Of a stretch of 64,000 nt of DNA, positions 1-64,000 are shown in pieces. How positions within the stretch are numbered: the stretch's first letter is position 1; each line of letters starts with the position of its first letter. The position numbers and the translations under genes are program-made. Source of the DNA: Ferrimonas lipolytica (GTDB lineage: Bacteria; Pseudomonadota; Gammaproteobacteria; Enterobacterales; Shewanellaceae); NCBI RefSeq assembly GCF_012295575.1, contig NZ_CP051180.1:1178001-1242000 (forward strand). The letters are read 5' to 3'. Under the pieces are notes generated by a model. It saw only the letters and a list, made by a program, of their open reading frames with translations, had not been told where the DNA came from and did not search any database.

Positions 1-1
1 T

Positions 2-3000
2 ATTTCCTTGTTGTTTTTGGTGGCGTGGGCTGGAGAGCGGTGGACCGGAAAGCGGATGGAGCGAGCGCTGCCAGCAATTTATGGTTTGTCGTTAGCGGTG
101 TATTGCTCAAGCTGGAGCTTTCTTGGCACGGTTGGCCAAGCGGTCGAAAGTCCGTGGGCATTTTTGCCTATTTATATCGGCCCGATTCTGCTGTTTAGCC
201 TTGGCTTTGGCTTCCTGCGTAAGGTTGTTGGGGTTGCCAATGATCAAAGCATCACCTCGGTAGCTGACTTTATTGCCGCACGATATGGCAAGTCACAGGT
301 GCTGGCCGTTGTGGTTACCTTGTTAGCTCTGTTGGGATTGATGCCTTACATCGCTCTGCAGTTGAAAGCAATGGTGGTATCGATAAATCTTTTTCAAGAT
401 CAGCACCCCATCGACCCCAGCCTATTAGCTTTGGGCATTGCCATCAGTCTGGCGATATTTGCTATCTTTTTTGGTACCAGAAAGCTCGATGCCACCGAGC
501 ACAACCCCGGCATGATTATGGCGGTGGCGTTTGAGTCCATTATTAAGTTGGCGGCCTTTATTTTGGTTGGTTTGGTGGTGGTCTACACCGCCTTTGATGG
601 CCCGTGGGATCTGTTTGCACAGGCTAAGCAGCAACAGAAGTTACCGCCACTTAGCCTCGATCTATTAGATGTTGCTCCAGACACCATTATTGCGATGGCA
701 GCCTTTGTGGCGCTGCCGCGCATGTTTCATGTATTGGTGGTTGAGAATCAGCGGCCGCAGGACATCAATCGTAGCCGCTGGTCGTTACCTATCTATTTAA
801 TGTTGTTCTCGCTGTTTGTGATTCCCCTTGCGATAGCCGGGCGGGTATTGATTGGTGACCAAGCCAGCCCCGATACTTACGTAATTGTGTTGCCCCAAGT
901 ATTGGAGATGCAGTGGCTAGCGGTGGTTGCACTGCTTGGGGCGATCTCTGCGGCCAGTTCGATGGTGATCGTGGCGGTGGTTAGTGTTGCCATCATGATC
1001 TCTAATGAATGGATGATCCCGCTGTTACTGCGCAGTGGTCGTATTCGAGGCAAAAATTTTAATCAATTCTCAACCCGGCTACTTAACACCCGCCGATTTA
1101 TTATCGTAGTGGTGTTGTTTGGTGCCTACGGCGCCTATCTGCAAGTCGGTGATGCGCCAAGCTTGGCTCGGATAGGTATGCTTGCTTTTGGTGCCTTTGC
1201 TCAACTTGGACCCGCACTAGTAGGCGCGGTGTATTGGCGTGGTGGACATCGTCACGGGGTTTTAGCGGGACTGAGCATAGGGATCATTGGCTGGGCAATG
1301 GTGCTGGCGAAACCTATTTGGCCAGCGGTTGAAATGCCATTTGATTGGTTTGGGCTAACCAGTGATATGAGCCAACTGTTGTTGGTAATGACCATCAACG
1401 GGCTAATTTATGTCGCCGTATCTACCATGGTTAGGCCGTCGGTAACAGATAGAGTACAGGCGCGGATCTTCACCCAAACGCAGGTAAGCGACAAAAATAG
1501 CGAGCGCCGGTCAGGGGCGATTTCGCAACAAGACTTGTTACTGCTAGTGAGCCGTTTTGTTGGCCCAGAGCGGGCCTATCAACATTTTGCCCAGCAATTC
1601 CCCAGTTCGATCGCCCGCGATACGTGGAACAAGCACGCTGACCCTGCCATGGTGGAAACCGGCGAACGGTTGATAGCTTCGGTACTTGGGGCGGCATCGG
1701 CATCGGCGGTACTCGATAGTGTGTTATTGGGGCAAGATCTGGCCATTGACCAAGTGTTCAGTTTGGTTGATGACGCCAGTGCCAAGATTCTGTTGAGTCA
1801 AGATCAGATGCGCGGCGCTATTGAGCATGCTGCAGAAGGGATCAGCGTGGTCGATGGGGATCTAAATCTGGTGGCATGGAATCGTACCTACGAAACCTTA
1901 TTCGATTATCCACAAGACTTTCTGGTGGCGGGAATGCCAGTGGCAGATATTGTCCGTTATAACGCTAGCTTAGGGCGCTGTGGACCAGGAACCGTTGAAG
2001 ACCATGTGGCTAAGCGTGTGTCGTTTATGAAGGCCGGCTCTGCCCATAAATCGGAACGTCGCCGCGGTGATGGCCGCGTGATTCAAATCCAAGGTAACCC
2101 TATGCCTGACGGTGGTTTTGTGATGACATTCTCCGACATCACCGATTTTAGGCGACAGCAGCAGGAGCTCACCCTAGCAAATGAAACGCTGGAGCTAAGG
2201 GTTGCTGAGCGAACTCAAGAGCTGACCCAATTAAACCAACGCTTGTTACAGGCTAAGGCAGCGGAAGAGCAAGCTAACCAGTCAAAAACTCGTTTCCTCG
2301 CTGCTGTTGGCCATGACTTAATGCAGCCGTTGAATGCCGCCAGACTGTTTACTGCTTCACTGTTGCAAGAAACTAAACATAGTGAAGCAGATAGGGCATC
2401 ACTGGTGAACATTGCCGGCTCGCTTCGTAGTGCCGGAGAGATGTTGTCGGATCTGCTCGATATTTCCAAGTTAGAGTCTGGCACGTTGTCGATTAAACGG
2501 CGGCCGGTGGCGTTATCGTCGATACTCGAACCTTTGGTGGTTGAGTTTGAAGCGATGGTATCCGGGGCTGGATTGCGCTTTCGTCACCGGTTGTTAGATG
2601 TAAACGTTGATACTGATCCAAATATGCTCCGTCGGGTGGTGCAGAACTTTCTTACTAACGCGTTACGCTACACAGATCGCGGCACCATCTTGCTTGGTTG
2701 CCGTCGTCGTCATGGTGCAGTCGAGATCCAGGTACTTGATACCGGCTGTGGCATTGATGACGCCGATATGTCGCTTATCTTTGCCGAATTTAAACAAGTG
2801 GATGTGCACCGCGGCGGTAATGGGCTGGGGTTAGGTTTAGCCATTGCCGATCGAATTGCCAAAGTGTTAAATCATCCTCTGGCCGCAACCTCTTCGCTGG
2901 GCCGCGGTTCGATGTTCTCAGTTACTGTCCCTATTACTAGCGAAGCCGTCGCGGCCAAAACGCAAACCAGTGTGATAGCCAATCGAACGCAACCATTGGC

Positions 3001-3376
3001 AGGTATAGTAGTGCTCTGTATCGATAACGAAGCGGCGATTCTGTCTGGGTTAAAAAGCTTGTTGGAGCGCTGGCAGTGCCAGGTGGTTACCGCAACCTGT
3101 CTCGAGGAAGCTAAGCTCCAGCTTGGCTTTGCCGGGGTAGCACCGGATGTGATGCTGGCGGATTATCATCTGGATAACAATAAAACCGGCTTAGATGCGA
3201 TGTTAGCGATTCGAGCTAGTTACGGGAATGATATTCCCGGGATCTTAATCACCGCCGATAACCGTAAAGAACTGATTGAACAGGTGGACTCACTCAACTT
3301 TGGCTTTATGGCAAAGATGGTGAAACCGGCGGCACTGCGGGCGATGATGTCATCGATGTTGCGGGCACGCGGTTGA
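2..3376 (+). CDS. SLC5-type symporter / hybrid histidine kinase, CrbS-like (5' end outside window)
   Basis: Membrane sensor kinase fused to a sodium/solute-symporter-like domain. The frame is open from the first complete codon, so the true start probably lies upstream; TTG at 8 is only the first possible start seen. Roughly the first 470 visible residues are hydrophobic and PutP/SLC5-like. A PAS domain follows (about 600-720), then a short coiled coil with a QELTLANETLELRVAER-type pattern, a HisKA domain with motif GHDLMQPLNAARLF (His codon at 2312-2314), an HATPase domain (N box VVQNFLTNALRY, G box GLGLGLAI) and a C-terminal receiver (IDNEAAI; phospho-acceptor Asp in LADYHLD, codon 3161-3163). 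Such fusions include CrbS of Vibrio, which controls acetate assimilation with a LuxR-type partner. A suitable regulator lies at 16809-17456. The signal sensed is not shown by the sequence. Confidence 0.85.
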   Translation: MSLLFLVAWAGERWTGKRMERALPAIYGLSLAVYCSSWSFLGTVGQAVESPWAFLPIYIGPILLFSLGFGFLRKVVGVANDQSITSVADFIAARYGKSQVLAVVVTLLALLGLMPYIALQLKAMVVSINLFQDQHPIDPSLLALGIAISLAIFAIFFGTRKLDATEHNPGMIMAVAFESIIKLAAFILVGLVVVYTAFDGPWDLFAQAKQQQKLPPLSLDLLDVAPDTIIAMAAFVALPRMFHVLVVENQRPQDINRSRWSLPIYLMLFSLFVIPLAIAGRVLIGDQASPDTYVIVLPQVLEMQWLAVVALLGAISAASSMVIVAVVSVAIMISNEWMIPLLLRSGRIRGKNFNQFSTRLLNTRRFIIVVVLFGAYGAYLQVGDAPSLARIGMLAFGAFAQLGPALVGAVYWRGGHRHGVLAGLSIGIIGWAMVLAKPIWPAVEMPFDWFGLTSDMSQLLLVMTINGLIYVAVSTMVRPSVTDRVQARIFTQTQVSDKNSERRSGAISQQDLLLLVSRFVGPERAYQHFAQQFPSSIARDTWNKHADPAMVETGERLIASVLGAASASAVLDSVLLGQDLAIDQVFSLVDDASAKILLSQDQMRGAIEHAAEGISVVDGDLNLVAWNRTYETLFDYPQDFLVAGMPVADIVRYNASLGRCGPGTVEDHVAKRVSFMKAGSAHKSERRRGDGRVIQIQGNPMPDGGFVMTFSDITDFRRQQQELTLANETLELRVAERTQELTQLNQRLLQAKAAEEQANQSKTRFLAAVGHDLMQPLNAARLFTASLLQETKHSEADRASLVNIAGSLRSAGEMLSDLLDISKLESGTLSIKRRPVALSSILEPLVVEFEAMVSGAGLRFRHRLLDVNVDTDPNMLRRVVQNFLTNALRYTDRGTILLGCRRRHGAVEIQVLDTGCGIDDADMSLIFAEFKQVDVHRGGNGLGLGLAIADRIAKVLNHPLAATSSLGRGSMFSVTVPITSEAVAAKTQTSVIANRTQPLAGIVVLCIDNEAAILSGLKSLLERWQCQVVTATCLEEAKLQLGFAGVAPDVMLADYHLDNNKTGLDAMLAIRASYGNDIPGILITADNRKELIEQVDSLNFGFMAKMVKPAALRAMMSSMLRARG

Positions 3377-3510
3377 TGACAATGTCAGTGCCATCAAAGG
3401 GTTTGCGTTAGCCTTGAACTTACTGGTTTAAATAGCAGCCGAGGATAGTGATAGCAGCGCCGTAACTTCATGGTCGGCGGCGCTACGATAGGCGTTTCTC
3501 GTGCTGAGGC

Positions 3511-3903
3511 TTAGCCTTTAGATTTGGCCTTTTCTAGCATCTTTGCCATCTCAATCTGTACCTGTTGCATCCCCTTGAGTGGACGCAGCATTACTTTAAA
3601 ATCCTTGATTTGGCCGTTGTCATCCCACTCAATCATATCAACACCATTAACGCTGATGCCGTTCAGTTGCAGCTGGAACTCCAAAATGGTGTTAGTGCCA
3701 GATTCAACTTCACGGACATAGCTAAAACTGTCGTTTAGTAGCACTGAAAAGGCTGAGCTTAGATACAGCTTTACCAAAGGTTTGCCTTCCTGTGGCGTAT
3801 GAACGACTGGCGAGTGGAACGTGGCGTTATCGGCAAGCAGTTCATCCAAGGCACCGATATTGCGTTTGGAGATCATCTCGTGCCAGTAAGCTGTTCTATT
3901 CAT
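3511..3903 (-). CDS. NTF2/SnoaL-like fold protein
   Basis: About 130 residues with the pattern of the NTF2-like/SnoaL superfamily: an N-terminal helix with YWHEMISKRN, LDELLADNATFHSPVV early in the domain, and a C-terminal strand region with VDMIEWDDNGQIKDFKVMLRP. These proteins are small cone-shaped barrels that may be isomerases, hydrolases or simple binding proteins, and the fold alone does not tell which. The ATG at 3903 is preferred because AAGGAAAG lies just upstream; the longer open frame adds an unconvincing N-terminus. It stands alone, convergent with the kinase gene. No partner or substrate can be named. Confidence 0.7.
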   Translation of the reverse strand: MNRTAYWHEMISKRNIGALDELLADNATFHSPVVHTPQEGKPLVKLYLSSAFSVLLNDSFSYVREVESGTNTILEFQLQLNGISVNGVDMIEWDDNGQIKDFKVMLRPLKGMQQVQIEMAKMLEKAKSKG

Positions 3904-4115
3904 GTCACTTTCCTTGTTGTTAGAGAGACAACTTATCCTGCCGCAGAAAACATCCACTGGCTAGTGCTTTTGCTTAGCTGGTTTTAATACTCCGTGGCTG
4001 AGTCGAGCCAAGGTTAGATGTGCGAGGGGAATGTTGTGGTGGGCTAGAGGGTTGTCAGTTTGATTAGGGCAGGGGGGGCGTTAACCAGATAATATCAACA
4101 GCCAGCAAATAAAAA

Positions 4116-4408
4116 GGCTGTGTACCAACTAAGTGTTGTTTTCTCCAATGCTGTTAAAACACCGGCTCGGTGAGTCCCAATACTAGGGCAAAGCACTACC
4201 GCCGTAGATATTTTGCTGCTTTGGAGCAGTTCAGCGAAGCGTTTTGGACCGCGACCTAAGGCAAGGGGGGATTGCAAAGGGGGCGGAGTGTAGTGGTCTA
4301 ATGAATACAAGAATGTGCCGTCGCCACCGCGACATTCACCCCTAAAGCACCGAAATCGATGAAGCCGAAGGCTTAAGATAAGCTTCAACAGCTAACTACG
4401 ACACAGCC
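4116..4408 (+). mobile_element. MITE-like element, copy 1 (full length)
   Basis: A 293-bp member of the dispersed repeat family. It begins GGCTGTGTACC and ends GACACAGCC. It is flanked by AATAAAAA (4108-4115) and AACAAAAA (4409-4416), a near-perfect 8-bp duplication. The right flank is the U tract (minus strand) of the terminator of the neighbouring transporter gene. Short open frames inside it are not conserved between copies and are not called as genes. Confidence 0.85.
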
Positions 4409-4442
4409 AACAAAAATGCCACTCGGATGAGCGAGCGGCATT
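4409..4442 (-). terminator. Intrinsic terminator of the POT-like transporter gene
   Basis: On the minus strand, arms 4432-4442 and 4415-4425 pair over 11 positions with one A/C mismatch, followed by TTTTTGTT. It begins 27 bp past the stop of the gene ending at 4469. MITE copy 1 starts right at the end of the U tract. Confidence 0.7.
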
Positions 4443-4468
4443 ATCTGTAGTGACTAAGCATTATGGTA

Positions 4469-5998
4469 TTAACGTTGTTGTAAACGTTGGTACCAAGAGC
4501 CATAAAGCATAATTCCGAGTGCCGATAAACTGCCAATAGCGGCAATTAGGTACCAAGCAAAGCCGATATCGTGGCTAAGATAGAGCTGCTCGGTTAAAGT
4601 AATGGCGTCGATGCCGGTAAACTCAACCAAGCGGGTGAACGCTTCACCATGGGGGATTGCGGCTACCATCTCTGCAGAGGCACCTTGCTCAGCAAACATC
4701 TGCCGAGCAAACATCTCTTTGGAAGCGTACATCTCGTAAAGCTTTGGTCCCCAGTAGCCTTCCAGCCCCCAGCCAATTCCTTGCGGCAACATAACGAAAC
4801 CAAGGTACATCGCTTTCTTTCCTTCCGGCGCGATATTGCCCATAAACTCGTTCTTCTTCGGGCTGATCATCATCTCGCCTAAACTGAACAGAGCAATAGC
4901 AAACACCATTGCCCAAGCAAAGTTGGAGGAACCAATAATAAAGAAGGCGACGATCGAGGCGACGGCACCGGCAAGCATCGCATGCATGATGCGGAACTTA
5001 GCGGTTAGCGCAGCAATCAGGAAACAGCTGGTCATAATCATACCGGCGTTTAGGTTAAGCATGCCCTCAGGCATCACCTTAGTACCAGAGTTATCAAGTC
5101 CCAACCAGAATTGGGCGAAACCGTTTTGGGTTCCTTCTGGACCAAATAGGTCACGCACAATAATGGAGGTATCGACCCATTCAGAGATATGAACCGGCAG
5201 AACATCAAATAACGCATTGAACAGGAACCAAAAGCCAGAGAACACTAGCATGTACCAAAATACGATTGGTTTTTTTAGTTCGTTAAAGGCGTCCTTCCAC
5301 AGCGCGGTTTGGACAACCTCACCAGACTTCACTTTAGCTTGGCGCTCAAGTCGTTCGGTCTTGCCGGGCTCTTTATAGGCCAGCAACATAATGAAGTTAA
5401 GCGAGATAATAGCAGCACAGGCGTAGAACACGTTTTCCCACGCGAGCTGACGCAGATGCACCGCCATCAACGGGCCAAGGAAGCCGCCAATGTTCACTGT
5501 CTGGTAAAAGATGCCCCAAGCCATGGATGCGTTTTCTTTCTTGGTTGCCAGAACCAGTGTGCCTTGGATCCCCGGTTTGAAAATACCTGTGCCGGTTGCC
5601 AGCAATATGGCGCCGGCAAGAAAGCCATAGAAAGAAGGGAAGGTGGCCATCACTAAGTAACCAGCAATCTTCAAAATGGTTGATGCGAAAATGGTCTCTT
5701 TATAGCCAACCCGATCTGAGATCCCGCCGGTAAAAACTGGCACGAAGGTTTGCAGCAATGCCCAGATCATCAAGATGATACCGAAATCACCCATGGTGAT
5801 CCCCAAACCACCTGCGGAAGTGGGCGCCTGTGCATACAGCGCGGCACTGCTCTTAATTCCGTAGTAAGCGAAGCGCTCAATTAGCTCCATACCGCCAACT
5901 AACCAAAATACGTAGCTGAGGCTGGCAATAGAGGCCCATAGTCCGAGTTGTTTTACTTCACGCAAGTCATTGTCGGCGTGCGTTGTATTCCCTGTCAT
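4469..5998 (-). CDS. POT-like MFS transporter (peptide or related solute)
   Basis: 509 residues with about 12-14 hydrophobic segments. Near the N-terminus it carries GMELIERFAYYG, the ExxERF signature of the proton-dependent oligopeptide transporter (POT/PTR) family, where it takes part in proton coupling. GGISDRVGYKETI matches the MFS loop 2-3 motif, and GTGIFKPGIQGTL matches the conserved POT segment around helix 5. It differs from classical DtpA types by a long C-terminal periplasmic stretch (residues about 415-470). Substrate is therefore uncertain: di/tripeptides are the family default. ATG at 5998 is preceded by a long gap holding the divergent CRP-controlled ABC transporter promoter. 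Confidence 0.75.
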   Translation of the reverse strand: MTGNTTHADNDLREVKQLGLWASIASLSYVFWLVGGMELIERFAYYGIKSSAALYAQAPTSAGGLGITMGDFGIILMIWALLQTFVPVFTGGISDRVGYKETIFASTILKIAGYLVMATFPSFYGFLAGAILLATGTGIFKPGIQGTLVLATKKENASMAWGIFYQTVNIGGFLGPLMAVHLRQLAWENVFYACAAIISLNFIMLLAYKEPGKTERLERQAKVKSGEVVQTALWKDAFNELKKPIVFWYMLVFSGFWFLFNALFDVLPVHISEWVDTSIIVRDLFGPEGTQNGFAQFWLGLDNSGTKVMPEGMLNLNAGMIMTSCFLIAALTAKFRIMHAMLAGAVASIVAFFIIGSSNFAWAMVFAIALFSLGEMMISPKKNEFMGNIAPEGKKAMYLGFVMLPQGIGWGLEGYWGPKLYEMYASKEMFARQMFAEQGASAEMVAAIPHGEAFTRLVEFTGIDAITLTEQLYLSHDIGFAWYLIAAIGSLSALGIMLYGSWYQRLQQR

Positions 5999-6403
5999 AG
6001 ATTCGTAACGTCATTGTTTAATTTGGCGGTAAAAATACATCAAATTGATAACTAATTACATGCGCCAGCTCGATAGTTGAACGATTAGAGAAAGCATGTT
6101 GTGCTTATTTTTTTACAAAATGTGGCATAAACGAAAAGTGTGATTCAGGCACTTGATTGCGGTAGTGGGTTTGTTGCAGATGGTGAACCAAGGTGGCTAT
6201 GGTTTGTTCTCTTGTTCGACCTCAATTTATGAACAGTCTGTTCTGTTCAAAATTTTCTAAATCATTGAAAATTCGCAGGAGTTTTTTCGCTAGTGAATGT
6301 AATATGTTCGTAATAAAACTACATTTGGTGTTTTTTTGCTCACCAGAGATTGTCGAAAGCTTGAGCGAGTTTTGAGCGCAGATTAGTTGGAGTAGCTCAA
6401 TAG
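5999..6403. other. Intergenic region between divergent transporter genes
   Basis: About 400 AT-rich bases hold the promoter region of the POT-like gene (minus) and lead to the CRP site of the BMP-type operon (plus). No reading frame with a ribosome binding site or convincing composition was found. Confidence 0.5.
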
Positions 6404-6419
6404 TGTGATGCGCATCACA
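6404..6419. promoter_or_regulatory. CRP-binding site upstream of the BMP-type ABC operon
   Basis: TGTGATGCGCATCACA is a perfect 16-bp palindrome matching TGTGA-N6-TCACA. It lies 132 bp before the first ATG at 6536. A weak promoter (TTGATT near 6447, TATATC near 6468) would put the site about 65-70 bp upstream of transcription start, compatible with class I activation. Catabolite control of the nucleoside-type transporter is inferred. Confidence 0.75.
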
Positions 6420-6535
6420 TTCGCTGGAGCTGGAAGGTTATCTCTCTTGATTGTCATTGGCTAGCGTTATATCGATGTGGGTGTGGTTCCCTACTAAAGG
6501 GAATTTAATAAGAAAATTACTACAACGGAAGATCA

Positions 6536-7543
6536 ATGATGAAAAAAGCGCTCGCTTCTACTGCTGTTGCAGTTTCACTGGCCTTGACCACATTTGCTGC
6601 TTCTGCAGCAGACTTCAAGCCTGCTGTAGCCTACGATACTGCTGGTAAACACGATAAATCTTTTAACCAAGCTGTTTACGAAAACGGTGTTACCGCTTTC
6701 AAAAAAGAGAAAGGCGTAAAGGTTAAAGAATACACCCCTTCTAACGACACTCAGCGTGAGCAGGGTTTGGAAAAGCTGGCTAAACGTGGCCACTCTCCAA
6801 TCGTAGTTGTAGGTTTTAACTACGCAGCAGCACTGAGCAAAGTTGCTCCTAAGTTCCCTGAGACCGACTTCGTAATCATCGATTCCGTTGTCGATCAGCC
6901 AAACGTTAAGTCGTTGGTATTTGCTGAGCATGAAGGCTCATTCTTGGTAGGTGCTTTGGCAGCTATGAAGTCTGAAACCAATGCAGTTGGTTTTGTCGGT
7001 GGCATGGACATCCCTCTGATCCGTAAGTTCGCTTGTGGTTACGAGCAGGGTGCTAAGTACGTTGCTAAAGACGCAAAAGTACTAGAAAACATGACCGGTT
7101 CTACCCCTGCTGCGTTTGCAGATCCAGTACGTGGTGCTGAGCTGGCTAAGTCTCAGTTCTCTCAAGGCGCTGACGTAGTATTCGCTGCTGCCGGCGGTAC
7201 TGGTAACGGTGTTTACCAAGCGGCTAAAGACGAAGGCAAATTGGCCATCGGTGTTGATTCAAACCAAAACCACCTGCACCCAGGTGTGATGCTGACCTCA
7301 ATGGTTAAGCGCGTTGGTTACACCACCTTCAAAGTATTCGAAGATTACCAAGCTGGTAACTTCAAAGCTGGTATCCAAGCGAATGGCTTAGCTGACGGCG
7401 GCATCACTTGGGCATTAGATAAGTACAACCGTGACTTGGTTTCTGCTGATCAAGAAGCAAAGGTTAACGCTATCGCAGCGAAGATCATTGCAGGCGAAAT
7501 CAAGGTTCACGACTACATGTCTGACAGCACCTGTAACTACTAA
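6536..7543 (+). CDS. BMP-family (PnrA/BmpA-like) periplasmic binding protein of an ABC transporter
   Basis: 335 residues with a signal peptide (MKKALASTAVAVSLALTTFA, cleavage after AASAA) and the BMP lipoprotein family pattern: VAYDTAGKHDKSFNQ at the mature N-terminus, VGFNYAAAL, VGALAAMKSETNAVGFVGG, and GADVVFAAAGGTGNGVYQAA. BMP proteins bind nucleosides (PnrA of Treponema is the known case), so purine nucleoside uptake is the best guess. Two ATG codons in tandem (6536, 6539) follow GGAA; the second gives the more classical signal peptide. It is the first gene of an operon with ATPase and two permeases, separated from them by a strong hairpin that probably raises its level relative to the membrane parts. 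No lipobox is visible, so it should be soluble in the periplasm. Confidence 0.88.
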   Translation: MMKKALASTAVAVSLALTTFAASAADFKPAVAYDTAGKHDKSFNQAVYENGVTAFKKEKGVKVKEYTPSNDTQREQGLEKLAKRGHSPIVVVGFNYAAALSKVAPKFPETDFVIIDSVVDQPNVKSLVFAEHEGSFLVGALAAMKSETNAVGFVGGMDIPLIRKFACGYEQGAKYVAKDAKVLENMTGSTPAAFADPVRGAELAKSQFSQGADVVFAAAGGTGNGVYQAAKDEGKLAIGVDSNQNHLHPGVMLTSMVKRVGYTTFKVFEDYQAGNFKAGIQANGLADGGITWALDKYNRDLVSADQEAKVNAIAAKIIAGEIKVHDYMSDSTCNY

Positions 7544-7572
7544 TTCGTCCTGAATTAGCGCTCTATTAAAGC

Positions 7573-7600
7573 CTCACCAAGCGATGCTTGGTGAGTCTTT
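7573..7600 (+). terminator. Attenuator-type hairpin between binding protein and ATPase genes
   Basis: CTCACCAAGC (7573-7582) pairs perfectly with GCTTGGTGAG (7586-7595) around a 3-base loop and is followed by TCTTTTG. It lies 29 bp after the binding-protein stop and before the ATPase start. This is the usual arrangement for partial termination or mRNA stabilisation, giving excess binding protein. Confidence 0.75.
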
Positions 7601-7637
7601 TGCCCCAAAAAGTGTTACCCGCATAGCGAGAAAAGCA

Positions 7638-9212
7638 ATGGCTCAAGCCTCGAACGCGCCACGTATGGCGTTGGAACTTCGCGGAATTGATAAGCGGTTT
7701 GGCGAAGTGCGTGCCAACCAAGACATCAACCTGAAAATTCCAGCCGGAACGGTTCACGGTATCATCGGTGAAAACGGTGCCGGTAAATCAACCTTGATGA
7801 ATATCATCTATGGCTTCTACGAAGCGGATAAGGGTGAGATTCTAGTTGACGAAAAATTATGTCACATCCCTAACTCCCGAGAAGCGATTGCTGCAGGCAT
7901 CGGTATGGTTCACCAACATTTTATGTTGGTTGATAACTTCACTGTGCTTGAAAACGTAGTGCTTGGTGCGGAAGAAGGGGCAATGCTAAACGTTAGCTTA
8001 CGTAAGGCTCGTAAAGAGCTGCAACGTCTGGCCGACGAATACCAGTTAACGGTTCCATTGGACGCCACAATTGAAGAGCTTCCAGTGGGTTTGCAACAGC
8101 GAGTAGAGATTCTCAAAGCACTCTACCGTGGTGCACGGGTGTTGATTCTTGATGAGCCAACCGGTGTACTAACTCCGCAAGAGACTGACGATCTATTTAA
8201 GATCTTAGACACTCTGCGTGAGCAAGGCGTAACCATCCTGCTTATCACCCATAAACTGCGCGAAATCCTTGCGGTTACAGACAATGTGTCAGTAATGCGC
8301 CAAGGCGCCATGGTGGGTCACGTTAAGACCTCAGAAACCAGCAAAGAAGAACTTGCTGAACTGATGGTAGGCCGTAAGGTTCGTCTTAAAGTTGAAAAAG
8401 AAGCAGCGACACCAAAGCAGGTGTTGATGTCCACTAAGGATCTAACCTACACCGACAGTCGTGGCGTTGATATGTTGAAAAAGGTCAACATTGAAGTGCG
8501 CGCAGGTGAGGTTGTGGGCATTGCTGGTGTATCCGGTAATGGTCAGTCCGAATTGATGGAAGTGCTGTCTGGTATTTTGGTACCAACTAAAGGTCAGGTG
8601 CAGATTGGTGAACACATCATCACTGCTGAAAACCCAAGCGATCCAAAACACGTTCGTGATATGGGCGTCGGCCATGTACCAGAAGATCGTTTGGCGATGG
8701 GGCTTATTAAGAGCTTTAGCGCCGAAGAGTCAGCGATGCTTGGCTTCCACGAGCAAGAGCAGTACACCGGCAAGATCTTCAATAAACCACAAGCTATCAC
8801 TGAAAAGTGTGCCGCGCTGATGGAAGAGTGGGACGTGCGCCCACGTAATCCAAAACTGCGTAGCTCGCTGTTCTCCGGTGGTAACCAGCAAAAGCTGATT
8901 ATTGCCCGTGAAGTTGACCAAGATCCTGATGTATTGATGATTGGCCAGCCAACTCGTGGTGTTGATATCGGTGCAATTGAGTACATTCACAAACGCATTA
9001 TCGACATGCGTGACCAAAACAAAGGGGTTTTACTGGTTTCAGTAGAGCTTGATGAAATCTTAGCGCTATCTGATCGCATCGTCGTGATGTTCGACGGCAA
9101 TATCGTTGGTGAAGTACCAGCGGATAAAGCCAATGAGCGCATCCTCGGTATGATGATGGCGAACGTAATGCCAGATGAATTACTACAGCAAAACGCAGGA
9201 GAAAACCTGTGA
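7638..9212 (+). CDS. ABC transporter ATP-binding protein (dual nucleotide-binding domains, NupA/YufO-like)
   Basis: 524 residues with two ABC domains in one chain, as in BMP/nucleoside and sugar importers. Domain 1 has Walker A GENGAGKST, and Walker B VLILDEPTG with an atypical signature region (LPVGLQQRVEIL). Domain 2 has degenerate Walker A GVSGNGQSE, signature FSGGNQQK and VLMIGQPTRGVD in the Walker B position, where the usual Glu is replaced, so domain 2 is probably the weaker ATPase. ATG at 7638 is chosen: an upstream ATG at 7584 lies inside the attenuator hairpin and would add a non-conserved tail. The stop overlaps the next gene's GTG. It powers uptake through the two permeases downstream. 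Confidence 0.88.
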   Translation: MAQASNAPRMALELRGIDKRFGEVRANQDINLKIPAGTVHGIIGENGAGKSTLMNIIYGFYEADKGEILVDEKLCHIPNSREAIAAGIGMVHQHFMLVDNFTVLENVVLGAEEGAMLNVSLRKARKELQRLADEYQLTVPLDATIEELPVGLQQRVEILKALYRGARVLILDEPTGVLTPQETDDLFKILDTLREQGVTILLITHKLREILAVTDNVSVMRQGAMVGHVKTSETSKEELAELMVGRKVRLKVEKEAATPKQVLMSTKDLTYTDSRGVDMLKKVNIEVRAGEVVGIAGVSGNGQSELMEVLSGILVPTKGQVQIGEHIITAENPSDPKHVRDMGVGHVPEDRLAMGLIKSFSAEESAMLGFHEQEQYTGKIFNKPQAITEKCAALMEEWDVRPRNPKLRSSLFSGGNQQKLIIAREVDQDPDVLMIGQPTRGVDIGAIEYIHKRIIDMRDQNKGVLLVSVELDEILALSDRIVVMFDGNIVGEVPADKANERILGMMMANVMPDELLQQNAGENL

Positions 9213-10321
9213 ACAATAATAACTTACCAACTTGGATTAACGTCCTAGTATTGCCGTTACTAAACCTTATTTTAGCGTTCGCTATCGCCGGTTTGGTATT
9301 TATCGCCATCGACGTAGATCCCGTTGAAGCCGCTCGATTAATCATTGAAGGCGCTCTGGGTTACGAAGAGGGGATTGGCTACACCCTGTATTACGCCACT
9401 AACTTTATTTTTACCGGTTTGGCGGTTGCCATCGCGTTCTCCGCTGGTTTGTTCAACATTGGCGGGGAAGGTCAGGCGTACATTGGTGGTTTAGGCACTG
9501 GTTTGGTTTGTTTGGCACTTGATGCCAGCATGCCGTTCTGGATTCTGTTCCCACTGTCGATGCTTGGTGGCATGCTGTTTGGTGCGCTGTGGGCATTTAT
9601 TCCGGCTTACTTGCAAGCATATCGTGGTAGCCACGTGGTAATTACCACCATTATGTTTAACTTCATCGCCTCTTCGTTGATGGTGTACTTGATGGTAAAC
9701 GTATTGAAGCCAGAAGGTCAGATGTCTGCGGTTTCACGTTTGCTTGAAGAAAGTGCGCGTTTACCGTTCATTCATGACATGTTTGGTTGGGTTGGCATTG
9801 AGTTAGAGCAAAGCCCTCTTAACGCCAGCTTCTTGATTGCCTTGGCTGCATTGGTATTCGTTTGGGCATTGTTGTGGCGTACCCGCTGGGGCTTTGCCAT
9901 TCGAGCGTTGGGTGCTAGCCCAAGTGCCACTAACTACGGCGGCATCAACCCGAAACGCCTAACCGTAATCGTAATGCTTATCTCTGGCGCTATGGCTGGT
10001 TTGTTGGGCATGAACGAAATCACCGGTTACAGTCACCAGTTACGTTTGGACTTCGTTGCCGGTTACGGATTCACCGGTATTGCGGTAGCGCTTATCGGCC
10101 GTGGTCACCCAATCGGTATCCTGTTCGCTTCAATCCTATTTGGGGTGCTGTTCCAAGGTGGTAACGAGTTAGCGTTTGAATACGACAACATCGACCGTGA
10201 AATGGTTGTGGTGGTTCAGGCGCTGGTTGTTCTGTTCTCCGGTGCTTTGGCGATGATGCTGGTAAATCCAGTAACCAAGATTTACCAAGCCGTTTCTAGC
10301 CGCCAAGCGAAGGAGGCCTAA
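9209..10321 (+). CDS. ABC transporter permease (NupB/YufP-like)
   Basis: 370 residues of the BPD_transp_2 family with about 9-10 membrane segments. The conserved glycine-rich region is visible as GLFNIGGEGQAYIGG (residues about 90-105) and ALGASPSATNYGGINPKRLTVIVMLISG (residues 232-260). The GTG start at 9209 overlaps the ATPase stop, indicating translational coupling. With the following permease it forms the inner-membrane channel of the BMP-type importer. No unusual features. Confidence 0.86.
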   Translation: MNNNNLPTWINVLVLPLLNLILAFAIAGLVFIAIDVDPVEAARLIIEGALGYEEGIGYTLYYATNFIFTGLAVAIAFSAGLFNIGGEGQAYIGGLGTGLVCLALDASMPFWILFPLSMLGGMLFGALWAFIPAYLQAYRGSHVVITTIMFNFIASSLMVYLMVNVLKPEGQMSAVSRLLEESARLPFIHDMFGWVGIELEQSPLNASFLIALAALVFVWALLWRTRWGFAIRALGASPSATNYGGINPKRLTVIVMLISGAMAGLLGMNEITGYSHQLRLDFVAGYGFTGIAVALIGRGHPIGILFASILFGVLFQGGNELAFEYDNIDREMVVVVQALVVLFSGALAMMLVNPVTKIYQAVSSRQAKEA

Positions 10322-10324
10322 GCC

Positions 10325-11290
10325 ATGTTTGATACCGTGATTTTGCTGCTTGATTCGACCTTACGGATCTCAACGCCGCTATTGTTATTGGCATTGGCTG
10401 GGTTGTTCTCTGAGCGTTCAGGCGTTGTAAACATCGCCTTAGAAGGTAAGCTATTGGCGTCGGCGTTTGCTGCGGCCACAGCGGCTTACTGGAGTAACAG
10501 CGTTTGGATTGGTCTATTAGCTGGTATTGTTGTTGGTGTTATTACCGCAATGATCCACGGCTTTGCGTCCATTACCCACAAGGGCGATCAGATTGTATCT
10601 GGTACCGCTATTAACATGTTGGCAGCGGGTCTAACCATTGCTTTGGGCCGTTACTGGTTCGAAATGGGGGGACAAACCCCAGCATTGGTCGGTGACCAGC
10701 GCTTTACCGGCATTACGCTGCCATTCGCAGATGCATTGGCTGACGTACCGTTAATCGGTTCGTTGTACTCCACCTTGTTGTCTGGTCACAATCTGCTGGT
10801 TTACTCAGCCTTTGCCTTAGTTCCAATCTCTTGGTGGATACTGCAACGTACCCGCTTTGGTTTGCGGTTACGAGCTGTTGGTGAAAATCCACATTCAGTC
10901 GATACCGCTGGTATCTCTGTAACCTGGATGCGTTACCGCGCACTAATGATTGCTGGTGTATTGGCAGGTATTGCCGGTGCTTACCTGTCTACCGCGCACG
11001 CTGCTGGTTTCGTACCAAACATGAGTGCAGGTAAAGGCTTCATCGCGTTGGCTGCACTTATCTTCGGTAAGTGGCGTCCAGTTACGGTTATGTTCGGTTG
11101 TTTACTGTTTGGTTTGTTGGATGCATTGGCAGTACGTCTGCAAGGTGTTGAACTGCCAGTCATCGGCGAAGTACCAGTGCAGGCGATTGAAGTATTACCA
11201 TACGTACTGACTGTACTGTTATTGGCTGGTTTCATCGGTAAAGCGGTTGGCCCTAAAGCGGTCGGCACGCCATACGAGAAGTCGCGTTAA
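10325..11290 (+). CDS. ABC transporter permease (NupC/YufQ-like)
   Basis: 321 residues, BPD_transp_2 family, second permease of the pair. The segment SGVVNIALEGKLL (about residues 32-44) corresponds to the GxxNIGxEG motif of its partner, and RAVGENPHSVDTAGISVTWMRY is the cytoplasmic loop typical of these permeases. It starts 3 bp after the previous stop and ends 27 bp before a strong terminator, so the operon is four genes long. Confidence 0.86.
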   Translation: MFDTVILLLDSTLRISTPLLLLALAGLFSERSGVVNIALEGKLLASAFAAATAAYWSNSVWIGLLAGIVVGVITAMIHGFASITHKGDQIVSGTAINMLAAGLTIALGRYWFEMGGQTPALVGDQRFTGITLPFADALADVPLIGSLYSTLLSGHNLLVYSAFALVPISWWILQRTRFGLRLRAVGENPHSVDTAGISVTWMRYRALMIAGVLAGIAGAYLSTAHAAGFVPNMSAGKGFIALAALIFGKWRPVTVMFGCLLFGLLDALAVRLQGVELPVIGEVPVQAIEVLPYVLTVLLLAGFIGKAVGPKAVGTPYEKSR

Positions 11291-11317
11291 TCGCCAATTA
11301 GCGCAGCACTGAATGAA

Positions 11318-11348
11318 GGCCCCAACTAGCAATAGTTGGGGCCTTTTT
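11318..11348 (+). terminator. Intrinsic terminator of the BMP-type ABC operon
   Basis: GGCCCCAACTA (11318-11328) pairs perfectly with TAGTTGGGGCC (11333-11343) around GCAA, followed by TTTTT. It stands 28 bp past the last permease stop. Confidence 0.92.
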
Positions 11349-11421
11349 GCTGTTCGAGAGCGCTCATATACCTTTGCCGTTATTGAGCAACGGCGCTATC
11401 TAATTTCGTCGATTGTTGCAA

Positions 11422-11850
11422 TTAATCTTGCAGATTCTCAAGCATCAACCCTAATAATCGTTGCAGCTCCTGTTGATCTGCTTCGGTCATATGTTGGGTC
11501 ATGGTGCGTAATCGTGCAGCATCAATCTCCCTTATCTTTTTCATCACTGCGGCTCCTTCGCTGGTAACAACCAACAGTTGGCTGCGTTTGTCATTGGGGT
11601 TGGGCTGCTTTTGTAGGTAGTCCAACGAAAATAACGTGCTTAGTAAGCGAGTTACCTGCGCTTTATCACGGCTTAGAAAGCGGGCAATGTCGTTAGCGGT
11701 GCACTGCGGTGTACTGCTGATGATCTTCAATACACGGACATGCATCGGCGTGATATCGAGATGCAATTGTTCAATGTCTGCATGGACCTGTCGCTTAAGC
11801 GTGTGCACTAGTCCAAACAGGTTTTCTAATGGATTGAACTGGCCTTGCAT
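11422..11850 (-). CDS. MarR-family transcriptional regulator
   Basis: 142 residues with winged-helix MarR architecture: LDITPMHVRVLKIISSTPQC leads into the helix-turn-helix (TANDIARFLSRDKAQVTRLL), followed by the wing with the diagnostic DKRSQLLVVTSEG. C-terminal helices form the dimer interface. It is divergent from the DUF2798 gene, and the gap between them holds two palindromes that look like its operators and overlap the promoter. It probably represses itself and the neighbour. No ligand can be read from the sequence. Confidence 0.9.
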   Translation of the reverse strand: MQGQFNPLENLFGLVHTLKRQVHADIEQLHLDITPMHVRVLKIISSTPQCTANDIARFLSRDKAQVTRLLSTLFSLDYLQKQPNPNDKRSQLLVVTSEGAAVMKKIREIDAARLRTMTQHMTEADQQELQRLLGLMLENLQD

Positions 11851-11870
11851 AAAAATCCCTCAATAATATA

Positions 11871-11885
11871 GTTGACAATGTCAAC
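11871..11885. promoter_or_regulatory. MarR-type operator 1
   Basis: GTTGACAATGTCAAC is a 15-bp palindrome with perfect 6-bp arms. It contains TTGACA at 11872-11877, which with TATAGT at 11894-11899 (16-bp spacing) makes a good promoter for the DUF2798 gene. A bound repressor would cover the -35 element. Confidence 0.75.
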
Positions 11886-11897
11886 CAAAAGGCTATA

Positions 11898-11912
11898 GTT
11901 GACATTATCAAC
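11898..11912. promoter_or_regulatory. MarR-type operator 2
   Basis: GTTGACATTATCAAC has 5-bp perfect arms and repeats operator 1 at 27 bp centre-to-centre. It overlaps the proposed -10 element and transcription start of the DUF2798 gene. Confidence 0.7.
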
Positions 11913-11945
11913 TAAATGCTTGGCAACATCAACGACGGAGGTGTG

Positions 11946-12437
11946 ATGACGGTATCGACTTTAGCTGTGACAAACAGCACCGAGCAAACAAAGACGCCTG
12001 TATTCCAAAAAGTACTGGTTGTAATGGCTTTGGTGATTGTGATTGGCGGCACGTTAACCGGGGTAATGACCTATTCAAACATTGGGTATACCGATAGCTT
12101 TTATCAAAGCTGGCTTAGCGCATTTGTTACCACCGCATTAGTAATGATGCCTACCGGGGTGTTGATGAATTTGCTGCTTAGCAAGTTGGCCACTTACTTT
12201 ATACCTAGTGCCAGTAGCAACGCTCGAAATGCAGTCGTTGGCATTAGCATGGCACTGATCATGGAATCGATTATGTCGTTTACTACAGCGATTAAGAACA
12301 TTGGTTTTACTGATGCAGGTATGTTCATGCGCGGCTGGTTAGATGGGCTGCTGTTTGCATTGCCGCTAGGACTGACATTAATGCTGATAATGTCGATGAC
12401 AGTAAAGCCTAAGGTAGAAGCGTTTTTAAGAAGTTAA
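11946..12437 (+). CDS. DUF2798 membrane protein
   Basis: 163 residues resembling the DUF2798 family, with four hydrophobic segments arranged as two similar halves (VLVVMALVIVIGGTLTGVMT with SAFVTTALVMMPTGVLMNLL, then VVGISMALIMESIMSFTTAI with WLDGLLFALPLGLTLMLIMS). Function is unknown. ATG 11946 follows GGAGGT closely; an in-frame ATG at 11916 lies too near the operators and lacks a ribosome binding site. It is divergent from and probably repressed by the MarR regulator. Confidence 0.75.
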   Translation: MTVSTLAVTNSTEQTKTPVFQKVLVVMALVIVIGGTLTGVMTYSNIGYTDSFYQSWLSAFVTTALVMMPTGVLMNLLLSKLATYFIPSASSNARNAVVGISMALIMESIMSFTTAIKNIGFTDAGMFMRGWLDGLLFALPLGLTLMLIMSMTVKPKVEAFLRS

Positions 12438-12504
12438 TGGTGCGAAATAAGTTGAATGTTTTGCACTAATTAGAAGACTAATTTTAATTGAAAAAGGGTT
12501 AACT

Positions 12505-12807
12505 ATGAAACAACCACATCATTATCGCGTAACCATTGAAGAGATTGATCCTGAATCGCAACAGGCATCGGCCACGCTACAATTTGAGTTTGATGATCGT
12601 GAAGATATGCTCAATGTGGTCGATAAAATTGGCCAACACAGCGGCTTGGAAAAAGCTGATGCAACCCGTGTCGGAGTAGCACTGCGTTTGCTTGGCCCTG
12701 TGATGATGGGCAACCGGAAGCATGCGCTGTTTAGTGATTTTATGCCGCACTTTAAAACGTTTATGCATAACCTGAAAACAACAGTGAAGCAGCAACGGGG
12801 CCTGTAG
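12505..12807 (+). CDS. DUF3861 family small cytoplasmic protein
   Basis: 100 residues: an N-terminal MKQPHHYRVTIEEI strand, LQFEFDDREDMLNVVDKI, and a C-terminal FMPHFKTFMHNLK helix, matching the DUF3861 pattern. There is no signal peptide or membrane segment. It lies 67 bp after the DUF2798 gene in the same direction and may share its promoter. Function unknown. Confidence 0.7.
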   Translation: MKQPHHYRVTIEEIDPESQQASATLQFEFDDREDMLNVVDKIGQHSGLEKADATRVGVALRLLGPVMMGNRKHALFSDFMPHFKTFMHNLKTTVKQQRGL

Positions 12808-13202
12808 AGTCGAGCTCAAATGTAATCAGCATTTGGGCAATTGATTAGCTCTGTTACTGAGGCAGATTAATGGTGAGCTATGCTCACTTATAAACTTAAA
12901 CCAGTCAATAAATACTGACCTAATATTTCCTTTTGCAATACCGAACGACGAATATCATGGTGAATATTGTCGTTTATTGTTGGGGCCAATGTAGCCCCGT
13001 TGCGGCTAATTTGATAACTATTGCAATGTTATTTAATGCTCATACTGCGTTGTCGCTGTAATTCTGTGCGCTAGTCGCGGTAGTAAATGGGCTAACGGCG
13101 AGCTTTAATCTGTGGTTTGATAATCTAGAACAATGCGCAGGCGGCATGGGGGGTAAAATAGGAGGATGTACAGACCGTTAAATCAGATAGAAAGAACGCA
13201 AT
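12808..13202. other. Intergenic region without recognised features
   Basis: About 395 bases between the DUF3861 gene and the thioredoxin-like pseudogene. No reading frame with a ribosome binding site, hairpin with T tract, or repeat was seen. The last 60 bases presumably carry the pseudogene's old promoter. Confidence 0.4.
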
Positions 13203-13423
13203 ATGTCTCGTGTGGTATTAACCCTTATCGGGTTATTTACAATGTGTACTCTGGGAATAGGCTCTGCTTATGCTGTTGAGGTTGGTGAGCTAGCTCCAAA
13301 TTATTTGGGAACCGATCCCCGCGGCAATCAGATTTATGTCAGTGATAATAGCGGTCAGCTGGTGGATGTGTCGTTGTCGGCCTCGTGGTGCGGACCCTGT
13401 TTAAAGAGCTACCTATTTTAGAA
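13203..13423 (+). pseudogene. Thioredoxin/TlpA-like protein, frameshifted and abutted by a MITE
   Basis: The frame from ATG 13203 encodes a signal peptide (cleavage near SAYA-VE), VGELAPNYLGTDPRGNQI, then VDVSLSASWCGPC, the active-site motif of a TlpA/ResA-like thiol-disulfide oxidoreductase. Directly after CGPC the frame is lost: shifting it restores KELPILEG, the expected continuation, and only two bases stand between the Cys and Lys codons where three are needed, so one base is missing. MITE copy 2 begins right after the GAA of ILE. The remainder of the domain (about 90 residues) is not found after the element. The product can only be a short exported fragment. Confidence 0.8.
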
Positions 13424-13664
13424 GGCTATGTACCAACTAAGTATTGTTCTTTCCAATGCTGTTTGTAGTGGTCAAGAAAAAGTAGCACCGGCTGGGCGAG
13501 TGTTGATACAAAGGGTAAAGCACTACCGCCGTTGATCTTCTGCCGCATTGGAGCAGTTCAGCAAAGCGTTTGGACTGCGACCTAAGGCAACGGGGATTTT
13601 AACGGGGACGAAGCTCCCCCCTAATGCATACTAGAATGTGCCGTCGCCACCGTGACATAACCCT
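13424..13664 (+). mobile_element. MITE-like element, copy 2 (3' end degraded)
   Basis: Begins GGCTATGTACC and follows the family for about 240 bp, then loses similarity near the normal GCGACAT segment. It carries about 20 extra bases after GCTGTT (near 13458-13478) absent from other copies. It abuts the thioredoxin-like pseudogene. Confidence 0.75.
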
Positions 13665-13965
13665 TAAGGGTACTACAGAGAGCCGTTAGTATGGTATTAG
13701 TCGAGTGCTGTTTGTTGAAGCCAATGTTTCTTCTCTTCCCTTGATTTATGGCTTTATATAGCAGGTTGTCAGTGGTAATGATTCTCTATTCAAACGCAAT
13801 ATCTAACCACACTCTAAAATTTAAAATAGTTGCACCTTATATTGATGCTGAATCAATTTACGTTACTTTCCTTTGAAAAAGTTACCGTAGAAAGGTTGGC
13901 TTAAATCATCTTCACTGCTGGCTTTGTGTGAACGCAGTTAACCTGTATTGCAACGCTATTGGTTA
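13665..13965. other. Intergenic region without recognised features
   Basis: About 300 AT-rich bases after MITE copy 2, downstream of the MBL gene on the minus strand. No gene, clear terminator or continuation of the thioredoxin domain was found. Confidence 0.4.
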
Positions 13966-15333
13966 TTATTTAGTTGGAATTATCACGGCAGCATCCACTA
14001 GCTGTTGCTGCAACTTGTATTGCAACCGTTGTTTGGCTTCGTTGTCGCCGTGGACTATACGGATATGTTTAGGTGGGTGACGCATTCGCGTTGCAAAGCT
14101 GATTAGGTTTTTCTGATCGGCGTGGGCTGAGTAGCCGCTGATTGTATGTACCTTGGCGTTAATATTGATCTTGTTGCCATTGAGAATGACGTAACCGCCT
14201 TTCGGGCCGAATTGTTGGATATCTCGTCCAGGGGTTCCCTGTGCTTGGTAGCCAACAAATACAATGTCGGTGCGAGGGTCTGGCAAGAATGCTTCGAGAT
14301 AGTTCATTATTCTGCCGCCACTGCACATACCGCTTGCTGCAATAACCACAGCCGGCTTGTTGCGGCGCTGTAAGTAGTTGATGGTGGCTAGGTGATTAGC
14401 GTGACTATCCACGGTATAGAGTGTGTCGAAGTCGAGCGGGTGTCGCCCTTGGGCTAATTCTCGTTTGGCTTCCTTATCCCACAACTGTTTAAACTGTTGA
14501 TAATAATCGCTGAATTTGGCTGCGAGGGGGGAGTCTACAATGATCTCTAACTTCTGCCACAGCGGCACCCCTTTATGATGGATCTGCTCTAATTCATACA
14601 GCAACTCTTGGGTCCGACCCATACTAAAGGCTGGGATCAATACTATTCCGTTGTCGCTTACAGCACGCTCAATAGTTTGTTGTAGGGCATCACGTCGTGC
14701 TTTTCTTCGCTGGTGAAGTTTGTCTCCATAAGTACTTTCAATAACCAATATATCTGCGCGATAGGGCGGTTTAGGTGAAGGTAATAATGGCGTGTAAGGC
14801 GCACCGAGATCGCCAGAAAATACCACCGTTTGTTGTGGTTGTAGCGTTAAGGTTTGGATCTCGATATAAGCTGAACCCAGAATATGCCCCGCAGGCTGTA
14901 AGCGGATCCTTGCCAGTTGATTGGGCATGGTTTGCCATTGCTTATATGGCAACGGTTGCAACTGCCGCTTTAGTTTGGTGATTACGGCGTTAATCAAACG
15001 ACTGTTGCGGGTAACCCCGACTTTTAGCGCGTCCTCTAATACCAATGGCAGCAACGCTGACGTGGCTTCGCTGGCGTAGATGGGGCCGTTAAATCCGCTC
15101 GCCAGTAGATAGGGAATGCGGCCAACGTGATCGATATGACTATGGGTCACTAGCAATGCATCAATAGTGTCGATAGCAAAATCAATTGGCAGCTCGTCGC
15201 CATCAACTGCGGCTGTTTTCTCAGCACCTTGGAATAGACCGCAATCGATGAGAAGGCTGTGATTATCGTTTAGGAACAATTGGTGACAAGAACCGGTAAC
15301 GCCTGAGACGGCCCCGTGATGATCAATACGCAT
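13966..15333 (-). CDS. MBL-fold beta-CASP metallo-hydrolase with RMMBL domain (CPSF/Ysh1-like)
   Basis: 455 residues. The N-terminal metallo-beta-lactamase domain carries LLIDCGLFQG and the zinc motif HSHIDHVG (about residues 63-70), with SGDLG further on. The beta-CASP insert is marked by VIESTYGD, LIPAFSMGRTQELLYEL and SGMCSGGRIMNYL. The C-terminal RMMBL motif is SGYSAHADQKNLI. This architecture belongs to RNA/DNA nucleases (RNase J, CPSF73) and to the bacterial proteins annotated as MBL-fold RNA specificity domain proteins; an RNA endonuclease role is inferred. It stands alone, with a perfect 18-bp palindrome just upstream of its start. Confidence 0.85.
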   Translation of the reverse strand: MRIDHHGAVSGVTGSCHQLFLNDNHSLLIDCGLFQGAEKTAAVDGDELPIDFAIDTIDALLVTHSHIDHVGRIPYLLASGFNGPIYASEATSALLPLVLEDALKVGVTRNSRLINAVITKLKRQLQPLPYKQWQTMPNQLARIRLQPAGHILGSAYIEIQTLTLQPQQTVVFSGDLGAPYTPLLPSPKPPYRADILVIESTYGDKLHQRRKARRDALQQTIERAVSDNGIVLIPAFSMGRTQELLYELEQIHHKGVPLWQKLEIIVDSPLAAKFSDYYQQFKQLWDKEAKRELAQGRHPLDFDTLYTVDSHANHLATINYLQRRNKPAVVIAASGMCSGGRIMNYLEAFLPDPRTDIVFVGYQAQGTPGRDIQQFGPKGGYVILNGNKININAKVHTISGYSAHADQKNLISFATRMRHPPKHIRIVHGDNEAKQRLQYKLQQQLVDAAVIIPTK

Positions 15334-15358
15334 CGCTAACCCTAACTGAGTGTTTGAT

Positions 15359-15376
15359 TAAGTTAACGTTAACTTA
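15359..15376. promoter_or_regulatory. 18-bp perfect palindrome upstream of the beta-CASP gene
   Basis: TAAGTTAACGTTAACTTA reads the same on both strands. It lies 26 bp before the start codon of the minus-strand metallo-hydrolase gene and 25 bp from MITE copy 3. Its position suggests an operator; no known regulator was matched. Confidence 0.6.
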
Positions 15377-15400
15377 GTCTAAATCGGTTAGATATTTTAA

Positions 15401-15535
15401 GGCTGTGTACCAACTAAGTGTTGTTCTTTCCAAGGCTGTTAAAGCACCGGCTAGGCGAGTTGCGATTCAAGGGCAAAGCACTACCGTCGTTGTTCTTCTG
15501 CCGCATTGGAGTAGTTCAGCAAAGCGTTTGGGCTG
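15401..15535 (+). mobile_element. MITE-like element, copy 3 (left half only)
   Basis: Starts GGCTGTGTACC and follows the family for about 135 bp up to the AAAGCGTTTGG region, then stops matching. No right end or duplication is present, so this is a truncated fossil. Confidence 0.8.
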
Positions 15536-15603
15536 GGCGTTTGTCTGCATTGGTTGCCATTAGTGACGATGGCAGCGACATACCCACGGTAGATAGTGAG
15601 CGG

Positions 15604-15942
15604 TTATACCGCGATGTTGATATGTTTAGGGCGCACGTTTTGCTTGATAGAGTAACGCTCGGACAGCGGCAGTTGTGCGTTAGGTAGTGCCGTCTGGTTA
15701 CGTTGGATCTGCTCGTTGAAGGCCGATGCCAACTTGATGGCGTCGAGACTATCAAGCTGCGAGTTACCGTTCCAATCGTTTTGAGCGGTTAAGCTTGGCT
15801 TAGGTGCTGCGGTAACATCATTGGCCCAGACGACACTGGCTTCTTCTGTAGGAAGCGAGAACATCTGCGATTGCTGTTGCTGCGACTCAGATTGTGAGCG
15901 TGCTTGTGGCAATTTAGGTATTGGGATGATGCTTATCGACAT
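15604..15942 (-). CDS. Orphan small protein, paralogue of 16266-16625
   Basis: 112 residues, no signal peptide or membrane segment, rich in Gln, Ser and Asn, probably largely disordered. It starts MSISIIPIPKLP and ends HINIAV. The neighbouring small protein starts MSIQPIMPAPI and ends AINIAV, and both have an internal helix around (F/L)N(E/R)QIQR, so the two look like diverged tandem duplicates. The central stretch NDWNGNSQLDSLDAIKLASAFNEQ has a loose dockerin-like or EF-hand-like Asp/Asn spacing, but not enough to claim calcium binding. ATG 15942 has only a weak ribosome binding site. Function unknown. Confidence 0.55.
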   Translation of the reverse strand: MSISIIPIPKLPQARSQSESQQQQSQMFSLPTEEASVVWANDVTAAPKPSLTAQNDWNGNSQLDSLDAIKLASAFNEQIQRNQTALPNAQLPLSERYSIKQNVRPKHINIAV

Positions 15943-16206
15943 AACAATCAGCTGCTTTATAACGTTAAGTTAATGGTGCCCGATTGATTTATGTACTTCG
16001 AATAATAACGAATCCGTATTCAGTTAGCGTACAAGCTAGATTCAGGCTTCATTCAACTTCGTCGATGAATTGTGTTCTGTGTGTTTTGATTGATCGTTTG
16101 GTTCGAAAATAATCAAAAATGTGACAACATGATGCCATTCAATTCAGCCGCTCGTTGCATCGGGGCTGAGAGCGGTTTAGAACCAATTATTATTTGCTTG
16201 GAAAGA
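15943..16206. other. Gap between the two orphan small genes
   Basis: AT-rich sequence that probably contains the promoter of the 15604-15942 gene, preceded by the terminator of the upstream paralogue. No other feature was seen. Confidence 0.4.
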
Positions 16207-16232
16207 AAACTGCCGTCCAATGACGGCAGTTT
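16199..16232 (-). terminator. Intrinsic terminator of the 16266-16625 gene
   Basis: AAACTGCCGTC (16207-16217) pairs perfectly with GACGGCAGTTT (16222-16232) around a 4-base loop. On the minus strand it is followed by a T-rich TTTTCTTTCC tail. It lies 34 bp past the stop. Confidence 0.85.
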
Positions 16233-16265
16233 GAGCAGAGTTAAGCGATGGCACAGCCGAGCGCG

Positions 16266-16625
16266 TTAGACGGCGATGTTGATGGCAATTGGTGCTGTTG
16301 GTGTCTGCTCAGAGTAGCGCGACTCAATAAAGTTCTGGCTGTGATTCTCTAACGTTTCTGCCCGCTGGATCTGGCGATTAAGCTCAACGGCTTGCTGCAT
16401 TGAAACCGAATTACTGTCATCAGAACTTTCGGCATTATCGCTGTCGGAGCCATTTTGATAGCTCTCAATCATGCCTTGGTAATGGTTTACCTGTGCCTTG
16501 GCCACCACAGCTGTTTTTTGATTGTCGCTGAGTGACTTAGGGTCATCAACGATTGGCTCTGGCAATGGAGTAGGTTGCGGTTGGATCGTAATCGGTGCCG
16601 GCATAATCGGCTGAATGCTCATCAT
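16266..16625 (-). CDS. Orphan small acidic protein, paralogue of 15604-15942
   Basis: 119 residues. The N-terminus is Pro-rich (MPAPITIQPQPTPLPEPIV), the middle has an acidic serine-rich stretch (NGSDSDNAESSDDSNS), and the C-terminal part carries AVELNRQIQRAETLENH and the tail IAINIAV shared with its neighbour. No export signal is visible. GGGAG about 9 bases before ATG 16625 supports the start, and a strong terminator follows, so it is a well-formed single-gene unit. The conserved C-terminal tail may be an anchor or recognition tag (inference). Function unknown. Confidence 0.65.
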   Translation of the reverse strand: MMSIQPIMPAPITIQPQPTPLPEPIVDDPKSLSDNQKTAVVAKAQVNHYQGMIESYQNGSDSDNAESSDDSNSVSMQQAVELNRQIQRAETLENHSQNFIESRYSEQTPTAPIAINIAV

Positions 16626-16808
16626 AACGGTCGTCTCCCAATCAAATATGGTGGAATGATATCACAAGTGTAACTATCGAGAGAGCAATTAGTGACCGTT
16701 ATTCAGACTGGGTTCAAATTAAAAATGAACTAGTTAGGCCGTTAGATGACAGTGCGTCTGTGCTTAAATAGGGTTAGCAAAGCGACAATCAGTGTCATTC
16801 ATTAACCG

Positions 16809-17456
16809 TTACAGAGCCTTTTTTGCCATCTCTAATTGTTGTAAGGCAATAACGGCTTGGGTGCGGTTGCGAACCCCAAGTTTGCGAAAAATGGCGGTTG
16901 CGTGAGCTTTAATTGTGGCTTCAGATACCTCAAGATCGTAGGCGATCTGTTTATTGAGCAGCCCTTCGGCAAACATCTGCAACACCTTATATTGCTGTGG
17001 TGTTAGTTCAGCTAAGCGATTACCTACGTCATCACTCTCGCTTGTTAAGTCTTGTTCAGACAGGTTTGCTGGAATATAAGTTTCACCATCAAGCACTTGT
17101 TGAATGGCGGCGGCAAACTCCGCAGGTGGGGCGGACTTAGGGATGAAACCCTGACCATCGTACTTAAGCGTTTTACTGATGGTGGTAGTGTCTTCGTGGG
17201 CAGAGATAACCACAACCGGTACTGCGGGGTAATGGCTACGAAGATGAATGAGGGTGGAGTAGCCGTGGCTGTCAGGCATCTCTAGATCAAGTAATACCAA
17301 ATCGATGTCGTGCTGTGACAGGATGGTTTCCAACACTGCGGCACCGTCGGCTTCGAGCCAAGTGGCTTCCATTTGGCTATTCAACGCCTGTTTTAGGGCG
17401 CTGCGAAACAGCGGATGGTCGTCGGCAATTACGATATTAAGTGCAGTGCTGTCCAT
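16809..17456 (-). CDS. NarL/LuxR-family response regulator, CrbR-like
   Basis: 215 residues. The receiver domain has the acidic pair in IVIADDHPLF, phospho-acceptor Asp in LVLLDLEMPDSHG and Lys in GFIPKS. The C-terminal LuxR-type helix-turn-helix reads LTPQQYKVLQMFAEGLLNKQ followed by SEATIKAHATAIFRKLGVRNRTQAV, the form typical of regulators paired with PutP-fused kinases (CrbR, ErbR types). The CrbS-like kinase at the left end of the window is the natural candidate partner, although 13 kb away. It should activate acetate-type carbon use if the analogy holds. No acs gene is visible here. Confidence 0.85.
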   Translation of the reverse strand: MDSTALNIVIADDHPLFRSALKQALNSQMEATWLEADGAAVLETILSQHDIDLVLLDLEMPDSHGYSTLIHLRSHYPAVPVVVISAHEDTTTISKTLKYDGQGFIPKSAPPAEFAAAIQQVLDGETYIPANLSEQDLTSESDDVGNRLAELTPQQYKVLQMFAEGLLNKQIAYDLEVSEATIKAHATAIFRKLGVRNRTQAVIALQQLEMAKKAL

Positions 17457-17508
17457 CTATCTCATTCTTTAGTAAGTGACTCGTACCACTATAAAAAACT
17501 AAATTGAG

Positions 17509-17540
17509 ACAAAAGTCACCCCAACCTTGGATTGGGGTGA
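17509..17540 (-). terminator. Intrinsic terminator of aroH
   Basis: TCACCCCAA (17516-17524) pairs with TTGGGGTGA (17532-17540). On the minus strand it is followed by CTTTTGTCTC. It lies 16 bp past the aroH stop. Confidence 0.75.
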
Positions 17541-17555
17541 GAAACGTTGTGTTTT

Positions 17556-18614
17556 TTAACGGTTACGACGAGCTTGTACTGCTTTGGCGAGTTTACGCAA
17601 TAACTGTTCTGAGTCGTCCCAGTTAAGGCAGCCATCGGTAATGCTTTGGCCAAAGGTCAGTGGCTTACCTGGTTCAACACTCTGCTGACCAGCAACTAAG
17701 AAGCTCTCTGCCATTACACCGCCAATTTGATCGCCGTGGGGTTGGCTCATCTGTTCGATGATGTCATCCGCAACTAATAGCTGACGCTGGTGTTGCTTTA
17801 AGCTGTTGCCATGAGAGAAGTCGACAACCAGTTTGGAGATAACGCCGCTGTTGGCCAAGCGTTCGCTGGCGTCAATAACGTATTCCGCTTGATAGTTCGG
17901 CTGTTTACCACCGCGCAGGATTACGTGACCAAATGGATTACCATGGGTGCGGTATACGCTCATCTGACCATCTTTATCTGGCGAATAGAAGATGTGTGGT
18001 TCGCGGGCGGCACGAGCAGCATCAATGGCGATCTTCATGTTGCCGTCGGTGCCGTTCTTGAAACCAACTGGACAGGACAGGGCCGAAGCCATCTCGCGAT
18101 GGATCTGGCTTTCGGTGGTACGAGCACCAATGGCTCCCCAAGTCACCAAGTCAGCGATGTACTGACCATTGACCATATCGAGGAACTCGGTAGCGATTGG
18201 TAGGTTCATCTCAGTGATGTCTACCAACAGTTTACGCGCTAAGCGCAGGCCTTTGTTGGCACTGAAGCTGCCGTCCAGATCGGGGTCGGAAATCAGGCCT
18301 TTCCAACCAACAATGGTACGCGGCTTTTCGAAGTACACTCGCATAACGATCTGCAGGTCGTCTTTTAGCTCTTGCTGTAGTTCAGCCAGCTTTTCAGCGT
18401 AAGCGATAGCCGCACTGGTATCGTGAATCGAACAGGGGCCGATAATCACTACCAGACGGTCATCTTGGCCGCCTAAAATGGATTCAACATCGCGGCGGGC
18501 TTGAACAAGATTGTCTGCAGCTACGGTGCTCAATGGGTATTCTGCGGCCAGCTCAGCCGGAGAAATTACCTTCGACAACAGTGTTGTGCGAAGTTCATCT
18601 GTTTTTATGGTCAT
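17556..18614 (-). CDS. aroH: 3-deoxy-7-phosphoheptulonate synthase (DAHP synthase, AroH-like)
   Basis: 352 residues; condenses phosphoenolpyruvate and erythrose-4-phosphate, the first step of the shikimate pathway. Class I DAHP synthase motifs are plain: VVIIGPCSIHD, MRVYFEKPRT, GWKGLISDPDLDGS, GARTTESQIHREMASALSCP, KNGTDG and VDFSHGN. The N-terminus (TDELRTTLLSKVISPAELAAEYP) and internal segments (ATEFLDMV, GVMAESFL) match the tryptophan-sensitive AroH isoenzyme better than AroF or AroG, so Trp feedback is expected. ATG 18614 follows GGAAG; an upstream open extension of 43 codons is rejected because it does not resemble the family. The upstream neighbour ppsR/ppsA makes PEP, the substrate. 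Confidence 0.92.
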   Translation of the reverse strand: MTIKTDELRTTLLSKVISPAELAAEYPLSTVAADNLVQARRDVESILGGQDDRLVVIIGPCSIHDTSAAIAYAEKLAELQQELKDDLQIVMRVYFEKPRTIVGWKGLISDPDLDGSFSANKGLRLARKLLVDITEMNLPIATEFLDMVNGQYIADLVTWGAIGARTTESQIHREMASALSCPVGFKNGTDGNMKIAIDAARAAREPHIFYSPDKDGQMSVYRTHGNPFGHVILRGGKQPNYQAEYVIDASERLANSGVISKLVVDFSHGNSLKQHQRQLLVADDIIEQMSQPHGDQIGGVMAESFLVAGQQSVEPGKPLTFGQSITDGCLNWDDSEQLLRKLAKAVQARRNR

Positions 18615-18636
18615 GCGCTTCCAACGGGACAACTGG

Positions 18637-18654
18637 AAAACCGCCAATGGGCGG
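18637..18654 (-). promoter_or_regulatory. Small GC hairpin in the aroH leader
   Basis: CCGCC (18641-18645) pairs with GGCGG (18650-18654) around a 4-base loop. On the minus strand it is followed by TTTTCC, about 25 bases before the start codon. It resembles a short terminator or attenuator; a leader peptide with Trp codons was not found. Confidence 0.35.
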
Positions 18655-18767
18655 CAAATTGGCATGAGTATACCGAATTTGGCGTCGATGTGGCGGATCG
18701 AATTGTGAGGTAATGCAGGTCTGTTGCTTATCTGTGCAATCAACAGACCATAAGCGAGGGTTTCGGG

Positions 18768-19580
18768 TTAGAACATCTTACGTTCAAGCTTGGTTTCCGA
18801 CAGGATCTTGGTGGCGATCTCTTCAACGGAATGGAAGGTGGTATTTAGAAATGGAATACGCTGTTTCTTGAATAACATCTCTACCTCTTTTACTTCCATC
18901 CGGCATTGGCGCAACGACGCATAGGTACTGCCAGCTAAGCGTTGATTACGGATTTCGTGCAAACGCATAGGATCAATGGTGAGACCGAACAGTTTATGTT
19001 TGTGCTTCATTAGCTCAGTAGGCAGCTTCAATTCATCCATGTCTTCAGCAATAAATGGGTAGTTAGCGGCTTTTACGCCAAACTGCATCGACAAGTAGAG
19101 ACTCGACGGCGTTTTGCCACAGCGTGACACTCCCACCAAAATGACATCAGCCTGATCCAGATTCTTCATCGAGATACCGTCGTCGTTATCCATCGCAAAA
19201 TGGATAGCGTCGATACGATCGTTGTAAGAAGCGTTGTCAATTGAGTGGGTTCTGTGTGTTTTAGGGTCGGATTTAATCCCTAACTGTTGTTCAAGCGGAG
19301 CCACGAACGTATTTAGAAAGTCGTAATCTAATCCTTCCGAGGAGTAAATAATGCTACGTATCTCTGGATTAACAATCGAATGAAATACGAGAGGTCGCTC
19401 TCCTGTGGTAATAAAACAGTCATTAAGCTGCTTTTTAACATCTTCTGCTTTTGCCGTTGTCTCCACAAAAGGGATGGTTGTTTGTTCAAATTCTATGGGA
19501 AATTGTGACAAAACAGCGTGACCAAACACCTCTGCAGTGATTGCCGTGCCATCCGAAATGTAAAACACTTTACGTCCCAT
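18768..19580 (-). CDS. ppsR: PEP synthase regulatory kinase/pyrophosphorylase
   Basis: 270 residues of the DUF299 family. PpsR inactivates PEP synthase by ADP-dependent phosphorylation of a Thr next to the catalytic His and reactivates it by phosphate-dependent dephosphorylation. The P-loop-like motif [15 protein letters not shown] is present, as are the N-terminal [21 protein letters not shown] and [14 protein letters not shown]-type segments. Normal family length. It is divergent from ppsA, its target, across a 142-bp gap, the usual arrangement. Confidence 0.95.
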
Positions 19581-19722
19581 AACTACCTCTTCGTGGATAA
19601 TGTAGTAATAAAATTACAAATAAAATTAGTCATTTACCGTTGCTTCAACGTCAGTGTAAAATGCCGACGCCCCTACTGGAAGGGGGTTTATAATTAAAAA
19701 CCGAGGTTGTGAGGATAGAACT

Positions 19723-22098
19723 GTGACCCAATATGTACTCTGGTATCAGGAACTTGGTATGAACGACGTCAACCGAGTTGGCGGAAAGAATGCCTCGTTG
19801 GGCGAAATGATCAGTAACCTAGCAAACGCAGGTGTGCAGGTGCCGGGTGGTTTTGCTACTACTTCAGATGCTTTTAACGAATTTTTAGAACAAAGTGGCC
19901 TGAACGAAAAAATCTACACAGTTCTCGATAAGCTTGATGTCGATGACGTGAATGCGCTTGCCGAAGCTGGTAAGAACATTCGTCAGTGGATTATCGATAC
20001 ACCTTTCCAAGGCGACTTGAACCGCGCCATTGAAGAATCTTACGCTGAACTTTCTGCTGACGGTAGCGAAGAGGTTTCATTTGCGGTTCGTTCATCTGCT
20101 ACTGCTGAAGATATGCCTGATGCATCCTTCGCTGGTCAGCAAGAGACTTTCCTAAACGTTCGTGGCATCGCCGCTGTAAAGCTTGCTATTCACCACGTAT
20201 ACGCTTCCCTATTTAATGACCGCGCCATCTCTTACCGCGTTCACCAAGGCTACGATCACCGCGGTGTCGCGTTGTCCGCAGGTGTACAGCGCATGGTTCG
20301 CTCTGACAAATCATCTTCAGGTGTGTTGTTCTCAATTGATACCGAATCTGGCTTCGAAGACGTAGTGTTTATCACTTCGGCATACGGCTTGGGCGAGATG
20401 GTTGTTCAAGGCGCGGTTAACCCTGATGAATTCTACGTTCATAAGCCAACCATGGCGCAGGGGCACAACTCCATTGTTCGTCGTAACCTCGGTTCTAAGC
20501 TGATCCAAATGGTTTACTCCGGTGACGAAGCCCACGGCAAGCAAGTTGAGATCATCGACGTTCCTACTGAGATGACCAGCAAATTCTCTATCACCGACGA
20601 AGAGGTGATGGAACTGGCTAAGCAAGCGGTAATCATCGAGAAGCACTACGGTCGTCCAATGGACATCGAGTGGGCTAAAGATGGCTTAGACGGCAAACTG
20701 TACATCGTACAGGCTCGTCCAGAGACCGTTCGCTCTAATGAAGACGCGCAGGTTATTGAGCGCTTTAACCTTGCCAACCGTTCTAATGTACTGATTGAAG
20801 GCCGCGCAATTGGCCATAAGATTGGTGCTGGTACCGCTAAGGTTCTGGATTCTATCGAGCAGATGGACTTGATCCAGCCAGGCGATGTTCTGGTTACCGA
20901 CATGACTGACCCAGATTGGGAACCAATCATGAAGCGTGCTGCAGCTATCGTTACTAACCGTGGTGGCCGTACCTGTCACGCTGCAATTATCGCCCGCGAA
21001 TTGGGCATTCCTGCAGTAGTAGGTTGTGGTGATGCAACCAGCGTTATCGCGAATGGCCAAGAGGTTACTGTTTCTTGTTCTGAAGGTGATACTGGCTTTA
21101 TCTACGACAGCAAGCTTGAGTTTGACGTGACAGAGTCTCGCGTTGATAGCCTGCCTGAACTGTCAATGAAGATCATGATGAACGTGGGTAACCCAGATCG
21201 TGCTTTCGATTTCGGTCGTTTACCAAACGAAGGCATCGGCTTAGCCCGCCTTGAGTTCATTATCAACCGTATGATTGGTGTGCACCCGAAAGCGTTGTTG
21301 AACCTCGAAGATCAGGATGCATCAACCAAAGCTGAAATTGCAGAGATGATGCAGGGCTACGATAACCCGCGTGAGTTCTACATCGCTCGTTTGGCTGAAG
21401 GTGTGGCTACTCTGGCGGCATCGGTATACCCGAAACGCATTATCGTTCGTATGTCTGACTTTAAGTCAAACGAATACGCTAACTTGGTTGGCGGTGATCG
21501 CTACGAGCCAGAAGAAGAGAACCCAATGTTGGGCTTCCGTGGTGCGGGCCGTTACATCGACGATAGCTTCCGCGATTGTTTCGCTCTTGAGTGTGAAGCG
21601 ATTAAGCGCGTTCGTTACGAGATGGGCCTTACCAACGTTGAGATGATGATCCCGTTCGTTCGTACCGTTGGCGAAGCTGAGCAAGTTATTGCTGAGATGG
21701 CTAAGAACGGTCTCAAGCGTGGCGAGAATGGTCTGAAAGTGCAGATGATGTGTGAACTGCCATCAAACGCATTGCTGGCGGATCAGTTCTTGGATCACTT
21801 CGATGGCTTCTCTATCGGTTCTAACGACATGACTCAGCTTACTCTGGGTCTAGATCGCGACTCCGGTATCATTAGCCACCTGTTTGATGAGCGTGACGAA
21901 GCAGTCAAGGCACTGCTGTCTATGGCTATCAAAGCGTGTAAGGCGCGTGATAAATACGTTGGGATCTGTGGTCAGGGGCCTTCCGATCACGAAGATTTTG
22001 CTCAGTGGTTGGCGGAAGAGGGTATCGATTCGGTCTCCTTGAACCCAGATACTGTGGTTGATACCTGGTTGTACTTGGGTAAAAAATTAGCAAAATAA
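19723..22098 (+). CDS. ppsA: Phosphoenolpyruvate synthase
   Basis: 791 residues; converts pyruvate, ATP and water to PEP, AMP and phosphate for gluconeogenesis. Domains in order: N-terminal ATP-binding domain ([30 protein letters not shown]), swivelling phosphohistidine domain ([15 protein letters not shown], His about residue 419, with the regulated Thr two residues before), and C-terminal PEP/pyruvate TIM barrel ([42 protein letters not shown] with the catalytic Cys). GTG at 19723 follows GAGGATAG. Codon use is that of a strongly expressed gene. A strong terminator follows. Confidence 0.97.
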
Positions 22099-22131
22099 GC
22101 TAATCAGATAACCTAATAAAAACACATCCGA

Positions 22132-22164
22132 AAGAAGCCGCTGCTAAAGCGGCTTCTTTTTTTT
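22132..22164 (+). terminator. Intrinsic terminator of ppsA
   Basis: AAGAAGCCGC (22132-22141) pairs perfectly with GCGGCTTCTT (22149-22158) and runs into eight T residues. Confidence 0.93.
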
Positions 22165-22286
22165 ATGCTAGTGCAACTTAGATCGCAGATTCGATCCATG
22201 CCATCTTGTTTGTTGGCAGCGGATCCGCCACGGTTACTAATACCAACTGTGTTAGGTTCTAACTCGTGGCTCTACAAGGACTTTTT

Positions 22287-25200
22287 ATGCTGCCCGCACT
22301 GCACCCAGAGGCATCTGTTGCCGCCGATTACCAACAATTTCTTACCGCACTGAAGGGGGCTGGTTTTAGGGGCGATATTGAAACGCGCTATGGCCACCGT
22401 ATCAACTACGCCACTGATAACAGTATCTACCAGCTGTTACCGCAAGCGATCATCAGTCCAAAGACCGTTGCAGATCTGCAGGTAGCACTGCAACTTGCTT
22501 CTAGCAGTGTGCAATATCAACAGCTTAGTTTTAGCCCCCGCGGTGGCGGCACCGGTACCAACGGCCAAGCACTGAATACCGGTATCATTGTCGATACTGC
22601 CCGTTATCTGACTAAGGTCGATGTTGTTGAGCCAAGCGCAAAGACTGCGGTAGTGCAATGCGGGGTTATTAAAGACGCGCTTAATGATGAGTTACGGCCT
22701 CACGGACTGTTTTTCTCGCCAGATCTCTCCACCTCAAATCGCGCCACCATTGGTGGGATGATCAGCACCGACGCCTCTGGTGCTGGCTCACTGGTGTACG
22801 GAAAGACCTCCGATCATGTGTTGGGCATTACCGCAGTGCTCGATGACGGTTCATTGTTGGAGACCGCACCGTGGGATGCCGAGGCGCGAGCCAAATTGAC
22901 CGGCCGTGGCCGTCAACTTGCGCAAGATATCTTGGCGCTGTGCCAGCAGAAACAGGAGCAGATCGAGTCCCGTTTTCCGAAGTTAAACCGCTTTCTTACC
23001 GGTTACGATCTTAAGCACTGCTACGATCCACAAACCGATATTCTCGATCTTACCCGCTTGCTTTGCGGTGCTGAAGGCACCTTGGGTTTCGTTGTTGCAG
23101 CGCGGTTGGATCTCACCGATATTCCGGTGCAACGGGTGTTGGTTAATATTCAATATGACAGTTTCGATAGTGCACTACGCGATGCGCCGTCACTGGTTGA
23201 AGCAAATGCTACTGTGGTTGAAACCATCGATGCCACAGTTCTTGGCTTAGCTAAGCAAGATATCATTTGGCATAACGTTGCCGCTTTAGTTGAGCCTGAA
23301 CAAACAGACAGTCGTTTTGATGGCATCAATATGGTTGAGTTTGCTGGTAGCGAAGAAGATGTTGCAGCCGGTGTTGATGCCTTGCTAGCGCGATTAGATA
23401 CCAAACCTAGCTCGATTCTTGGTTATAAGGTTTGTCGCGATCTGGTTAGCATTGGCCGAGTGTATGGCATGCGCAAGAAGGCCGTTGGTTTGCTTGCTGC
23501 AGCTAAGGGCAGTCGTAAACCGATAGCCTTTGCCGAGGACACTGCAGTACCACCGGAGAAGTTGGCCGACTTTATCGCTGAATTTCGTACTATTTTGGAT
23601 AGAGAAAAGCTCAACTACGGCATGTTCGGTCACGTTGACGCAGGGGTACTGCACGTTCGCCCTGCGCTGGATATGGCGGATCCCGCCGATGAACAACTGC
23701 TGTATCGGCTCTCTGATGAGGTGGCAGCTTTAACCCAAAAGTATGGCGGTTTGATGTGGGGGGAGCACGGCCGCGGTATTCGTTCGAAATATGGTCCGGA
23801 TGTGTTTGGTGAGCTGTTTGATGACTTGCGCCAGATTAAGGCGTGGTTTGACCCTCATAATAAACTCAACCCCGGCAAGATCTGTACACCACTGGGCAGC
23901 GACGACCAACTGTTGCCGTTGCAAACCAAAAGCCGCGGTGCATTTAACCGTCAGATCAGCCCCCACAGCCGTGAAGAGTATGAGCGCGCCATTCGCTGTA
24001 ACGGTAATGGTTTGTGCTTCAACTACCAAAAACAATCGCCGATGTGTCCGTCATACATGGCCAGTGGCGACCGAGTTGAAAGCCCTAAAGGGCGCGCTGA
24101 TCTGATGCGGGAATGGTTGCGATTACTAGCAGAGCAGGGCATCGACTTAAGCCAATACCCACCCAAGCCAGCAAGTGTGTGGGAGCGAACCAAGAACAGT
24201 TACCGCAACGGCGACGACTTTTCTCACGAAGTCTATGCGGGAATGCAAAGCTGCCTAGCCTGCAAAGCGTGTTCAGGAGCCTGCCCAGTTAAAGTGGATA
24301 TCCCAACCTTGCGGGCAGAATTTCTTCACCACTACTACGGCCGTTATCTCCGTCCAGCCAAAGATTACTTGGTTGCAGGCTTAGAAGACACCTTGCCGCT
24401 GCAATCGAAGATGCCGAAGTTGGTTAATGCGTTAAGCCAGAACGCTATTGCTGTAAGCGTAATTAAGCTGTTGTTCGGTTATGTCGATGCGCCAGCACTG
24501 TCGGTGCCGACCTTGCAACAACGAGCACCAAGCCAACCACAGAGCATTAAGCAGCTCGAGCAGCAACTGCATCGTCTCAATGAGCAAGAGCGCGCTAACA
24601 CCGTGTTGTTGGTGCAGGATCCCTTTACCAGCCACTATGATGCGCTGGTGGTGGAGCAAGCATTACACCTGCTGAGCAAATTAGGGTTTAATGCGATTTT
24701 GGTGCCGTACTTAGCTCATGGTAAGCCGCAACATATTAAAGGTTTCACTAACCTGTTTAAGAAGACCGCTACTCGAACCACTGAGGTGCTCAACCGATTA
24801 ACGACCTACGGTGTGCCGATGGTGGGTATTGATCCAGCGATGGTGCTGACTTATCAAGACGAGTACGTTGAATCGCTTGGGATTAAGGCGATCAAATTTG
24901 AAGTACAGTTATTAGCGCCGTTTTTACTTAGCCACCTATCACGCTGGCAAGCTGTGCCTACATCCGGCAAGAAGTTTCGCTTGATGGGCCATTGTACAGA
25001 AAGCAGTGTTAGACCGCAGGGTGCTGCAGAGTGGCAAAAGTTGATGAGTCATTTTGGTGCCGAGCTTAACCTTGTTAGTGTTGGCTGTTGTGGTATGGCT
25101 GGGACCTACGGCCATGAGGTTGCCAACCTTGAGATATCCAAGCAGCTGTATCAGATGCACTGGTCCGGGCCCTTGTATCAAGGCGATGGTGAAGCTTTAG

Positions 25201-25292
25201 TGAGTGGCTATTCATGTCGTAGCCAAGTTAAACGTTTGGACAAACGGCAGATGCGCCATCCGCTGCAAGCGTTGTTGGATCTGGTTGAGTAG
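22287..25292 (+). CDS. ydiJ: YdiJ-type FAD-binding and 4Fe-4S oxidoreductase
   Basis: About 1001 residues. The N-terminal FAD_binding_4 domain shows TPRG-like SFSPRGGGTGTNGQALN and LSTSNRATIGGMISTDASG. A FAD-oxidase C domain (YGMFGHVDAGVLHVRPALDM; WGEHGRGIRSKYGP; FDPHNKLNPGKIC) follows. The C-terminal third holds Fe-S ligands: CNGNGLCFNYQKQSPMCPS, and CLACKACSGACPVKVD, then CCG-type motifs (GHCTES, GCCGMAGTYGHE). Length and motifs match E. coli YdiJ, a D-2-hydroxyacid (D-2-hydroxyglutarate or D-lactate type) dehydrogenase. ATG at 22287 follows AAGGA; seven further upstream codons are not needed. The nearby downstream DUF1285 gene may be cotranscribed. Confidence 0.88.
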   Translation: MLPALHPEASVAADYQQFLTALKGAGFRGDIETRYGHRINYATDNSIYQLLPQAIISPKTVADLQVALQLASSSVQYQQLSFSPRGGGTGTNGQALNTGIIVDTARYLTKVDVVEPSAKTAVVQCGVIKDALNDELRPHGLFFSPDLSTSNRATIGGMISTDASGAGSLVYGKTSDHVLGITAVLDDGSLLETAPWDAEARAKLTGRGRQLAQDILALCQQKQEQIESRFPKLNRFLTGYDLKHCYDPQTDILDLTRLLCGAEGTLGFVVAARLDLTDIPVQRVLVNIQYDSFDSALRDAPSLVEANATVVETIDATVLGLAKQDIIWHNVAALVEPEQTDSRFDGINMVEFAGSEEDVAAGVDALLARLDTKPSSILGYKVCRDLVSIGRVYGMRKKAVGLLAAAKGSRKPIAFAEDTAVPPEKLADFIAEFRTILDREKLNYGMFGHVDAGVLHVRPALDMADPADEQLLYRLSDEVAALTQKYGGLMWGEHGRGIRSKYGPDVFGELFDDLRQIKAWFDPHNKLNPGKICTPLGSDDQLLPLQTKSRGAFNRQISPHSREEYERAIRCNGNGLCFNYQKQSPMCPSYMASGDRVESPKGRADLMREWLRLLAEQGIDLSQYPPKPASVWERTKNSYRNGDDFSHEVYAGMQSCLACKACSGACPVKVDIPTLRAEFLHHYYGRYLRPAKDYLVAGLEDTLPLQSKMPKLVNALSQNAIAVSVIKLLFGYVDAPALSVPTLQQRAPSQPQSIKQLEQQLHRLNEQERANTVLLVQDPFTSHYDALVVEQALHLLSKLGFNAILVPYLAHGKPQHIKGFTNLFKKTATRTTEVLNRLTTYGVPMVGIDPAMVLTYQDEYVESLGIKAIKFEVQLLAPFLLSHLSRWQAVPTSGKKFRLMGHCTESSVRPQGAAEWQKLMSHFGAELNLVSVGCCGMAGTYGHEVANLEISKQLYQMHWSGPLYQGDGEALVSGYSCRSQVKRLDKRQMRHPLQALLDLVE

Positions 25293-25322
25293 CTATTCAA
25301 CGCAGAGATTGGAGGCAGAGTC

Positions 25323-25826
25323 ATGTTAGAGCGTCTGATTACCCAAGTAGGCGAACACCCGAAGCTGGAACTGTGGCAACCACCACTGTGTGGTGATATC
25401 GACATTCGCATTGATCGGGAAGGGCAGTGGCACTGTCAAGGAACGCCGTTCAACCGCGACCGCATGGTGCGCCTGTTCGCCAGTGTGCTGCGGCGAGAAC
25501 AAGATGGCGATTACTATTTGGTAACCCCAGTAGAGAAGTGGCGCCTACAGGTCGATGATCTGCCATTTGTGTTAACACAGCTGCACAGTGATGACCACGG
25601 TTCGACCTTGTCAGGGCCGTTGGGTATTGAGTGTAAGGTGAATTCAGATCATCCATGGCAACTCATTGATGGCATCCCAGCGGTTAGATTATGGCACGGC
25701 AACTGGGCCAGGTTGAGCCGGCCGCTATACTATCAACTAGCGGATAAAGCGTTATCTAGAGGTAACGAGCTTGGAATTGAACTGGCTGGTCAGTGGTGTG
25801 TTTTAGGCCTGCAAGACGCCTGTTAG
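25323..25826 (+). CDS. DUF1285 family protein
   Basis: 167 residues: PPLCGDIDIRIDREGQWHCQGTPFNR near the N-terminus, YYLVTPVEKWRLQVDDLPFV in the middle and RLWHGNWARLSRPLYYQL near the end, the signature segments of DUF1285. No signal peptide or membrane segment. It begins 30 bp after ydiJ with GGAGGCAGAGTC before the ATG, so it is likely cotranscribed. Function unknown. Confidence 0.8.
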   Translation: MLERLITQVGEHPKLELWQPPLCGDIDIRIDREGQWHCQGTPFNRDRMVRLFASVLRREQDGDYYLVTPVEKWRLQVDDLPFVLTQLHSDDHGSTLSGPLGIECKVNSDHPWQLIDGIPAVRLWHGNWARLSRPLYYQLADKALSRGNELGIELAGQWCVLGLQDAC

Positions 25827-25980
25827 TGCTTTGCTACAGCATTACGCCAAGGAACTGAACGTCAACGAGTCTGGTTGAAGGTTGCTGGAGGTAACACCAT
25901 TTTTATGGCGCTAACTTTGTGAGCTGACTCTCGTTGTTGATGCTCATTCAATGCGATTAGTTGCGGATTTTGTAATCCAC

Positions 25981-26027
25981 CATAAGCTGGTCTCGAATGA
26001 ATCAAGATAATCTGAGACCAGCTTATG
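25981..26027. promoter_or_regulatory. 14-bp inverted repeat covering the LysR-regulator start codon
   Basis: CATAAGCTGGTCTC (25981-25994) is repeated inverted as GAGACCAGCTTATG (26014-26027), 19 bases apart and without mismatch. The final ATG of the right arm is the proposed start codon of the LysR gene. It may be an autoregulatory operator or an mRNA hairpin that hides the start. Confidence 0.65.
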
Positions 26028-26972
26028 TTAAGTAGCGCCATCTTGTCGTCTATGTTCTGCTTTGCCAGTGCTGCACGCCACCTAAGTTTTACCAAGGCAG
26101 CAGAGGAACTCCATCTCACTCAAAGTGCGGTTAGTCACCGTATAAAAAAGTTGGAAGAGCAACTTGGCTTTAAGTTGTTTCTGCGTTTTAACCGACGCTT
26201 GCAGCTCACTGATCAAGGCCAAGGCTTGTTGGCTGTATTGGATAGCTCCTTAGGTGATCTTGACGGTGCCATTCGCGACCTGCGCCAACAGGAGTTCACC
26301 TCCAGCGTACGTATTGCGGTTCCCCACAGTTTTGCTCGCTGCTGGTTGGCAGAACGCTTGGGCGATCTGCACAGTAAATATCCGAAAATGACACTGCAGG
26401 TTCGTGCCCAGAGCCGCACCACCGATTTTCAGAACGAGAAGGTCGATGTAGCGGTGTATTACGACACCCCTGCGCGGTTACACCTGCATCAGCAGGTGCT
26501 GTTTGGTGAGACCTTGGTGCCAGTGTGTAGTAAAGAGTACGCTGAGGAGCATAACCTGTGGCAAAACCCAGAAGCCTTGGCAAATTGCCTGTTACTCCAT
26601 GACGAAAGCGCATGGCGTGGTGCGGCTAATTATGATGAATGGACCTACTGGGCCAAAGAGGCGGGGTTAACCTCACTAAATGTTACCCATGGTTTTATCT
26701 TCAACCGGTCAGACCTTGCCTATCGTGCTGCGATGTCTGGTCAAGGGGTTGCATTGGGGCGGTGGCAAATGGTCGCGCCGCAGGTAGAGAAGGGTAACTT
26801 GGTGGTGCCGATTGACGCCTTTGTGCCATCGCAACAATCTTACCTAACGGTTTGCCATCCAGATCGCCGTGATGTACCGGCAATCAAAGCGATGTTTGAT
26901 TGGCTGGCATTCCAAGCGGAACAGAGCCAAGAGCTGATGATGAAACACAAACAGTTGCTGAGTTTTAGCTAA
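26025..26972 (+). CDS. LysR-family regulator, DsdC/GcvA-like
   Basis: 315 residues. The N-terminal winged helix reads FASAARHLSFTKAAEELHLTQ followed by SAVSHRIKKLEEQLG, and the effector domain contains SFARCWLAERLGDLHSKYP, LLHDESAW, and FNRSDLAYRAAMSGQGVALGR. These segments match DsdC and, more distantly, GcvA. DsdC activates D-serine deaminase, but no dsdA or transporter lies beside this gene, so the target is unknown. Starting at the ATG inside the inverted repeat keeps the full first helix; the next in-frame ATG (26052) would remove it. No Shine-Dalgarno sequence is obvious at 26025, which fits translational control by the hairpin. Confidence 0.82.
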   Translation: MLSSAILSSMFCFASAARHLSFTKAAEELHLTQSAVSHRIKKLEEQLGFKLFLRFNRRLQLTDQGQGLLAVLDSSLGDLDGAIRDLRQQEFTSSVRIAVPHSFARCWLAERLGDLHSKYPKMTLQVRAQSRTTDFQNEKVDVAVYYDTPARLHLHQQVLFGETLVPVCSKEYAEEHNLWQNPEALANCLLLHDESAWRGAANYDEWTYWAKEAGLTSLNVTHGFIFNRSDLAYRAAMSGQGVALGRWQMVAPQVEKGNLVVPIDAFVPSQQSYLTVCHPDRRDVPAIKAMFDWLAFQAEQSQELMMKHKQLLSFS

Positions 26973-26997
26973 CAACGAGCTTCGAGTAAGACACGGA

Positions 26998-27028
26998 AAC
27001 GCCGCTGGTTATGCCAGCGGCGTTTTTT
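26998..27028 (+). terminator. Intrinsic terminator of the LysR gene
   Basis: AACGCCGCTGG (26998-27008) pairs perfectly with CCAGCGGCGTT (27014-27024) and continues into TTTTT. Confidence 0.93.
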
Positions 27029-27222
27029 ATTGAAATTGCCAATAAGTCTAGTGGCTTAATTAGTAAAACTGTTCCAGTTTTAACTATCAGCCCAATTGTA
27101 CGGTTATCGCACTGTTGATTTGATGTTAGTAAAAACAGTGGTTTACTGGTCAGGCCTGTAATCGATGGCAGTGCGGGTAAGCTTAGCGCTCGAAAAACTT
27201 TAGATTCATCGAGATTAATGTA

Positions 27223-28041
27223 ATGAAGGTTAGCCTGAAGCAATCGCAGATCCCCTCCCATATCTCCTTGTTATGGAAGGTGTTCACCAAGAAAACTCAA
27301 CCAGCAAAGCTGCCGTTGTTGCGGGTACAGGTTGACGATTTTTGTTTCGATGAAGCTGCGATTGAGAAATATAACCGTTACTGCGGTTTCGAGTCTGGTT
27401 CATTTCCACTTTGTTACGCCTTCGTCGCTACACAGCCCGTACAGCTTATATTCTTAACGGATAATCGTATCCCAGTAACGCCGCTTGGCATGATCCACAT
27501 GGGGGTCAGTTTTGAACAAATAACCCCATTTAATTGTGCTGAAAGTTATCGTTTCGAACTTAGTGTTGGCGAGCAACAGCGTGGTGAGCGCGGCCTGGAG
27601 TTCGAGTTGGTAGGCGAGTTTAGTCTCAATGGAGAAGCGGTAGCACGCTATCGCTCGCGCTGCTTTATTAAGATGGAAGGCACCAAAGGCAGTGGCCGCC
27701 CCGCTAGGGTAAAACCGGTCAAGCGCACATGGGCGCCGTTAACGCCGTTGCAACTTGATAGTACCCAAGCTCGTGGTTATGCGCGTCTGTCTGGCGATTA
27801 TAACCCGATTCACTTGCACCGATTATTGTCGAAACCATTTGGGTTTGATGAACCGATTGCCCATGGCATGTATATGGTTGCCAAGGTATTGGCGGCAAGT
27901 CCAACCGATCTAACTAAAGCGTCGTTTGAATTTAAACGACCAGCCCTGCTACCGATATCCGGTGCCGTAGAAGGCTGTGACGGCGCAATGCGCTTTGTTA
28001 ATGACAAGAACAAGCCGGTGGTTGAATGCCAATTTGGCTGA
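27223..28041 (+). CDS. MaoC-like hotdog-fold dehydratase
   Basis: 272 residues. The C-terminal half carries the R-specific hydratase motif: YARLSGDYNPIHLH with the catalytic Asp and His, then FGFDEPIAHGMYMVAKVLA. The N-terminal half (VDDFCFDEAAIEKYNRYCGF, LGMIHMGVSFEQITPF) looks like the second, non-catalytic hotdog of double-hotdog enzymes. Such enzymes hydrate enoyl-CoA or act on acyl carriers; the neighbourhood gives no pathway. It could belong to fatty-acid or polyketide-related metabolism. ATG 27223 has no strong ribosome binding site. Confidence 0.8.
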   Translation: MKVSLKQSQIPSHISLLWKVFTKKTQPAKLPLLRVQVDDFCFDEAAIEKYNRYCGFESGSFPLCYAFVATQPVQLIFLTDNRIPVTPLGMIHMGVSFEQITPFNCAESYRFELSVGEQQRGERGLEFELVGEFSLNGEAVARYRSRCFIKMEGTKGSGRPARVKPVKRTWAPLTPLQLDSTQARGYARLSGDYNPIHLHRLLSKPFGFDEPIAHGMYMVAKVLAASPTDLTKASFEFKRPALLPISGAVEGCDGAMRFVNDKNKPVVECQFG

Positions 28042-28126
28042 AGGCTTGCGGCTGTCGCTATTGGTAAATAGTTCGTTTTCTTGAGCTGGTGATGAGGTAC
28101 AGCAAAAGAAACCACAGGAGCAGCAA

Positions 28127-28555
28127 GTGAAGCAATCGTGCCACACTTTTAAAAACCGTTACGGCGAACAATGGCTAAATACCCTTGTTACCAGCCGCGG
28201 TATAACACGGTTAATGGCACCTCATAGCCAATTATTGGATGGCTCTCGATCGTGGGATTTACAGTTATGTTGGGAGGTCTTGGCATCGGCGGAAGTCATT
28301 GCCGCATGTTATAGCCATAACCACCAGCGTATTCCTGCAAGCGCGCAGCGCTGGTTAAACCGGCGTCAAGGACTATACGCCCGTCGCTGTAAGATCTCGG
28401 CGGAGCAAGCGAGACTAGCATTTAATGCTGCGTTGAAGGTAATTGAACACCCTCAGATGAAACAGTGGTGTTGTTGCAATGCCTGCGGCCAGACATGGCA
28501 GCGTAGCCAGCGTGAATTATTGTCGATGCTTAGCAGCACCGAAGTAGTGCGTTAG
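28127..28555 (+). CDS. Orphan basic protein with C-terminal cysteine cluster
   Basis: 142 residues, GTG start after AGGAG with 6-base spacing. The C-terminus holds QWCCCNACGQTWQRS, reminiscent of half a zinc ribbon (C-x2-C followed by an aromatic residue), and another Cys near the start. The middle is helical and basic (SAQRWLNRRQGLYARRCKISAEQ). No family was recognised. It lies 85 bp after the MaoC-like gene and ends beside a MITE. Possibly a small nucleic-acid binding or metal-binding protein; this is inference only. Confidence 0.55.
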   Translation: MKQSCHTFKNRYGEQWLNTLVTSRGITRLMAPHSQLLDGSRSWDLQLCWEVLASAEVIAACYSHNHQRIPASAQRWLNRRQGLYARRCKISAEQARLAFNAALKVIEHPQMKQWCCCNACGQTWQRSQRELLSMLSSTEVVR

Positions 28556-28564
28556 CTAATAAAA

Positions 28565-28848
28565 GGCGGTGTCGTCGTTAGCTGTGGAAGTTTACCTTAA
28601 GCCTTCGGCTCTACCGGTTGCAGTACTCTTAAGAGGTTATGTCGCGGTGGCGACGGCACATTGTTGTATGCATTAGGGGGGCGCTTCGCCCCCTTTGCAA
28701 TCGTCCCTTGCCTTAGGTCGCAGTCGAAAACGCTTCGCTGGACTGTTCCAATGCGACAGAAGATCAATAGCGGTGGTGCTTTCCCCTTGTACCAAAACTG
28801 GTCTAGCCACCAGCATTGGAAAGAACAACACTTAGTTGCTACACCGCC
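28565..28848 (-). mobile_element. MITE-like element, copy 4 (full length)
   Basis: 284 bp in the reverse orientation. The ends are GGCGGTGT and ACACCGCC, both changed at the same mirrored position from the family GGCTGTGT/ACACAGCC. Flanks are TAATAAAA and TAAAAAAG, a decayed duplication inside the A tract of the bidirectional terminator next door. Confidence 0.82.
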
Positions 28849-28849
28849 T

Positions 28850-28885
28850 AAAAAAGCGCGGACTCATTATCGAGTCCGCGTTTTT
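28850..28885. terminator. Bidirectional intrinsic terminator
   Basis: CGCGGACTC (28857-28865) pairs with GAGTCCGCG (28872-28880), with an A run before and T run after. It can stop maeA (minus) and the orphan gene or MITE read-through (plus). Confidence 0.88.
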
Positions 28886-28902
28886 GTTTTTCTGATTAAA
28901 GT

Positions 28903-30591
28903 TTAGAAGGCTGAACGCTTATATTGACGATATTCAGGTTGCCAGAAGCTGTTGTCGATAGCCTCACGCAAGTGGTCAAGTTTTACCCGCATTGCGACGC
29001 CATCCGCCATAGCCGTTTTGCCAACCGCAAAGGCGATCTGTTTACTTACCTCTTGAATCTCCTCCAAACTTGGTAGTAACGCACCTTCGCCTTTTTGTGC
29101 CAATGGCGAACACTCCGCCAGAGCACGGCTAGCGGCCATTAGCATGTTGTCGGTTACCCGATCGGCACCAGCGGCGAGCACCCCTAAACCCACCCCAGGG
29201 AAGATGTAGCTGTTATTGCATTGGGCAATAACAAACTCGGTATCGTCGATGGTTACCGGGGAAAATGGGCTGCCGGTGGCAACCAAGGCACGGCCGTTAC
29301 TCCAGCGCAGAATATCTTCTGGCGTGGCTTCAACACGACTGGTTGGATTCGATAATGGGAATACTACCGGCTTGTCGTGATGGGCAGCCATCGATTCGAT
29401 AACTTGCTGAGTAAACAGACCAGGGGTACCAGAGACACCAATTAACACACTTGGTTTGGCGTTCTGAACAACCTCAAGCAAGGAGATGTTGTCGCTACCG
29501 GTTTGCCATTGTTCAATCAGTTGTTGTGGCTGCACCAAGTTCTCTTGAAAGTTGAGTAGGTTTGGCATGCCTTTAAGTAACAAGCCCCAACGGTCGACCA
29601 TAAACACTTGAGAGCGCGCTTTTTTATCGGTTAAGCCTTGCGATACCATCTCAGCAATAATCGCTTCAGCTATACCACAACCGGCAGAGCCGGCGCCTAA
29701 GAAGGCGATGGTTTGTTCCTTAAGCTCACTACCTTGTGCCTTACATGCAGCCAACAGGCTACCAACGGTGACAGCGGCGGTGCCTTGAATGTCATCGTTG
29801 AAGCAGCACATATTGTCTTTGTAGCGTTGTAACAACGGCATAGCATTTCGCTGAGCGAAATCTTCAAATTGTACCAGCGCTTGGGGCCAGCGACGTTTGA
29901 TCGCTTGCATTACCGTATCGACAAACTCATTGTACTCATCGCCAGTGATTCGGGCATGGCGGGTACCCATGTAGACCGGATCGTTCAGGCGCTGTGGGTT
30001 GTCGGTACCGACATCCAATACAATCGGTAGCGTATAAGCAGGGCTAATACCACCACAGGCGGTGTAGAGAGCCAATTTACCGATTGGGATCCCCATACCA
30101 CCGATACCCTGATCACCTAGACCTAAGATCCGCTCGCCGTCGGTGATTACAATCACTTTTACGTTGTGACCAACGGCGTTGTAGAGTACTTCATCAACGC
30201 GGTCGCGATCCTCATAGGAGATAAACAAACCACGGGAACGACGGTAGATATTTGAGAACTGCTCACAGGCTGCACCTACGGTTGGGGTGTAGATGATCGG
30301 CATCATTTCACTGATGTGATCTTCAACCAAACGGTAGAACAGGGTTTCGTTGGTGTCTTGGATGTTTCGCAGATAAACGTGGCGATCCATGTCGGTGGTA
30401 AATGAACGGTATTGCTCCGCCGCCCGGATTACTTGTTCTTCAATGGTCTCTACCGCTCGTGGCAGTAGTCCATGCAAGTTAAATGAGGAGCGCTCTTCAT
30501 CAGTAAAGGCAGAGCCTTTGTTGAGCAGAGGAGATTCAAGCAACACCGGACCGGCGTAGTGGATAAATAACGGGCGTTTATTATCGTCCAT
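28903..30591 (-). CDS. maeA: NAD-dependent malic enzyme (malate to pyruvate and CO2)
   Basis: 562 residues, aligned in memory with E. coli MaeA over the whole length: [20 protein letters not shown] at the N-terminus, [79 protein letters not shown], and the NAD-binding [13 protein letters not shown]. The Tyr of IYTPTVG and Lys of [15 protein letters not shown] are the catalytic pair. ATG 30591 follows AAGG; 18 further upstream codons are rejected. Malic enzyme feeds pyruvate to PEP synthase, also encoded in this window. Confidence 0.94.
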
Positions 30592-30745
30592 GGATGACCT
30601 TTTCGGACTGGGGTTGGCAACAGCAAAGTAGCGCGATCTTACCATGTTAATCAGCCCCTTGTAGTAATAAAGCGGACAATGAAACGGGTTTATATGGATT
30701 GTTTGATTGACGCCTTTTATTGTTTTGTTAGGCCCGTTTGAGCAT

Positions 30746-31282
30746 CTATTGAGTGGGGTTTAATTGTTGATAGCGGCTTTTGTAGCGAACTTGCCAAAAC
30801 GTGTATTTATCGTCGGCGAAGTCGATCTCTTTGGTGCTGGAAAGTTCGCTACCGTTGCGCTGCAGCGTAAACCGAACTGTCGCCGGACGGTGCTGCTCTA
30901 TCGCTTGGTGCTCCTGAACCAAGACCCAGCTGTCGGCGCTAAGCACTTGCATATTGCTGGTGCGGCTATAAAAGGTTTGCTCGTTGTCGCGACTGCGATA
31001 CACCATCTTTGCCGGTTGTCCCAAGCTGCTGATTACCAGACTGTCGGTCTGGTCGATATGTCTAAAATGGCGCTCAATAGAAAGGCTACGCATATCTTGT
31101 CGCGCCTTAACACGTAATCGTGTTTGCTGCTGTTGTGATTTACCCTGTTGATCGACCAGCTCCATGGTGCCGTGCCAATCACCAACGAGCGACAACAATA
31201 GCGTTTGTTGCTGCCGCGACATCTCAACCGCACTTGCGGCTGTCGCCACAACCAACCACAGCAACCCGATTAATCTCACCAT
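30746..31282 (-). CDS. Exported orphan protein
   Basis: 178 residues with a signal peptide ([20 protein letters not shown]). The mature part begins [20 protein letters not shown], a lipocalin-like opening (GDWHG), followed by alternating strands and a C-terminal [18 protein letters not shown] small beta-barrel of the DUF1579/lipocalin-like sort is possible, but no family was firmly recognised. ATG 31282 is chosen over an upstream TTG because it gives a clean signal peptide. It is divergent from the UMF1-type transporter. Confidence 0.6.
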
Positions 31283-31366
31283 TGTTATCAATCCTCGATC
31301 ATTTTTGCATCACCAAGCATAGTGGCTTTAGGCTAGGGTGATTAAAAAGATAGGCAAGGCACAAGG

Positions 31367-32665
31367 ATGAGCAAAAGCAGCAAACGCCAGCTATTTGGTT
31401 GGGCGATGTTCGATGTGGCTAACTCCGCTTATACCACCGTTGTTGTTACGGTGGTTTACAGCGCATTTTTCGTTAGCCAAATTGTGCCGCAGCAGAGTAG
31501 TTGGGGTAACAGCTGGTGGGCGTTGGCGATGATATTGTCCAGTGCCATGGCAATGCTATTGGCTCCGCTGCTCGGTAGTTGGGTTGATCTGTACGGCGGA
31601 AAAAAGCGGCTACTGCTGATTAATATGTGGTTATGTGCCAGCGCCACCGCGTCATTGTATTGGGTTGAACCAGGCATGATATCGTTGGGGCTACTGCTGC
31701 TGATTGTCAGTAATAGTTGTTGGATGTTGTCCGAGGTGTTTTGTGCCAGCTTTTTAACCGACATTGCCGATGAGTCTTCGATGGGTTGGATCTCTGGCCT
31801 CGGCTGGGGGCTCGGTTACCTTGGTGGGCTAGCTAGCTTGGTGATGGTGCTGTTTGGGGTGGTTACTAGTGTTGCTGGTGAAGCAGAGTATATCGAGCAA
31901 AATCAATGGGCTATGGTTGCAGTTGCGATGTATTTTATTATCGTTTCGCTGCCCACTATGATCTGGTTGCCTGAGCCTAGAGGCTTCGATAAAAGCCAGG
32001 TCTGCTGGCGCGAGGTCTGGCATCGGTCAATACTGCAGTTTCAGCATAGCTGGGCCCTAAGCAAGCGCCTTCCAGTGCTATTTAACTTCTTTATTGTTTT
32101 CACCATTTATAGCGCCGGCATGGCGACGGTTATCAAATTCTTCGGGATCTTTGTTGAAGCTGAATTAACCCTGAGTGCTGCTGAAAAGACCACTGTGTTT
32201 TTGGCGTTGCAGGTATCAGCCTTTCTGGGATCGGTGGGTTTTGGCTTACTTGAGTCTCGCCTTGGGCCACGGTTAACGGTGTTTTTAACCCTGTTGTGGT
32301 GGTTGGCTGGACTTGTCTGTATCTACCAATTACAGCAGTTATCGGAGCTGCTTAATACGCCAGAAAATACCCTATTTGTTGTCTGTACCGTTGTGGCAGG
32401 TGCTGGTCTTGGGGCAACTCAAAGTGCCAGTCGCACCATTGTCGGTTTGCTCACCCCCGCCCAACACAGCGGATTGATGTTCGGTTACTGGGGCATGTTC
32501 GCTCGGTTGGCGGCAATCATCGGTAGCGCAGCATTTGCCATGGTTGCGGATCTGGTCTCAACTCGGCAAGCGTTATTGGTGATTATGCTGTTTTTTGTTG
32601 TCGGTGCAGCACTGGTGATTAAGTTGCCGATTGAGCAGGGGATAAAACAAGCCAATAACGATTAA
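31367..32665 (+). CDS. UMF1/Atg22-type MFS transporter
   Basis: 432 residues with about 12 membrane segments. The start KRQLFGWAMFDVANSAYTTVV is the hallmark of the UMF1 (unidentified MFS-1, Atg22-related) family, and APLLGSWVDLYGGKKRLL is the MFS loop 2-3 motif. Other family segments are SGLGWGLGYLGGLASL and GLGATQSASRTIVGLLTPAQHSG, as well as LMFGYWGMFARLAAIIGS. Substrates are unproven; amino-acid or sugar export/import has been suggested for relatives. Confidence 0.82.
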   Translation: MSKSSKRQLFGWAMFDVANSAYTTVVVTVVYSAFFVSQIVPQQSSWGNSWWALAMILSSAMAMLLAPLLGSWVDLYGGKKRLLLINMWLCASATASLYWVEPGMISLGLLLLIVSNSCWMLSEVFCASFLTDIADESSMGWISGLGWGLGYLGGLASLVMVLFGVVTSVAGEAEYIEQNQWAMVAVAMYFIIVSLPTMIWLPEPRGFDKSQVCWREVWHRSILQFQHSWALSKRLPVLFNFFIVFTIYSAGMATVIKFFGIFVEAELTLSAAEKTTVFLALQVSAFLGSVGFGLLESRLGPRLTVFLTLLWWLAGLVCIYQLQQLSELLNTPENTLFVVCTVVAGAGLGATQSASRTIVGLLTPAQHSGLMFGYWGMFARLAAIIGSAAFAMVADLVSTRQALLVIMLFFVVGAALVIKLPIEQGIKQANND

Positions 32666-32812
32666 TCTGGCTGTTGCGCCTTGCCCATTAGCAGTTTCTA
32701 AGTATTCAATTTGGTTGGTTAAATTAAACGCAAATCCGCCGTGTTGATGCCACACCTGCTATTTTTAAATAGTGTTTTTTTATATTACGCGCTGAATTTA
32801 GGTAGGGGTTAT

Positions 32813-33955
32813 ATGAATAAAGTGCTGTGGCGGCAAGCGTCGCTAGCTTGGATATGTGCAGGGGTTTTGGCTCTTAGTGGCTGTGATAAGGCACCTGAAG
32901 GGCAACAAGGAATGCCACCGCCGCAGGTAACGGTTGTTACCGTCAGCGCTCAACCTGTGACGTTAACGACGGTTTTGGCTGGGCGGACTCGCGCTTCGGT
33001 TGAAGCACAGGTACGTCCGCAGGTTAACGGCATTGTGCTTACCCAGCTGTTTACAGAAGGCTCGATGGTTGAAAAGGGTCAGCAGCTTTATCAGATTGAT
33101 CCTGCCACTTACGAAGCTGACGAAGCGAAAGCCGCGGCGGACTACGCCAATGCTATTGCCAATCTGAAAACCGCCAAAGCACGAGCGGAGCGTTATCGTT
33201 CGCTGGTGGCGTCAAAGGCGGTATCAAAGCAGGATTACGATGATGCACTGGCGCAATTTGAGCAGGCCGAGGCTCAGGTTGCTACCGCTGAGGCGGCCAA
33301 GCGCAGTGCCAGTATTAACCTTGATTACACCAAGGTTTACTCACCAATTACTGGGCGTGCAGGTAAGTCGTCGGTTACCGCCGGCGCCTTGGTTACTGCC
33401 AACCAAGCGGATCCGCTTGTTGTGGTGCAGCAGTTTGATCCAATGTTTGTAGATGTTGGCCAATCCAGCCGAGAGCTCAACAAGTTACGTCGAGCATGGG
33501 CTAGTGGAGCCATTGTCCAAACTGAAGATGCCGCCGACGTAATCCTCTATTTTGATGATGGCGAACCCTATGACATCAAAGGTAAGTTTAAATTTGCTGA
33601 CGTAAATATCGATGAGTCTACGGCCACCTTCACTATCCGCACCATATTCCCGAATGCGAAAGGTATTCTATTACCGGGAATGTTCGTTCGAGCCGAATTG
33701 ACTCGTGGGGTTAAGCCTAATGGGGTGTTGTTGCCAGCCAAAGCGGTTGCGCGCGATGCTAAAGGTTCGGCCTCGGTGATGTTGGTTAATAGCGAAAACA
33801 TCGTTGAAATGCGCAAGATAACCGCAACAGAGATGGTCGGCCAAGAGTGGTTGGTAGACAAAGGTTTAGAAACCGGTGAGCGTGTAATTCTTGAGGGGCT
33901 GCAGTTTGTGCGGCCAGGCATGCCTGTTGGTGATGTGAAAGAAGCAACCCAGTGA
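32813..33955 (+). CDS. RND efflux periplasmic adaptor (AcrA/MexA-like lipoprotein)
   Basis: 380 residues. The signal ends in lipobox LSGC, so Cys is lipidated. PQVTVVTVSAQPVTLTTVLAGRT opens the membrane-proximal domain, VEAQVRPQVNGIVLTQLFTEGSMVEKGQQLYQID is the lipoyl half-motif (residues 60-95), a helical hairpin follows, and YTKVYSPITGRAGKSSVTAGALV is the second lipoyl half. The ATG at 32813 after AGGGG is preferred over the upstream ATG. First gene of a complete tripartite efflux operon; the pump follows after 8 bp. No local regulator. Confidence 0.92.
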   Translation: MNKVLWRQASLAWICAGVLALSGCDKAPEGQQGMPPPQVTVVTVSAQPVTLTTVLAGRTRASVEAQVRPQVNGIVLTQLFTEGSMVEKGQQLYQIDPATYEADEAKAAADYANAIANLKTAKARAERYRSLVASKAVSKQDYDDALAQFEQAEAQVATAEAAKRSASINLDYTKVYSPITGRAGKSSVTAGALVTANQADPLVVVQQFDPMFVDVGQSSRELNKLRRAWASGAIVQTEDAADVILYFDDGEPYDIKGKFKFADVNIDESTATFTIRTIFPNAKGILLPGMFVRAELTRGVKPNGVLLPAKAVARDAKGSASVMLVNSENIVEMRKITATEMVGQEWLVDKGLETGERVILEGLQFVRPGMPVGDVKEATQ

Positions 33956-33963
33956 GGTAACTG

Positions 33964-36900
33964 ATGGCTAATTTCTTTATTGAACGCCCAGTCTTTGCTT
34001 GGGTGCTTTCGCTGTTGTTAATGCTAGCTGGCTTGCTGGCATTACCAATGCTTCCGGTGGCGCAGTACCCCGATATCGCCCCGCCTCAAATTCAGGTTTC
34101 GGCTAGCTATCCTGGTGCCTCTGCTAAGACAGCAGAAGAGACGGTAACTCAGGTGATCGAACAACAACTTACCGGTTTGGATAACCTGCAGTACATCGCT
34201 GCCACTTCCGATTCATTTGGTGCCAGTAGCATCACCTTAACCTTTAAGGCGGGTACCGACCCCGATGTGGCGCAGGTACAGGTGCAAAACAAGGTGTCGT
34301 CAGCAACCGCGTCATTACCGGAATCGGTGCAGCGTCAGGGGGTAACGGTAGAGAAGGGCAGTACCAGTTTCTTAATGGTAATGGCGCTCTATTCTGAAGA
34401 TGGCACCATGACCTACAACGACCTGTCGGATTTTATCGCCAGTCAATTGCAAGACCCGCTTAGCCGAGTGGCTGGTGTTGGCTCTGTTACCCTTTTTGGG
34501 GCGGAATACGCGATGCGGATCTGGCTCGATCCTAACAAGCTCGAAGGCTATAACCTGATGCCGTCCGATATCAACACGGCGATTTCGGCGCAAAATACCC
34601 AGATCTCCGCTGGGCAATTGGGTGCAGCACCGGCGTTATCGGGGCAGCAACTTAATGCCACCATTAGTGTGCAGTCTCTGCTGACTGGGGTTGAAGAGTT
34701 TGAGCAGATCTTGCTTAAAGTAAATGAAGATGGCTCGCGGGTGCTGTTGCGCGACGTAGCACGGGTGGAGTTGGGCTCACAAAGCTACAGCACGTCATCG
34801 CGCTTTAACGGCAACCCAGCCAGTGGTTTAGCCGTTAGTTTGGCAACAGGTGCCAATGCGCTTGATACCATGGAAGCAGTTAATGACAAGCTGAAGCAAC
34901 TGGAGCCATATTTTCCGCAGGGCGTAAAGATGTCGTTAGCGTACGACACCACCCCGTTTATTAATCTGTCGATTGAAAACGTAGTACACACCTTAATTGA
35001 AGCCATCGTATTGGTGTTCTTGGTGATGTATTTATTCTTGCAAAACCTGCGGGCGACACTGATCCCCACTATCGCGGTGCCGGTGGTATTGCTTGGTACC
35101 ATAGCGGTACTAATGCTGTTGGGGTACAGCATCAACACCTTAACCATGTTTGCGATGGTGCTGGCGATCGGCCTATTGGTTGATGACGCCATTGTGGTGG
35201 TGGAAGGGGTCGAACAGGTGATGGCAGACGAAGGGCTGTCACCGCTAGAGGCAACAAAAAAAGCGATGTCGCAACTGTCCGGAGCCTTGGTGGGGATCGG
35301 TATGGTGTTGTGTGCGGTATTCGTACCAATGGCTTTCTTTGGCGGCACCACCGGTATCATCTATAAGCAGTTCTCGGTAACCATTGTAACGGCGGTGGCG
35401 TTGTCAGTGTTGGTTGCGTTGATTCTAACCCCAACCCTTTGTATCTCCCTGATGCGGCCTGGTGATCACAATCATACCGGTTTCTTTGGTTGGTTTAACC
35501 GCACCTTCAATAACGTTACCGAAAAGTACGTTGGTCACGTTGGTCGTTTCTCCAATACCATCGGTCGAGTGATGGTGGTGTTTGTGCTGCTTAGCTGTTT
35601 GGCCGGCTACTTTATGATTAAGTTGCCAAGCTCATTCCTACCCAATGAGGATCAGGGGGTAATGATGGGAATGGTTAGCCTACCAGCAGGTGCAACCCAA
35701 GAGCAGACCCTTGATGTGTTAGGTAAGGCTGAAGATTACGTGCTTACTCAAGAGACCGAAGCGATTCAATCGATATTTTCGGTGGCGGGTTTCAGTTTCG
35801 CCGGGGCTGGCTCTAACGCTGGGATGATGTTCTTAAACTTAGTGCCATGGGACGAGCGTGCAACCGCAGAGGGTCATGTTAGTCAAGTGATGGCTCGAAC
35901 CCAAGGGTTCTTCTTTAGCATTAAAGAGGCGCTGGCGTTCGCCTTTACTCCTCCAGCAATTATCGAACTGGGTAACGCTACGGGTTTCGATATGCACTTA
36001 CAAGATCGCGGTAATCTCGGTCACGAAGCTCTAGTTAATGCCCGTAATCAACTGTTGCAACAGGCGAATCAACACCCGCTGCTGCAAAACGTACGTGCTA
36101 ATGGCTTAGACGACACGCCACAATTTGTGGTTGATATCGACAAACTTAAAACCGAAGCGTTGGGGATCAGCCTATCTGATGTGAATACCTCACTGTCTAC
36201 CGCCTTTGGCTCCTCTTATGTGAACGACTTTATCGATCGCGGTCGAGTAAAGCAGGTGTATGTGCAAGCCGATGCGCCATTCCGTATGGGACCAGAGCAA
36301 CTTGACGATTGGTACCTCCGTAATGACAAAGGCTTGATGGTTCCGCTTAAAGCGATCAGCTCCAGCAAGTGGGAATACGGTTCGCCACGTTTGGAACGCT
36401 ATAACGGCATAAGCTCGATGCAGATCCAAGGTGAACCAAAGCTTGGCGTAAGTAGCGGTGAAGCGATGGCTGCAATGGAAGAGATTGTTGCTGGACTGCC
36501 AGATGGGATCTCGATGGAGTGGACCGGTTTGAGTTTTGAAGAACGGGCTTCCGGTAATCAGGCCGGGGCGTTGTATGCGTTGTCAATTCTGGTGGTATTT
36601 CTCTGTTTAGCGGCGTTATACGAAAGTTGGTCGGTGCCGTTTGCGGTAATCTTAGTGGTGCCTTTGGGGGTTCTTGGTGCGGTTATGGCCACAGATTTCT
36701 TCAGCTTAGCTAACGACGTTTATTTCCAAGTAGGGCTACTTACCACAGTGGGGTTATCGTCCAAAAACGCCATCATGATTGTTGAATATGCCAAACAATA
36801 TCTGGATCAAGGGCAGAGTATTGTTGAGTCGGCGATGCATGCGGCACGGATGCGTCTGCGCCCAATTTTGATGACTTCAATGGCCTTTGGTTTTGGGGTA

Positions 36901-37071
36901 TTGCCATTAGCCATTTCCAGTGGTGCCGGTTCAGGTGCGCAGAATGCTGTTGGTACCGGTGTGGTCGGCGGGGTACTTACCGCAACCTTCCTTGGGGTTT
37001 ACTTTGTACCGCTGTTCTTTGTGTTTGTGAATCGGTTGGTACATCGCGAAGAGAAGGAGGCGCAATCATGA
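33964..37071 (+). CDS. RND multidrug efflux pump (AcrB/MexB-like, HAE1)
   Basis: 1035 residues with the standard start [20 protein letters not shown] and [22 protein letters not shown]. The proton-relay aspartates are in [15 protein letters not shown], and the Lys of TM10 in [16 protein letters not shown]. Two large periplasmic loops (after TM1 and TM7) are present with full length. It pumps hydrophobic or amphiphilic drugs from inner-membrane and periplasm through the channel encoded next. It overlaps that gene by 4 bp. Confidence 0.94.
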
Positions 37072-38468
37072 AAAAGCTAATTACCTTAGTAGTCTCAGTT
37101 GCGCTGACCGGTTGCGTTAACCTAGCAGATGACTATCAACGACCAGATGCACCAATGGACTCAACCTGGTTGGAGAGCAATCTACAGGTTGATGAAGTCA
37201 GCAGCGCCAGCACCGATTGGCGGCAGTTCATACTCGATCCTAAGTTACGTGAATTAATTGAGTTGGGGCTTGAGCATAACCGCGATCTGCGCATTGCACA
37301 GCAAACCTTGCTGCGCACCCAAGCGCTTTACGGTATTCAAAAAAGTGAGCTGTTTCCTAACGTCGATGTTAGCGTTGGTGCGGCCAATCAAAGGATCCCG
37401 GAGGCAGTGACTACGCCGGAATCTATCAGTAGGCAGTACAATGTCGACGTTGGTTTGTTTAGTTATGAACTCGACTTCTTCGGCCGCATTGCCAACCTTG
37501 AGCAGCAGGCGTTGTTTAATTTCCTTGCGAGCGAGCAGGGACGTCGCAACACCGAGATTGTGGTGATTGGACAGATAGCCAGTACCTACTTGAGCGTAGT
37601 GGCAGATACTGCGCTGCTAAATCTGGCGCAAGAAACCTTAGATAGCCAGATTTCGTCGCTGCAACTTACCGAGCAAAGCTTTGAGAATGGCGTCGTGTCT
37701 GGCCTTGATGTCGCTCAAGCAAAGGTAACGGTTGCTACTGCGCAAGTGGATTTGGCTCGTTTTCGCAACCAGTTGGCAGCAGATAGGCACGCGTTAGCGG
37801 TATTAGTAGGCACTAAGTTTGACGGAGGTTTACTGCCAGACGATACCGTACAGCAGTGGTTGGCACCGGTTCAGATAGGGATGCCATCCGATTTGTTAAC
37901 CTTGCGCCCTGATATCGTTCAAGCGGAGTATCTGTTGATGGCTGGCAACGCCAACATCGGCGCCGCGCGGGCAGCGTACTTCCCATCTATCAGTTTAACC
38001 GCTAGTTCTGGTTTATTGAGTTCAGATTTGGATGATCTATTTAGTGGTGATGCGCGCAGTTGGAGCTTCAGTCCGGGGCTGACACTACCAATTTTCCATT
38101 GGGGCGAGCTGGATGCCAACCTTGAATTAGCCGAAGCAGACCAACAACTGGCACTGGCACAATATGAGCAAACCATTCAAAACGCGTTTCGCGAAGTTGC
38201 TGATGCGCTATCCGCTCGGCAATATTTAGCGGAACAGTTAGAGGCGCAAAAGCGTTTGGTTGATGCCACCGGCGAGAGTTTCTATCTGTCGGATCTGCGC
38301 TTTCGCCAAGGGGTAGACAGCTTCTACAACGTACTCGATTCCCAGCGCAGTTATTTTGCCGCGCAGCAGTCGTTGATTAGCCTAGCTTACGATCAGCAAA
38401 ATAACCTGTTATCCCTGTTCCGTGCATTAGGCGGAGGTTGGCAGGGTAACCCAGTATTAGAGCAGTAA
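37068..38468 (+). CDS. RND efflux outer-membrane channel (OprM/NodT-like lipoprotein)
   Basis: 466 residues with a lipoprotein signal ([16 protein letters not shown]). The two internal OEP repeats are visible: [20 protein letters not shown] in the first and [34 protein letters not shown] in the second. [17 protein letters not shown] and [21 protein letters not shown] are typical of the OprM type. Third gene of the operon; it probably also serves the adaptor/pump pair at 42-46 kb that lacks a channel. Confidence 0.92.
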
Positions 38469-38484
38469 TCGCTGTTTGTTTTTT

Positions 38485-38536
38485 GCCGCTGAGTTTTTGA
38501 TAACAAAGAGTTATTGAATGCTCAGCGGCGTTATTT
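38485..38536 (+). terminator. Terminator-like hairpin after the efflux operon
   Basis: GCCGCTGAG (38485-38493) pairs with CTCAGCGGC (38521-38529) over a 27-base loop and is followed by GTTATTTT. MITE copy 5 begins in this T-rich tail. Confidence 0.6.
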
Positions 38537-38538
38537 TG

Positions 38539-38809
38539 GACTGTGTACCAATTAAGTGTTGTTCTTTCCAATGCTGTTAAAGCACCGGCTAGGCGAGTGT
38601 TGGTACATGGGAAAAGCACTACCGCTGTTGATCTTCTGCCGCATTGGAGCACTCCAGCGAAGCGTTTTGGATTGCGACCTAAGGTAAGGGGGATTCCAAA
38701 GGAGGCGAAGCTCCCCCTAATGCATACAAGAATGTGCCGTCGCCTAACAGCACCGAAATCGGTACAGCCGAAGGCTGATATAAACCTCAATACTTAACTA
38801 CACACAGCC
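38539..38809 (+). mobile_element. MITE-like element, copy 5
   Basis: 271 bp. The first base pair of the end is altered (GACTGTGT). Flanks are TTATTTTG (38531-38538) and TTATTTTA (38810-38817), an 8-bp duplication with one change. It lacks the ACCGCGACAT segment and a few following bases found in other full copies. Confidence 0.85.
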
Positions 38810-38821
38810 TTATTTTAAGGG

Positions 38822-38837
38822 CGTGATCTGGGTCACG
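38822..38837. promoter_or_regulatory. CRP/FNR-type site upstream of fumarase
   Basis: CGTGATCTGGGTCACG has inverted CGTGA arms spaced by six bases, the CRP spacing. It lies 111 bp before the start codon and 12 bp from the end of MITE copy 5. CRP control of fumarase is inferred. Confidence 0.55.
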
Positions 38838-38948
38838 GATGGTGGAGCGTACGCCATCATCAAGGTATGATGTCCCAAGCAAACTAAACAACACCGGTAA
38901 TCAACCGGGGTAACGTGATTTTGGGCGGGATGCCCACCGGAGAACATC

Positions 38949-40460
38949 ATGGCAGTAATTCGTAAGGAAGATTTTGTTAGCTCCGTAGCTGACGCTCTGC
39001 AGTACATTTCCTACTACCACCCTAAGGATTTCATTCAAGCGCTTACCAAGGCCCACCAACGGGAGCAAAACCCGGCAGCCAAGGATGCGATTGCACAGAT
39101 CCTTATTAACTCCCGTATGAGCGCCGAGGGCCGTCGACCTCTGTGTCAAGACACAGGCATTGTTACCTGCTTTGTGAAAATTGGTATGCAGGTGCAGTGG
39201 GATTCAGACCAAACCGTGCAAGAGATGGTTGATGAGGGAGTACGTCAAGCGTATTTGAACCCTGATAACCCGCTGCGTGCGTCTATTGTTGCCGATCCTG
39301 CTGGCAGTCGTAAAAACACCAAGGACAACACACCATCAGTGGTTCATATTGAGATGGTTGCTGGTGGCGAAGTGGAAGTGATGCTGGCGGCTAAAGGTGG
39401 CGGCTCGGAAAACAAATCGAAGATGGCCATGCTCAATCCGTCGGATAATATTGCCGATTGGGTAATTAAAACATTGCCAACCATGGGCGCTGGCTGGTGT
39501 CCACCGGGCATGCTTGGTTTGGGTATCGGTGGCACGGCAGAAAAAGCCGCCGTATTAGCAAAAGAATCATTGATGGGTCATGTTGATATCCATGAACTGC
39601 AAGCACGCGGCCCTCAAAATGCAGAAGAGGAGCTACGTTTAGAGATCTTTGAACGAGCCAACGAGCTTGGCATTGGTGCCCAAGGTCTTGGCGGCGTTAC
39701 CACGGTTCTGGATGTAAAGATCCATTCCGCGCCTACCCACGCCGCGTCAAAACCGGTGGTGATGATCCCTAATTGTGCCGCGACTCGTCATGTCCACTTC
39801 CATCTCGATGGCTCTGGCCCTGCTGAACTGCCGGTACCAGATCTAAACGATTGGCCGCAAATTACTCAAGAAGTGGGTGACAACGTTAAGCGGGTGAATC
39901 TCGATAACATCAGCGCTGCACAGCAACAAAGCTGGCAAGCCGGCGACGTATTGTTACTGAATGGCAAGATCCTTACCGGACGCGATGCGGCGCACAAGCG
40001 TTTAAAAGAGATGCTAGACAGTGGTCAAGGCATGCCTGAGGGCGTCGACTTTACCGGTAAGTTTATCTATTACGTAGGCCCAGTTGATGCAGTGGGTGAT
40101 GAAGTAGTTGGCCCAGCAGGACCAACAACCGCAACACGGATGGATAAGTTTACCGAGCAAATGCTAGCTCAAACTGGCTTGATGGGGATGATTGGCAAAG
40201 CCGAGCGTGGGCCCGCCACAGTCGATAGTATTGCTAAGCACAAATCAGCCTATTTAATGGCTGTTGGTGGTGCTGCTTACTTGGTTTCCAAAGCGATTAA
40301 ATCAGCAAGGGTAGTCGCCTTTGAAGATCTCGGCATGGAAGCGATTTACGAGTTTGATGTGAAGGATATGCCGGTAACCGTAGCGGTTGATGCGAATGGC
40401 AATAACGTTCATGAAACCGGTCCAGCATATTGGCGTGGCGAGCTAGCCAAGCAAAAATAA
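38949..40460 (+). CDS. Class I fumarate hydratase (iron-sulfur type)
   Basis: 503 residues in one chain, joining an alpha-like domain and a beta-like domain (residues about 330-500, VKRVNLDNISAAQQQSWQAGD to the end), as in FumA/FumB. The three Fe-S cysteines are in RPLCQDTGI, MIPNCAATRHV and GWCPPGMLG. HLDGSGPAELPVPD and GKFIYYVGPVDAVGDEVVGPAGPTTATRMDKFT carry the catalytic region. It hydrates fumarate to malate in the TCA cycle or the reductive anaerobic branch. Whether it corresponds to FumA or FumB cannot be decided. ATG 38949 follows GGAGAACATC. A strong terminator follows. Confidence 0.93.
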   Translation: MAVIRKEDFVSSVADALQYISYYHPKDFIQALTKAHQREQNPAAKDAIAQILINSRMSAEGRRPLCQDTGIVTCFVKIGMQVQWDSDQTVQEMVDEGVRQAYLNPDNPLRASIVADPAGSRKNTKDNTPSVVHIEMVAGGEVEVMLAAKGGGSENKSKMAMLNPSDNIADWVIKTLPTMGAGWCPPGMLGLGIGGTAEKAAVLAKESLMGHVDIHELQARGPQNAEEELRLEIFERANELGIGAQGLGGVTTVLDVKIHSAPTHAASKPVVMIPNCAATRHVHFHLDGSGPAELPVPDLNDWPQITQEVGDNVKRVNLDNISAAQQQSWQAGDVLLLNGKILTGRDAAHKRLKEMLDSGQGMPEGVDFTGKFIYYVGPVDAVGDEVVGPAGPTTATRMDKFTEQMLAQTGLMGMIGKAERGPATVDSIAKHKSAYLMAVGGAAYLVSKAIKSARVVAFEDLGMEAIYEFDVKDMPVTVAVDANGNNVHETGPAYWRGELAKQK

Positions 40461-40472
40461 GCGTAGTGTTTC

Positions 40473-40509
40473 AAAAAGCCGGCAACCTAAGAAGGCTGCC
40501 GGCTTTTTT
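40473..40509 (+). terminator. Intrinsic terminator of fumarase
   Basis: AAAAAGCCGGCA (40473-40484) pairs with TGCCGGCTTTTT (40497-40508), ending in six T residues. Confidence 0.92.
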
Positions 40510-40587
40510 GGTTTTGTTGGCGCCATTACAGTAATAACTTGGCCGTAACCCCATTACTGACTAGTGGAAAGATAAAACAAAACTAGA

Positions 40588-40781
40588 GGCTGTGGTAATG
40601 GTTGTTAAGCCGAGCAGTCCAGCGGAGCGTTTTGGACTGCGACCTAAGGCAAAGGGGGCGGAGCTCCCCCTAATGTATCCAAGAATGTGTCGTCGCCACC
40701 GCGACATCCTCACCTAAAAGCACCGCAATCGGTGAAGCCGAAAGCTTAAGATAAACTTCAGCAGCTAACTACGACATAGCC
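40588..40781 (+). mobile_element. MITE-like element, copy 6 (internally deleted)
   Basis: 194 bp: a short left end (GGCTGTGG) joined to the family from the GAGCAGTCCAGCGAAGCG-like region through to the right end GACATAGCC. About 100 bp of the left half are missing. No clear duplication. Confidence 0.78.
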
Positions 40782-40945
40782 AATATCATTACCTGATAGC
40801 ATTGGCCCGCTGTGGCAAGCATTGCAGCCGGAGTCGATAACGTTATTGGTTCCAATAGGCGCTTCACGCTGGTCAGTTCGCCTGGTCGAATATTGATCTA
40901 GTACTGCGTGCTGAAGTGTCTGCTTAAAGGGGAACCCCGTCGATT

Positions 40946-41473
40946 TTATCGTGTCTTGGCATAAACCGCAGTGTCACTTAAATCGCCGTTGGGTAAGCGA
41001 TGATCGCAGTAGTGGATTCCCTCAAACTGGTAACCGCAGCGGATAGCCACCGCCCGGCTTTTATCGTTGTTAACGTCGGTTCTTATCTCGATTCGCTCGG
41101 CATCTAGTTCAACGAAGGTGTGATGCTCGATGGTGTTAACCGCTTCGGTTATGTAACCGTGGCCAACGTAAGCGGTGCGTAGCCAGTAACCAATCTCAAA
41201 GTAGGGCACCGATTTATCGCGGATGAACAGGCCAATGGCGCCAATAAACTCGTCGGACTCTTTCTCAAAGAGTGAGAAACGCAGCTCATTTTGATAATTG
41301 GCGAAGTCATCTATCGCTTGTTTCATGCTCGCAACAGACTCCTGCTCAGTAAGCGCCGAGCTAACCCACGGCAAGAACTGACTTAGCTCAAGCTGACTTT
41401 CAATTATGGCAGCCAGCATTAATGGCTGATGCTGGAGTGAAGGTGGGGCAAAACGCAGTCGCTCACTTTCCAT
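40946..41473 (-). CDS. GNAT-family N-acetyltransferase (RimJ/RimL-like)
   Basis: 175 residues. The acetyl-CoA loop region reads GYWLRTAYVGHGYITEAVN, with the preceding strand EFIGAIGLFIRDKSVPYFEIG and the later IEIRTDVNNDKSRAVAIRCGYQFEG, the typical RimJ/RimL order (xxRxNxxSxxVAxxxGF). Family members acetylate ribosomal protein termini, amino acids or antibiotics; this one cannot be assigned. Single gene with a start at 41473 after ACAGGAACAGC. Confidence 0.85.
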   Translation of the reverse strand: MESERLRFAPPSLQHQPLMLAAIIESQLELSQFLPWVSSALTEQESVASMKQAIDDFANYQNELRFSLFEKESDEFIGAIGLFIRDKSVPYFEIGYWLRTAYVGHGYITEAVNTIEHHTFVELDAERIEIRTDVNNDKSRAVAIRCGYQFEGIHYCDHRLPNGDLSDTAVYAKTR

Positions 41474-41852
41474 AATGCTGTTCCTGTGGCGTTAAACTGT
41501 TGATACTTGGTTGTCGAACCAGTTGATGATGGTTGCATCGAACGTAGCGGCACTCGTGCTAAGCGTGATCGCAAGGGGACTGTTGCATGTTATTTTCATT
41601 GTTACTACTACTAGTTGAAATGGCGGCCACAACGCTAACACCCGTTGATTTGAAACGGCTATCTTTAGATTTACATACTAGTACGAAGTCATTGATAAAT
41701 AAAAATATTGTTTATTATCAGTAATTAACTTGGCCAACGCTCTCACGGCAGCTAACTGCTTTGGGTGGTTAGTCGTTTGCTTTGAGCAAGAGTAACTGGC
41801 AAGGGTATAAGCCCAATACCATCAATACCATCAATACCATCGTAATAAAAAG
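41474..41852. other. Intergenic region with a short tandem repeat
   Basis: About 380 AT-rich bases upstream of the GNAT gene. The only structure seen is three perfect copies of AATACCATC at 41816-41842, immediately before the target duplication of MITE copy 7. Confidence 0.5.
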
Positions 41853-42144
41853 GCTGTGTACCAACTAAGTGTTGTTGTTTCCAATGTTGTTAAAGCACCG
41901 GCTAGGTGAGTGTTGATACAAAGGGAAAGCACTACCGTCGTTGATCTGCAGCTGCATTGGAGCAGTGCAGCGAAGCGCTTTGGACTGCGACCTAAGGCAA
42001 AGGGGGATTCCAAAGCGGGCGAAGCTCCCCGCTAATGCATACAAGAATGTGCCGTCGCCACCGCGACATAGTCTCCTAAAAGCATCGAAATCGATGAAGC
42101 CGAAAGCTTTAAGATAAACTTCAACAGCTAACTACGACACAGCC
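41853..42144 (+). mobile_element. MITE-like element, copy 7 (full length, perfect duplication)
   Basis: 292 bp from GGCTGTGTACC to GACACAGCC. It is bounded by identical 8-bp AATAAAAA at 41845-41852 and 42145-42152. The right duplication is the U tract of the minus-strand RND pump terminator. This is the clearest copy for defining the element. Confidence 0.92.
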
Positions 42145-42173
42145 AATAAAAAGGGCGCTACCGAGTAGCGCCC
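42145..42173 (-). terminator. Intrinsic terminator of the second RND pump
   Basis: GGGCGCTA (42153-42160) pairs perfectly with TAGCGCCC (42166-42173) around CCGAG. On the minus strand it ends in TTTTTATT, which is also the MITE target duplication. Confidence 0.88.
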
Positions 42174-42205
42174 TGTAATGGGTGTTGCCATTTGAACAGG
42201 AAAGG

Positions 42206-45200
42206 TTAATCCGCCTTGTTTACCTGCTCTGCAGTCACTTCGAGCGGGGCATTGCCTAACCGTGTATGTAGGTTTTCTCTTAAGCGCTGAAATACTACGT
42301 ACAGCGGTGGGATGATAAAAATAGCGATAACTGCGGAGGCAAGCATACCGCCAAATACTGCTGTACCAACCCCACGACGACTGAGCATACCAGCGCCATC
42401 GGCAATGATGAGCGGGATCAAGCCGGCGATAAAGGCGAAGCTCGTCATCATTACTGCACGAAAACGTAACTTAGCCCCTTCAGCGGCTGCATCGAGAATG
42501 GATTCACCCGCTTCACGCCGTTCTTTGGAGAACTCTACAATCAAGATGGCGTTCTTGGCTGACAGTGCTATCAACACCACAATACCAATTTGAGCGTACA
42601 TATTGAGTTCAAGTCCGGTGATTAACAAGGTAACTAAAGCGCCTAAAATGGCAACCGATACCGATAAGATAACCACCGCTGGAATGCTCCAGCTTTCGTA
42701 TAGAGCGACCAAGAATAGATAGACAAACACCAGTGCAAAGATAAGGATCGGTGCCATCTGTCCAGCGGCACGTTTCTCTTGCAAGGCGTTGGTTGTCCAT
42801 TCAAAGTCGTAACCTGCCGGTAGCGTAGCTGCAGATAACTCTTCCATTGCAATAAGTGCATCGCCGGAGGAAACGCCTTCTGCTGGGCCACCGTTAATGG
42901 TGATACTACGGCTGTTGTTGTAACGCACGATTGATTGTGGACTCAAGCTCAGCGATGGGGTTGCTACTGCTCGCAACGGCACCATTTCGCCTTTGTTGTT
43001 GCGTACGTGGATTCGGTAAAGGTCGTCAAACTCATTACGGTCTTCCATTTCGCCTTGAATATTCACCTGCCAGGTACGGCCGAACATATTGAAATCGTTA
43101 ACGTAAACGCCGCCAAGTGTGGCCTGCAGTGCTAAAAATACATCAGCAATGTTTACCCCTAACGTTTGGGTTTTATCTCGGTCAATGTCTAGATAAACCT
43201 GCGGCGTTTCAGCGGTGTAGGTGGTAAATAGCCCGGCGAGTTCAGGACTTTGGTTGCCAGACATCACCAATCCACGGCCTACGGCTGCCAATTCAACCGG
43301 CGGTCGCCCTTGCAGATCCTTGAGCTGGTACTCAAAGCCTGAACCTGTGCCTAAGCCGATAATCGGCGGGATGTTAAAGGCGAAGATATTGGCATCAGGA
43401 ATCATTGCAAACTTACTTTGCAGGTTACCAAGAATACCATACAAGCTTAGTTCTTCGGTTGTTCGCTCCTCATAGGGATCTAATGTGGCAGCAAAAAACG
43501 CGGAATTCGACTTGGCTTGATTATCGATGATACTGAAACCAATTACCGTACCGAAGCTGCGGATACCATCGGTTTCTAGCATTAACGCTTCGGCTTGCTT
43601 AACTACCTCGGCAGTTCGGTTAACCGACGAACCTTCTGGCAGCTGCACCTCAACTAAGAATACCCCTTGGTCTTCATCGGGCAGGAAGCCGGTCGGAACC
43701 ATATTGCCAGTGGTATAGATACTGAAGAAAATAAACGCCAGCGCCGGTAAACTCAGCATTGAAACTCGAACCAAGCGCCTAACTATCGATACGTAACCAT
43801 CTCGGGTTTTGTCGATTCCGCCCATTACCTTACGAACAACGACGTTGTACTTCTCACCGTCTTCAGGCTTATGTGGCTTCAATAGGATTGCACACAGCGC
43901 AGGGCTAAGCGTTAAAGCATTAATGGCTGAAATTACCATCGAGGCAGAAACCGCCACTGCGAATTGCTGAAACATTTGACCAGTGATGCCTGGAATAAAT
44001 GCTACTGGCACAAATACCGCTAACAGCACTGAAGTAACCGCAATGATAGGCGCGGTGATTTGACTCATCGCTTTCTTTGCTGCCTGAACCGGAGTTAGCT
44101 CGGGCTCTGTCTCCATAATGTGTTCAACGTTTTCAACCACGATAATGGCGTCATCAACGACGATACCGATGGCGACCACCAACGCCAGTAATGACACGGT
44201 ATTAGCAGAGAAACCCATCGCCCCCATAACAATAAAGGCACCGATAATGGATACCGGTACGGCAACGATCGGGATTAAGGTGGCGCGGAAATTACCGAGG
44301 AACAGATAAACGACGATGACAACTAAGATGAGTGCTTCAAATAGAGTGTGTTTAACCGCTTCAATACTCGATTTGACGAAGCTGGTTGTGTCGTAATCAA
44401 CGGTGAACTCTACCCCTTCTGGGAAGCGTTCGGACAGTTCAGTCATTTTGGCCACCACATTATCGGCGGCGTCGATGGCGTTTGAACCTGGAGATTTAAA
44501 TATGCCAATTAGTGCGGTTGGGCCACCGTTATAGCGGCTATAGGCATCGGCAATCTCAGCGCCAATTTCAGCGCGACCAATTTGGCCTAAGCGGATAAAG
44601 GAGCCGTCTGGGTTGGCGCGAATAACAACGTTTTCAAACTCTTCTGGGGTACTTAAGCGGCCCTTGGTGTTAATAGTTAGCTGAAACTCTTGATCTGAGG
44701 TCATTGGTTGAGCACCAATACGACCTACTGCGGCTTGCAGGTTTTGCGCTTGCAGGGCGGCAATAACATCGTTATTGGTCAGCTTAAGCTGAGTCATCTT
44801 GTCGGTGTTGAGCCAGATCCTCATGCTGTAGCTCAAACCGAACAGCTGCACATCACCCACGCCATTAAGACGCTTTAATTCATCGATGATGTTGATGTTG
44901 GCGTAGTTACTTAAGAACAGCGTATCGAACTCACCATTTGGAGAGTAGATAGGGATGGTTTGTAATAGTGCCGAAGATTTCTTCTTAGTGTCGACCCCAA
45001 GCTGTGTTACCTCACTGGGCAATAACGCCATCGCTAAATCGACTTTGTTTTTGGTGTTAACGGTGTTGATGTCGGGATCAGTACCTACCTCAAACGATAC
45101 TGTTAGGTAGTAACTGCCGTCGCTACCGCTGTTTGATTTCATATAGAGCAGGTTATCGACACCGATTACTTGCGATTCGATAGTCTGGGCGACAGTAGCT

Positions 45201-45379
45201 TCGATAACCTCGGCACTTGCCCCAGGATAATAGGCAACTACCTCCACCTGCGGTGGGACGATGTCTGGGAATTGCGATACCGACAATCGGTCAAGCGAGA
45301 CCATACCTGCAATAGCCAATACCAATGAGATGACGATGGCAAAGCGAGGACGGTCGATAAACGTATCAGAGAACGACAT
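42206..45379 (-). CDS. RND multidrug efflux pump (second system, HAE1)
   Basis: 1057 residues. It starts [23 protein letters not shown] and contains [22 protein letters not shown], the relay pair in [18 protein letters not shown], and [19 protein letters not shown] with the TM10 Lys. Closer in these segments to MexF/OqxB-type pumps than to AcrB; that assignment is from memory. Its adaptor lies upstream, 11 bp away. No outer-membrane channel belongs to the operon, so it may use the one at 37068-38468. Confidence 0.92.
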
Positions 45380-45390
45380 AGAGTTCAGCC

Positions 45391-46503
45391 TCAGTCCGCG
45401 GTTACGGTGGTCGGGTTAACGGTAACGCCAGGGCGAACCTTTTGAATACCGGCAATAATGACCTTATCGCCTTCGTTAAGGCCTTTTAGAATCACCACGT
45501 TGGTTCCAATCACAGTGCCGGTTGTGATTCGTTGCTGTTGGACGATATTGCTACCATCCACCATCATCACGTAGGAGCCGACTTGATCAAGCTGAATAGA
45601 GCGCTGCGGCACCATCAATTTGAGCTCGGCATTAGTGCTTTCTACCTTCACATTGACCAGTTGTTGGTCGACCAGTAACCCTTGTGGATTGGGAAACTCA
45701 GCTCTAACTAAAGTGGTGTCGGTGCTAGGATTAGAGGTTACGTCAATATAGTTAATAACCCCGGTTTGGTCGTACTCCGTGCCATCAGCCATCTCGACTT
45801 TTACTGCGACTTTAGATGAGTCAATTGCACTGGACTCTTTACGGATTTGTAATAGTTCTAATTGGGTTACCGGAAAGGTTACATAGATAGGATCTTGGCT
45901 AACGATGGTGGCCAAATCGCCACTAAGCGGGTTGAGGTAATCGCCGGGATCATAAGCGGAACGGCTGATTCTACCGGCAACTGGTGCGGAGATATCGGTG
46001 TAACTTAAGTCGAGCTCAGCCTTTTGTAAATTGGCTTGCTGGCTCTGCATACTACCTGTTGCTTCAATTAAGGCGGCGTTTGCCTTATCAAAGTCATCTT
46101 GGGAGGCGACGTTGGTTTTAAGCAGTTTGGCGAAACGCTTTTTCTCTACCGCGGCCAACTTAGTGGTGCCGTCCAAGCTAGTGATAGACCCTTTAATGGC
46201 ATCTACTTGCGCTTGATATTGGCCTTTTTCAATCGAAAAAAGCAGTTGTCCCGCTTCAACCTCAGCCCCTTCAATATAGTGAATACCCTCTAAGTAACCG
46301 GCGACACGGGCTTTAAGTGAAACGGTATTGACCGCTTCGACTCGGCCGCTAAAGCCGGTACTTGGAGTAACTTCACGCATTGTAGCAGTAGCAACGGTCA
46401 CTGCCGCGACTGGTGTATCAGCTGCTAAGGCTGGTGTGACATAGCCTGCGATGACAAAAAACGGTAAAGCAGTAACAGCTCGAATTGAATTGCGTATATG
46501 CAT
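45391..46503 (-). CDS. RND efflux periplasmic adaptor (second system)
   Basis: 370 residues with a cleavable signal peptide (cleavage after TPALA-AD) rather than a lipobox. The lipoyl halves are [32 protein letters not shown] and [25 protein letters not shown], with the helical hairpin in between. It begins the two-gene operon with the pump. The segment upstream holds a palindrome that could be an operator; no regulator gene is adjacent. Confidence 0.9.
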
Positions 46504-46663
46504 AATGTGGGTCCCTCCAAAGTCTCCATGCTACTACAGTTGTCAGGCAAAAAGTTAACAAATACATAAACTTTGATTTAACAATTGGTTTTTACCTTAA
46601 CGATTTGATAACTATCCGCTAAATTGAATGAGATTCACCCCGTGGGAGTCGGGTCTCATCAAA

Positions 46664-46684
46664 TTTAGGGCTATAGGCCCTAAA
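46664..46684. promoter_or_regulatory. Palindrome upstream of the second RND operon
   Basis: TTTAGGGC (46664-46671) and GCCCTAAA (46677-46684) are perfect inverted arms around TATAG. It lies 161 bp before the adaptor start and 41 bp from MITE copy 8. It has no T tract, so an operator is likelier than a terminator. Confidence 0.45.
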
Positions 46685-46724
46685 GTTGACATAACGAAAC
46701 AGTCTCGTGGGCAATACAAATATT

Positions 46725-47015
46725 GGCTGTGTCGCAGTTAGCTGTTGAAGCTTATCTTAAGCCTTCGACTTCACCGATTGCGGTGCTTTTAGAGGAGGAT
46801 GTCGCGGTGGCGACGGCACATTCTTGTATGCATTAGGGGGAGCTTCGCCCCCTTTGGAATCCTCCTTGCCTTAGGTCGCAGTCCAAAGCGCTTCGCTGAA
46901 CTGCTCCAATGCGGCAGAAGATCAATAGCGGTAGTGCGTTACCCTTGGTATCGCGACTCGCCTAGTCAGTGCTTTAACAGCATTGGAAAGAGCAACAGTT
47001 AATTGGTACACAGCC
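46725..47015 (-). mobile_element. MITE-like element, copy 8 (full length, perfect duplication)
   Basis: 291 bp in reverse orientation, flanked by identical CAAATATT at 46717-46724 and 47016-47023. It is not near a terminator, so the target choice is AT-rich 8-mers rather than hairpins as such. Confidence 0.92.
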
Positions 47016-47350
47016 CAAATATTTGGTCTAAATTCGCTCCTGAGCGAGCAGGACGGTATGTGGTGACAGCAGTGTAAAGTGGCGTTGTGGATTGATTGAA
47101 TGTGCAAGATGCCGTGCTCAGACAGACATAACTTGCCATCGTCACCAAGCAGTCAATGGTGACCGTGCTCGCCCTGTTGCTTTTAGCCGCCAGCAATCAT
47201 TCATATATATCGATTTGCTCCTTTTAAGGAACAATTACTCTGTATTTCTTAGGATAATCAGCGTCAGGCGAATATTGCATACTGCTCAGCATCATTGGCA
47301 CCACAGCATGCTTAGCGTAACTGACGTTGAAGCATCGAAAAGGAAAAATC
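47016..47350. other. Intergenic region before the secreted MBL gene
   Basis: 335 bases between MITE copy 8 and the MBL-fold gene. Nothing recognisable beyond a ribosome binding site (AAGGA) at the end. Confidence 0.4.
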
Positions 47351-48277
47351 ATGTTGTCTTTTAATCGCTTGTTGGCTCGTATCGGAGCCGTGTTAGTGGT
47401 CGTTAGTAGCGCTTCGGTAGCGGCGCAATCGAGCCAAATGCTGGGCCACGTTAGTATCACTGAACTGGATAAACAGTTAACTATCCATAGTTTCACTGCT
47501 CCGGAAGAGAGTGAATTGGTTAACAGCCATATTATTGAGACGCCTAATCGATTGATTATGATTGACGGCCAGTTTTTTCGTGATTATGCCAAGCAGTTGC
47601 GTGGTTATGTGGATGGCTTAGGCAAGCCGCTCGACCGAGTCTATCTTTCTCATCAACATCCAGATCACTGGTTTGGTTTGGAGATGTTTGCCGAGACGCC
47701 AATATATGCCCAAGCGGAGATAGCCAAGGAACTCGAAGCGAAAGCAAATATGTTTATTAAGGTGCGCCGTAAAGAGTTTGGTGAGCGGGTTACCGCCACC
47801 CCGGCCCATGTTGACAACGTTATTACCTCGGCAACCACCATCGATGGCATTAAATTTGAATTTGAGTTGGTTAAAGATGCCGAGGCTGATTATCAGACCA
47901 TTGTTCGCTTGCCGCAGTACAAGGTAGCGTTTGTCCAAGATCTGTTGTCAAACAATGCCCATGCGTTTTTTGCCAAATTGGACTTTAGCAGTTGGCAAAC
48001 ACAGCTTAACTACTTGCAGACTCACTATTCAGATTGGCGTTTATTTATTGGCCACGGCTTCCCCGCTGAGGCTGACGCTGATGCTATTACCCAGCAGCAG
48101 CAGTATTTAGAGACGGCTGAACGAATTGTTAATTCAGACGAGAATATTGATCAAGCAGCTATGACCGAAGCGATGTTGAAGGAATACCCATCCTTGGGAG
48201 CGGCACCGTTAGTGGATATTAGTAGCATGTTTTTTCATAAAATCTTAAAGCCGCGATTAGAACAGCAACCACAGTAG
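47351..48277 (+). CDS. Secreted MBL-fold metallo-hydrolase
   Basis: 308 residues with a signal peptide (cleavage near SVAA-QS). The zinc-binding motif is HQHPDHWFG (HxHxDH with substituted second position, as SHQHPDH), and further ligand regions are VAFVQDLLSNNAHAF and IGHGFP. The lactamase_B fold is clear, but it does not carry the class B beta-lactamase motifs; substrates of such exported proteins are varied (lactones, cyclic esters, alkyl sulfates). ATG 47351 follows AAGGA. Single gene, followed by a MITE derivative. Confidence 0.8.
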   Translation: MLSFNRLLARIGAVLVVVSSASVAAQSSQMLGHVSITELDKQLTIHSFTAPEESELVNSHIIETPNRLIMIDGQFFRDYAKQLRGYVDGLGKPLDRVYLSHQHPDHWFGLEMFAETPIYAQAEIAKELEAKANMFIKVRRKEFGERVTATPAHVDNVITSATTIDGIKFEFELVKDAEADYQTIVRLPQYKVAFVQDLLSNNAHAFFAKLDFSSWQTQLNYLQTHYSDWRLFIGHGFPAEADADAITQQQQYLETAERIVNSDENIDQAAMTEAMLKEYPSLGAAPLVDISSMFFHKILKPRLEQQPQ

Positions 48278-48296
48278 TGCAAACGATATTTACTTT

Positions 48297-48401
48297 GGTT
48301 GTGTCACAGTTAAGTGTTGAGGTTTATATCAAGCCTTCGGCTCTACCGATTGCGGTGCTTTATCAGCATTGGAAAGAACAACACTTAGTTGGTACACAGC
48401 C
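48297..48401 (-). mobile_element. MITE-like element, copy 9 (105-bp deletion derivative)
   Basis: Both ends are present (GGTTGTGT...ACACAGCC) but only 105 bp remain. The join lies in GGTGCTTT, an 8-mer found twice in full-length reverse-orientation copies, so the loss is a deletion between direct repeats. Flanks are TTTACTTT (48289-48296) and TCTACTTT (48402-48409). Confidence 0.88.
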
Positions 48402-48456
48402 TCTACTTTTAGCTCAATGGCAATGCGCCTGGGTTGATGAAGTTGTTATTAGCCAA

Positions 48457-48492
48457 ACTGGCTGAGCTGAAATCAATTTCAGCTCGGCCAGT
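48457..48492. terminator. Long hairpin between convergent genes
   Basis: ACTGGCTGAGCTGAAA (48457-48472) pairs with TTTCAGCTCGGCCAGT (48477-48492), 16 pairs with one wobble. No long T tract on either side, so termination strength is uncertain; it lies 12 bp past the antiporter stop. Confidence 0.65.
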
Positions 48493-48504
48493 GTTATTGC
48501 ACTA

Positions 48505-50418
48505 CTAGTTGTCTAACTTATCAGCGTAGTCTTTTGGTGGTGGCGTCCAGGCGCGGTCAGATTTGCTCAGATGATGCTGCCGATCGGCCTGCATAGCCTT
48601 TCTGATGTTATCTTCCAGTTCCATGAACAGCTTACGATAGTTGTTGTCGTAACGACGATCGCCATCTACTTCTGACCAACCTTGGTACATCATGTCAGAG
48701 CTGCGTCGCTCCACATCCATGTAGGTGGCTTTTTGTTGTTCGACATAAAATGGATGCTCCCCTACCTCACGCATAGTTGCAGCACCGAGTTCGAGCGCAC
48801 TATGGAAGGTTTCGCTTTCAATTACGTTTGCGCCAGCCTGTCTTAATAGATAGGAGTGGCCACGGTCAAATGCGCGAGCCAAAATAGTGAGTTTCGGGTA
48901 GGTATGGCGTAGGTAGGCGGTTAATTCAACGGCTTCATCGCGGTTATCGATAGCGATAACGAATGCCTTGGCGTGTTCGATGCCAGCGGTATGCAATAGC
49001 TCCGGTTGAGTTGCATCACCAAAGTAGGCTTTAGTATTAATTTGGCGCATCAGTTCAACCTGTTCCGCTTGGTGGTCAACCACCACCGTAGGAATGTTAT
49101 TGTTGACCAGTAACCGGTTAACTATCTGACCAAAGCGGCCAATACCGGCGATGATAACCGCACCATGATCGTCAATCACATCGGCTTCTTGGTCGTTACT
49201 GGTTTGCTGGTACCGAGGTAGAATGACCTTGTCATATAGGATGAATAGGGTTGGGGTTAAGAACATTGACAGCGCCACAACCAAGCTCAATGTTTCAACT
49301 AGTGGCGCGGCCAAAACGTGATTCTGGGAGCCAAATGACAGCAACACAAAGCCAAACTCACCGGCTTGAGCGAGACTTAAGGTAAATAACCAACCATTGG
49401 CTTTCTTAATGCGAAAGATCTGCGCCAACAGAAACAACACGCCGCCCTTTAACAGCATTAACCCCGCCGTTAACGACACAATGGTAATGAACTGATCTGC
49501 CAGCACGGAAAAATTGATGCCGGCACCAACAGTAATAAAGAACAACCCCAATAGCAGCCCTTTGAACGGACCAATATTGGACTCCAGTTCGTGGCGAAAT
49601 TCACTGTTAGCCAACACTACCCCTGCAAGGAAGGTGCCCAGAGCCGGTGATAGGCCGACTAGGCTCATTAATGCAGCTACGCCGATAACCAACATCAACG
49701 CCGTAGCGGTAAAGAGTTCGCGAACCCCAGCAGCGGCAACAAAGCGCATTAGTGGGCGGGTAAGATAGTGTCCAGCTGCGATGACGGCGACGATGCTTGA
49801 AGCAATAATGGCGACATAAGCCCAAGGGGCAAGCCCTGCAACAAGGCTTAGCTCGTCATGATGTTCGGCACTTTGCGCTAACGCTTCGCCGGCGGCGACC
49901 AATTCTGGAATAGCCAGTAAAGGGATAAAAGCCAGCATTGGAATAACCGCAATATCCTGCAACAGCAGCACCGAGAAGGCGCTTTTGCCACCGTCGGTTC
50001 GCGCTAACCCTTTTTCACTGAAGGTTTGCAGTACAATTGCGGTTGATGACAGTGAAAACAGCAAGCCGATGGTTAAGGCTACTTCCCAGCGTTGGCCTAA
50101 TTTCATTGCTATAAAGGTAACCGCAGCGGTGGTTAGGCCAACCTGCAAGCCACCTAGCCCGATAAGCTTATGGCGCATGCCCCATAGCATCTTCGGTTCT
50201 AATTCGAGGCCGACGAGGAACAGCATCATCACGACGCCAAACTCGGCAAAGTGTTGAATTGCTATAGTTTCATCGCCAACTAAGCCGATTACTGGTCCAA
50301 TGATCACGCCAGCAATCAGGTAGCCAAGTACCGAGCCAAGTCCTAACCTGCGAGCAACGGGCACGGCAATAACGGCGGCAATTAAATAGATAAAGGCTTG
50401 TAATAGGTAACCGGTCAT
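48505..50418 (-). CDS. KefB/KefC-type cation/proton antiporter (CPA2) with TrkA-N domain
   Basis: 637 residues. About 13 membrane segments (residues 1-390, with VLGYLIAGVIIGP and LALTLSLAQAGEFGFVL-like core) are followed by an NAD-binding RCK/TrkA-N domain (AVIIAGIGRFGQIVNRLLVNN) and a charged tail. KefB/KefC efflux potassium in response to glutathione adducts of electrophiles, protecting by cytoplasmic acidification. The partner flavoprotein is encoded just upstream with a 4-bp overlap. Which of KefB or KefC it corresponds to is not decided. Confidence 0.86.
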   Translation of the reverse strand: MTGYLLQAFIYLIAAVIAVPVARRLGLGSVLGYLIAGVIIGPVIGLVGDETIAIQHFAEFGVVMMLFLVGLELEPKMLWGMRHKLIGLGGLQVGLTTAAVTFIAMKLGQRWEVALTIGLLFSLSSTAIVLQTFSEKGLARTDGGKSAFSVLLLQDIAVIPMLAFIPLLAIPELVAAGEALAQSAEHHDELSLVAGLAPWAYVAIIASSIVAVIAAGHYLTRPLMRFVAAAGVRELFTATALMLVIGVAALMSLVGLSPALGTFLAGVVLANSEFRHELESNIGPFKGLLLGLFFITVGAGINFSVLADQFITIVSLTAGLMLLKGGVLFLLAQIFRIKKANGWLFTLSLAQAGEFGFVLLSFGSQNHVLAAPLVETLSLVVALSMFLTPTLFILYDKVILPRYQQTSNDQEADVIDDHGAVIIAGIGRFGQIVNRLLVNNNIPTVVVDHQAEQVELMRQINTKAYFGDATQPELLHTAGIEHAKAFVIAIDNRDEAVELTAYLRHTYPKLTILARAFDRGHSYLLRQAGANVIESETFHSALELGAATMREVGEHPFYVEQQKATYMDVERRSSDMMYQGWSEVDGDRRYDNNYRKLFMELEDNIRKAMQADRQHHLSKSDRAWTPPPKDYADKLDN

Positions 50419-50969
50419 TTGGCTGGCTCCTTGATGAACAATTGCAGATGTTGTTGGCAGTTTTCTAAGTGCCGCTCCAAACTACCATCTTCAGCAGCAG
50501 TCCGAGCACCAAATAGGGTCAGAGGTTGTTGATAGATCATCCCTGTTAGGCTGGCGGTTTGCTCTAATGGCCGCAGCAACTCTTCGATAGAGAAATGATT
50601 GATGCCTTTGTCGCAATAAGCGTCCTTCTTGCCGCCTGCGGAAATCACACAACCAAAACGCTTGCCGTGTAAGGCAGTACCCTCACTGCCGTAGGCAAAG
50701 CCGTACTCGAAAACAAGATCCATCCACTCTTTAAGCAACGATGGCACCGAGTACCAGTACAGTGGGAACTGGAACAGTATAGTGTCGTGCTGTTGCAGCC
50801 GTTGTTGTTCAGCTTCGATGTCGATGTTGAAACGTGGATAGTGGGCATACAGATCGATGGCTGTTACCCCGGGAATTTTTTGCGCTTGTTGGAACAAGGG
50901 TAAGTTGATTTCCGAGTGGCGTAAATTGGGGTGCGCCATTAAGAGCAATACATTGTTCGGTGTGGTCAT
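50415..50969 (-). CDS. KefF/KefG-like NAD(P)H oxidoreductase, antiporter ancillary protein
   Basis: 184 residues of the flavodoxin-2 fold: NVLLLMAHPNLRHSEIN, DLYAHYPRFNIDIEAEQ, FQFPLYWYSVPSLLKEWMDLVF, and GTALHGKRFGCVISAGG. The arrangement and the segments equal KefF and KefG, which bind and activate the antiporter. It overlaps the antiporter gene by 4 bp. ATG 50969 is preferred because it gives the family start and length; 21 further codons upstream are open but lack similarity. Confidence 0.86.
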   Translation of the reverse strand: MTTPNNVLLLMAHPNLRHSEINLPLFQQAQKIPGVTAIDLYAHYPRFNIDIEAEQQRLQQHDTILFQFPLYWYSVPSLLKEWMDLVFEYGFAYGSEGTALHGKRFGCVISAGGKKDAYCDKGINHFSIEELLRPLEQTASLTGMIYQQPLTLFGARTAAEDGSLERHLENCQQHLQLFIKEPAK

Positions 50970-51732
50970 TAGATTAATCCGCTGATTATTGGGCGACATA
51001 TCTGATGACGAGAATAGTGCAAATATGGTCACGTAATCTACGTTACTGGCGCTAATTGATTTCGGCTCTGGTTTCCATTTGTGTGGCGTCGGCGTGCCAC
51101 AACACCGATAGCTATGTGGTGATTTGTCTTAAGTCTACGGCGAAAATGGCTATCGTGGCGGCACGGCGCCCCAATTGACAACATAAATTCTGCTTAAATA
51201 TGCGTTGGTGCTGCCTTGTTGCCAACTAAGTTTATCCTTAATTATTTGTTAGTAATTATATTGGTACCCCTTTAGACAATATGACCCACCCAATTGCGGC
51301 GCTGAATGTCATTCGTGCCAATTATTATTTCAATGGCGTAATCCCGCCTTATAAAAGGTTAAACCGTTTGGATTATTGTCGTCATTACAATGAGTGTTAA
51401 TAGGCTGGTGTTATTTTGTTGCGGCAGGGGCGATTTTAATTGAGACAAATTGTCCAAAGAAAAAAACAATAAGGGTCAAAGTGGCAAGTGCCAACTTAAG
51501 TGTAGTTAAATTAATCTTAAATTGGTTGTTTTTTGCTGCTTAAAATTTGGTCGGGCGAGAAGTAACTTTCGCCTAAAACAAACATGGATAGTGAATGTGT
51601 AAATGGCTTTGTTTGCTTTAAGTTGTTGTTTTAAATTGCCTATATTTGTAGTTGGTAAGGTTTTTGCGATCTTGGGTGCTCGCAAATTTTGTTGTGATTA
51701 GCGATTAATCCTTTCAAGTGATTTTGTGTTGA
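50970..51732. other. AT-rich intergenic region before the hydrogenase promoter
   Basis: About 760 bases with no reading frame of convincing composition, no repeat of the MITE family and no strong hairpin. The first part presumably carries the Kef operon promoter on the minus strand. Confidence 0.45.
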
Positions 51733-51748
51733 TGTGATCAGAATCACT
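51733..51748. promoter_or_regulatory. CRP-type site upstream of the hydrogenase operon
   Basis: TGTGATCAGAATCACT matches TGTGA-N6-TCACA with one change. Its centre is 32 bp upstream of the FNR box centre. Confidence 0.6.
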
Positions 51749-51765
51749 CGTTGCGCAACAAAATA

Positions 51766-51805
51766 TTGATCTCAATCAAGATGTTAACGACAACATTGAT
51801 ACGAT
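51766..51805 (+). promoter_or_regulatory. FNR-type promoter of the hydrogenase operon
   Basis: TTGATCTCAATCAA (51766-51779) is a perfect FNR consensus (TTGAT-N4-ATCAA). TACGAT at 51800-51805 is a plausible -10 element, placing the box about 40 bases before the start, the class II activator position. The transcript would have a leader of about 250 bases. Anaerobic induction is inferred. Confidence 0.8.
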
Positions 51806-52063
51806 TGTTTTAATGCCAATAAAAAGACTCTATAAACGTTAGTTAAGCTACTTTGGAAGCTTTGAATTTGGTTTTGAAATTTATTCATCTCATGCCTTAG
51901 TACTGCTTCTGATTATATTTGGCAGAGAAATAATTTCGAATTCAAATCGCCATCCTAATCAGTAAATATTATCCGCCTTTGTCTATTTGCTCGGTAACTA
52001 TTGTGTTGCTCGGCTGATTGCAAACGGCTTAGAACGACACCAAAAGTGAACAACGAGGTACAC

Positions 52064-52228
52064 ATGCAACGAGTAATTTTGGCCCTATCAGCCAGCTTGC
52101 TTCCATTGACGGCATCAGCCCACGAAGGCCACGGCGCATTCGGCTTATTCCACCACGCCAGTGATCTTATGCCAATTGTGGCAGTTGCAGCAGTCGCATG
52201 GATAGGTTGGCGCTTTATCAAGCGTTAA
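52064..52228 (+). CDS. 54-residue exported membrane small protein, first gene of the hydrogenase operon
   Basis: 54 residues. A signal peptide (residues 1-19, cleavage after TASA) is followed by HEGHGAFGLFHHA and a single membrane segment (about 37-49) ending in RFIKR. Mature residue 1 would be His, and four His lie in the first 12 mature positions. The HEGHG start is reminiscent of the N-terminus of HupE/UreJ nickel permeases, so a metal-capture peptide at the membrane is one possibility. It has GAGG before the ATG, lies 35 bp before the small-subunit start, and shares the FNR promoter. I do not recognise a named family. Confidence 0.7.
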   Translation: MQRVILALSASLLPLTASAHEGHGAFGLFHHASDLMPIVAVAAVAWIGWRFIKR

Positions 52229-52263
52229 CTGGTCGCGCAAAAATTCTAACGGAGGAATGGATT

Positions 52264-53409
52264 TTGGCTAAATATGATGCCCTGATGGCGACATGCCGCA
52301 CTCGAATAGATGAGTTGAAGGCACAAGCTCCCCTAAAAGAAAAATCATTAGACACTCGCATGGAGCAGGATGGCGTTAGCCGCCGTGACTTCATGAAATG
52401 GAGTGCCACCACTGCAGCTGCTTTGGGTCTTCCACTGCAGTTTGCCCCAATGGTTGCTGAAGCAGCAGAGATCGCCGATCGCGTACCGCTGATCTGGTTG
52501 CACCTCGCTGAATGTACCGGCTGCTCTGAGTCACTGATCCGTGCCGATACCCCAAGCATCGACGCCTTGATCTTTGATCATGTGTCACTGGAGTACCACG
52601 AAACTCTAATGGCAGCAGCAGGCTGGCAGGCAGAAGAAAACCTCGAGCACGCGATGACTGCCTATAAAGGCCAGTACATCTTAGCGGTCGAAGGCGCCGT
52701 GCCGACAGCAAATGATGGCCAATTCCTAACAGTTGGCTGTAAAGGCCATACCGGTTTACACATCATCGAAGAAGCGGCTGCTGGCGCGGCGGCGATTGTA
52801 TCGGTTGGAACCTGCGCGGCATTTGGTGGTGTTCAGGCGGCTGCGCCTAACCCAACCGAAGCTAAAGGGGTTGAGGAAGTCATTCACCAGCCAGTGGTTA
52901 ACTTAGGTGGCTGTCCACCAAGCGAAAAGAACATCGTTGGCACGGTGATGTACTTCATCATGTTTGGCCGCTTACCTGCGCTGGACATGTTCGGTCGTCC
53001 AAAGTGGGCTTATGGCGCACGAGTGCATGACAACTGTGAACGTCGCGGCCGGTTTGATGCCGGTGAGTTTGTGGAAACCTTCGGTGACCAAGGAGCGAAA
53101 GACGGTTACTGCTTGTACAAGGTTGGCTGTAAAGGCCCATACACCTATAACAACTGTCCTACTGAACGCTTTAATCACCACGTTTCTTGGCCGGTATTGG
53201 CTGGTCACGGTTGTATCGGCTGTTCTGAGCCGAACTTCTGGGATTCGATGGCTGACTTTGAAAAGCCGCTGGGGCGTCGCGAGCTGCATAGCCTCGACAT
53301 GACTGCCGACAAGATCGGTGGAGCAATCCTAGGGTTGTCAGCGTTAGGTCTTGGCGCCCATGCCGTCGCCAGTGTTGTTGTTACCAAAAAGGAAGAGGCT
53401 AGCAAATGA
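52264..53409 (+). CDS. hyaA: [NiFe]-hydrogenase small subunit with Tat signal
   Basis: 381 residues; carries the three Fe-S clusters that pass electrons from the active site to cytochrome b. The twin-arginine signal is SRRDFMKW, preceded by an unusually long N-region of about 37 residues. Proximal cluster ligands start in ECTGCSES (Cys about 84 and 87), then GTCAAFGG and GGCPPSEKN; medial/distal ligands in HDNCERRGRF, GCKGPYTYNNCP and HGCIGCSEPNFWD. A C-terminal membrane anchor follows (GGAILGLSALGLGAHAVASVVV). The start is taken as TTG 52264, 8 bases after GGAGG; the nearby ATG at 52257 is out of frame and stops at once. It is a membrane-bound group 1 uptake enzyme. Confidence 0.93.
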   Translation: MAKYDALMATCRTRIDELKAQAPLKEKSLDTRMEQDGVSRRDFMKWSATTAAALGLPLQFAPMVAEAAEIADRVPLIWLHLAECTGCSESLIRADTPSIDALIFDHVSLEYHETLMAAAGWQAEENLEHAMTAYKGQYILAVEGAVPTANDGQFLTVGCKGHTGLHIIEEAAAGAAAIVSVGTCAAFGGVQAAAPNPTEAKGVEEVIHQPVVNLGGCPPSEKNIVGTVMYFIMFGRLPALDMFGRPKWAYGARVHDNCERRGRFDAGEFVETFGDQGAKDGYCLYKVGCKGPYTYNNCPTERFNHHVSWPVLAGHGCIGCSEPNFWDSMADFEKPLGRRELHSLDMTADKIGGAILGLSALGLGAHAVASVVVTKKEEASK

Positions 53410-55106
53410 GCAAGCGCGTTGTAGTTGACCCAATCACTCGTATCGAAGGCCACCTGCGGGTGGAAGTCGAAGTAGACGAAAACAATGTGATTACCGATGC
53501 GTGGACCGCCTCCACTTTATGGCGCGGCATCGAAACCATCATGAAAGGCCGTACCCCAATGGATGCGGGCCTATTGGTACAGCGTATCTGTGGCGTATGT
53601 ACCTTCTCTCATTACCGGGCGGGTATCGAAGCGGTAGAAGATGCATTGGATGTAAAAATCCCCAAGAACGCTGAACTATTGCGTACCTTGATGCAGCAAG
53701 CGCTGTACATGCACGACCACGTAGTTCACTTCTACCATCTGCATGCACTGGACTGGGTAGACGTAGTCTCTGCACTCAGCGCCGATCCAGCCAAGGCAGC
53801 TCAAGTTGCAATGAAGTACACCGACAAGCCAATCGCGGCTGGTGAAGGTGACTTACGCGCAACTCAGGAGCGTGTTGCTAAGTTGGTATCGACTGGTAAG
53901 TTAGGTCCTTTTGCTAACGCATACTGGGGCAACCAGACCTACAAGTTGTCGCCAGAGCAGAATTTGATTGCCGTATCTCATTATCTGAAGGCACTCGAAG
54001 TGCAGCGTGTCGCTGCTGAAATGATGGCGATCTTTGGCGGCAAAATGCCACACCCACAATCACTGGTTGTTGGTGGTGTTACCTCCGTTCGAGACATGCT
54101 CTCACCAGCTCGTCTGCAAGAGTTTAAGCACAAACACGGCATCGTAACCGACTTCATTAACCGCGCTTATGTGCCTGATGTTGTTATGGCGGCAGAAGCA
54201 TTTAAGAGCGAAGGCTCTGTCCTTGGTGGTGTTGGTGTTAAGAACTTCTTAGCTACTCAAGATTTCGCGCTCGGTAACGGTAAGTACCTGTTTGAAGGCG
54301 GCGTGATCATGAATGGTGACTTGGCCAACATTCAGCCAATCGATCCAAATGCTATCAAAGAAGACGTTACCCACTCGTGGTATGACGCTAACGATGCACA
54401 ACACCCGTACGACGGTACCACTGATCCTAACTACACCGGTATGATCAAACGTGACACCGTTTACGGTGAGCTGCCAACGTTAGATGAGAAGGGCAAATAC
54501 TCATGGGTTAAATCGCCACGTTACAACGGCGAACCAGTAGAAGTAGGGCCATTGGCTTGTTTATTGGTGAACTACGGTAAAGGCAACAAAGCGGTTGTTG
54601 ATGCAGTTAATGGCTTGTTAGAGCTGACTGGTCTGCCAATCGAAGCGTTGTTCACCACTTTGGGTCGAACCGCTGGTCGTTTGCTGCAAACCAAGTTGGT
54701 TGCTGACTCTGTTGATGAAACCCTCAATGCGCTGATCACCAACCTGTTAGCTGACGAAGCAACCTACGTTGAGCCAGTCATGGACCCAAGTAAAGAGTAC
54801 AAGGGTCACTCTATGATTGAGGCACCACGTGGCATGTTGAGCCACTGGGTACGCATCAAAAATGGCGTGGTTGAAAACTATCAAGCCGTGGTGCCAACCA
54901 CATGGAACTCAGGTCCAATGGACGCCGCTGGTAAGAAGGGCCCATACGAGCTGAGCTTGATCGGAATGAAGCTGGAAGATCCAACCAAGCCGCTGGAAGT
55001 GATCCGCGTGATCCACTCCTTCGACCCTTGTATGGCTTGTGCCGTACACGTAATGGATTTCAAAGGCACCGATCTGGGTGAGTACACCATTAAAGCTGGT
55101 GCTTAA
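53406..55106 (+). CDS. hyaB: [NiFe]-hydrogenase large subunit
   Basis: 566 residues; holds the NiFe(CN)2CO active site. The L1 motif is RICGVCTFSH (Arg60, Cys62, Cys65) and the L2 motif DPCMACAVH (Cys542, Cys545). The C-terminal extension of 18 residues after His548 is removed by the maturation protease encoded downstream. It overlaps the small-subunit gene by 4 bp and has no signal of its own, being exported with its partner through Tat. Full length, no odd residues at the metal ligands. Confidence 0.96.
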   Translation: MSKRVVVDPITRIEGHLRVEVEVDENNVITDAWTASTLWRGIETIMKGRTPMDAGLLVQRICGVCTFSHYRAGIEAVEDALDVKIPKNAELLRTLMQQALYMHDHVVHFYHLHALDWVDVVSALSADPAKAAQVAMKYTDKPIAAGEGDLRATQERVAKLVSTGKLGPFANAYWGNQTYKLSPEQNLIAVSHYLKALEVQRVAAEMMAIFGGKMPHPQSLVVGGVTSVRDMLSPARLQEFKHKHGIVTDFINRAYVPDVVMAAEAFKSEGSVLGGVGVKNFLATQDFALGNGKYLFEGGVIMNGDLANIQPIDPNAIKEDVTHSWYDANDAQHPYDGTTDPNYTGMIKRDTVYGELPTLDEKGKYSWVKSPRYNGEPVEVGPLACLLVNYGKGNKAVVDAVNGLLELTGLPIEALFTTLGRTAGRLLQTKLVADSVDETLNALITNLLADEATYVEPVMDPSKEYKGHSMIEAPRGMLSHWVRIKNGVVENYQAVVPTTWNSGPMDAAGKKGPYELSLIGMKLEDPTKPLEVIRVIHSFDPCMACAVHVMDFKGTDLGEYTIKAGA

Positions 55107-55117
55107 GGAGGTCCATT

Positions 55118-55807
55118 ATGATTCCTGAAACCGACCATCTACCGCATTCGCGCGACTATGTATTTAGTCCTGCAATTCGGATATTTCACTGGCTACGGGC
55201 ATTAGCGATCGTTGTGCTAGTAGCCACCGGTTTCTACATTGCTTGGCCGTTTCTGACCCCTTACGGTGGTTCCGATAACTTGCAGCAAGGTTGGTTCCGC
55301 ATGGCGCACCTGATCTTCGGATTTGTGTTGTGTGCCATTACGGTTATCCGCGCTTACCTGTACTTCTTTTCGAAGAGCGATATTGAACGTCGCTCTTGGG
55401 GGGACGTAATAAGCGTAGACAGCTGGGTGAAGCAGTTATTGTCCTACGTATGGGTGGGTAAGTTACATAAGAAGGGGATCTACGGTCCGCTGCAATACAT
55501 GACTTACCTAGCAACCACCTTAGTGATTGTAGTGATGTGCGTAACAGGCATCGCACTGCACTCCCATGTCTACCACGACGGGGTTGGTGCATTCTTCATG
55601 CCATTCTCTGAGTGGGTAGTCGTGATGTTTGGTGGTTTAGCGCCAGTTCGTGAAATCCACCACATTCTGACTTGGGTGTTTGTTGTCTTTATCGTAATCC
55701 ATGTGTACATGGCGGTATGGTCAGGTATTCGCTTCCGTCATAACTCGGTTGATTCGATTATTTCTGGTTACGACTACCACCCAATGAAAAACGACAAGGA
55801 CCATTAA
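55118..55807 (+). CDS. hyaC: Hydrogenase b-type cytochrome subunit
   Basis: 229 residues with four membrane segments (about 23-43, 65-85, 125-146, 185-205). Heme ligands are expected from RIFHWLRA (TM1), RMAHLIFG (TM2), IHHILTW and VIHVYMA (TM4). It anchors the dimer and passes electrons to the quinone pool. Located 11 bp downstream of the large subunit with AAGGAGGT before the ATG. Confidence 0.93.
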   Translation: MIPETDHLPHSRDYVFSPAIRIFHWLRALAIVVLVATGFYIAWPFLTPYGGSDNLQQGWFRMAHLIFGFVLCAITVIRAYLYFFSKSDIERRSWGDVISVDSWVKQLLSYVWVGKLHKKGIYGPLQYMTYLATTLVIVVMCVTGIALHSHVYHDGVGAFFMPFSEWVVVMFGGLAPVREIHHILTWVFVVFIVIHVYMAVWSGIRFRHNSVDSIISGYDYHPMKNDKDH

Positions 55808-55816
55808 GGACCTGAA

Positions 55817-56347
55817 ATGCCGCAAAAAATCCTGATTCTTGGGATTGGCAACGTACTGTACGCCGATGAGGGCATCGGCGTACATTTTGCCAAGTACTTC
55901 CAAGCCAAATATCAGCTGTCCGGCGAAGCCCAAGTGGACTTCGTCGACGGCGGAACCTTAGCCCAAGCTCTTATTCCAACCATTGCCAAATACGACCACG
56001 TCATTATCTGTGACACGGTTAACTCTAATACGGGAAAGATTGGCGATGCGTTTTTCTTTGATTTTGACAAGGTACCAAACCACATCGACTTTCAAGGCAG
56101 TGCCCATGAAGTTGAGATGCTCCACACCTTAGCAATGATGGACATGGTTGGTGACCGTCCAACCACATACGTACTGGGCGTAATCCCAGAAGTGCTCGAA
56201 GCGATGAGCTTTGCTCTTACGCAATCAATTATTGATGCGGTTCCTGCGATGGAAGATACGCTGTGTAAGCACTTGAGTAGTTTAGGAATGACCTGCACTC
56301 AACAAGCTGAACCAGATATCCAAGCTATCGCCCACGCCTCCGTCTAA
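55817..56347 (+). CDS. hyaD: Hydrogenase maturation endopeptidase (HyaD/HybD family)
   Basis: 176 residues; removes the C-terminal extension of the large subunit after nickel insertion. The nickel-contacting residues are visible: Glu in LGIGNVLYADEGIG, Asp in VIICDTVNS and His in GSAHEVEML. Family length is normal. It lies 9 bp after the cytochrome gene. Confidence 0.93.
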   Translation: MPQKILILGIGNVLYADEGIGVHFAKYFQAKYQLSGEAQVDFVDGGTLAQALIPTIAKYDHVIICDTVNSNTGKIGDAFFFDFDKVPNHIDFQGSAHEVEMLHTLAMMDMVGDRPTTYVLGVIPEVLEAMSFALTQSIIDAVPAMEDTLCKHLSSLGMTCTQQAEPDIQAIAHASV

Positions 56348-56362
56348 CAGCTGAGTGTCACC

Positions 56363-58063
56363 ATGAAGTTACGATTCTCTTTTGCCACCGTTCGTCCGGT
56401 CGGCCACTACGCCAAGCTGTGTAACCAATTTCTGCAGCATCCGCATGTTAAAGCCATTTATGCCGACGATAAGGGTTACTTTATCGAAGCGGAAGGCGAG
56501 GTTGCGGAACTGGAACCTTTAGCGGATCTGCTCGCTTCGACCTTTCCATTGTCCTGTTGGGTAACTGCAACCAACACCGTTGTAATTGAAGAGTTCACTG
56601 GCGAGGCAAGGCCGTTGCCGGTGGCACTCACGCCGGTAGCCTATTGTCGCCATTGCCAAGATAAGCAAGCGGACGATTGCAGTCACTGTGGTACCAAGGC
56701 CGATGGTTTTGTTGATGTGCACGGTTTATTGGAAACGTTGTTGGAGTTTGGCCAGGTAAGCTACGACAATCGCAATGGCCGCCGCTCGTTAACGTTACTT
56801 AACAACTTGGATAAGCACACGAGTAGCCTGATGTTTTGCGATCCACAAGCGCTAAATAGTGCGCTTTACATCGATAACTCCGGTGTGTTGATGCTCTCAA
56901 GCCAAGAAAAGCCGCAACTGCGCTTACAACCGCGGCCAGAGTTTACTGAGCAACATCAATTGGCGCGTCCGCTGTACAACTGCCATTTAGCCGATGATCG
57001 GATCTCGTTGGCGTTGGCTGCGATGTTGGCGCAACAGGGGATAGTTGCCGTTGGCTCGGACAGCGACTATCGACCATTACTTATTTCTCAATGGATCGAT
57101 GGCCCAGCAGCAATGCAGGGCGATCAGGAACTGAAGCCGTTACCAGTGCGAGAACCGGTACAGCATCGAGCCATCGTCGGCGAATTTGAAGCACGCTATG
57201 ACGATGGCCATGCCTACCTTAGCCGCACTGCATTAAGCCAAGCAGTTGATCCGCAGTTAGCTGCGCATTACGCGCTGGAAGGCTTGCAACAACAGCAACG
57301 TTTTAGTGATTCAACCGCGGTGCTGTACCTCAGCCGTCATCATCAGTCAGGTCTGATCTACAAAAATGCCAATGGTGAGCGCGAGTGGCTGATGCGTTTA
57401 CCTTATGCCGATAACAATCCCGCTGATCTGTTAACTAAGTTGGTCGAAACCAGCGATACCGCTGAGCGGTTGTTGACGCGTTATCAACACCAGCACGGCG
57501 ATTGGCTGGCCCAGTTAACCGGCACGAATCACCGTCGCGTACGCGGCAACCTATCAGGCATTATGGCGATGGTGGCATGGCTGCTTGAGTTAGACTGCAG
57601 TAACGATGCGGAGCTAGCGGCGGAGCAACTACTGGCGACCGCGTTAGGACATGAACAGCTGGTGTCACCGCGCTTGGATTACAAACTTGAAATCGATGAA
57701 GAGGGCATTGTGGTTAACTGGCTGCCAGTACTGCAAGCTTGTATGAGCTACCGCTTGGCGTCACCGGATACGCCACAAGGCATCGCGTTTGGGGTTATCG
57801 ACTCCTTTGCAGATTTCGTCGGCAACTGGATTGAACAGTTTGATAAAGATATCGGTCTCAACACTATTGTGCTGGCTGGTGATGAATTTGATAACCCCAT
57901 TTTGCTGCAACAGATCCGTTTGCGCTTGGGTCGCAACGTAACGCTGAAGCTGCCACAGCCGCTCGATTTGGCTGGCAATAATCTCGCGTTAGGGGCCCTG
58001 TTTGTAAGTGCCAATAAGATCGGCACAGCGCCGTCCTCTGCGCGAATTGCGGAGGAGGCGTAG
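56363..58063 (+). CDS. HydE-like HypF-related hydrogenase accessory protein
   Basis: 566 residues, position and features as in HydE of epsilonproteobacterial hydABCDE operons. The C-terminal part resembles the Kae1-like half of HypF: NTIVLAGDEFDNPILLQQIRLRLG and DLAGNNLALGALFVSANK correspond to VVLSGGVMQNQLL and ANDGGLSLGQAAVA of the true HypF downstream. Two Cys pairs (about 95/98 and 106/109, CRHC and CSHC) recall one HypF zinc finger, but the acylphosphatase, YrdC domains and HHHAH motif are missing. It therefore probably does not synthesise carbamoyl adducts, but may act as a dedicated chaperone. Exact role not shown. Confidence 0.72.
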   Translation: MKLRFSFATVRPVGHYAKLCNQFLQHPHVKAIYADDKGYFIEAEGEVAELEPLADLLASTFPLSCWVTATNTVVIEEFTGEARPLPVALTPVAYCRHCQDKQADDCSHCGTKADGFVDVHGLLETLLEFGQVSYDNRNGRRSLTLLNNLDKHTSSLMFCDPQALNSALYIDNSGVLMLSSQEKPQLRLQPRPEFTEQHQLARPLYNCHLADDRISLALAAMLAQQGIVAVGSDSDYRPLLISQWIDGPAAMQGDQELKPLPVREPVQHRAIVGEFEARYDDGHAYLSRTALSQAVDPQLAAHYALEGLQQQQRFSDSTAVLYLSRHHQSGLIYKNANGEREWLMRLPYADNNPADLLTKLVETSDTAERLLTRYQHQHGDWLAQLTGTNHRRVRGNLSGIMAMVAWLLELDCSNDAELAAEQLLATALGHEQLVSPRLDYKLEIDEEGIVVNWLPVLQACMSYRLASPDTPQGIAFGVIDSFADFVGNWIEQFDKDIGLNTIVLAGDEFDNPILLQQIRLRLGRNVTLKLPQPLDLAGNNLALGALFVSANKIGTAPSSARIAEEA

Positions 58064-58066
58064 CCG

Positions 58067-58309
58067 ATGTGTTTTGCTATCCCGTCAAAGATCATTGAGC
58101 TCGATAATGAGCAAGATATCGCCACTATCGATACCATGGGCAAGATCCGTCATGTTAGCGTGCATACCATTTTGGAGCCATTGGCGTTGGGGGACTACAT
58201 CTTGATCAATAACGGTTTTGCGTTAAATAAGATGGAAAAGGAAGCGGCTCTAAGTAGCTTAGAGTTGTACCAAGAGATCGTAACCAAAATGGAACAAGGG
58301 GAGATCTAA
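58067..58309 (+). CDS. hypC: HypC/HybG-family hydrogenase assembly chaperone
   Basis: 80 residues starting MCFAIPSKIIELD, with the essential Cys2 that becomes N-terminal after Met removal. The fold continues with IDTMGKIRHVSVHTILEPLALGDYILINNGFAL. HypC carries the Fe(CN)2CO unit with HypD and delivers it to the large subunit. It lies 3 bp after the HydE-like gene. hypD, its obligate partner, is not in the window. Confidence 0.94.
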   Translation: MCFAIPSKIIELDNEQDIATIDTMGKIRHVSVHTILEPLALGDYILINNGFALNKMEKEAALSSLELYQEIVTKMEQGEI

Positions 58310-58310
58310 T

Positions 58311-60626
58311 ATGATCCCGGCGTCTAGTCATAATGGCTATGTCATACGGGTTCGTGGTCAGGTTCAAGGGGTGGGGTTTCGCCCCTTTATTTGGCAACTG
58401 GCCAACGAACTCGCCCTGTTAGGTGAAGTGCTTAACGACAGCGAGGGGGTATTAATCAAGCTACTTGAACCGGTTGATGCCGTCGCTTTTGTTTCATTAA
58501 TGGTTGAGCGTCTGCCACCTTTGGCACGAATCGATAGCAGCGAGATTAACCCATACCTGTTCACCGTTGTTCCGACCGAATTTGTCATTACCCAATCCCA
58601 AGGGGGGCAGGTCAACACTCGTATTGCCCCCGATACCGCGACCTGCACAGCTTGTATCGCTGAGATCCGCAACCCCGCCGATCGTCGTGTTGGCTACCCA
58701 TTTACCAACTGCACTCACTGTGGCCCGCGCTTTTCAATTATTAAAGCCGTACCTTATGACCGCCCTTACACCTCAATGGGGGCATTTCCGCTGTGCCCTG
58801 AATGCCAGCAAGAGTATGACCATCCGGCTGACAGGCGTTTTCATGCCCAGCCCAATGCTTGTGCCACCTGTGGTCCGAAACTGACCCTAGTTAATAACCA
58901 CGGTGAGGTAGTTGCGAGTGAGCAACTTGCCTTGGCACAAACCATTGCCGCACTCGAAGCTGGCCAAATCGTGGCGATAAAGGGATTGGGTGGCTATCAC
59001 CTGGCGGTTGATGCCACCAATCAAGCTGCGGTGGAACGATTACGTCGTAATAAGCATCGGCCAACCAAACCATTTGCGCTGATGGCACGGGACCTAACCG
59101 TTATTGCAAACTACGCGATGGTAACAGCGCTAGAACAGCAACAACTACAAAGTGGTGCTGCGCCGATTGTGCTGCTAAAACGCAACAACATTGACAATCT
59201 AGCGGCGAATGTGGCGCCATCGATGCATCGTGTTGGCATGATGTTGCCATCAAATCCGCTCCAGCATCTTATCTTTAGCGGATTTGAACGACCGCTGGTA
59301 ATGACCTCTGGCAATGCCTCAGGCAAACCACCGGTAATCGATGATGCCCAAGCGGTGGTAGAGCTAGGCACTATTGCCGATCTGCTGCTGCAACACAATC
59401 GAGCCATCGTTAACCGTGTCGACGATTCCATCGTTCGGGTAGATGACAACCAGCCAATAGTGCTGCGCCGAGCGCGCGGATTTGTACCAACGCCAATCGG
59501 GCTGCCGGCCGGTTTTGAGCAAGCAGACAATATTTTGGCCTATGGCGCAGATCTAAAAAATACCTTCTGTTACCTCAAACGAGGACAGGCGTTGTTGTCG
59601 CCGCACTTAGGTGATCTGTCTGACTTGCAGTTGCGCGACGCGTATCAACACAATCTGTCGCTGTTTGCGAAACTGTTTGATGTAAAGCCGACGCTATATA
59701 GCTGCGATCCTCATCCGAGCTATCACAGTTTTGCTATCGCCAAGCAACAGTCGAAAATAACGGCAGTCGGTCATCATCATGCTCATATGGCGGCATGTAT
59801 GGTCGATAACCAGATAGCACTGGGTAGTAAACCGATGTTGGCCTTAGTTTTGGACGGACTAGGGTGGGGTGGTAACGACACTGAACACCAGCTTTGGGGC
59901 GGCGAATTGCTGTATGGCGATTACACTAAGGTGACTCGGCTTGATGGCATTGCGCCGATGGCCTTGCTTGGTGGTGAACTTGCTGCCCAACAGCCTTGGC
60001 GTAACTTATTGGTTCAATTAGAAAGTAACGTTAGTAACTGGCAAAGCATTGACCTGCCAGTGCTGCAACGTTTGCAGCAAAAACCGCTGGCGCTATTACG
60101 TAAGGGGCTGCAAGCAGGAATAAACAGTCCTAAAGCATCCAGTGCCGGACGCTTGTTCGATGCAGCGGCGGCGTTGTTAACTGACAAGTTTGAATCGATA
60201 ACTTTTGAAGGCGAAGCCGCGATGTCACTGGAATCACTCGCGTGGCAGGCGGTCGATAATCAACCACATTTGCCGTTAATTGTTGAAACAGATCACATTG
60301 AGCTAACACCGATATGGTCAATGTTGCTGACTGAGATCTGTAACGGCGTTCCAGCTAGCCAAGTTGCTCTATTGTTTCACCAGCAGCTTGCACTGTGCTT
60401 ACTTGGCGCAGTAGCAACTCAGGCTAAACGATTACACGTGAGTACCGTGGTTTTATCTGGCGGTGTGATGCAAAACCAGCTACTGCACAGTTTGTTGGTT
60501 GACGGATTACGCCGATTGGAACTGGAGCCATTGTCTCATCATCAGATACCCGCCAACGATGGTGGGTTATCTCTGGGCCAGGCCGCAGTGGCTTGGGCTC
60601 AGCATCAACAAGGAGGAATGGCATGA
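58311..60626 (+). CDS. hypF: Carbamoyltransferase HypF
   Basis: 771 residues; makes the thiocarbamate precursor of the cyanide ligands. Domains: acylphosphatase (VIRVRGQVQGVGFRPFIWQLA, residues 10-95), two zinc fingers (CTACIAEI with CTHCGPRFS; CPECQQEYD with CATCGPKLT), YrdC-like domain (IVAIKGLGGYHLAVDATN; KHRPTKPFALM) and Kae1-like domain with VGHHHAHMAACM and VLSGGVMQNQLLHS. Length is normal. ATG 58311 follows GGGGAGA. Confidence 0.96.
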   Translation: MIPASSHNGYVIRVRGQVQGVGFRPFIWQLANELALLGEVLNDSEGVLIKLLEPVDAVAFVSLMVERLPPLARIDSSEINPYLFTVVPTEFVITQSQGGQVNTRIAPDTATCTACIAEIRNPADRRVGYPFTNCTHCGPRFSIIKAVPYDRPYTSMGAFPLCPECQQEYDHPADRRFHAQPNACATCGPKLTLVNNHGEVVASEQLALAQTIAALEAGQIVAIKGLGGYHLAVDATNQAAVERLRRNKHRPTKPFALMARDLTVIANYAMVTALEQQQLQSGAAPIVLLKRNNIDNLAANVAPSMHRVGMMLPSNPLQHLIFSGFERPLVMTSGNASGKPPVIDDAQAVVELGTIADLLLQHNRAIVNRVDDSIVRVDDNQPIVLRRARGFVPTPIGLPAGFEQADNILAYGADLKNTFCYLKRGQALLSPHLGDLSDLQLRDAYQHNLSLFAKLFDVKPTLYSCDPHPSYHSFAIAKQQSKITAVGHHHAHMAACMVDNQIALGSKPMLALVLDGLGWGGNDTEHQLWGGELLYGDYTKVTRLDGIAPMALLGGELAAQQPWRNLLVQLESNVSNWQSIDLPVLQRLQQKPLALLRKGLQAGINSPKASSAGRLFDAAAALLTDKFESITFEGEAAMSLESLAWQAVDNQPHLPLIVETDHIELTPIWSMLLTEICNGVPASQVALLFHQQLALCLLGAVATQAKRLHVSTVVLSGGVMQNQLLHSLLVDGLRRLELEPLSHHQIPANDGGLSLGQAAVAWAQHQQGGMA

Positions 60627-61564
60627 CACCATCCGTGACACTACCACGCGCTTTTGTTCAACTACGTGTAGAGCAAGGCCGTATCGCAGAATGCCACCCT
60701 CAAATTGAACTGCCGAACGTAGCAGCATTGTTAGATGGGATGGATTTCGAGCAGGTAAACGCTCGATTAAAGTTAATTTACAGCCAATGTGCTGAAGCCC
60801 AGCGCTGGGCTGCAGTATCGTTACTTGAGGTGGACGAGCCGGTTGCTCCTTCAACTCAAGCCGCTCGAGCCCAAGCGTTATGGCTCGAATGGGTCAATGA
60901 GCATAGCTGGCAAATGTGGCGCAGTGCTCATCACATCCTGCCACACAGCGACGAACGCATGGATCTACTTAATCAGTGGCGCCAAGAGCTTGCGTCACTG
61001 CGCAGTGAAATGGACAGCAAGCGGTTCCAACCTTACGCCGTGGTAGAGCCTATCAGCATTCCCGATCTAGCCGATTGGCGTGACCAGTGGTTGAAGCTGG
61101 TGTATGAGCCGTTGCTAGAAGAGATTGCTAAACACGATTGGGAAAAGCGCTTCCACACCGAAACCGTCAACATCAAAGAGCTTGAGTCTGGTCCTGCTCA
61201 CCGCTTGCACATGGGCGAAGTCTCCCTTGGTGACCGCTTTGAAGCGCTATGGGTTGAATGGTGGCACGCTGCGGCTTGGGCTACTCACCCTGATGAGGTA
61301 GCGTCGCCACTGCACGAGCCAGGTGTTGTTGCAGCGGCACGGGGTAATCTGTGTCACCGCTGTCAGTGGGTTGATGGACTTGCGGGTTTCTACTCAATCG
61401 ATATCCCAACCGTTGCCACCCTTGAGAGTGTGAGTCGCTCCTTGATTGGGCAAGAGGTGGTTGATAGTCACGATTGGCGTCGTGGTCTGACTGTATGGCT
61501 GCAATCGCACGCCCCCTGTGTCGAAATTGAGGTTGAGTACTTAGAAGGGCTCGACGATGCATGA
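60623..61564 (+). CDS. HupK/HoxV-like hydrogenase accessory protein (large-subunit relative)
   Basis: 313 residues, ATG 60623 after AGGAGG, overlapping the hypF stop by 4 bp. The N-terminal region (PRAFVQLRVEQGRIAECHPQ; MDFEQVNARLKLIYSQCAEAQ) resembles the start of [NiFe] large subunits around the L1 motif with RxCxxC reduced to a single Cys in YSQCAEAQ, as in HupK/HoxV scaffold proteins. The C-terminal part has GNLCHRCQWVDG in place of DPCxxCxxH. HupK-like proteins are thought to accept the metal cofactor during assembly. The assignment rests on pattern and context; a hydrogenase-operon orphan is the alternative. Confidence 0.55.
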   Translation: MTPSVTLPRAFVQLRVEQGRIAECHPQIELPNVAALLDGMDFEQVNARLKLIYSQCAEAQRWAAVSLLEVDEPVAPSTQAARAQALWLEWVNEHSWQMWRSAHHILPHSDERMDLLNQWRQELASLRSEMDSKRFQPYAVVEPISIPDLADWRDQWLKLVYEPLLEEIAKHDWEKRFHTETVNIKELESGPAHRLHMGEVSLGDRFEALWVEWWHAAAWATHPDEVASPLHEPGVVAAARGNLCHRCQWVDGLAGFYSIDIPTVATLESVSRSLIGQEVVDSHDWRRGLTVWLQSHAPCVEIEVEYLEGLDDA

Positions 61565-61895
61565 GATGTCTCTTGCTGAGGGGATAATGCAAATTGTCGA
61601 AACCCAAAGCAAAGGCCACGGAAATAAGGTCACCAAGGTTATCTTAAGCCTTGGTGAACTTGCCGGAGTTGAAAAAGAGGCACTGGAGTTTGGCTTTGAG
61701 GTGGTGTCGAACGGCACCATCGCACATGGCGCAATTCTGGAATACCACCCAGTGTCCGGTAGTGCCTTTTGTTTCAATTGCTGTGCTCAAGTGCCATTAA
61801 GTAAACAGGGAAACCCTTGCCCCCGCTGCGATGGTTACCAATTAACGGTAATCGACGGTACGCAAATGCAAGTGAAATCGATGGAGTTAGAATAG
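61557..61895 (+). CDS. hypA: Nickel metallochaperone HypA
   Basis: 112 residues starting MHEMSLAEGIMQIV, with His2 as nickel ligand. The zinc site is made by CFNC and CPRC, separated by 12 residues. ILSLGELAGVEKEALEFGFEVVS is typical of the family. It hands nickel to the hydrogenase with HypB. Its start overlaps the previous gene by 8 bp. Confidence 0.96.
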   Translation: MHEMSLAEGIMQIVETQSKGHGNKVTKVILSLGELAGVEKEALEFGFEVVSNGTIAHGAILEYHPVSGSAFCFNCCAQVPLSKQGNPCPRCDGYQLTVIDGTQMQVKSMELE

Positions 61896-62966
61896 ATGTG
61901 TACAGTATGCGGTTGCGCAGAAGGCGAAACCCGAGTTGAAGGTGAACATGGCCATCATCACCATGATGAACACCACAGCCACGATCACCATGACCATGGC
62001 CACCAACACGGCCATAGTCATCATAACCATGCGCACCAACATCAGAGCCAGCACAGCAATGATGTCGAAAGCCAACCAGTAGCGATTCATCACCACTATC
62101 ATCACAGTGGCGATGTGCACCACCATATTCATTATCATGTTGCTGCGGGTTCTTCAGAGCAGCCACATGGGCACAGTCATGCGAGCGATCACGCTCATCA
62201 GCACCACCATGGCGAAGTAAAGCAACAATTTATTGAAACCTTTGAACCAACTCAAACCAATGACGATCTGCATTACGGCAACGGCCCTGCACACGCACAT
62301 GCGCCGGGAATGTCGCAACATCGTATGGTCCAGATTGAGCAAGATATTCTAGGCAAAAATAACGATATTGCCGATCACAATCGTGCCCACTTTGTACGTG
62401 ACAATGTGTTTGTAATGAACCTCGTTTCAAGCCCCGGCTCTGGTAAAACCACCACACTCACTGAAACCTTGAAGTTACTGAAAGACTCAACTGAGATGGC
62501 CGTAATTGAGGGCGATCAAGAAACCAGTAACGACGCGGAACGTATTCGTGCAACGGGCGTTAAGGCGATTCAGGTCAACACCGGCAAAGGCTGTCACTTG
62601 GATGCAGCGATGATCCATAAGGCATACCATCAGCTAGAGATGCCAGCCGGTGGCGTGCTGTTTATTGAGAACGTTGGCAACTTGGTTTGTCCTGCCGCCT
62701 TTGATTTAGGTGAGGCTTGTAAGGTCGCCATTTTGTCGGTTACTGAAGGTGAAGACAAACCACTGAAATACCCGGAGATGTTTGCTGCTTCAGAGCTAAT
62801 GCTAATAAACAAGATCGATCTACTGCCACACCTCAATTTCGATCTTCCTGCTTGCATCGCCAATGCGCGCAAGGTTAATCCATCAATTGAGGTAATTTGT
62901 TTATCTGCAACCAGCGGTGAAGGCATGGATTTGTGGTTAGAGTGGATTGCCAAACGCGCCAAATAA
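61896..62966 (+). CDS. hypB: Nickel-inserting GTPase HypB with very long His-rich domain
   Basis: 356 residues. The N-terminal high-affinity nickel motif is MCTVCGC (CxxCGC form with initial Met-Cys). Residues about 18-140 contain around 40 His in His/Asp/Gly runs, a nickel store as in nickelin-type HypB but longer than in E. coli. The GTPase core follows: [11 protein letters not shown] (Walker A), [31 protein letters not shown], and NKIDLLPHL. Directly follows hypA without a gap and ends the operon; a terminator lies 19 bp after the stop. Confidence 0.96.
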
Positions 62967-62984
62967 GATCGCTGTATTGCTATC

Positions 62985-63016
62985 AAGCCGTTGACGTCAG
63001 TCAGCGGCTTTTTTTG
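62985..63016 (+). terminator. Intrinsic terminator of the hydrogenase operon
   Basis: AAGCCGTTGAC (62985-62995) pairs with GTCAGCGGCTT (63000-63010) with one wobble, then TTTTT. MITE copy 10 begins one base after the T tract. Confidence 0.88.
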
Positions 63017-63309
63017 GGCTGTGTCGTAGTTAGCTGTTGAAGTTTATCTTAAGCCTTCGGCTTCACCGATTTCGGTGCTTTTAGGAGACGACGTCGCGGT
63101 AGCGACGGCACATTCTTGTATGCATTAGGGGGAGCTTCGCCCGTTTGGAATCCCCCTTACCTTAGGTCGCAGTCCAAAGCGCTTCGCTGAACTGCTCCAA
63201 TGCGGCAGAAGATCAACGAAGGCAGTGCTTAACCCTTGGTATCGCAACTCGCCTAGCTGGTGCTTTAACTGTATTAGAAAGAGCAACAACACTTAATTGG
63301 TACACAGCC
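63017..63309 (-). mobile_element. MITE-like element, copy 10 (full length)
   Basis: 293 bp in reverse orientation from GGCTGTGTCG to TACACAGCC. It sits immediately after the hydrogenase terminator. Flanks TTTTTTTG and CTTTTTGT are similar but shifted, so the duplication is only probable. Confidence 0.88.
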
Positions 63310-63701
63310 CTTTTTGTACTCAAATTCTAGGGGCAAATAAACCGTAGGGTAACAAACCATATTAGCTTGGCGTTCAATATTGAACTTTCCCCGAACTTTG
63401 GTTAGATGTGTCAACGTTTATCGAAACGATAATATTTATATCTGCAACATGACGCGACTGTCGACGCTACTGTCGCAAAACCGTCGTTTGCCATTGAGTT
63501 AAACCGCAACATTAACGCTAACTAACTAGAATATTTGAATTTAATTACCATGGTGATTTGATTATCTATGTGACTTGGTTAAAGTGGATCAATGTATCAA
63601 AATTGTTAACGACGTTCGTTGGAGGGTTTTGTTGAGCAGTTCAGCAGGGCACCAATGATGGAATGACGATGGATTGAGTAGCGGTGGTCAAGGAGAGACA
63701 G
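63310..63701. other. Intergenic region before the DUF4124 gene
   Basis: About 390 AT-rich bases without a recognised gene or hairpin. The last bases hold AAGGAGAGA before the next ATG. Confidence 0.4.
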
Positions 63702-64000
63702 ATGCGAGCAATACCGCTGTTAGCGTTAATGCTGATAGCTTTGCCGGTAGACTCCGCCCTATATAGGTGGGTAGACAGCAATGGCAAAGTGCATTATTCA
63801 GACAAAAAGCCACCGAAGAAACATAAATCCGATCAATTGGAACACCGCGGCAATGGTTTGGTTGTTAAGGATGGCAATCAGCACAAGAAGCGTGCTGATG
63901 CAGTAACGACCTTGAGCGTTGAACGGGCAGAGAAACAAAAGCAGTTTAAAGTCGTTAAGACTCGTACCATCTCCCAACCAGAAGATAAACCAACTGCGGC
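63702..64000 (+). CDS. DUF4124 domain protein (3' end outside window)
   Basis: ATG 63702 after AAGGAGAGACAG opens a frame that runs off the window without a stop. It has a signal peptide (MRAIPLLALMLIALPVDSA) and LYRWVDSNGKVHYSDKKPP, the DUF4124 signature (YxWxDxxGxxHYSD). The rest seen is Lys-rich and charged. DUF4124 proteins are periplasmic and mostly of unknown function. Confidence 0.8.
   Translation, partial: MRAIPLLALMLIALPVDSALYRWVDSNGKVHYSDKKPPKKHKSDQLEHRGNGLVVKDGNQHKKRADAVTTLSVERAEKQKQFKVVKTRTISQPEDKPTA

Follow-up and report, generated by a model that had tools for sequence, protein, structure and literature searches.

Terminators can serve mobile DNA as safe sites: Tn7 inserts at the terminator of glmS, and introns of group IIC insert after terminators, although both use other enzymes and mechanisms than the Ferrimonas MITE described here, and Tn7 uses one specific site. 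IS1272/TnSha1 inserts into hairpins, with 5 of 7 sequenced sites being confirmed transcription terminators (PMC4923244). There, insertion into the stem is blunt, with partial deletion and without duplication, whereas the Ferrimonas MITE leaves the stem intact and duplicates the adjacent 8-bp T-tract. IS1272 is a precedent for terminator insertion, but one that works differently.

Within the IS1595 family, ISApl4 (IS1016 subgroup) is 712 bp long and has GGGGCTGT ends (PMC12561309). ISApl4 and IS1016-type elements have the same family of transposase as the Ferrimonas system, inverted repeats that begin with GG, 8-bp duplications rich in AT and mostly non-coding sites, while the Ferrimonas IS differs in its length (~1,023 bp, 315 aa) and its GGCTGTGT ends; the part of this description that was available does not mention terminator targeting (PMC12561309). 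An IS1595-derived MITE is listed for Haloquadratum walsbyi (partner ISHwa6, 165 bp, 7 copies, IR 25, DR 8; PMC3852290, Table 4), and it resembles the Ferrimonas MITE in its IS1595 parent and 8-bp duplications but is archaeal, shorter and present in 7 copies rather than ~270. Correia and ERIC elements are likewise gene-less, usually intergenic and capable of reaching hundreds of copies, 711 having been reported for ERIC in Photorhabdus luminescens (PMC10969869); compared with them, the Ferrimonas MITE has an identifiable parent and a favoured target, the T-tracts of terminators. At the level of titles and abstract openings, in mostly non-subscription literature, we saw no report of terminator targeting by IS1595 or of a Ferrimonas MITE.

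Copies in the window and in the genome

Ten places in the window, the whole 64-kb stretch of DNA that was analysed, match copy 7 of the MITE by BLAST, six on the plus and four on the minus strand, just as the first-pass annotation had read them; copy 7 begins at 41852, one base before the start it gave. Copies 1 (4116..4408, plus) and 10 (63017..63309, minus) are full length, and both ends are also kept in copies 4 (28565..28848, minus), 5 (38539..38809, plus), 7 (41852..42144, plus), 8 (46725..47015, minus) and 9 (48297..48401, minus), making 7/10. Copy 9 carries an internal deletion, its 105 bp corresponding to consensus positions 1-49 and 228-292. Copy 2 (13424..13664, plus) lacks the right end, copy 3 (15401..15535, plus) consists of the left part only, without the right end, and copy 6 (40588..40781, plus) lacks most of the left half. 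Target-site duplications (TSDs) read from the flanks are perfect for copies 7 (AATAAAAA, 8/8) and 8 (CAAATATT, 8/8) and match at 7/8 positions for copies 1 (AATAAAAA/AACAAAAA), 5 (TTATTTTG/TTATTTTA) and 9 (TTTACTTT/TCTACTTT), in agreement with the earlier reading; copy 4 has 6/8 (TAATAAAA/TAAAAAAG) and copy 10 an imperfect 5/8.

Several of these copies lie beside predicted terminator-like hairpins. One at 4417..4440 adjoins the right TSD of copy 1 on its A-tract side (site 1182116, class R), a bidirectional one at 28857..28880 adjoins copy 4, and one at 42152..42174 adjoins the copy 7 TSD, the latter two being found by both an independent scan and the site scan. A hairpin was scored on the left side of copy 5, and no terminator was scored at copy 8. 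Directly left of copy 10, the flank read by eye contains a stem-loop and T-tract (62987..63016), which is outside the 68-site test below because the copy 10 TSD matches at fewer than 6/8 positions.

Across the 4.13-Mb genome of this marine Ferrimonas the family numbers ~270 copies, with 270 core and 475 terminal-repeat matches compared to 0 and 0 for the reversed patterns. The left end alone, at up to 1 mismatch, matches 245 times genome-wide versus 5 for the reversed pattern and, at up to 2 mismatches, 14 times in the window (9 at the ten copies) versus 1.5 +/- 1.25 in shuffles. The density of one copy per 6 kb that had been noted applies within the window, the genome-wide figure being ~1 per 15 kb. 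The elements are ~290 bp long (<600 bp), carry no gene and have 23-bp imperfect terminal inverted repeats starting GGCTGTGT; direct reading of the consensus ends confirmed that 16/23 positions match when inverted. ORFs of at least 100 aa are absent from 9/10 copy places, an antisense 137-aa ORF overlapping copy 5, and of 58 near-full-length copies at most 26 have any one frame open for 60 aa, which bears out the claim that no shared open frame exists. Identity between any two of the 90 copies analysed never exceeds 97%. Both the scale of the family (~270 copies) and terminator targeting lay outside the view of the earlier, window-only reading. We also considered spread by plasmid or phage and rejected it, as neither collection contained a match (both may lack records that are very close to the window).

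The parent element

An IS1595-family element shares with the MITE its GGCTGTGT...TGTTG ends and its duplications of 8 bp, and it is intact (~1,023 bp, 315 aa) in F. futtsuensis and a congener. The IS and the MITE align at their right ends over 39-53 columns, past the 23-bp repeat. The IS transposase scores 185.4 bits against NF033547 (cut-off 75) and 42.9 bits against PF12762 (cut-off 27), and its profile matches are confined to IS1595, IS1, zinc-binding domain and HTH models. The duplications of the IS are perfect at 5/5 elements in G011, a third species, match at 7/8 in the relic of our own genome, and read CTTTTTTG/CAAAAAAG in F. futtsuensis. In the own genome, IS1595 matches were found only as this relic, which has 9 in-frame stops, and as a deletion derivative of 439 bp; an intact IS1595 transposase was not found there. 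Judged from these sequences, the parent of the MITE is an IS1595-family element and not of the ISL3 type that the first-pass annotation had proposed. An IS1595 fragment is also present in the sister species G010, presumably at a contig end.

Insertion sites and predicted terminators

In many cases the octamer that is duplicated is the T-tract of a predicted Rho-independent terminator and adjoins its stem. This was the case at 36/68 sites, the 68 being the copies with a TSD of at least 6/8 (22 copies below 6/8 were left out), in a sample biased to exact left ends and similarity to copy 7 and with a few non-independent sites next to other MITE copies; no terminator was predicted at the remaining 32/68. 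Terminator sites made up 15/32, 11/24 and 10/12 of copies with TSDs of 8/8, 7/8 and 6/8, respectively, well-preserved TSDs not being favoured. By comparison, 4.7 sites are expected from composition-matched positions (183/2,648), and 7.5 from identical octamers anywhere (36/67 observed). The gap between stem and TSD was 0 in 34/36 terminator sites, with ties assigned to the smaller gap. Although the terminator scanner was rewritten after the sites had been seen, the stems of its first version having swallowed the T-tract, that first version scored 31/68 sites compared to 12.3% of 1,055 controls, so enrichment was obtained with both. In this plus-dominated sample the MITE did not clearly favour one orientation relative to the terminator (R+ 16, L+ 13, L- 4, R- 3).

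It is conceivable, although we consider it unlikely, that what is preferred is simply an AT-rich octamer between G/C bases, a pattern that terminators happen to show. The same motif does recur at non-terminator sites, where the three positions left of the octamer are 62-81% G/C and the three right of it 56-84%, and some IS1595 elements occupy octamers without a terminator (L116, L120, L127, L195, L202, L210, L211, L213 and L215). Matching controls for this motif nevertheless left the enrichment in place: with A/T counts and the G/C of 5 flanking bases per side matched, 8.2 sites were expected and 35/64 observed, and intergenic octamers matched in A count and T count gave 7.5/68 expected. In G010, 13/16 sites were at predicted terminators, the flank-matched test giving 12/14 versus 4.2 expected; full-length IS copies in G011 were at predicted terminators in 5/5 cases versus 0.5 expected; and in one Telluria genome 6/6 IS copies adjoined them versus 1.3 expected, both expectations again coming from flank-matched controls.

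Somewhat less likely still is that insertion into AT-rich DNA was near random and selection purged the insertions away from terminators. ORFs of 100 codons or more contain only 11/68 empty sites, although, counted in any frame and along with spurious ones, they account for 73% of the bases at the examined loci, so coding insertions were either avoided or purged. The enrichment nevertheless holds against intergenic controls alone, with 31/48 observed versus 8.0 expected for intergenic identical octamers. Moreover, it is no weaker in younger-looking sets (13/16 in G010 and 5/5 for the G011 IS versus 36/68 in the old set, albeit in different species), which is the opposite of what gradual purging would produce. 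Purifying selection against insertions elsewhere could account for part of the enrichment.

Terminator targeting may extend beyond Ferrimonas. The 19 elements compared there are those whose ends could be defined, at 9/16 betaproteobacterial-type loci and 10/30 loci of the same order; a relaxed search at 27 further IS1595 loci found no ends. Besides the Telluria copies, 0/3 other betaproteobacterial elements adjoined a terminator, while 4/10 elements of the same order did (a count that has no control) and 6/10 did not. Of three elements that measure 708-717 bp and have GGGGCTGT ends, 0/3 were at terminators, and neither the own-genome IS1595 relic nor L178 was at one.

Mobility, history and meaning of the family

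It is highly improbable that the family is a structured RNA, or an intergenic repeat that stays in place and is passed on vertically, and not a transposon. The consensus folds more stably than mononucleotide shuffles (-106.6 versus -82.0, sd 4.5), and the right part of the MITE is common to G010 (~64-70% over longer alignments). Double changes, however, were near expectation in 11/13 helices, the exceptions (28 versus 11.5 and 9 versus 3.3) being explicable by subfamily inheritance, and the window contained no Rfam match at gathering thresholds; with so little compensatory change, we rejected a structured RNA. A MITE match was absent from 11/13 other Ferrimonas genomes searched, with up to 7 candidates scored per genome. 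The first-pass annotation, which proposed a non-autonomous transposon, regarded a lack of empty sites in relatives and of duplications at other genomic copies as the mark of a static repeat. Duplications were found at other copies, and one clean empty site was seen, a terminator that lies between the same two genes in G010 without copy 4; both contradict a static repeat, and the earlier reading is partly supported overall. Derivation from an ISL3-family element, which would share the 8-bp AT-rich duplications and GG starts of that family, is the least probable reading of all, since the transposase of the element that shares these ends is of the IS1595 family, and no ISL3 model matches that element.

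The duplications also bear on the age of the family. TSDs match at 8/8 in 32/90 full-length copies and at 7/8 in 24/90, giving 56/90 at 7/8 or better compared to 0.2% for shifted controls at 7/8. Copies with 0, 1, 2 and 3 TSD mismatches number 32, 24, 12 and 5, close to the 30.8, 26.6, 11.5 and 3.3 of a Poisson fit that omits 17/90 copies, and this decay fits one old burst.

Very probably, an IS1595-family transposase with a preference for the T-tracts of predicted terminators mobilised the MITE in trans, in one burst after which the transposase died and the copies decayed. The shared ends, 8-bp TSDs, right-end homology, copy number, decayed own IS and intact congener IS all point to this origin. 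Insertion is into an AT octamer with G/C on either side, and the statistics show a strong preference for the T-tract of predicted intrinsic terminators, the duplication beginning right where the stem ends. The decay of the TSDs, the divergence of the copies and the lack of success in finding an intact transposase suggest one main expansion, probably ~5% substitutions per site ago, followed by loss of the transposase and decay of the copies in place. Since the T-tract is duplicated, an insertion would leave the stem with a T-tract of its own, which should preserve termination and spare genes. Landing in the stop signals at gene ends may explain the harmless build-up of many copies.

More tentatively, a subgroup of IS1595 transposases might read intrinsic terminators, either by the DNA structure of the stem or by an RNA polymerase that pauses at the T-tract, and duplicate this tract such that termination survives, a self-made haven that would allow hundreds of MITEs to accumulate. 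If the transposase does read terminators, it would offer a portable system in which to test the way a DDE transposase detects hairpins in DNA or a paused polymerase, and the landing places of such IS1595 elements elsewhere would become predictable. The many transcript 3' ends in this genome would be natural experiments, with terminators that do and do not have an insert downstream. With this family, a bacterial MITE of high copy number is connected with its parent and with a simple rule of target choice, which could explain how such an element spreads with low damage.

An IS1595-derived MITE family

The ten repeats of the window (G000:C1:1178001-1242000, in a single-contig genome of 4,133,133 bp) had the positions and orientations reported in the first-pass annotation, bar small corrections; copy 7 lies where it was placed but its first base is 41852. 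Truncation affects copies 2, 3 and 6, whereas copy 9 has lost internal sequence and retains both ends. Nine of the ten repeats overlap no ORF of at least 100 aa, copy 5 being overlapped by a 137-aa antisense ORF. Genome-wide, allowing up to one mismatch, we found 245 matches to the left end GGCTGTGTACCAA (5 for a reversed-pattern control) and 475 to the 23-bp end pattern (control, 0); a 21-bp core, allowing up to three mismatches, matched 270 times (control, 0). The family comprises about 270 copies, which together span ~78 kb (1.9% of the genome) if truncated copies are counted as full. When 97 genomes were searched with copy 7 (E <= 0.001), scoring up to seven candidates in each, only three responded: the window's genome, the sister species G010, with nine partial matches of 69-86% identity, and another Ferrimonas genome, G007, with one match of 37 bp. 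No match to the MITE was found in a plasmid and a phage collection.

Two loci show unusual arrangements. L218 (G000:C1:1003300-1005200) is a tandem array in which the MITE interior matches eight times, with overlaps, and good terminal repeats are absent, apparently a satellite born from the MITE between short internal direct repeats (AAAGCACCG). L219 (G000:C1:909390-910299) holds three MITEs head to tail, with the octamer AAATAAAA at both inner junctions and TTTTTGTT common to the two outer flanks. Separately, a helix at consensus positions 231-244 (CACCG..CGGTG) carries 28 double changes versus 11.5 predicted by independence, an excess that possibly reflects subfamily inheritance.

The first-pass annotation had inferred an ISL3-type parent and suggested looking for a transposase-encoding IS with matching ends; a search of the genus for the IS1595 transposase domain identified such elements, intact. 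The F. futtsuensis IS, 1,023 bp long with GGCTGTGTCTTATGTAACTGTTG and GGCTGTGTTTTAGTTAGCTGTTG as its ends, codes for an IS1595 transposase of 315 aa, and 8-bp AT-rich repeats border it on both sides. The right end of the MITE is 85% identical to the IS end over 39 columns and 77% identical over 53 columns to a relic IS1595 in its own genome (3637558-3638586, 1,029 bp), which has nine in-frame stops and the duplication TATTAAAA/TATTAAAG. A 439-bp IS1595 derivative (L217, G000:C1:3351056-3351494), 92-96% identical to the relic and internally deleted for positions ~248-830, represents a type of intermediate that can give rise to MITEs. The F. futtsuensis transposase query recovered only the relic and this derivative from the window's genome. 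We conclude that the MITE derived from IS1595 and that, as far as these searches go, it is at present an orphan. Elements of 427 and 435 bp with IS1595-type ends also occur in another Ferrimonas genome, G012 (L177 and L178); L177 adjoins a terminator-like hairpin and L178 does not.

Target duplications and a probable old burst

We assessed 8-bp target duplications (TSDs) in 90 full-length copies, drawn from 120 deduplicated matches in the window, in 30 genomic loci and in 60 stretches chosen because they surround an exact left end, a sample biased to intact left ends. The flanks agreed at 8/8 positions in 32 copies, 7/8 in 24, 6/8 in 12, 5/8 in 5 and at most 4/8 in 17, while shifted controls reached 7/8 in 0.2% and 8/8 never; alternative lengths gave exact matches in 7 (length 7) and 1 (length 9). 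Copies show a median identity of 89.8% to the consensus and 85.7% pairwise (best pair, 96.4%). For the 73 copies whose flanks agree at 5/8 or better, one Poisson rate, ~5.4% per site and copy, accounts for the TSD mismatches; this supports a single old burst, with 17 copies left out of the fit.

In G010, we found 39 core and 64 end matches, with both ends present in 16 of 27 loci inspected. Eleven two-ended elements measure 490-619 bp and the others 350, 264, 291, 389 and 275 bp; in the register chosen, duplications are perfect in 9/16. The long elements share their ends and right part with the window's family, and their median pairwise identity of 95.7% makes them look younger. G010 also carries an IS1595 fragment (85% identity over residues 1-117).

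Insertion at predicted terminator T-tracts

The first-pass annotation proposed checking relatives for empty sites, and one was found at copy 4, the one site compared closely. Copy 4 lies between the malic enzyme gene and the gene at 28127-28555. This gene pair is also present in G010, with an intact terminator-like AAAAAGCGCGGGCCTTAGCCCGCGCTTTTTT and no insert, and G009, another Ferrimonas genome, also lacks the insert. Thirteen fumarase-region loci from other genomes of the genus gave no MITE match at E <= 0.01.

When empty sites are reconstructed, the octamer that was duplicated often proves to be the T-tract (or its A-tract mirror) belonging to a predicted intrinsic terminator and directly adjoins the base of its stem. 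Requiring a hairpin (net score at least 5.5, at least three G-C pairs, loop no longer than 10) no more than 3 nt from an octamer with at least four T (or A), 36 of the 68 sites with a TSD of at least 6/8 qualified, 34 of these with no gap between stem and octamer; a first version of the scanner, since revised, gave 31/68 versus 12.3% of 1,055 controls. Controls came from the same loci as the sites. Composition-matched positions qualified in 183/2,648 cases (4.7 per 68), and the excess held for identical octamers anywhere (36/67 versus 7.5), identical intergenic octamers (31/48 versus 8.0), intergenic octamers with the same A and T counts (36/68 versus 7.5) and with the G/C of five flanking bases also matched (35/64 versus 8.2). 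The terminator share did not rise with TSD quality (15/32 at 8/8, 11/24 at 7/8, 10/12 at 6/8). An independent scanner run over 20 kb returned as its first three terminator-like sites those beside copies 4 and 7.

Purging of insertions elsewhere could contribute to this pattern. Only 11/68 sites lie inside ORFs of at least 100 codons, which cover 73% of bases in these loci, a deficit that fits either targeting or purging.

In G010, 13/16 elements lie at terminators (10/13 with a TSD of at least 6/8), and 12/14 did so in the control test versus 2.6 (A/T-matched) or 4.2 (flank-matched) expected. All five full-length IS in G011, a further Ferrimonas genome, adjoin terminators with perfect duplications and a gap of 0 (expected, 0.1-0.5), two of them having a split frame. 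Four F. futtsuensis copies lie at contig ends and two were testable: one exceeded the threshold, and the other scored 5, just under it, though by eye it looks like a terminator. Among 16 betaproteobacterial-type loci tried, ends were found in nine, six of which adjoin terminators; all six come from one Telluria genome (6/6 versus 0.7-1.3 expected), and the three other elements gave 0/3. From the order, 30 loci were tried, ends were found in 10 and four adjoin terminators, a raw count without control; none of three 708-717 bp GGGGCTGT elements of the order is at a terminator.

Novelty and proposed mechanism

MITEs with an IS1595 parent are already a known kind, with one archaeal case (PMC3852290), and IS1272 is reported to insert into terminator hairpins (PMC4923244). 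IS1272 cuts the stem bluntly and partly deletes it, whereas here the stem is untouched and the T-tract is duplicated. Titles and abstract starts in the open-access literature searched yielded no report of terminator T-tract duplication by IS1595, so this feature appears to be new. The data show that the family has been mobile, that it is akin to IS1595 and that its target sites are statistically enriched for predicted terminators. What the transposase recognizes might be the stem as such, the structure that the stem adopts as DNA, or transcription. The MITE would have been mobilized in trans, in a burst presumably followed by extinction, and termination would be preserved at its targets, since duplication of the T-tract takes place beside a stem that stays intact.
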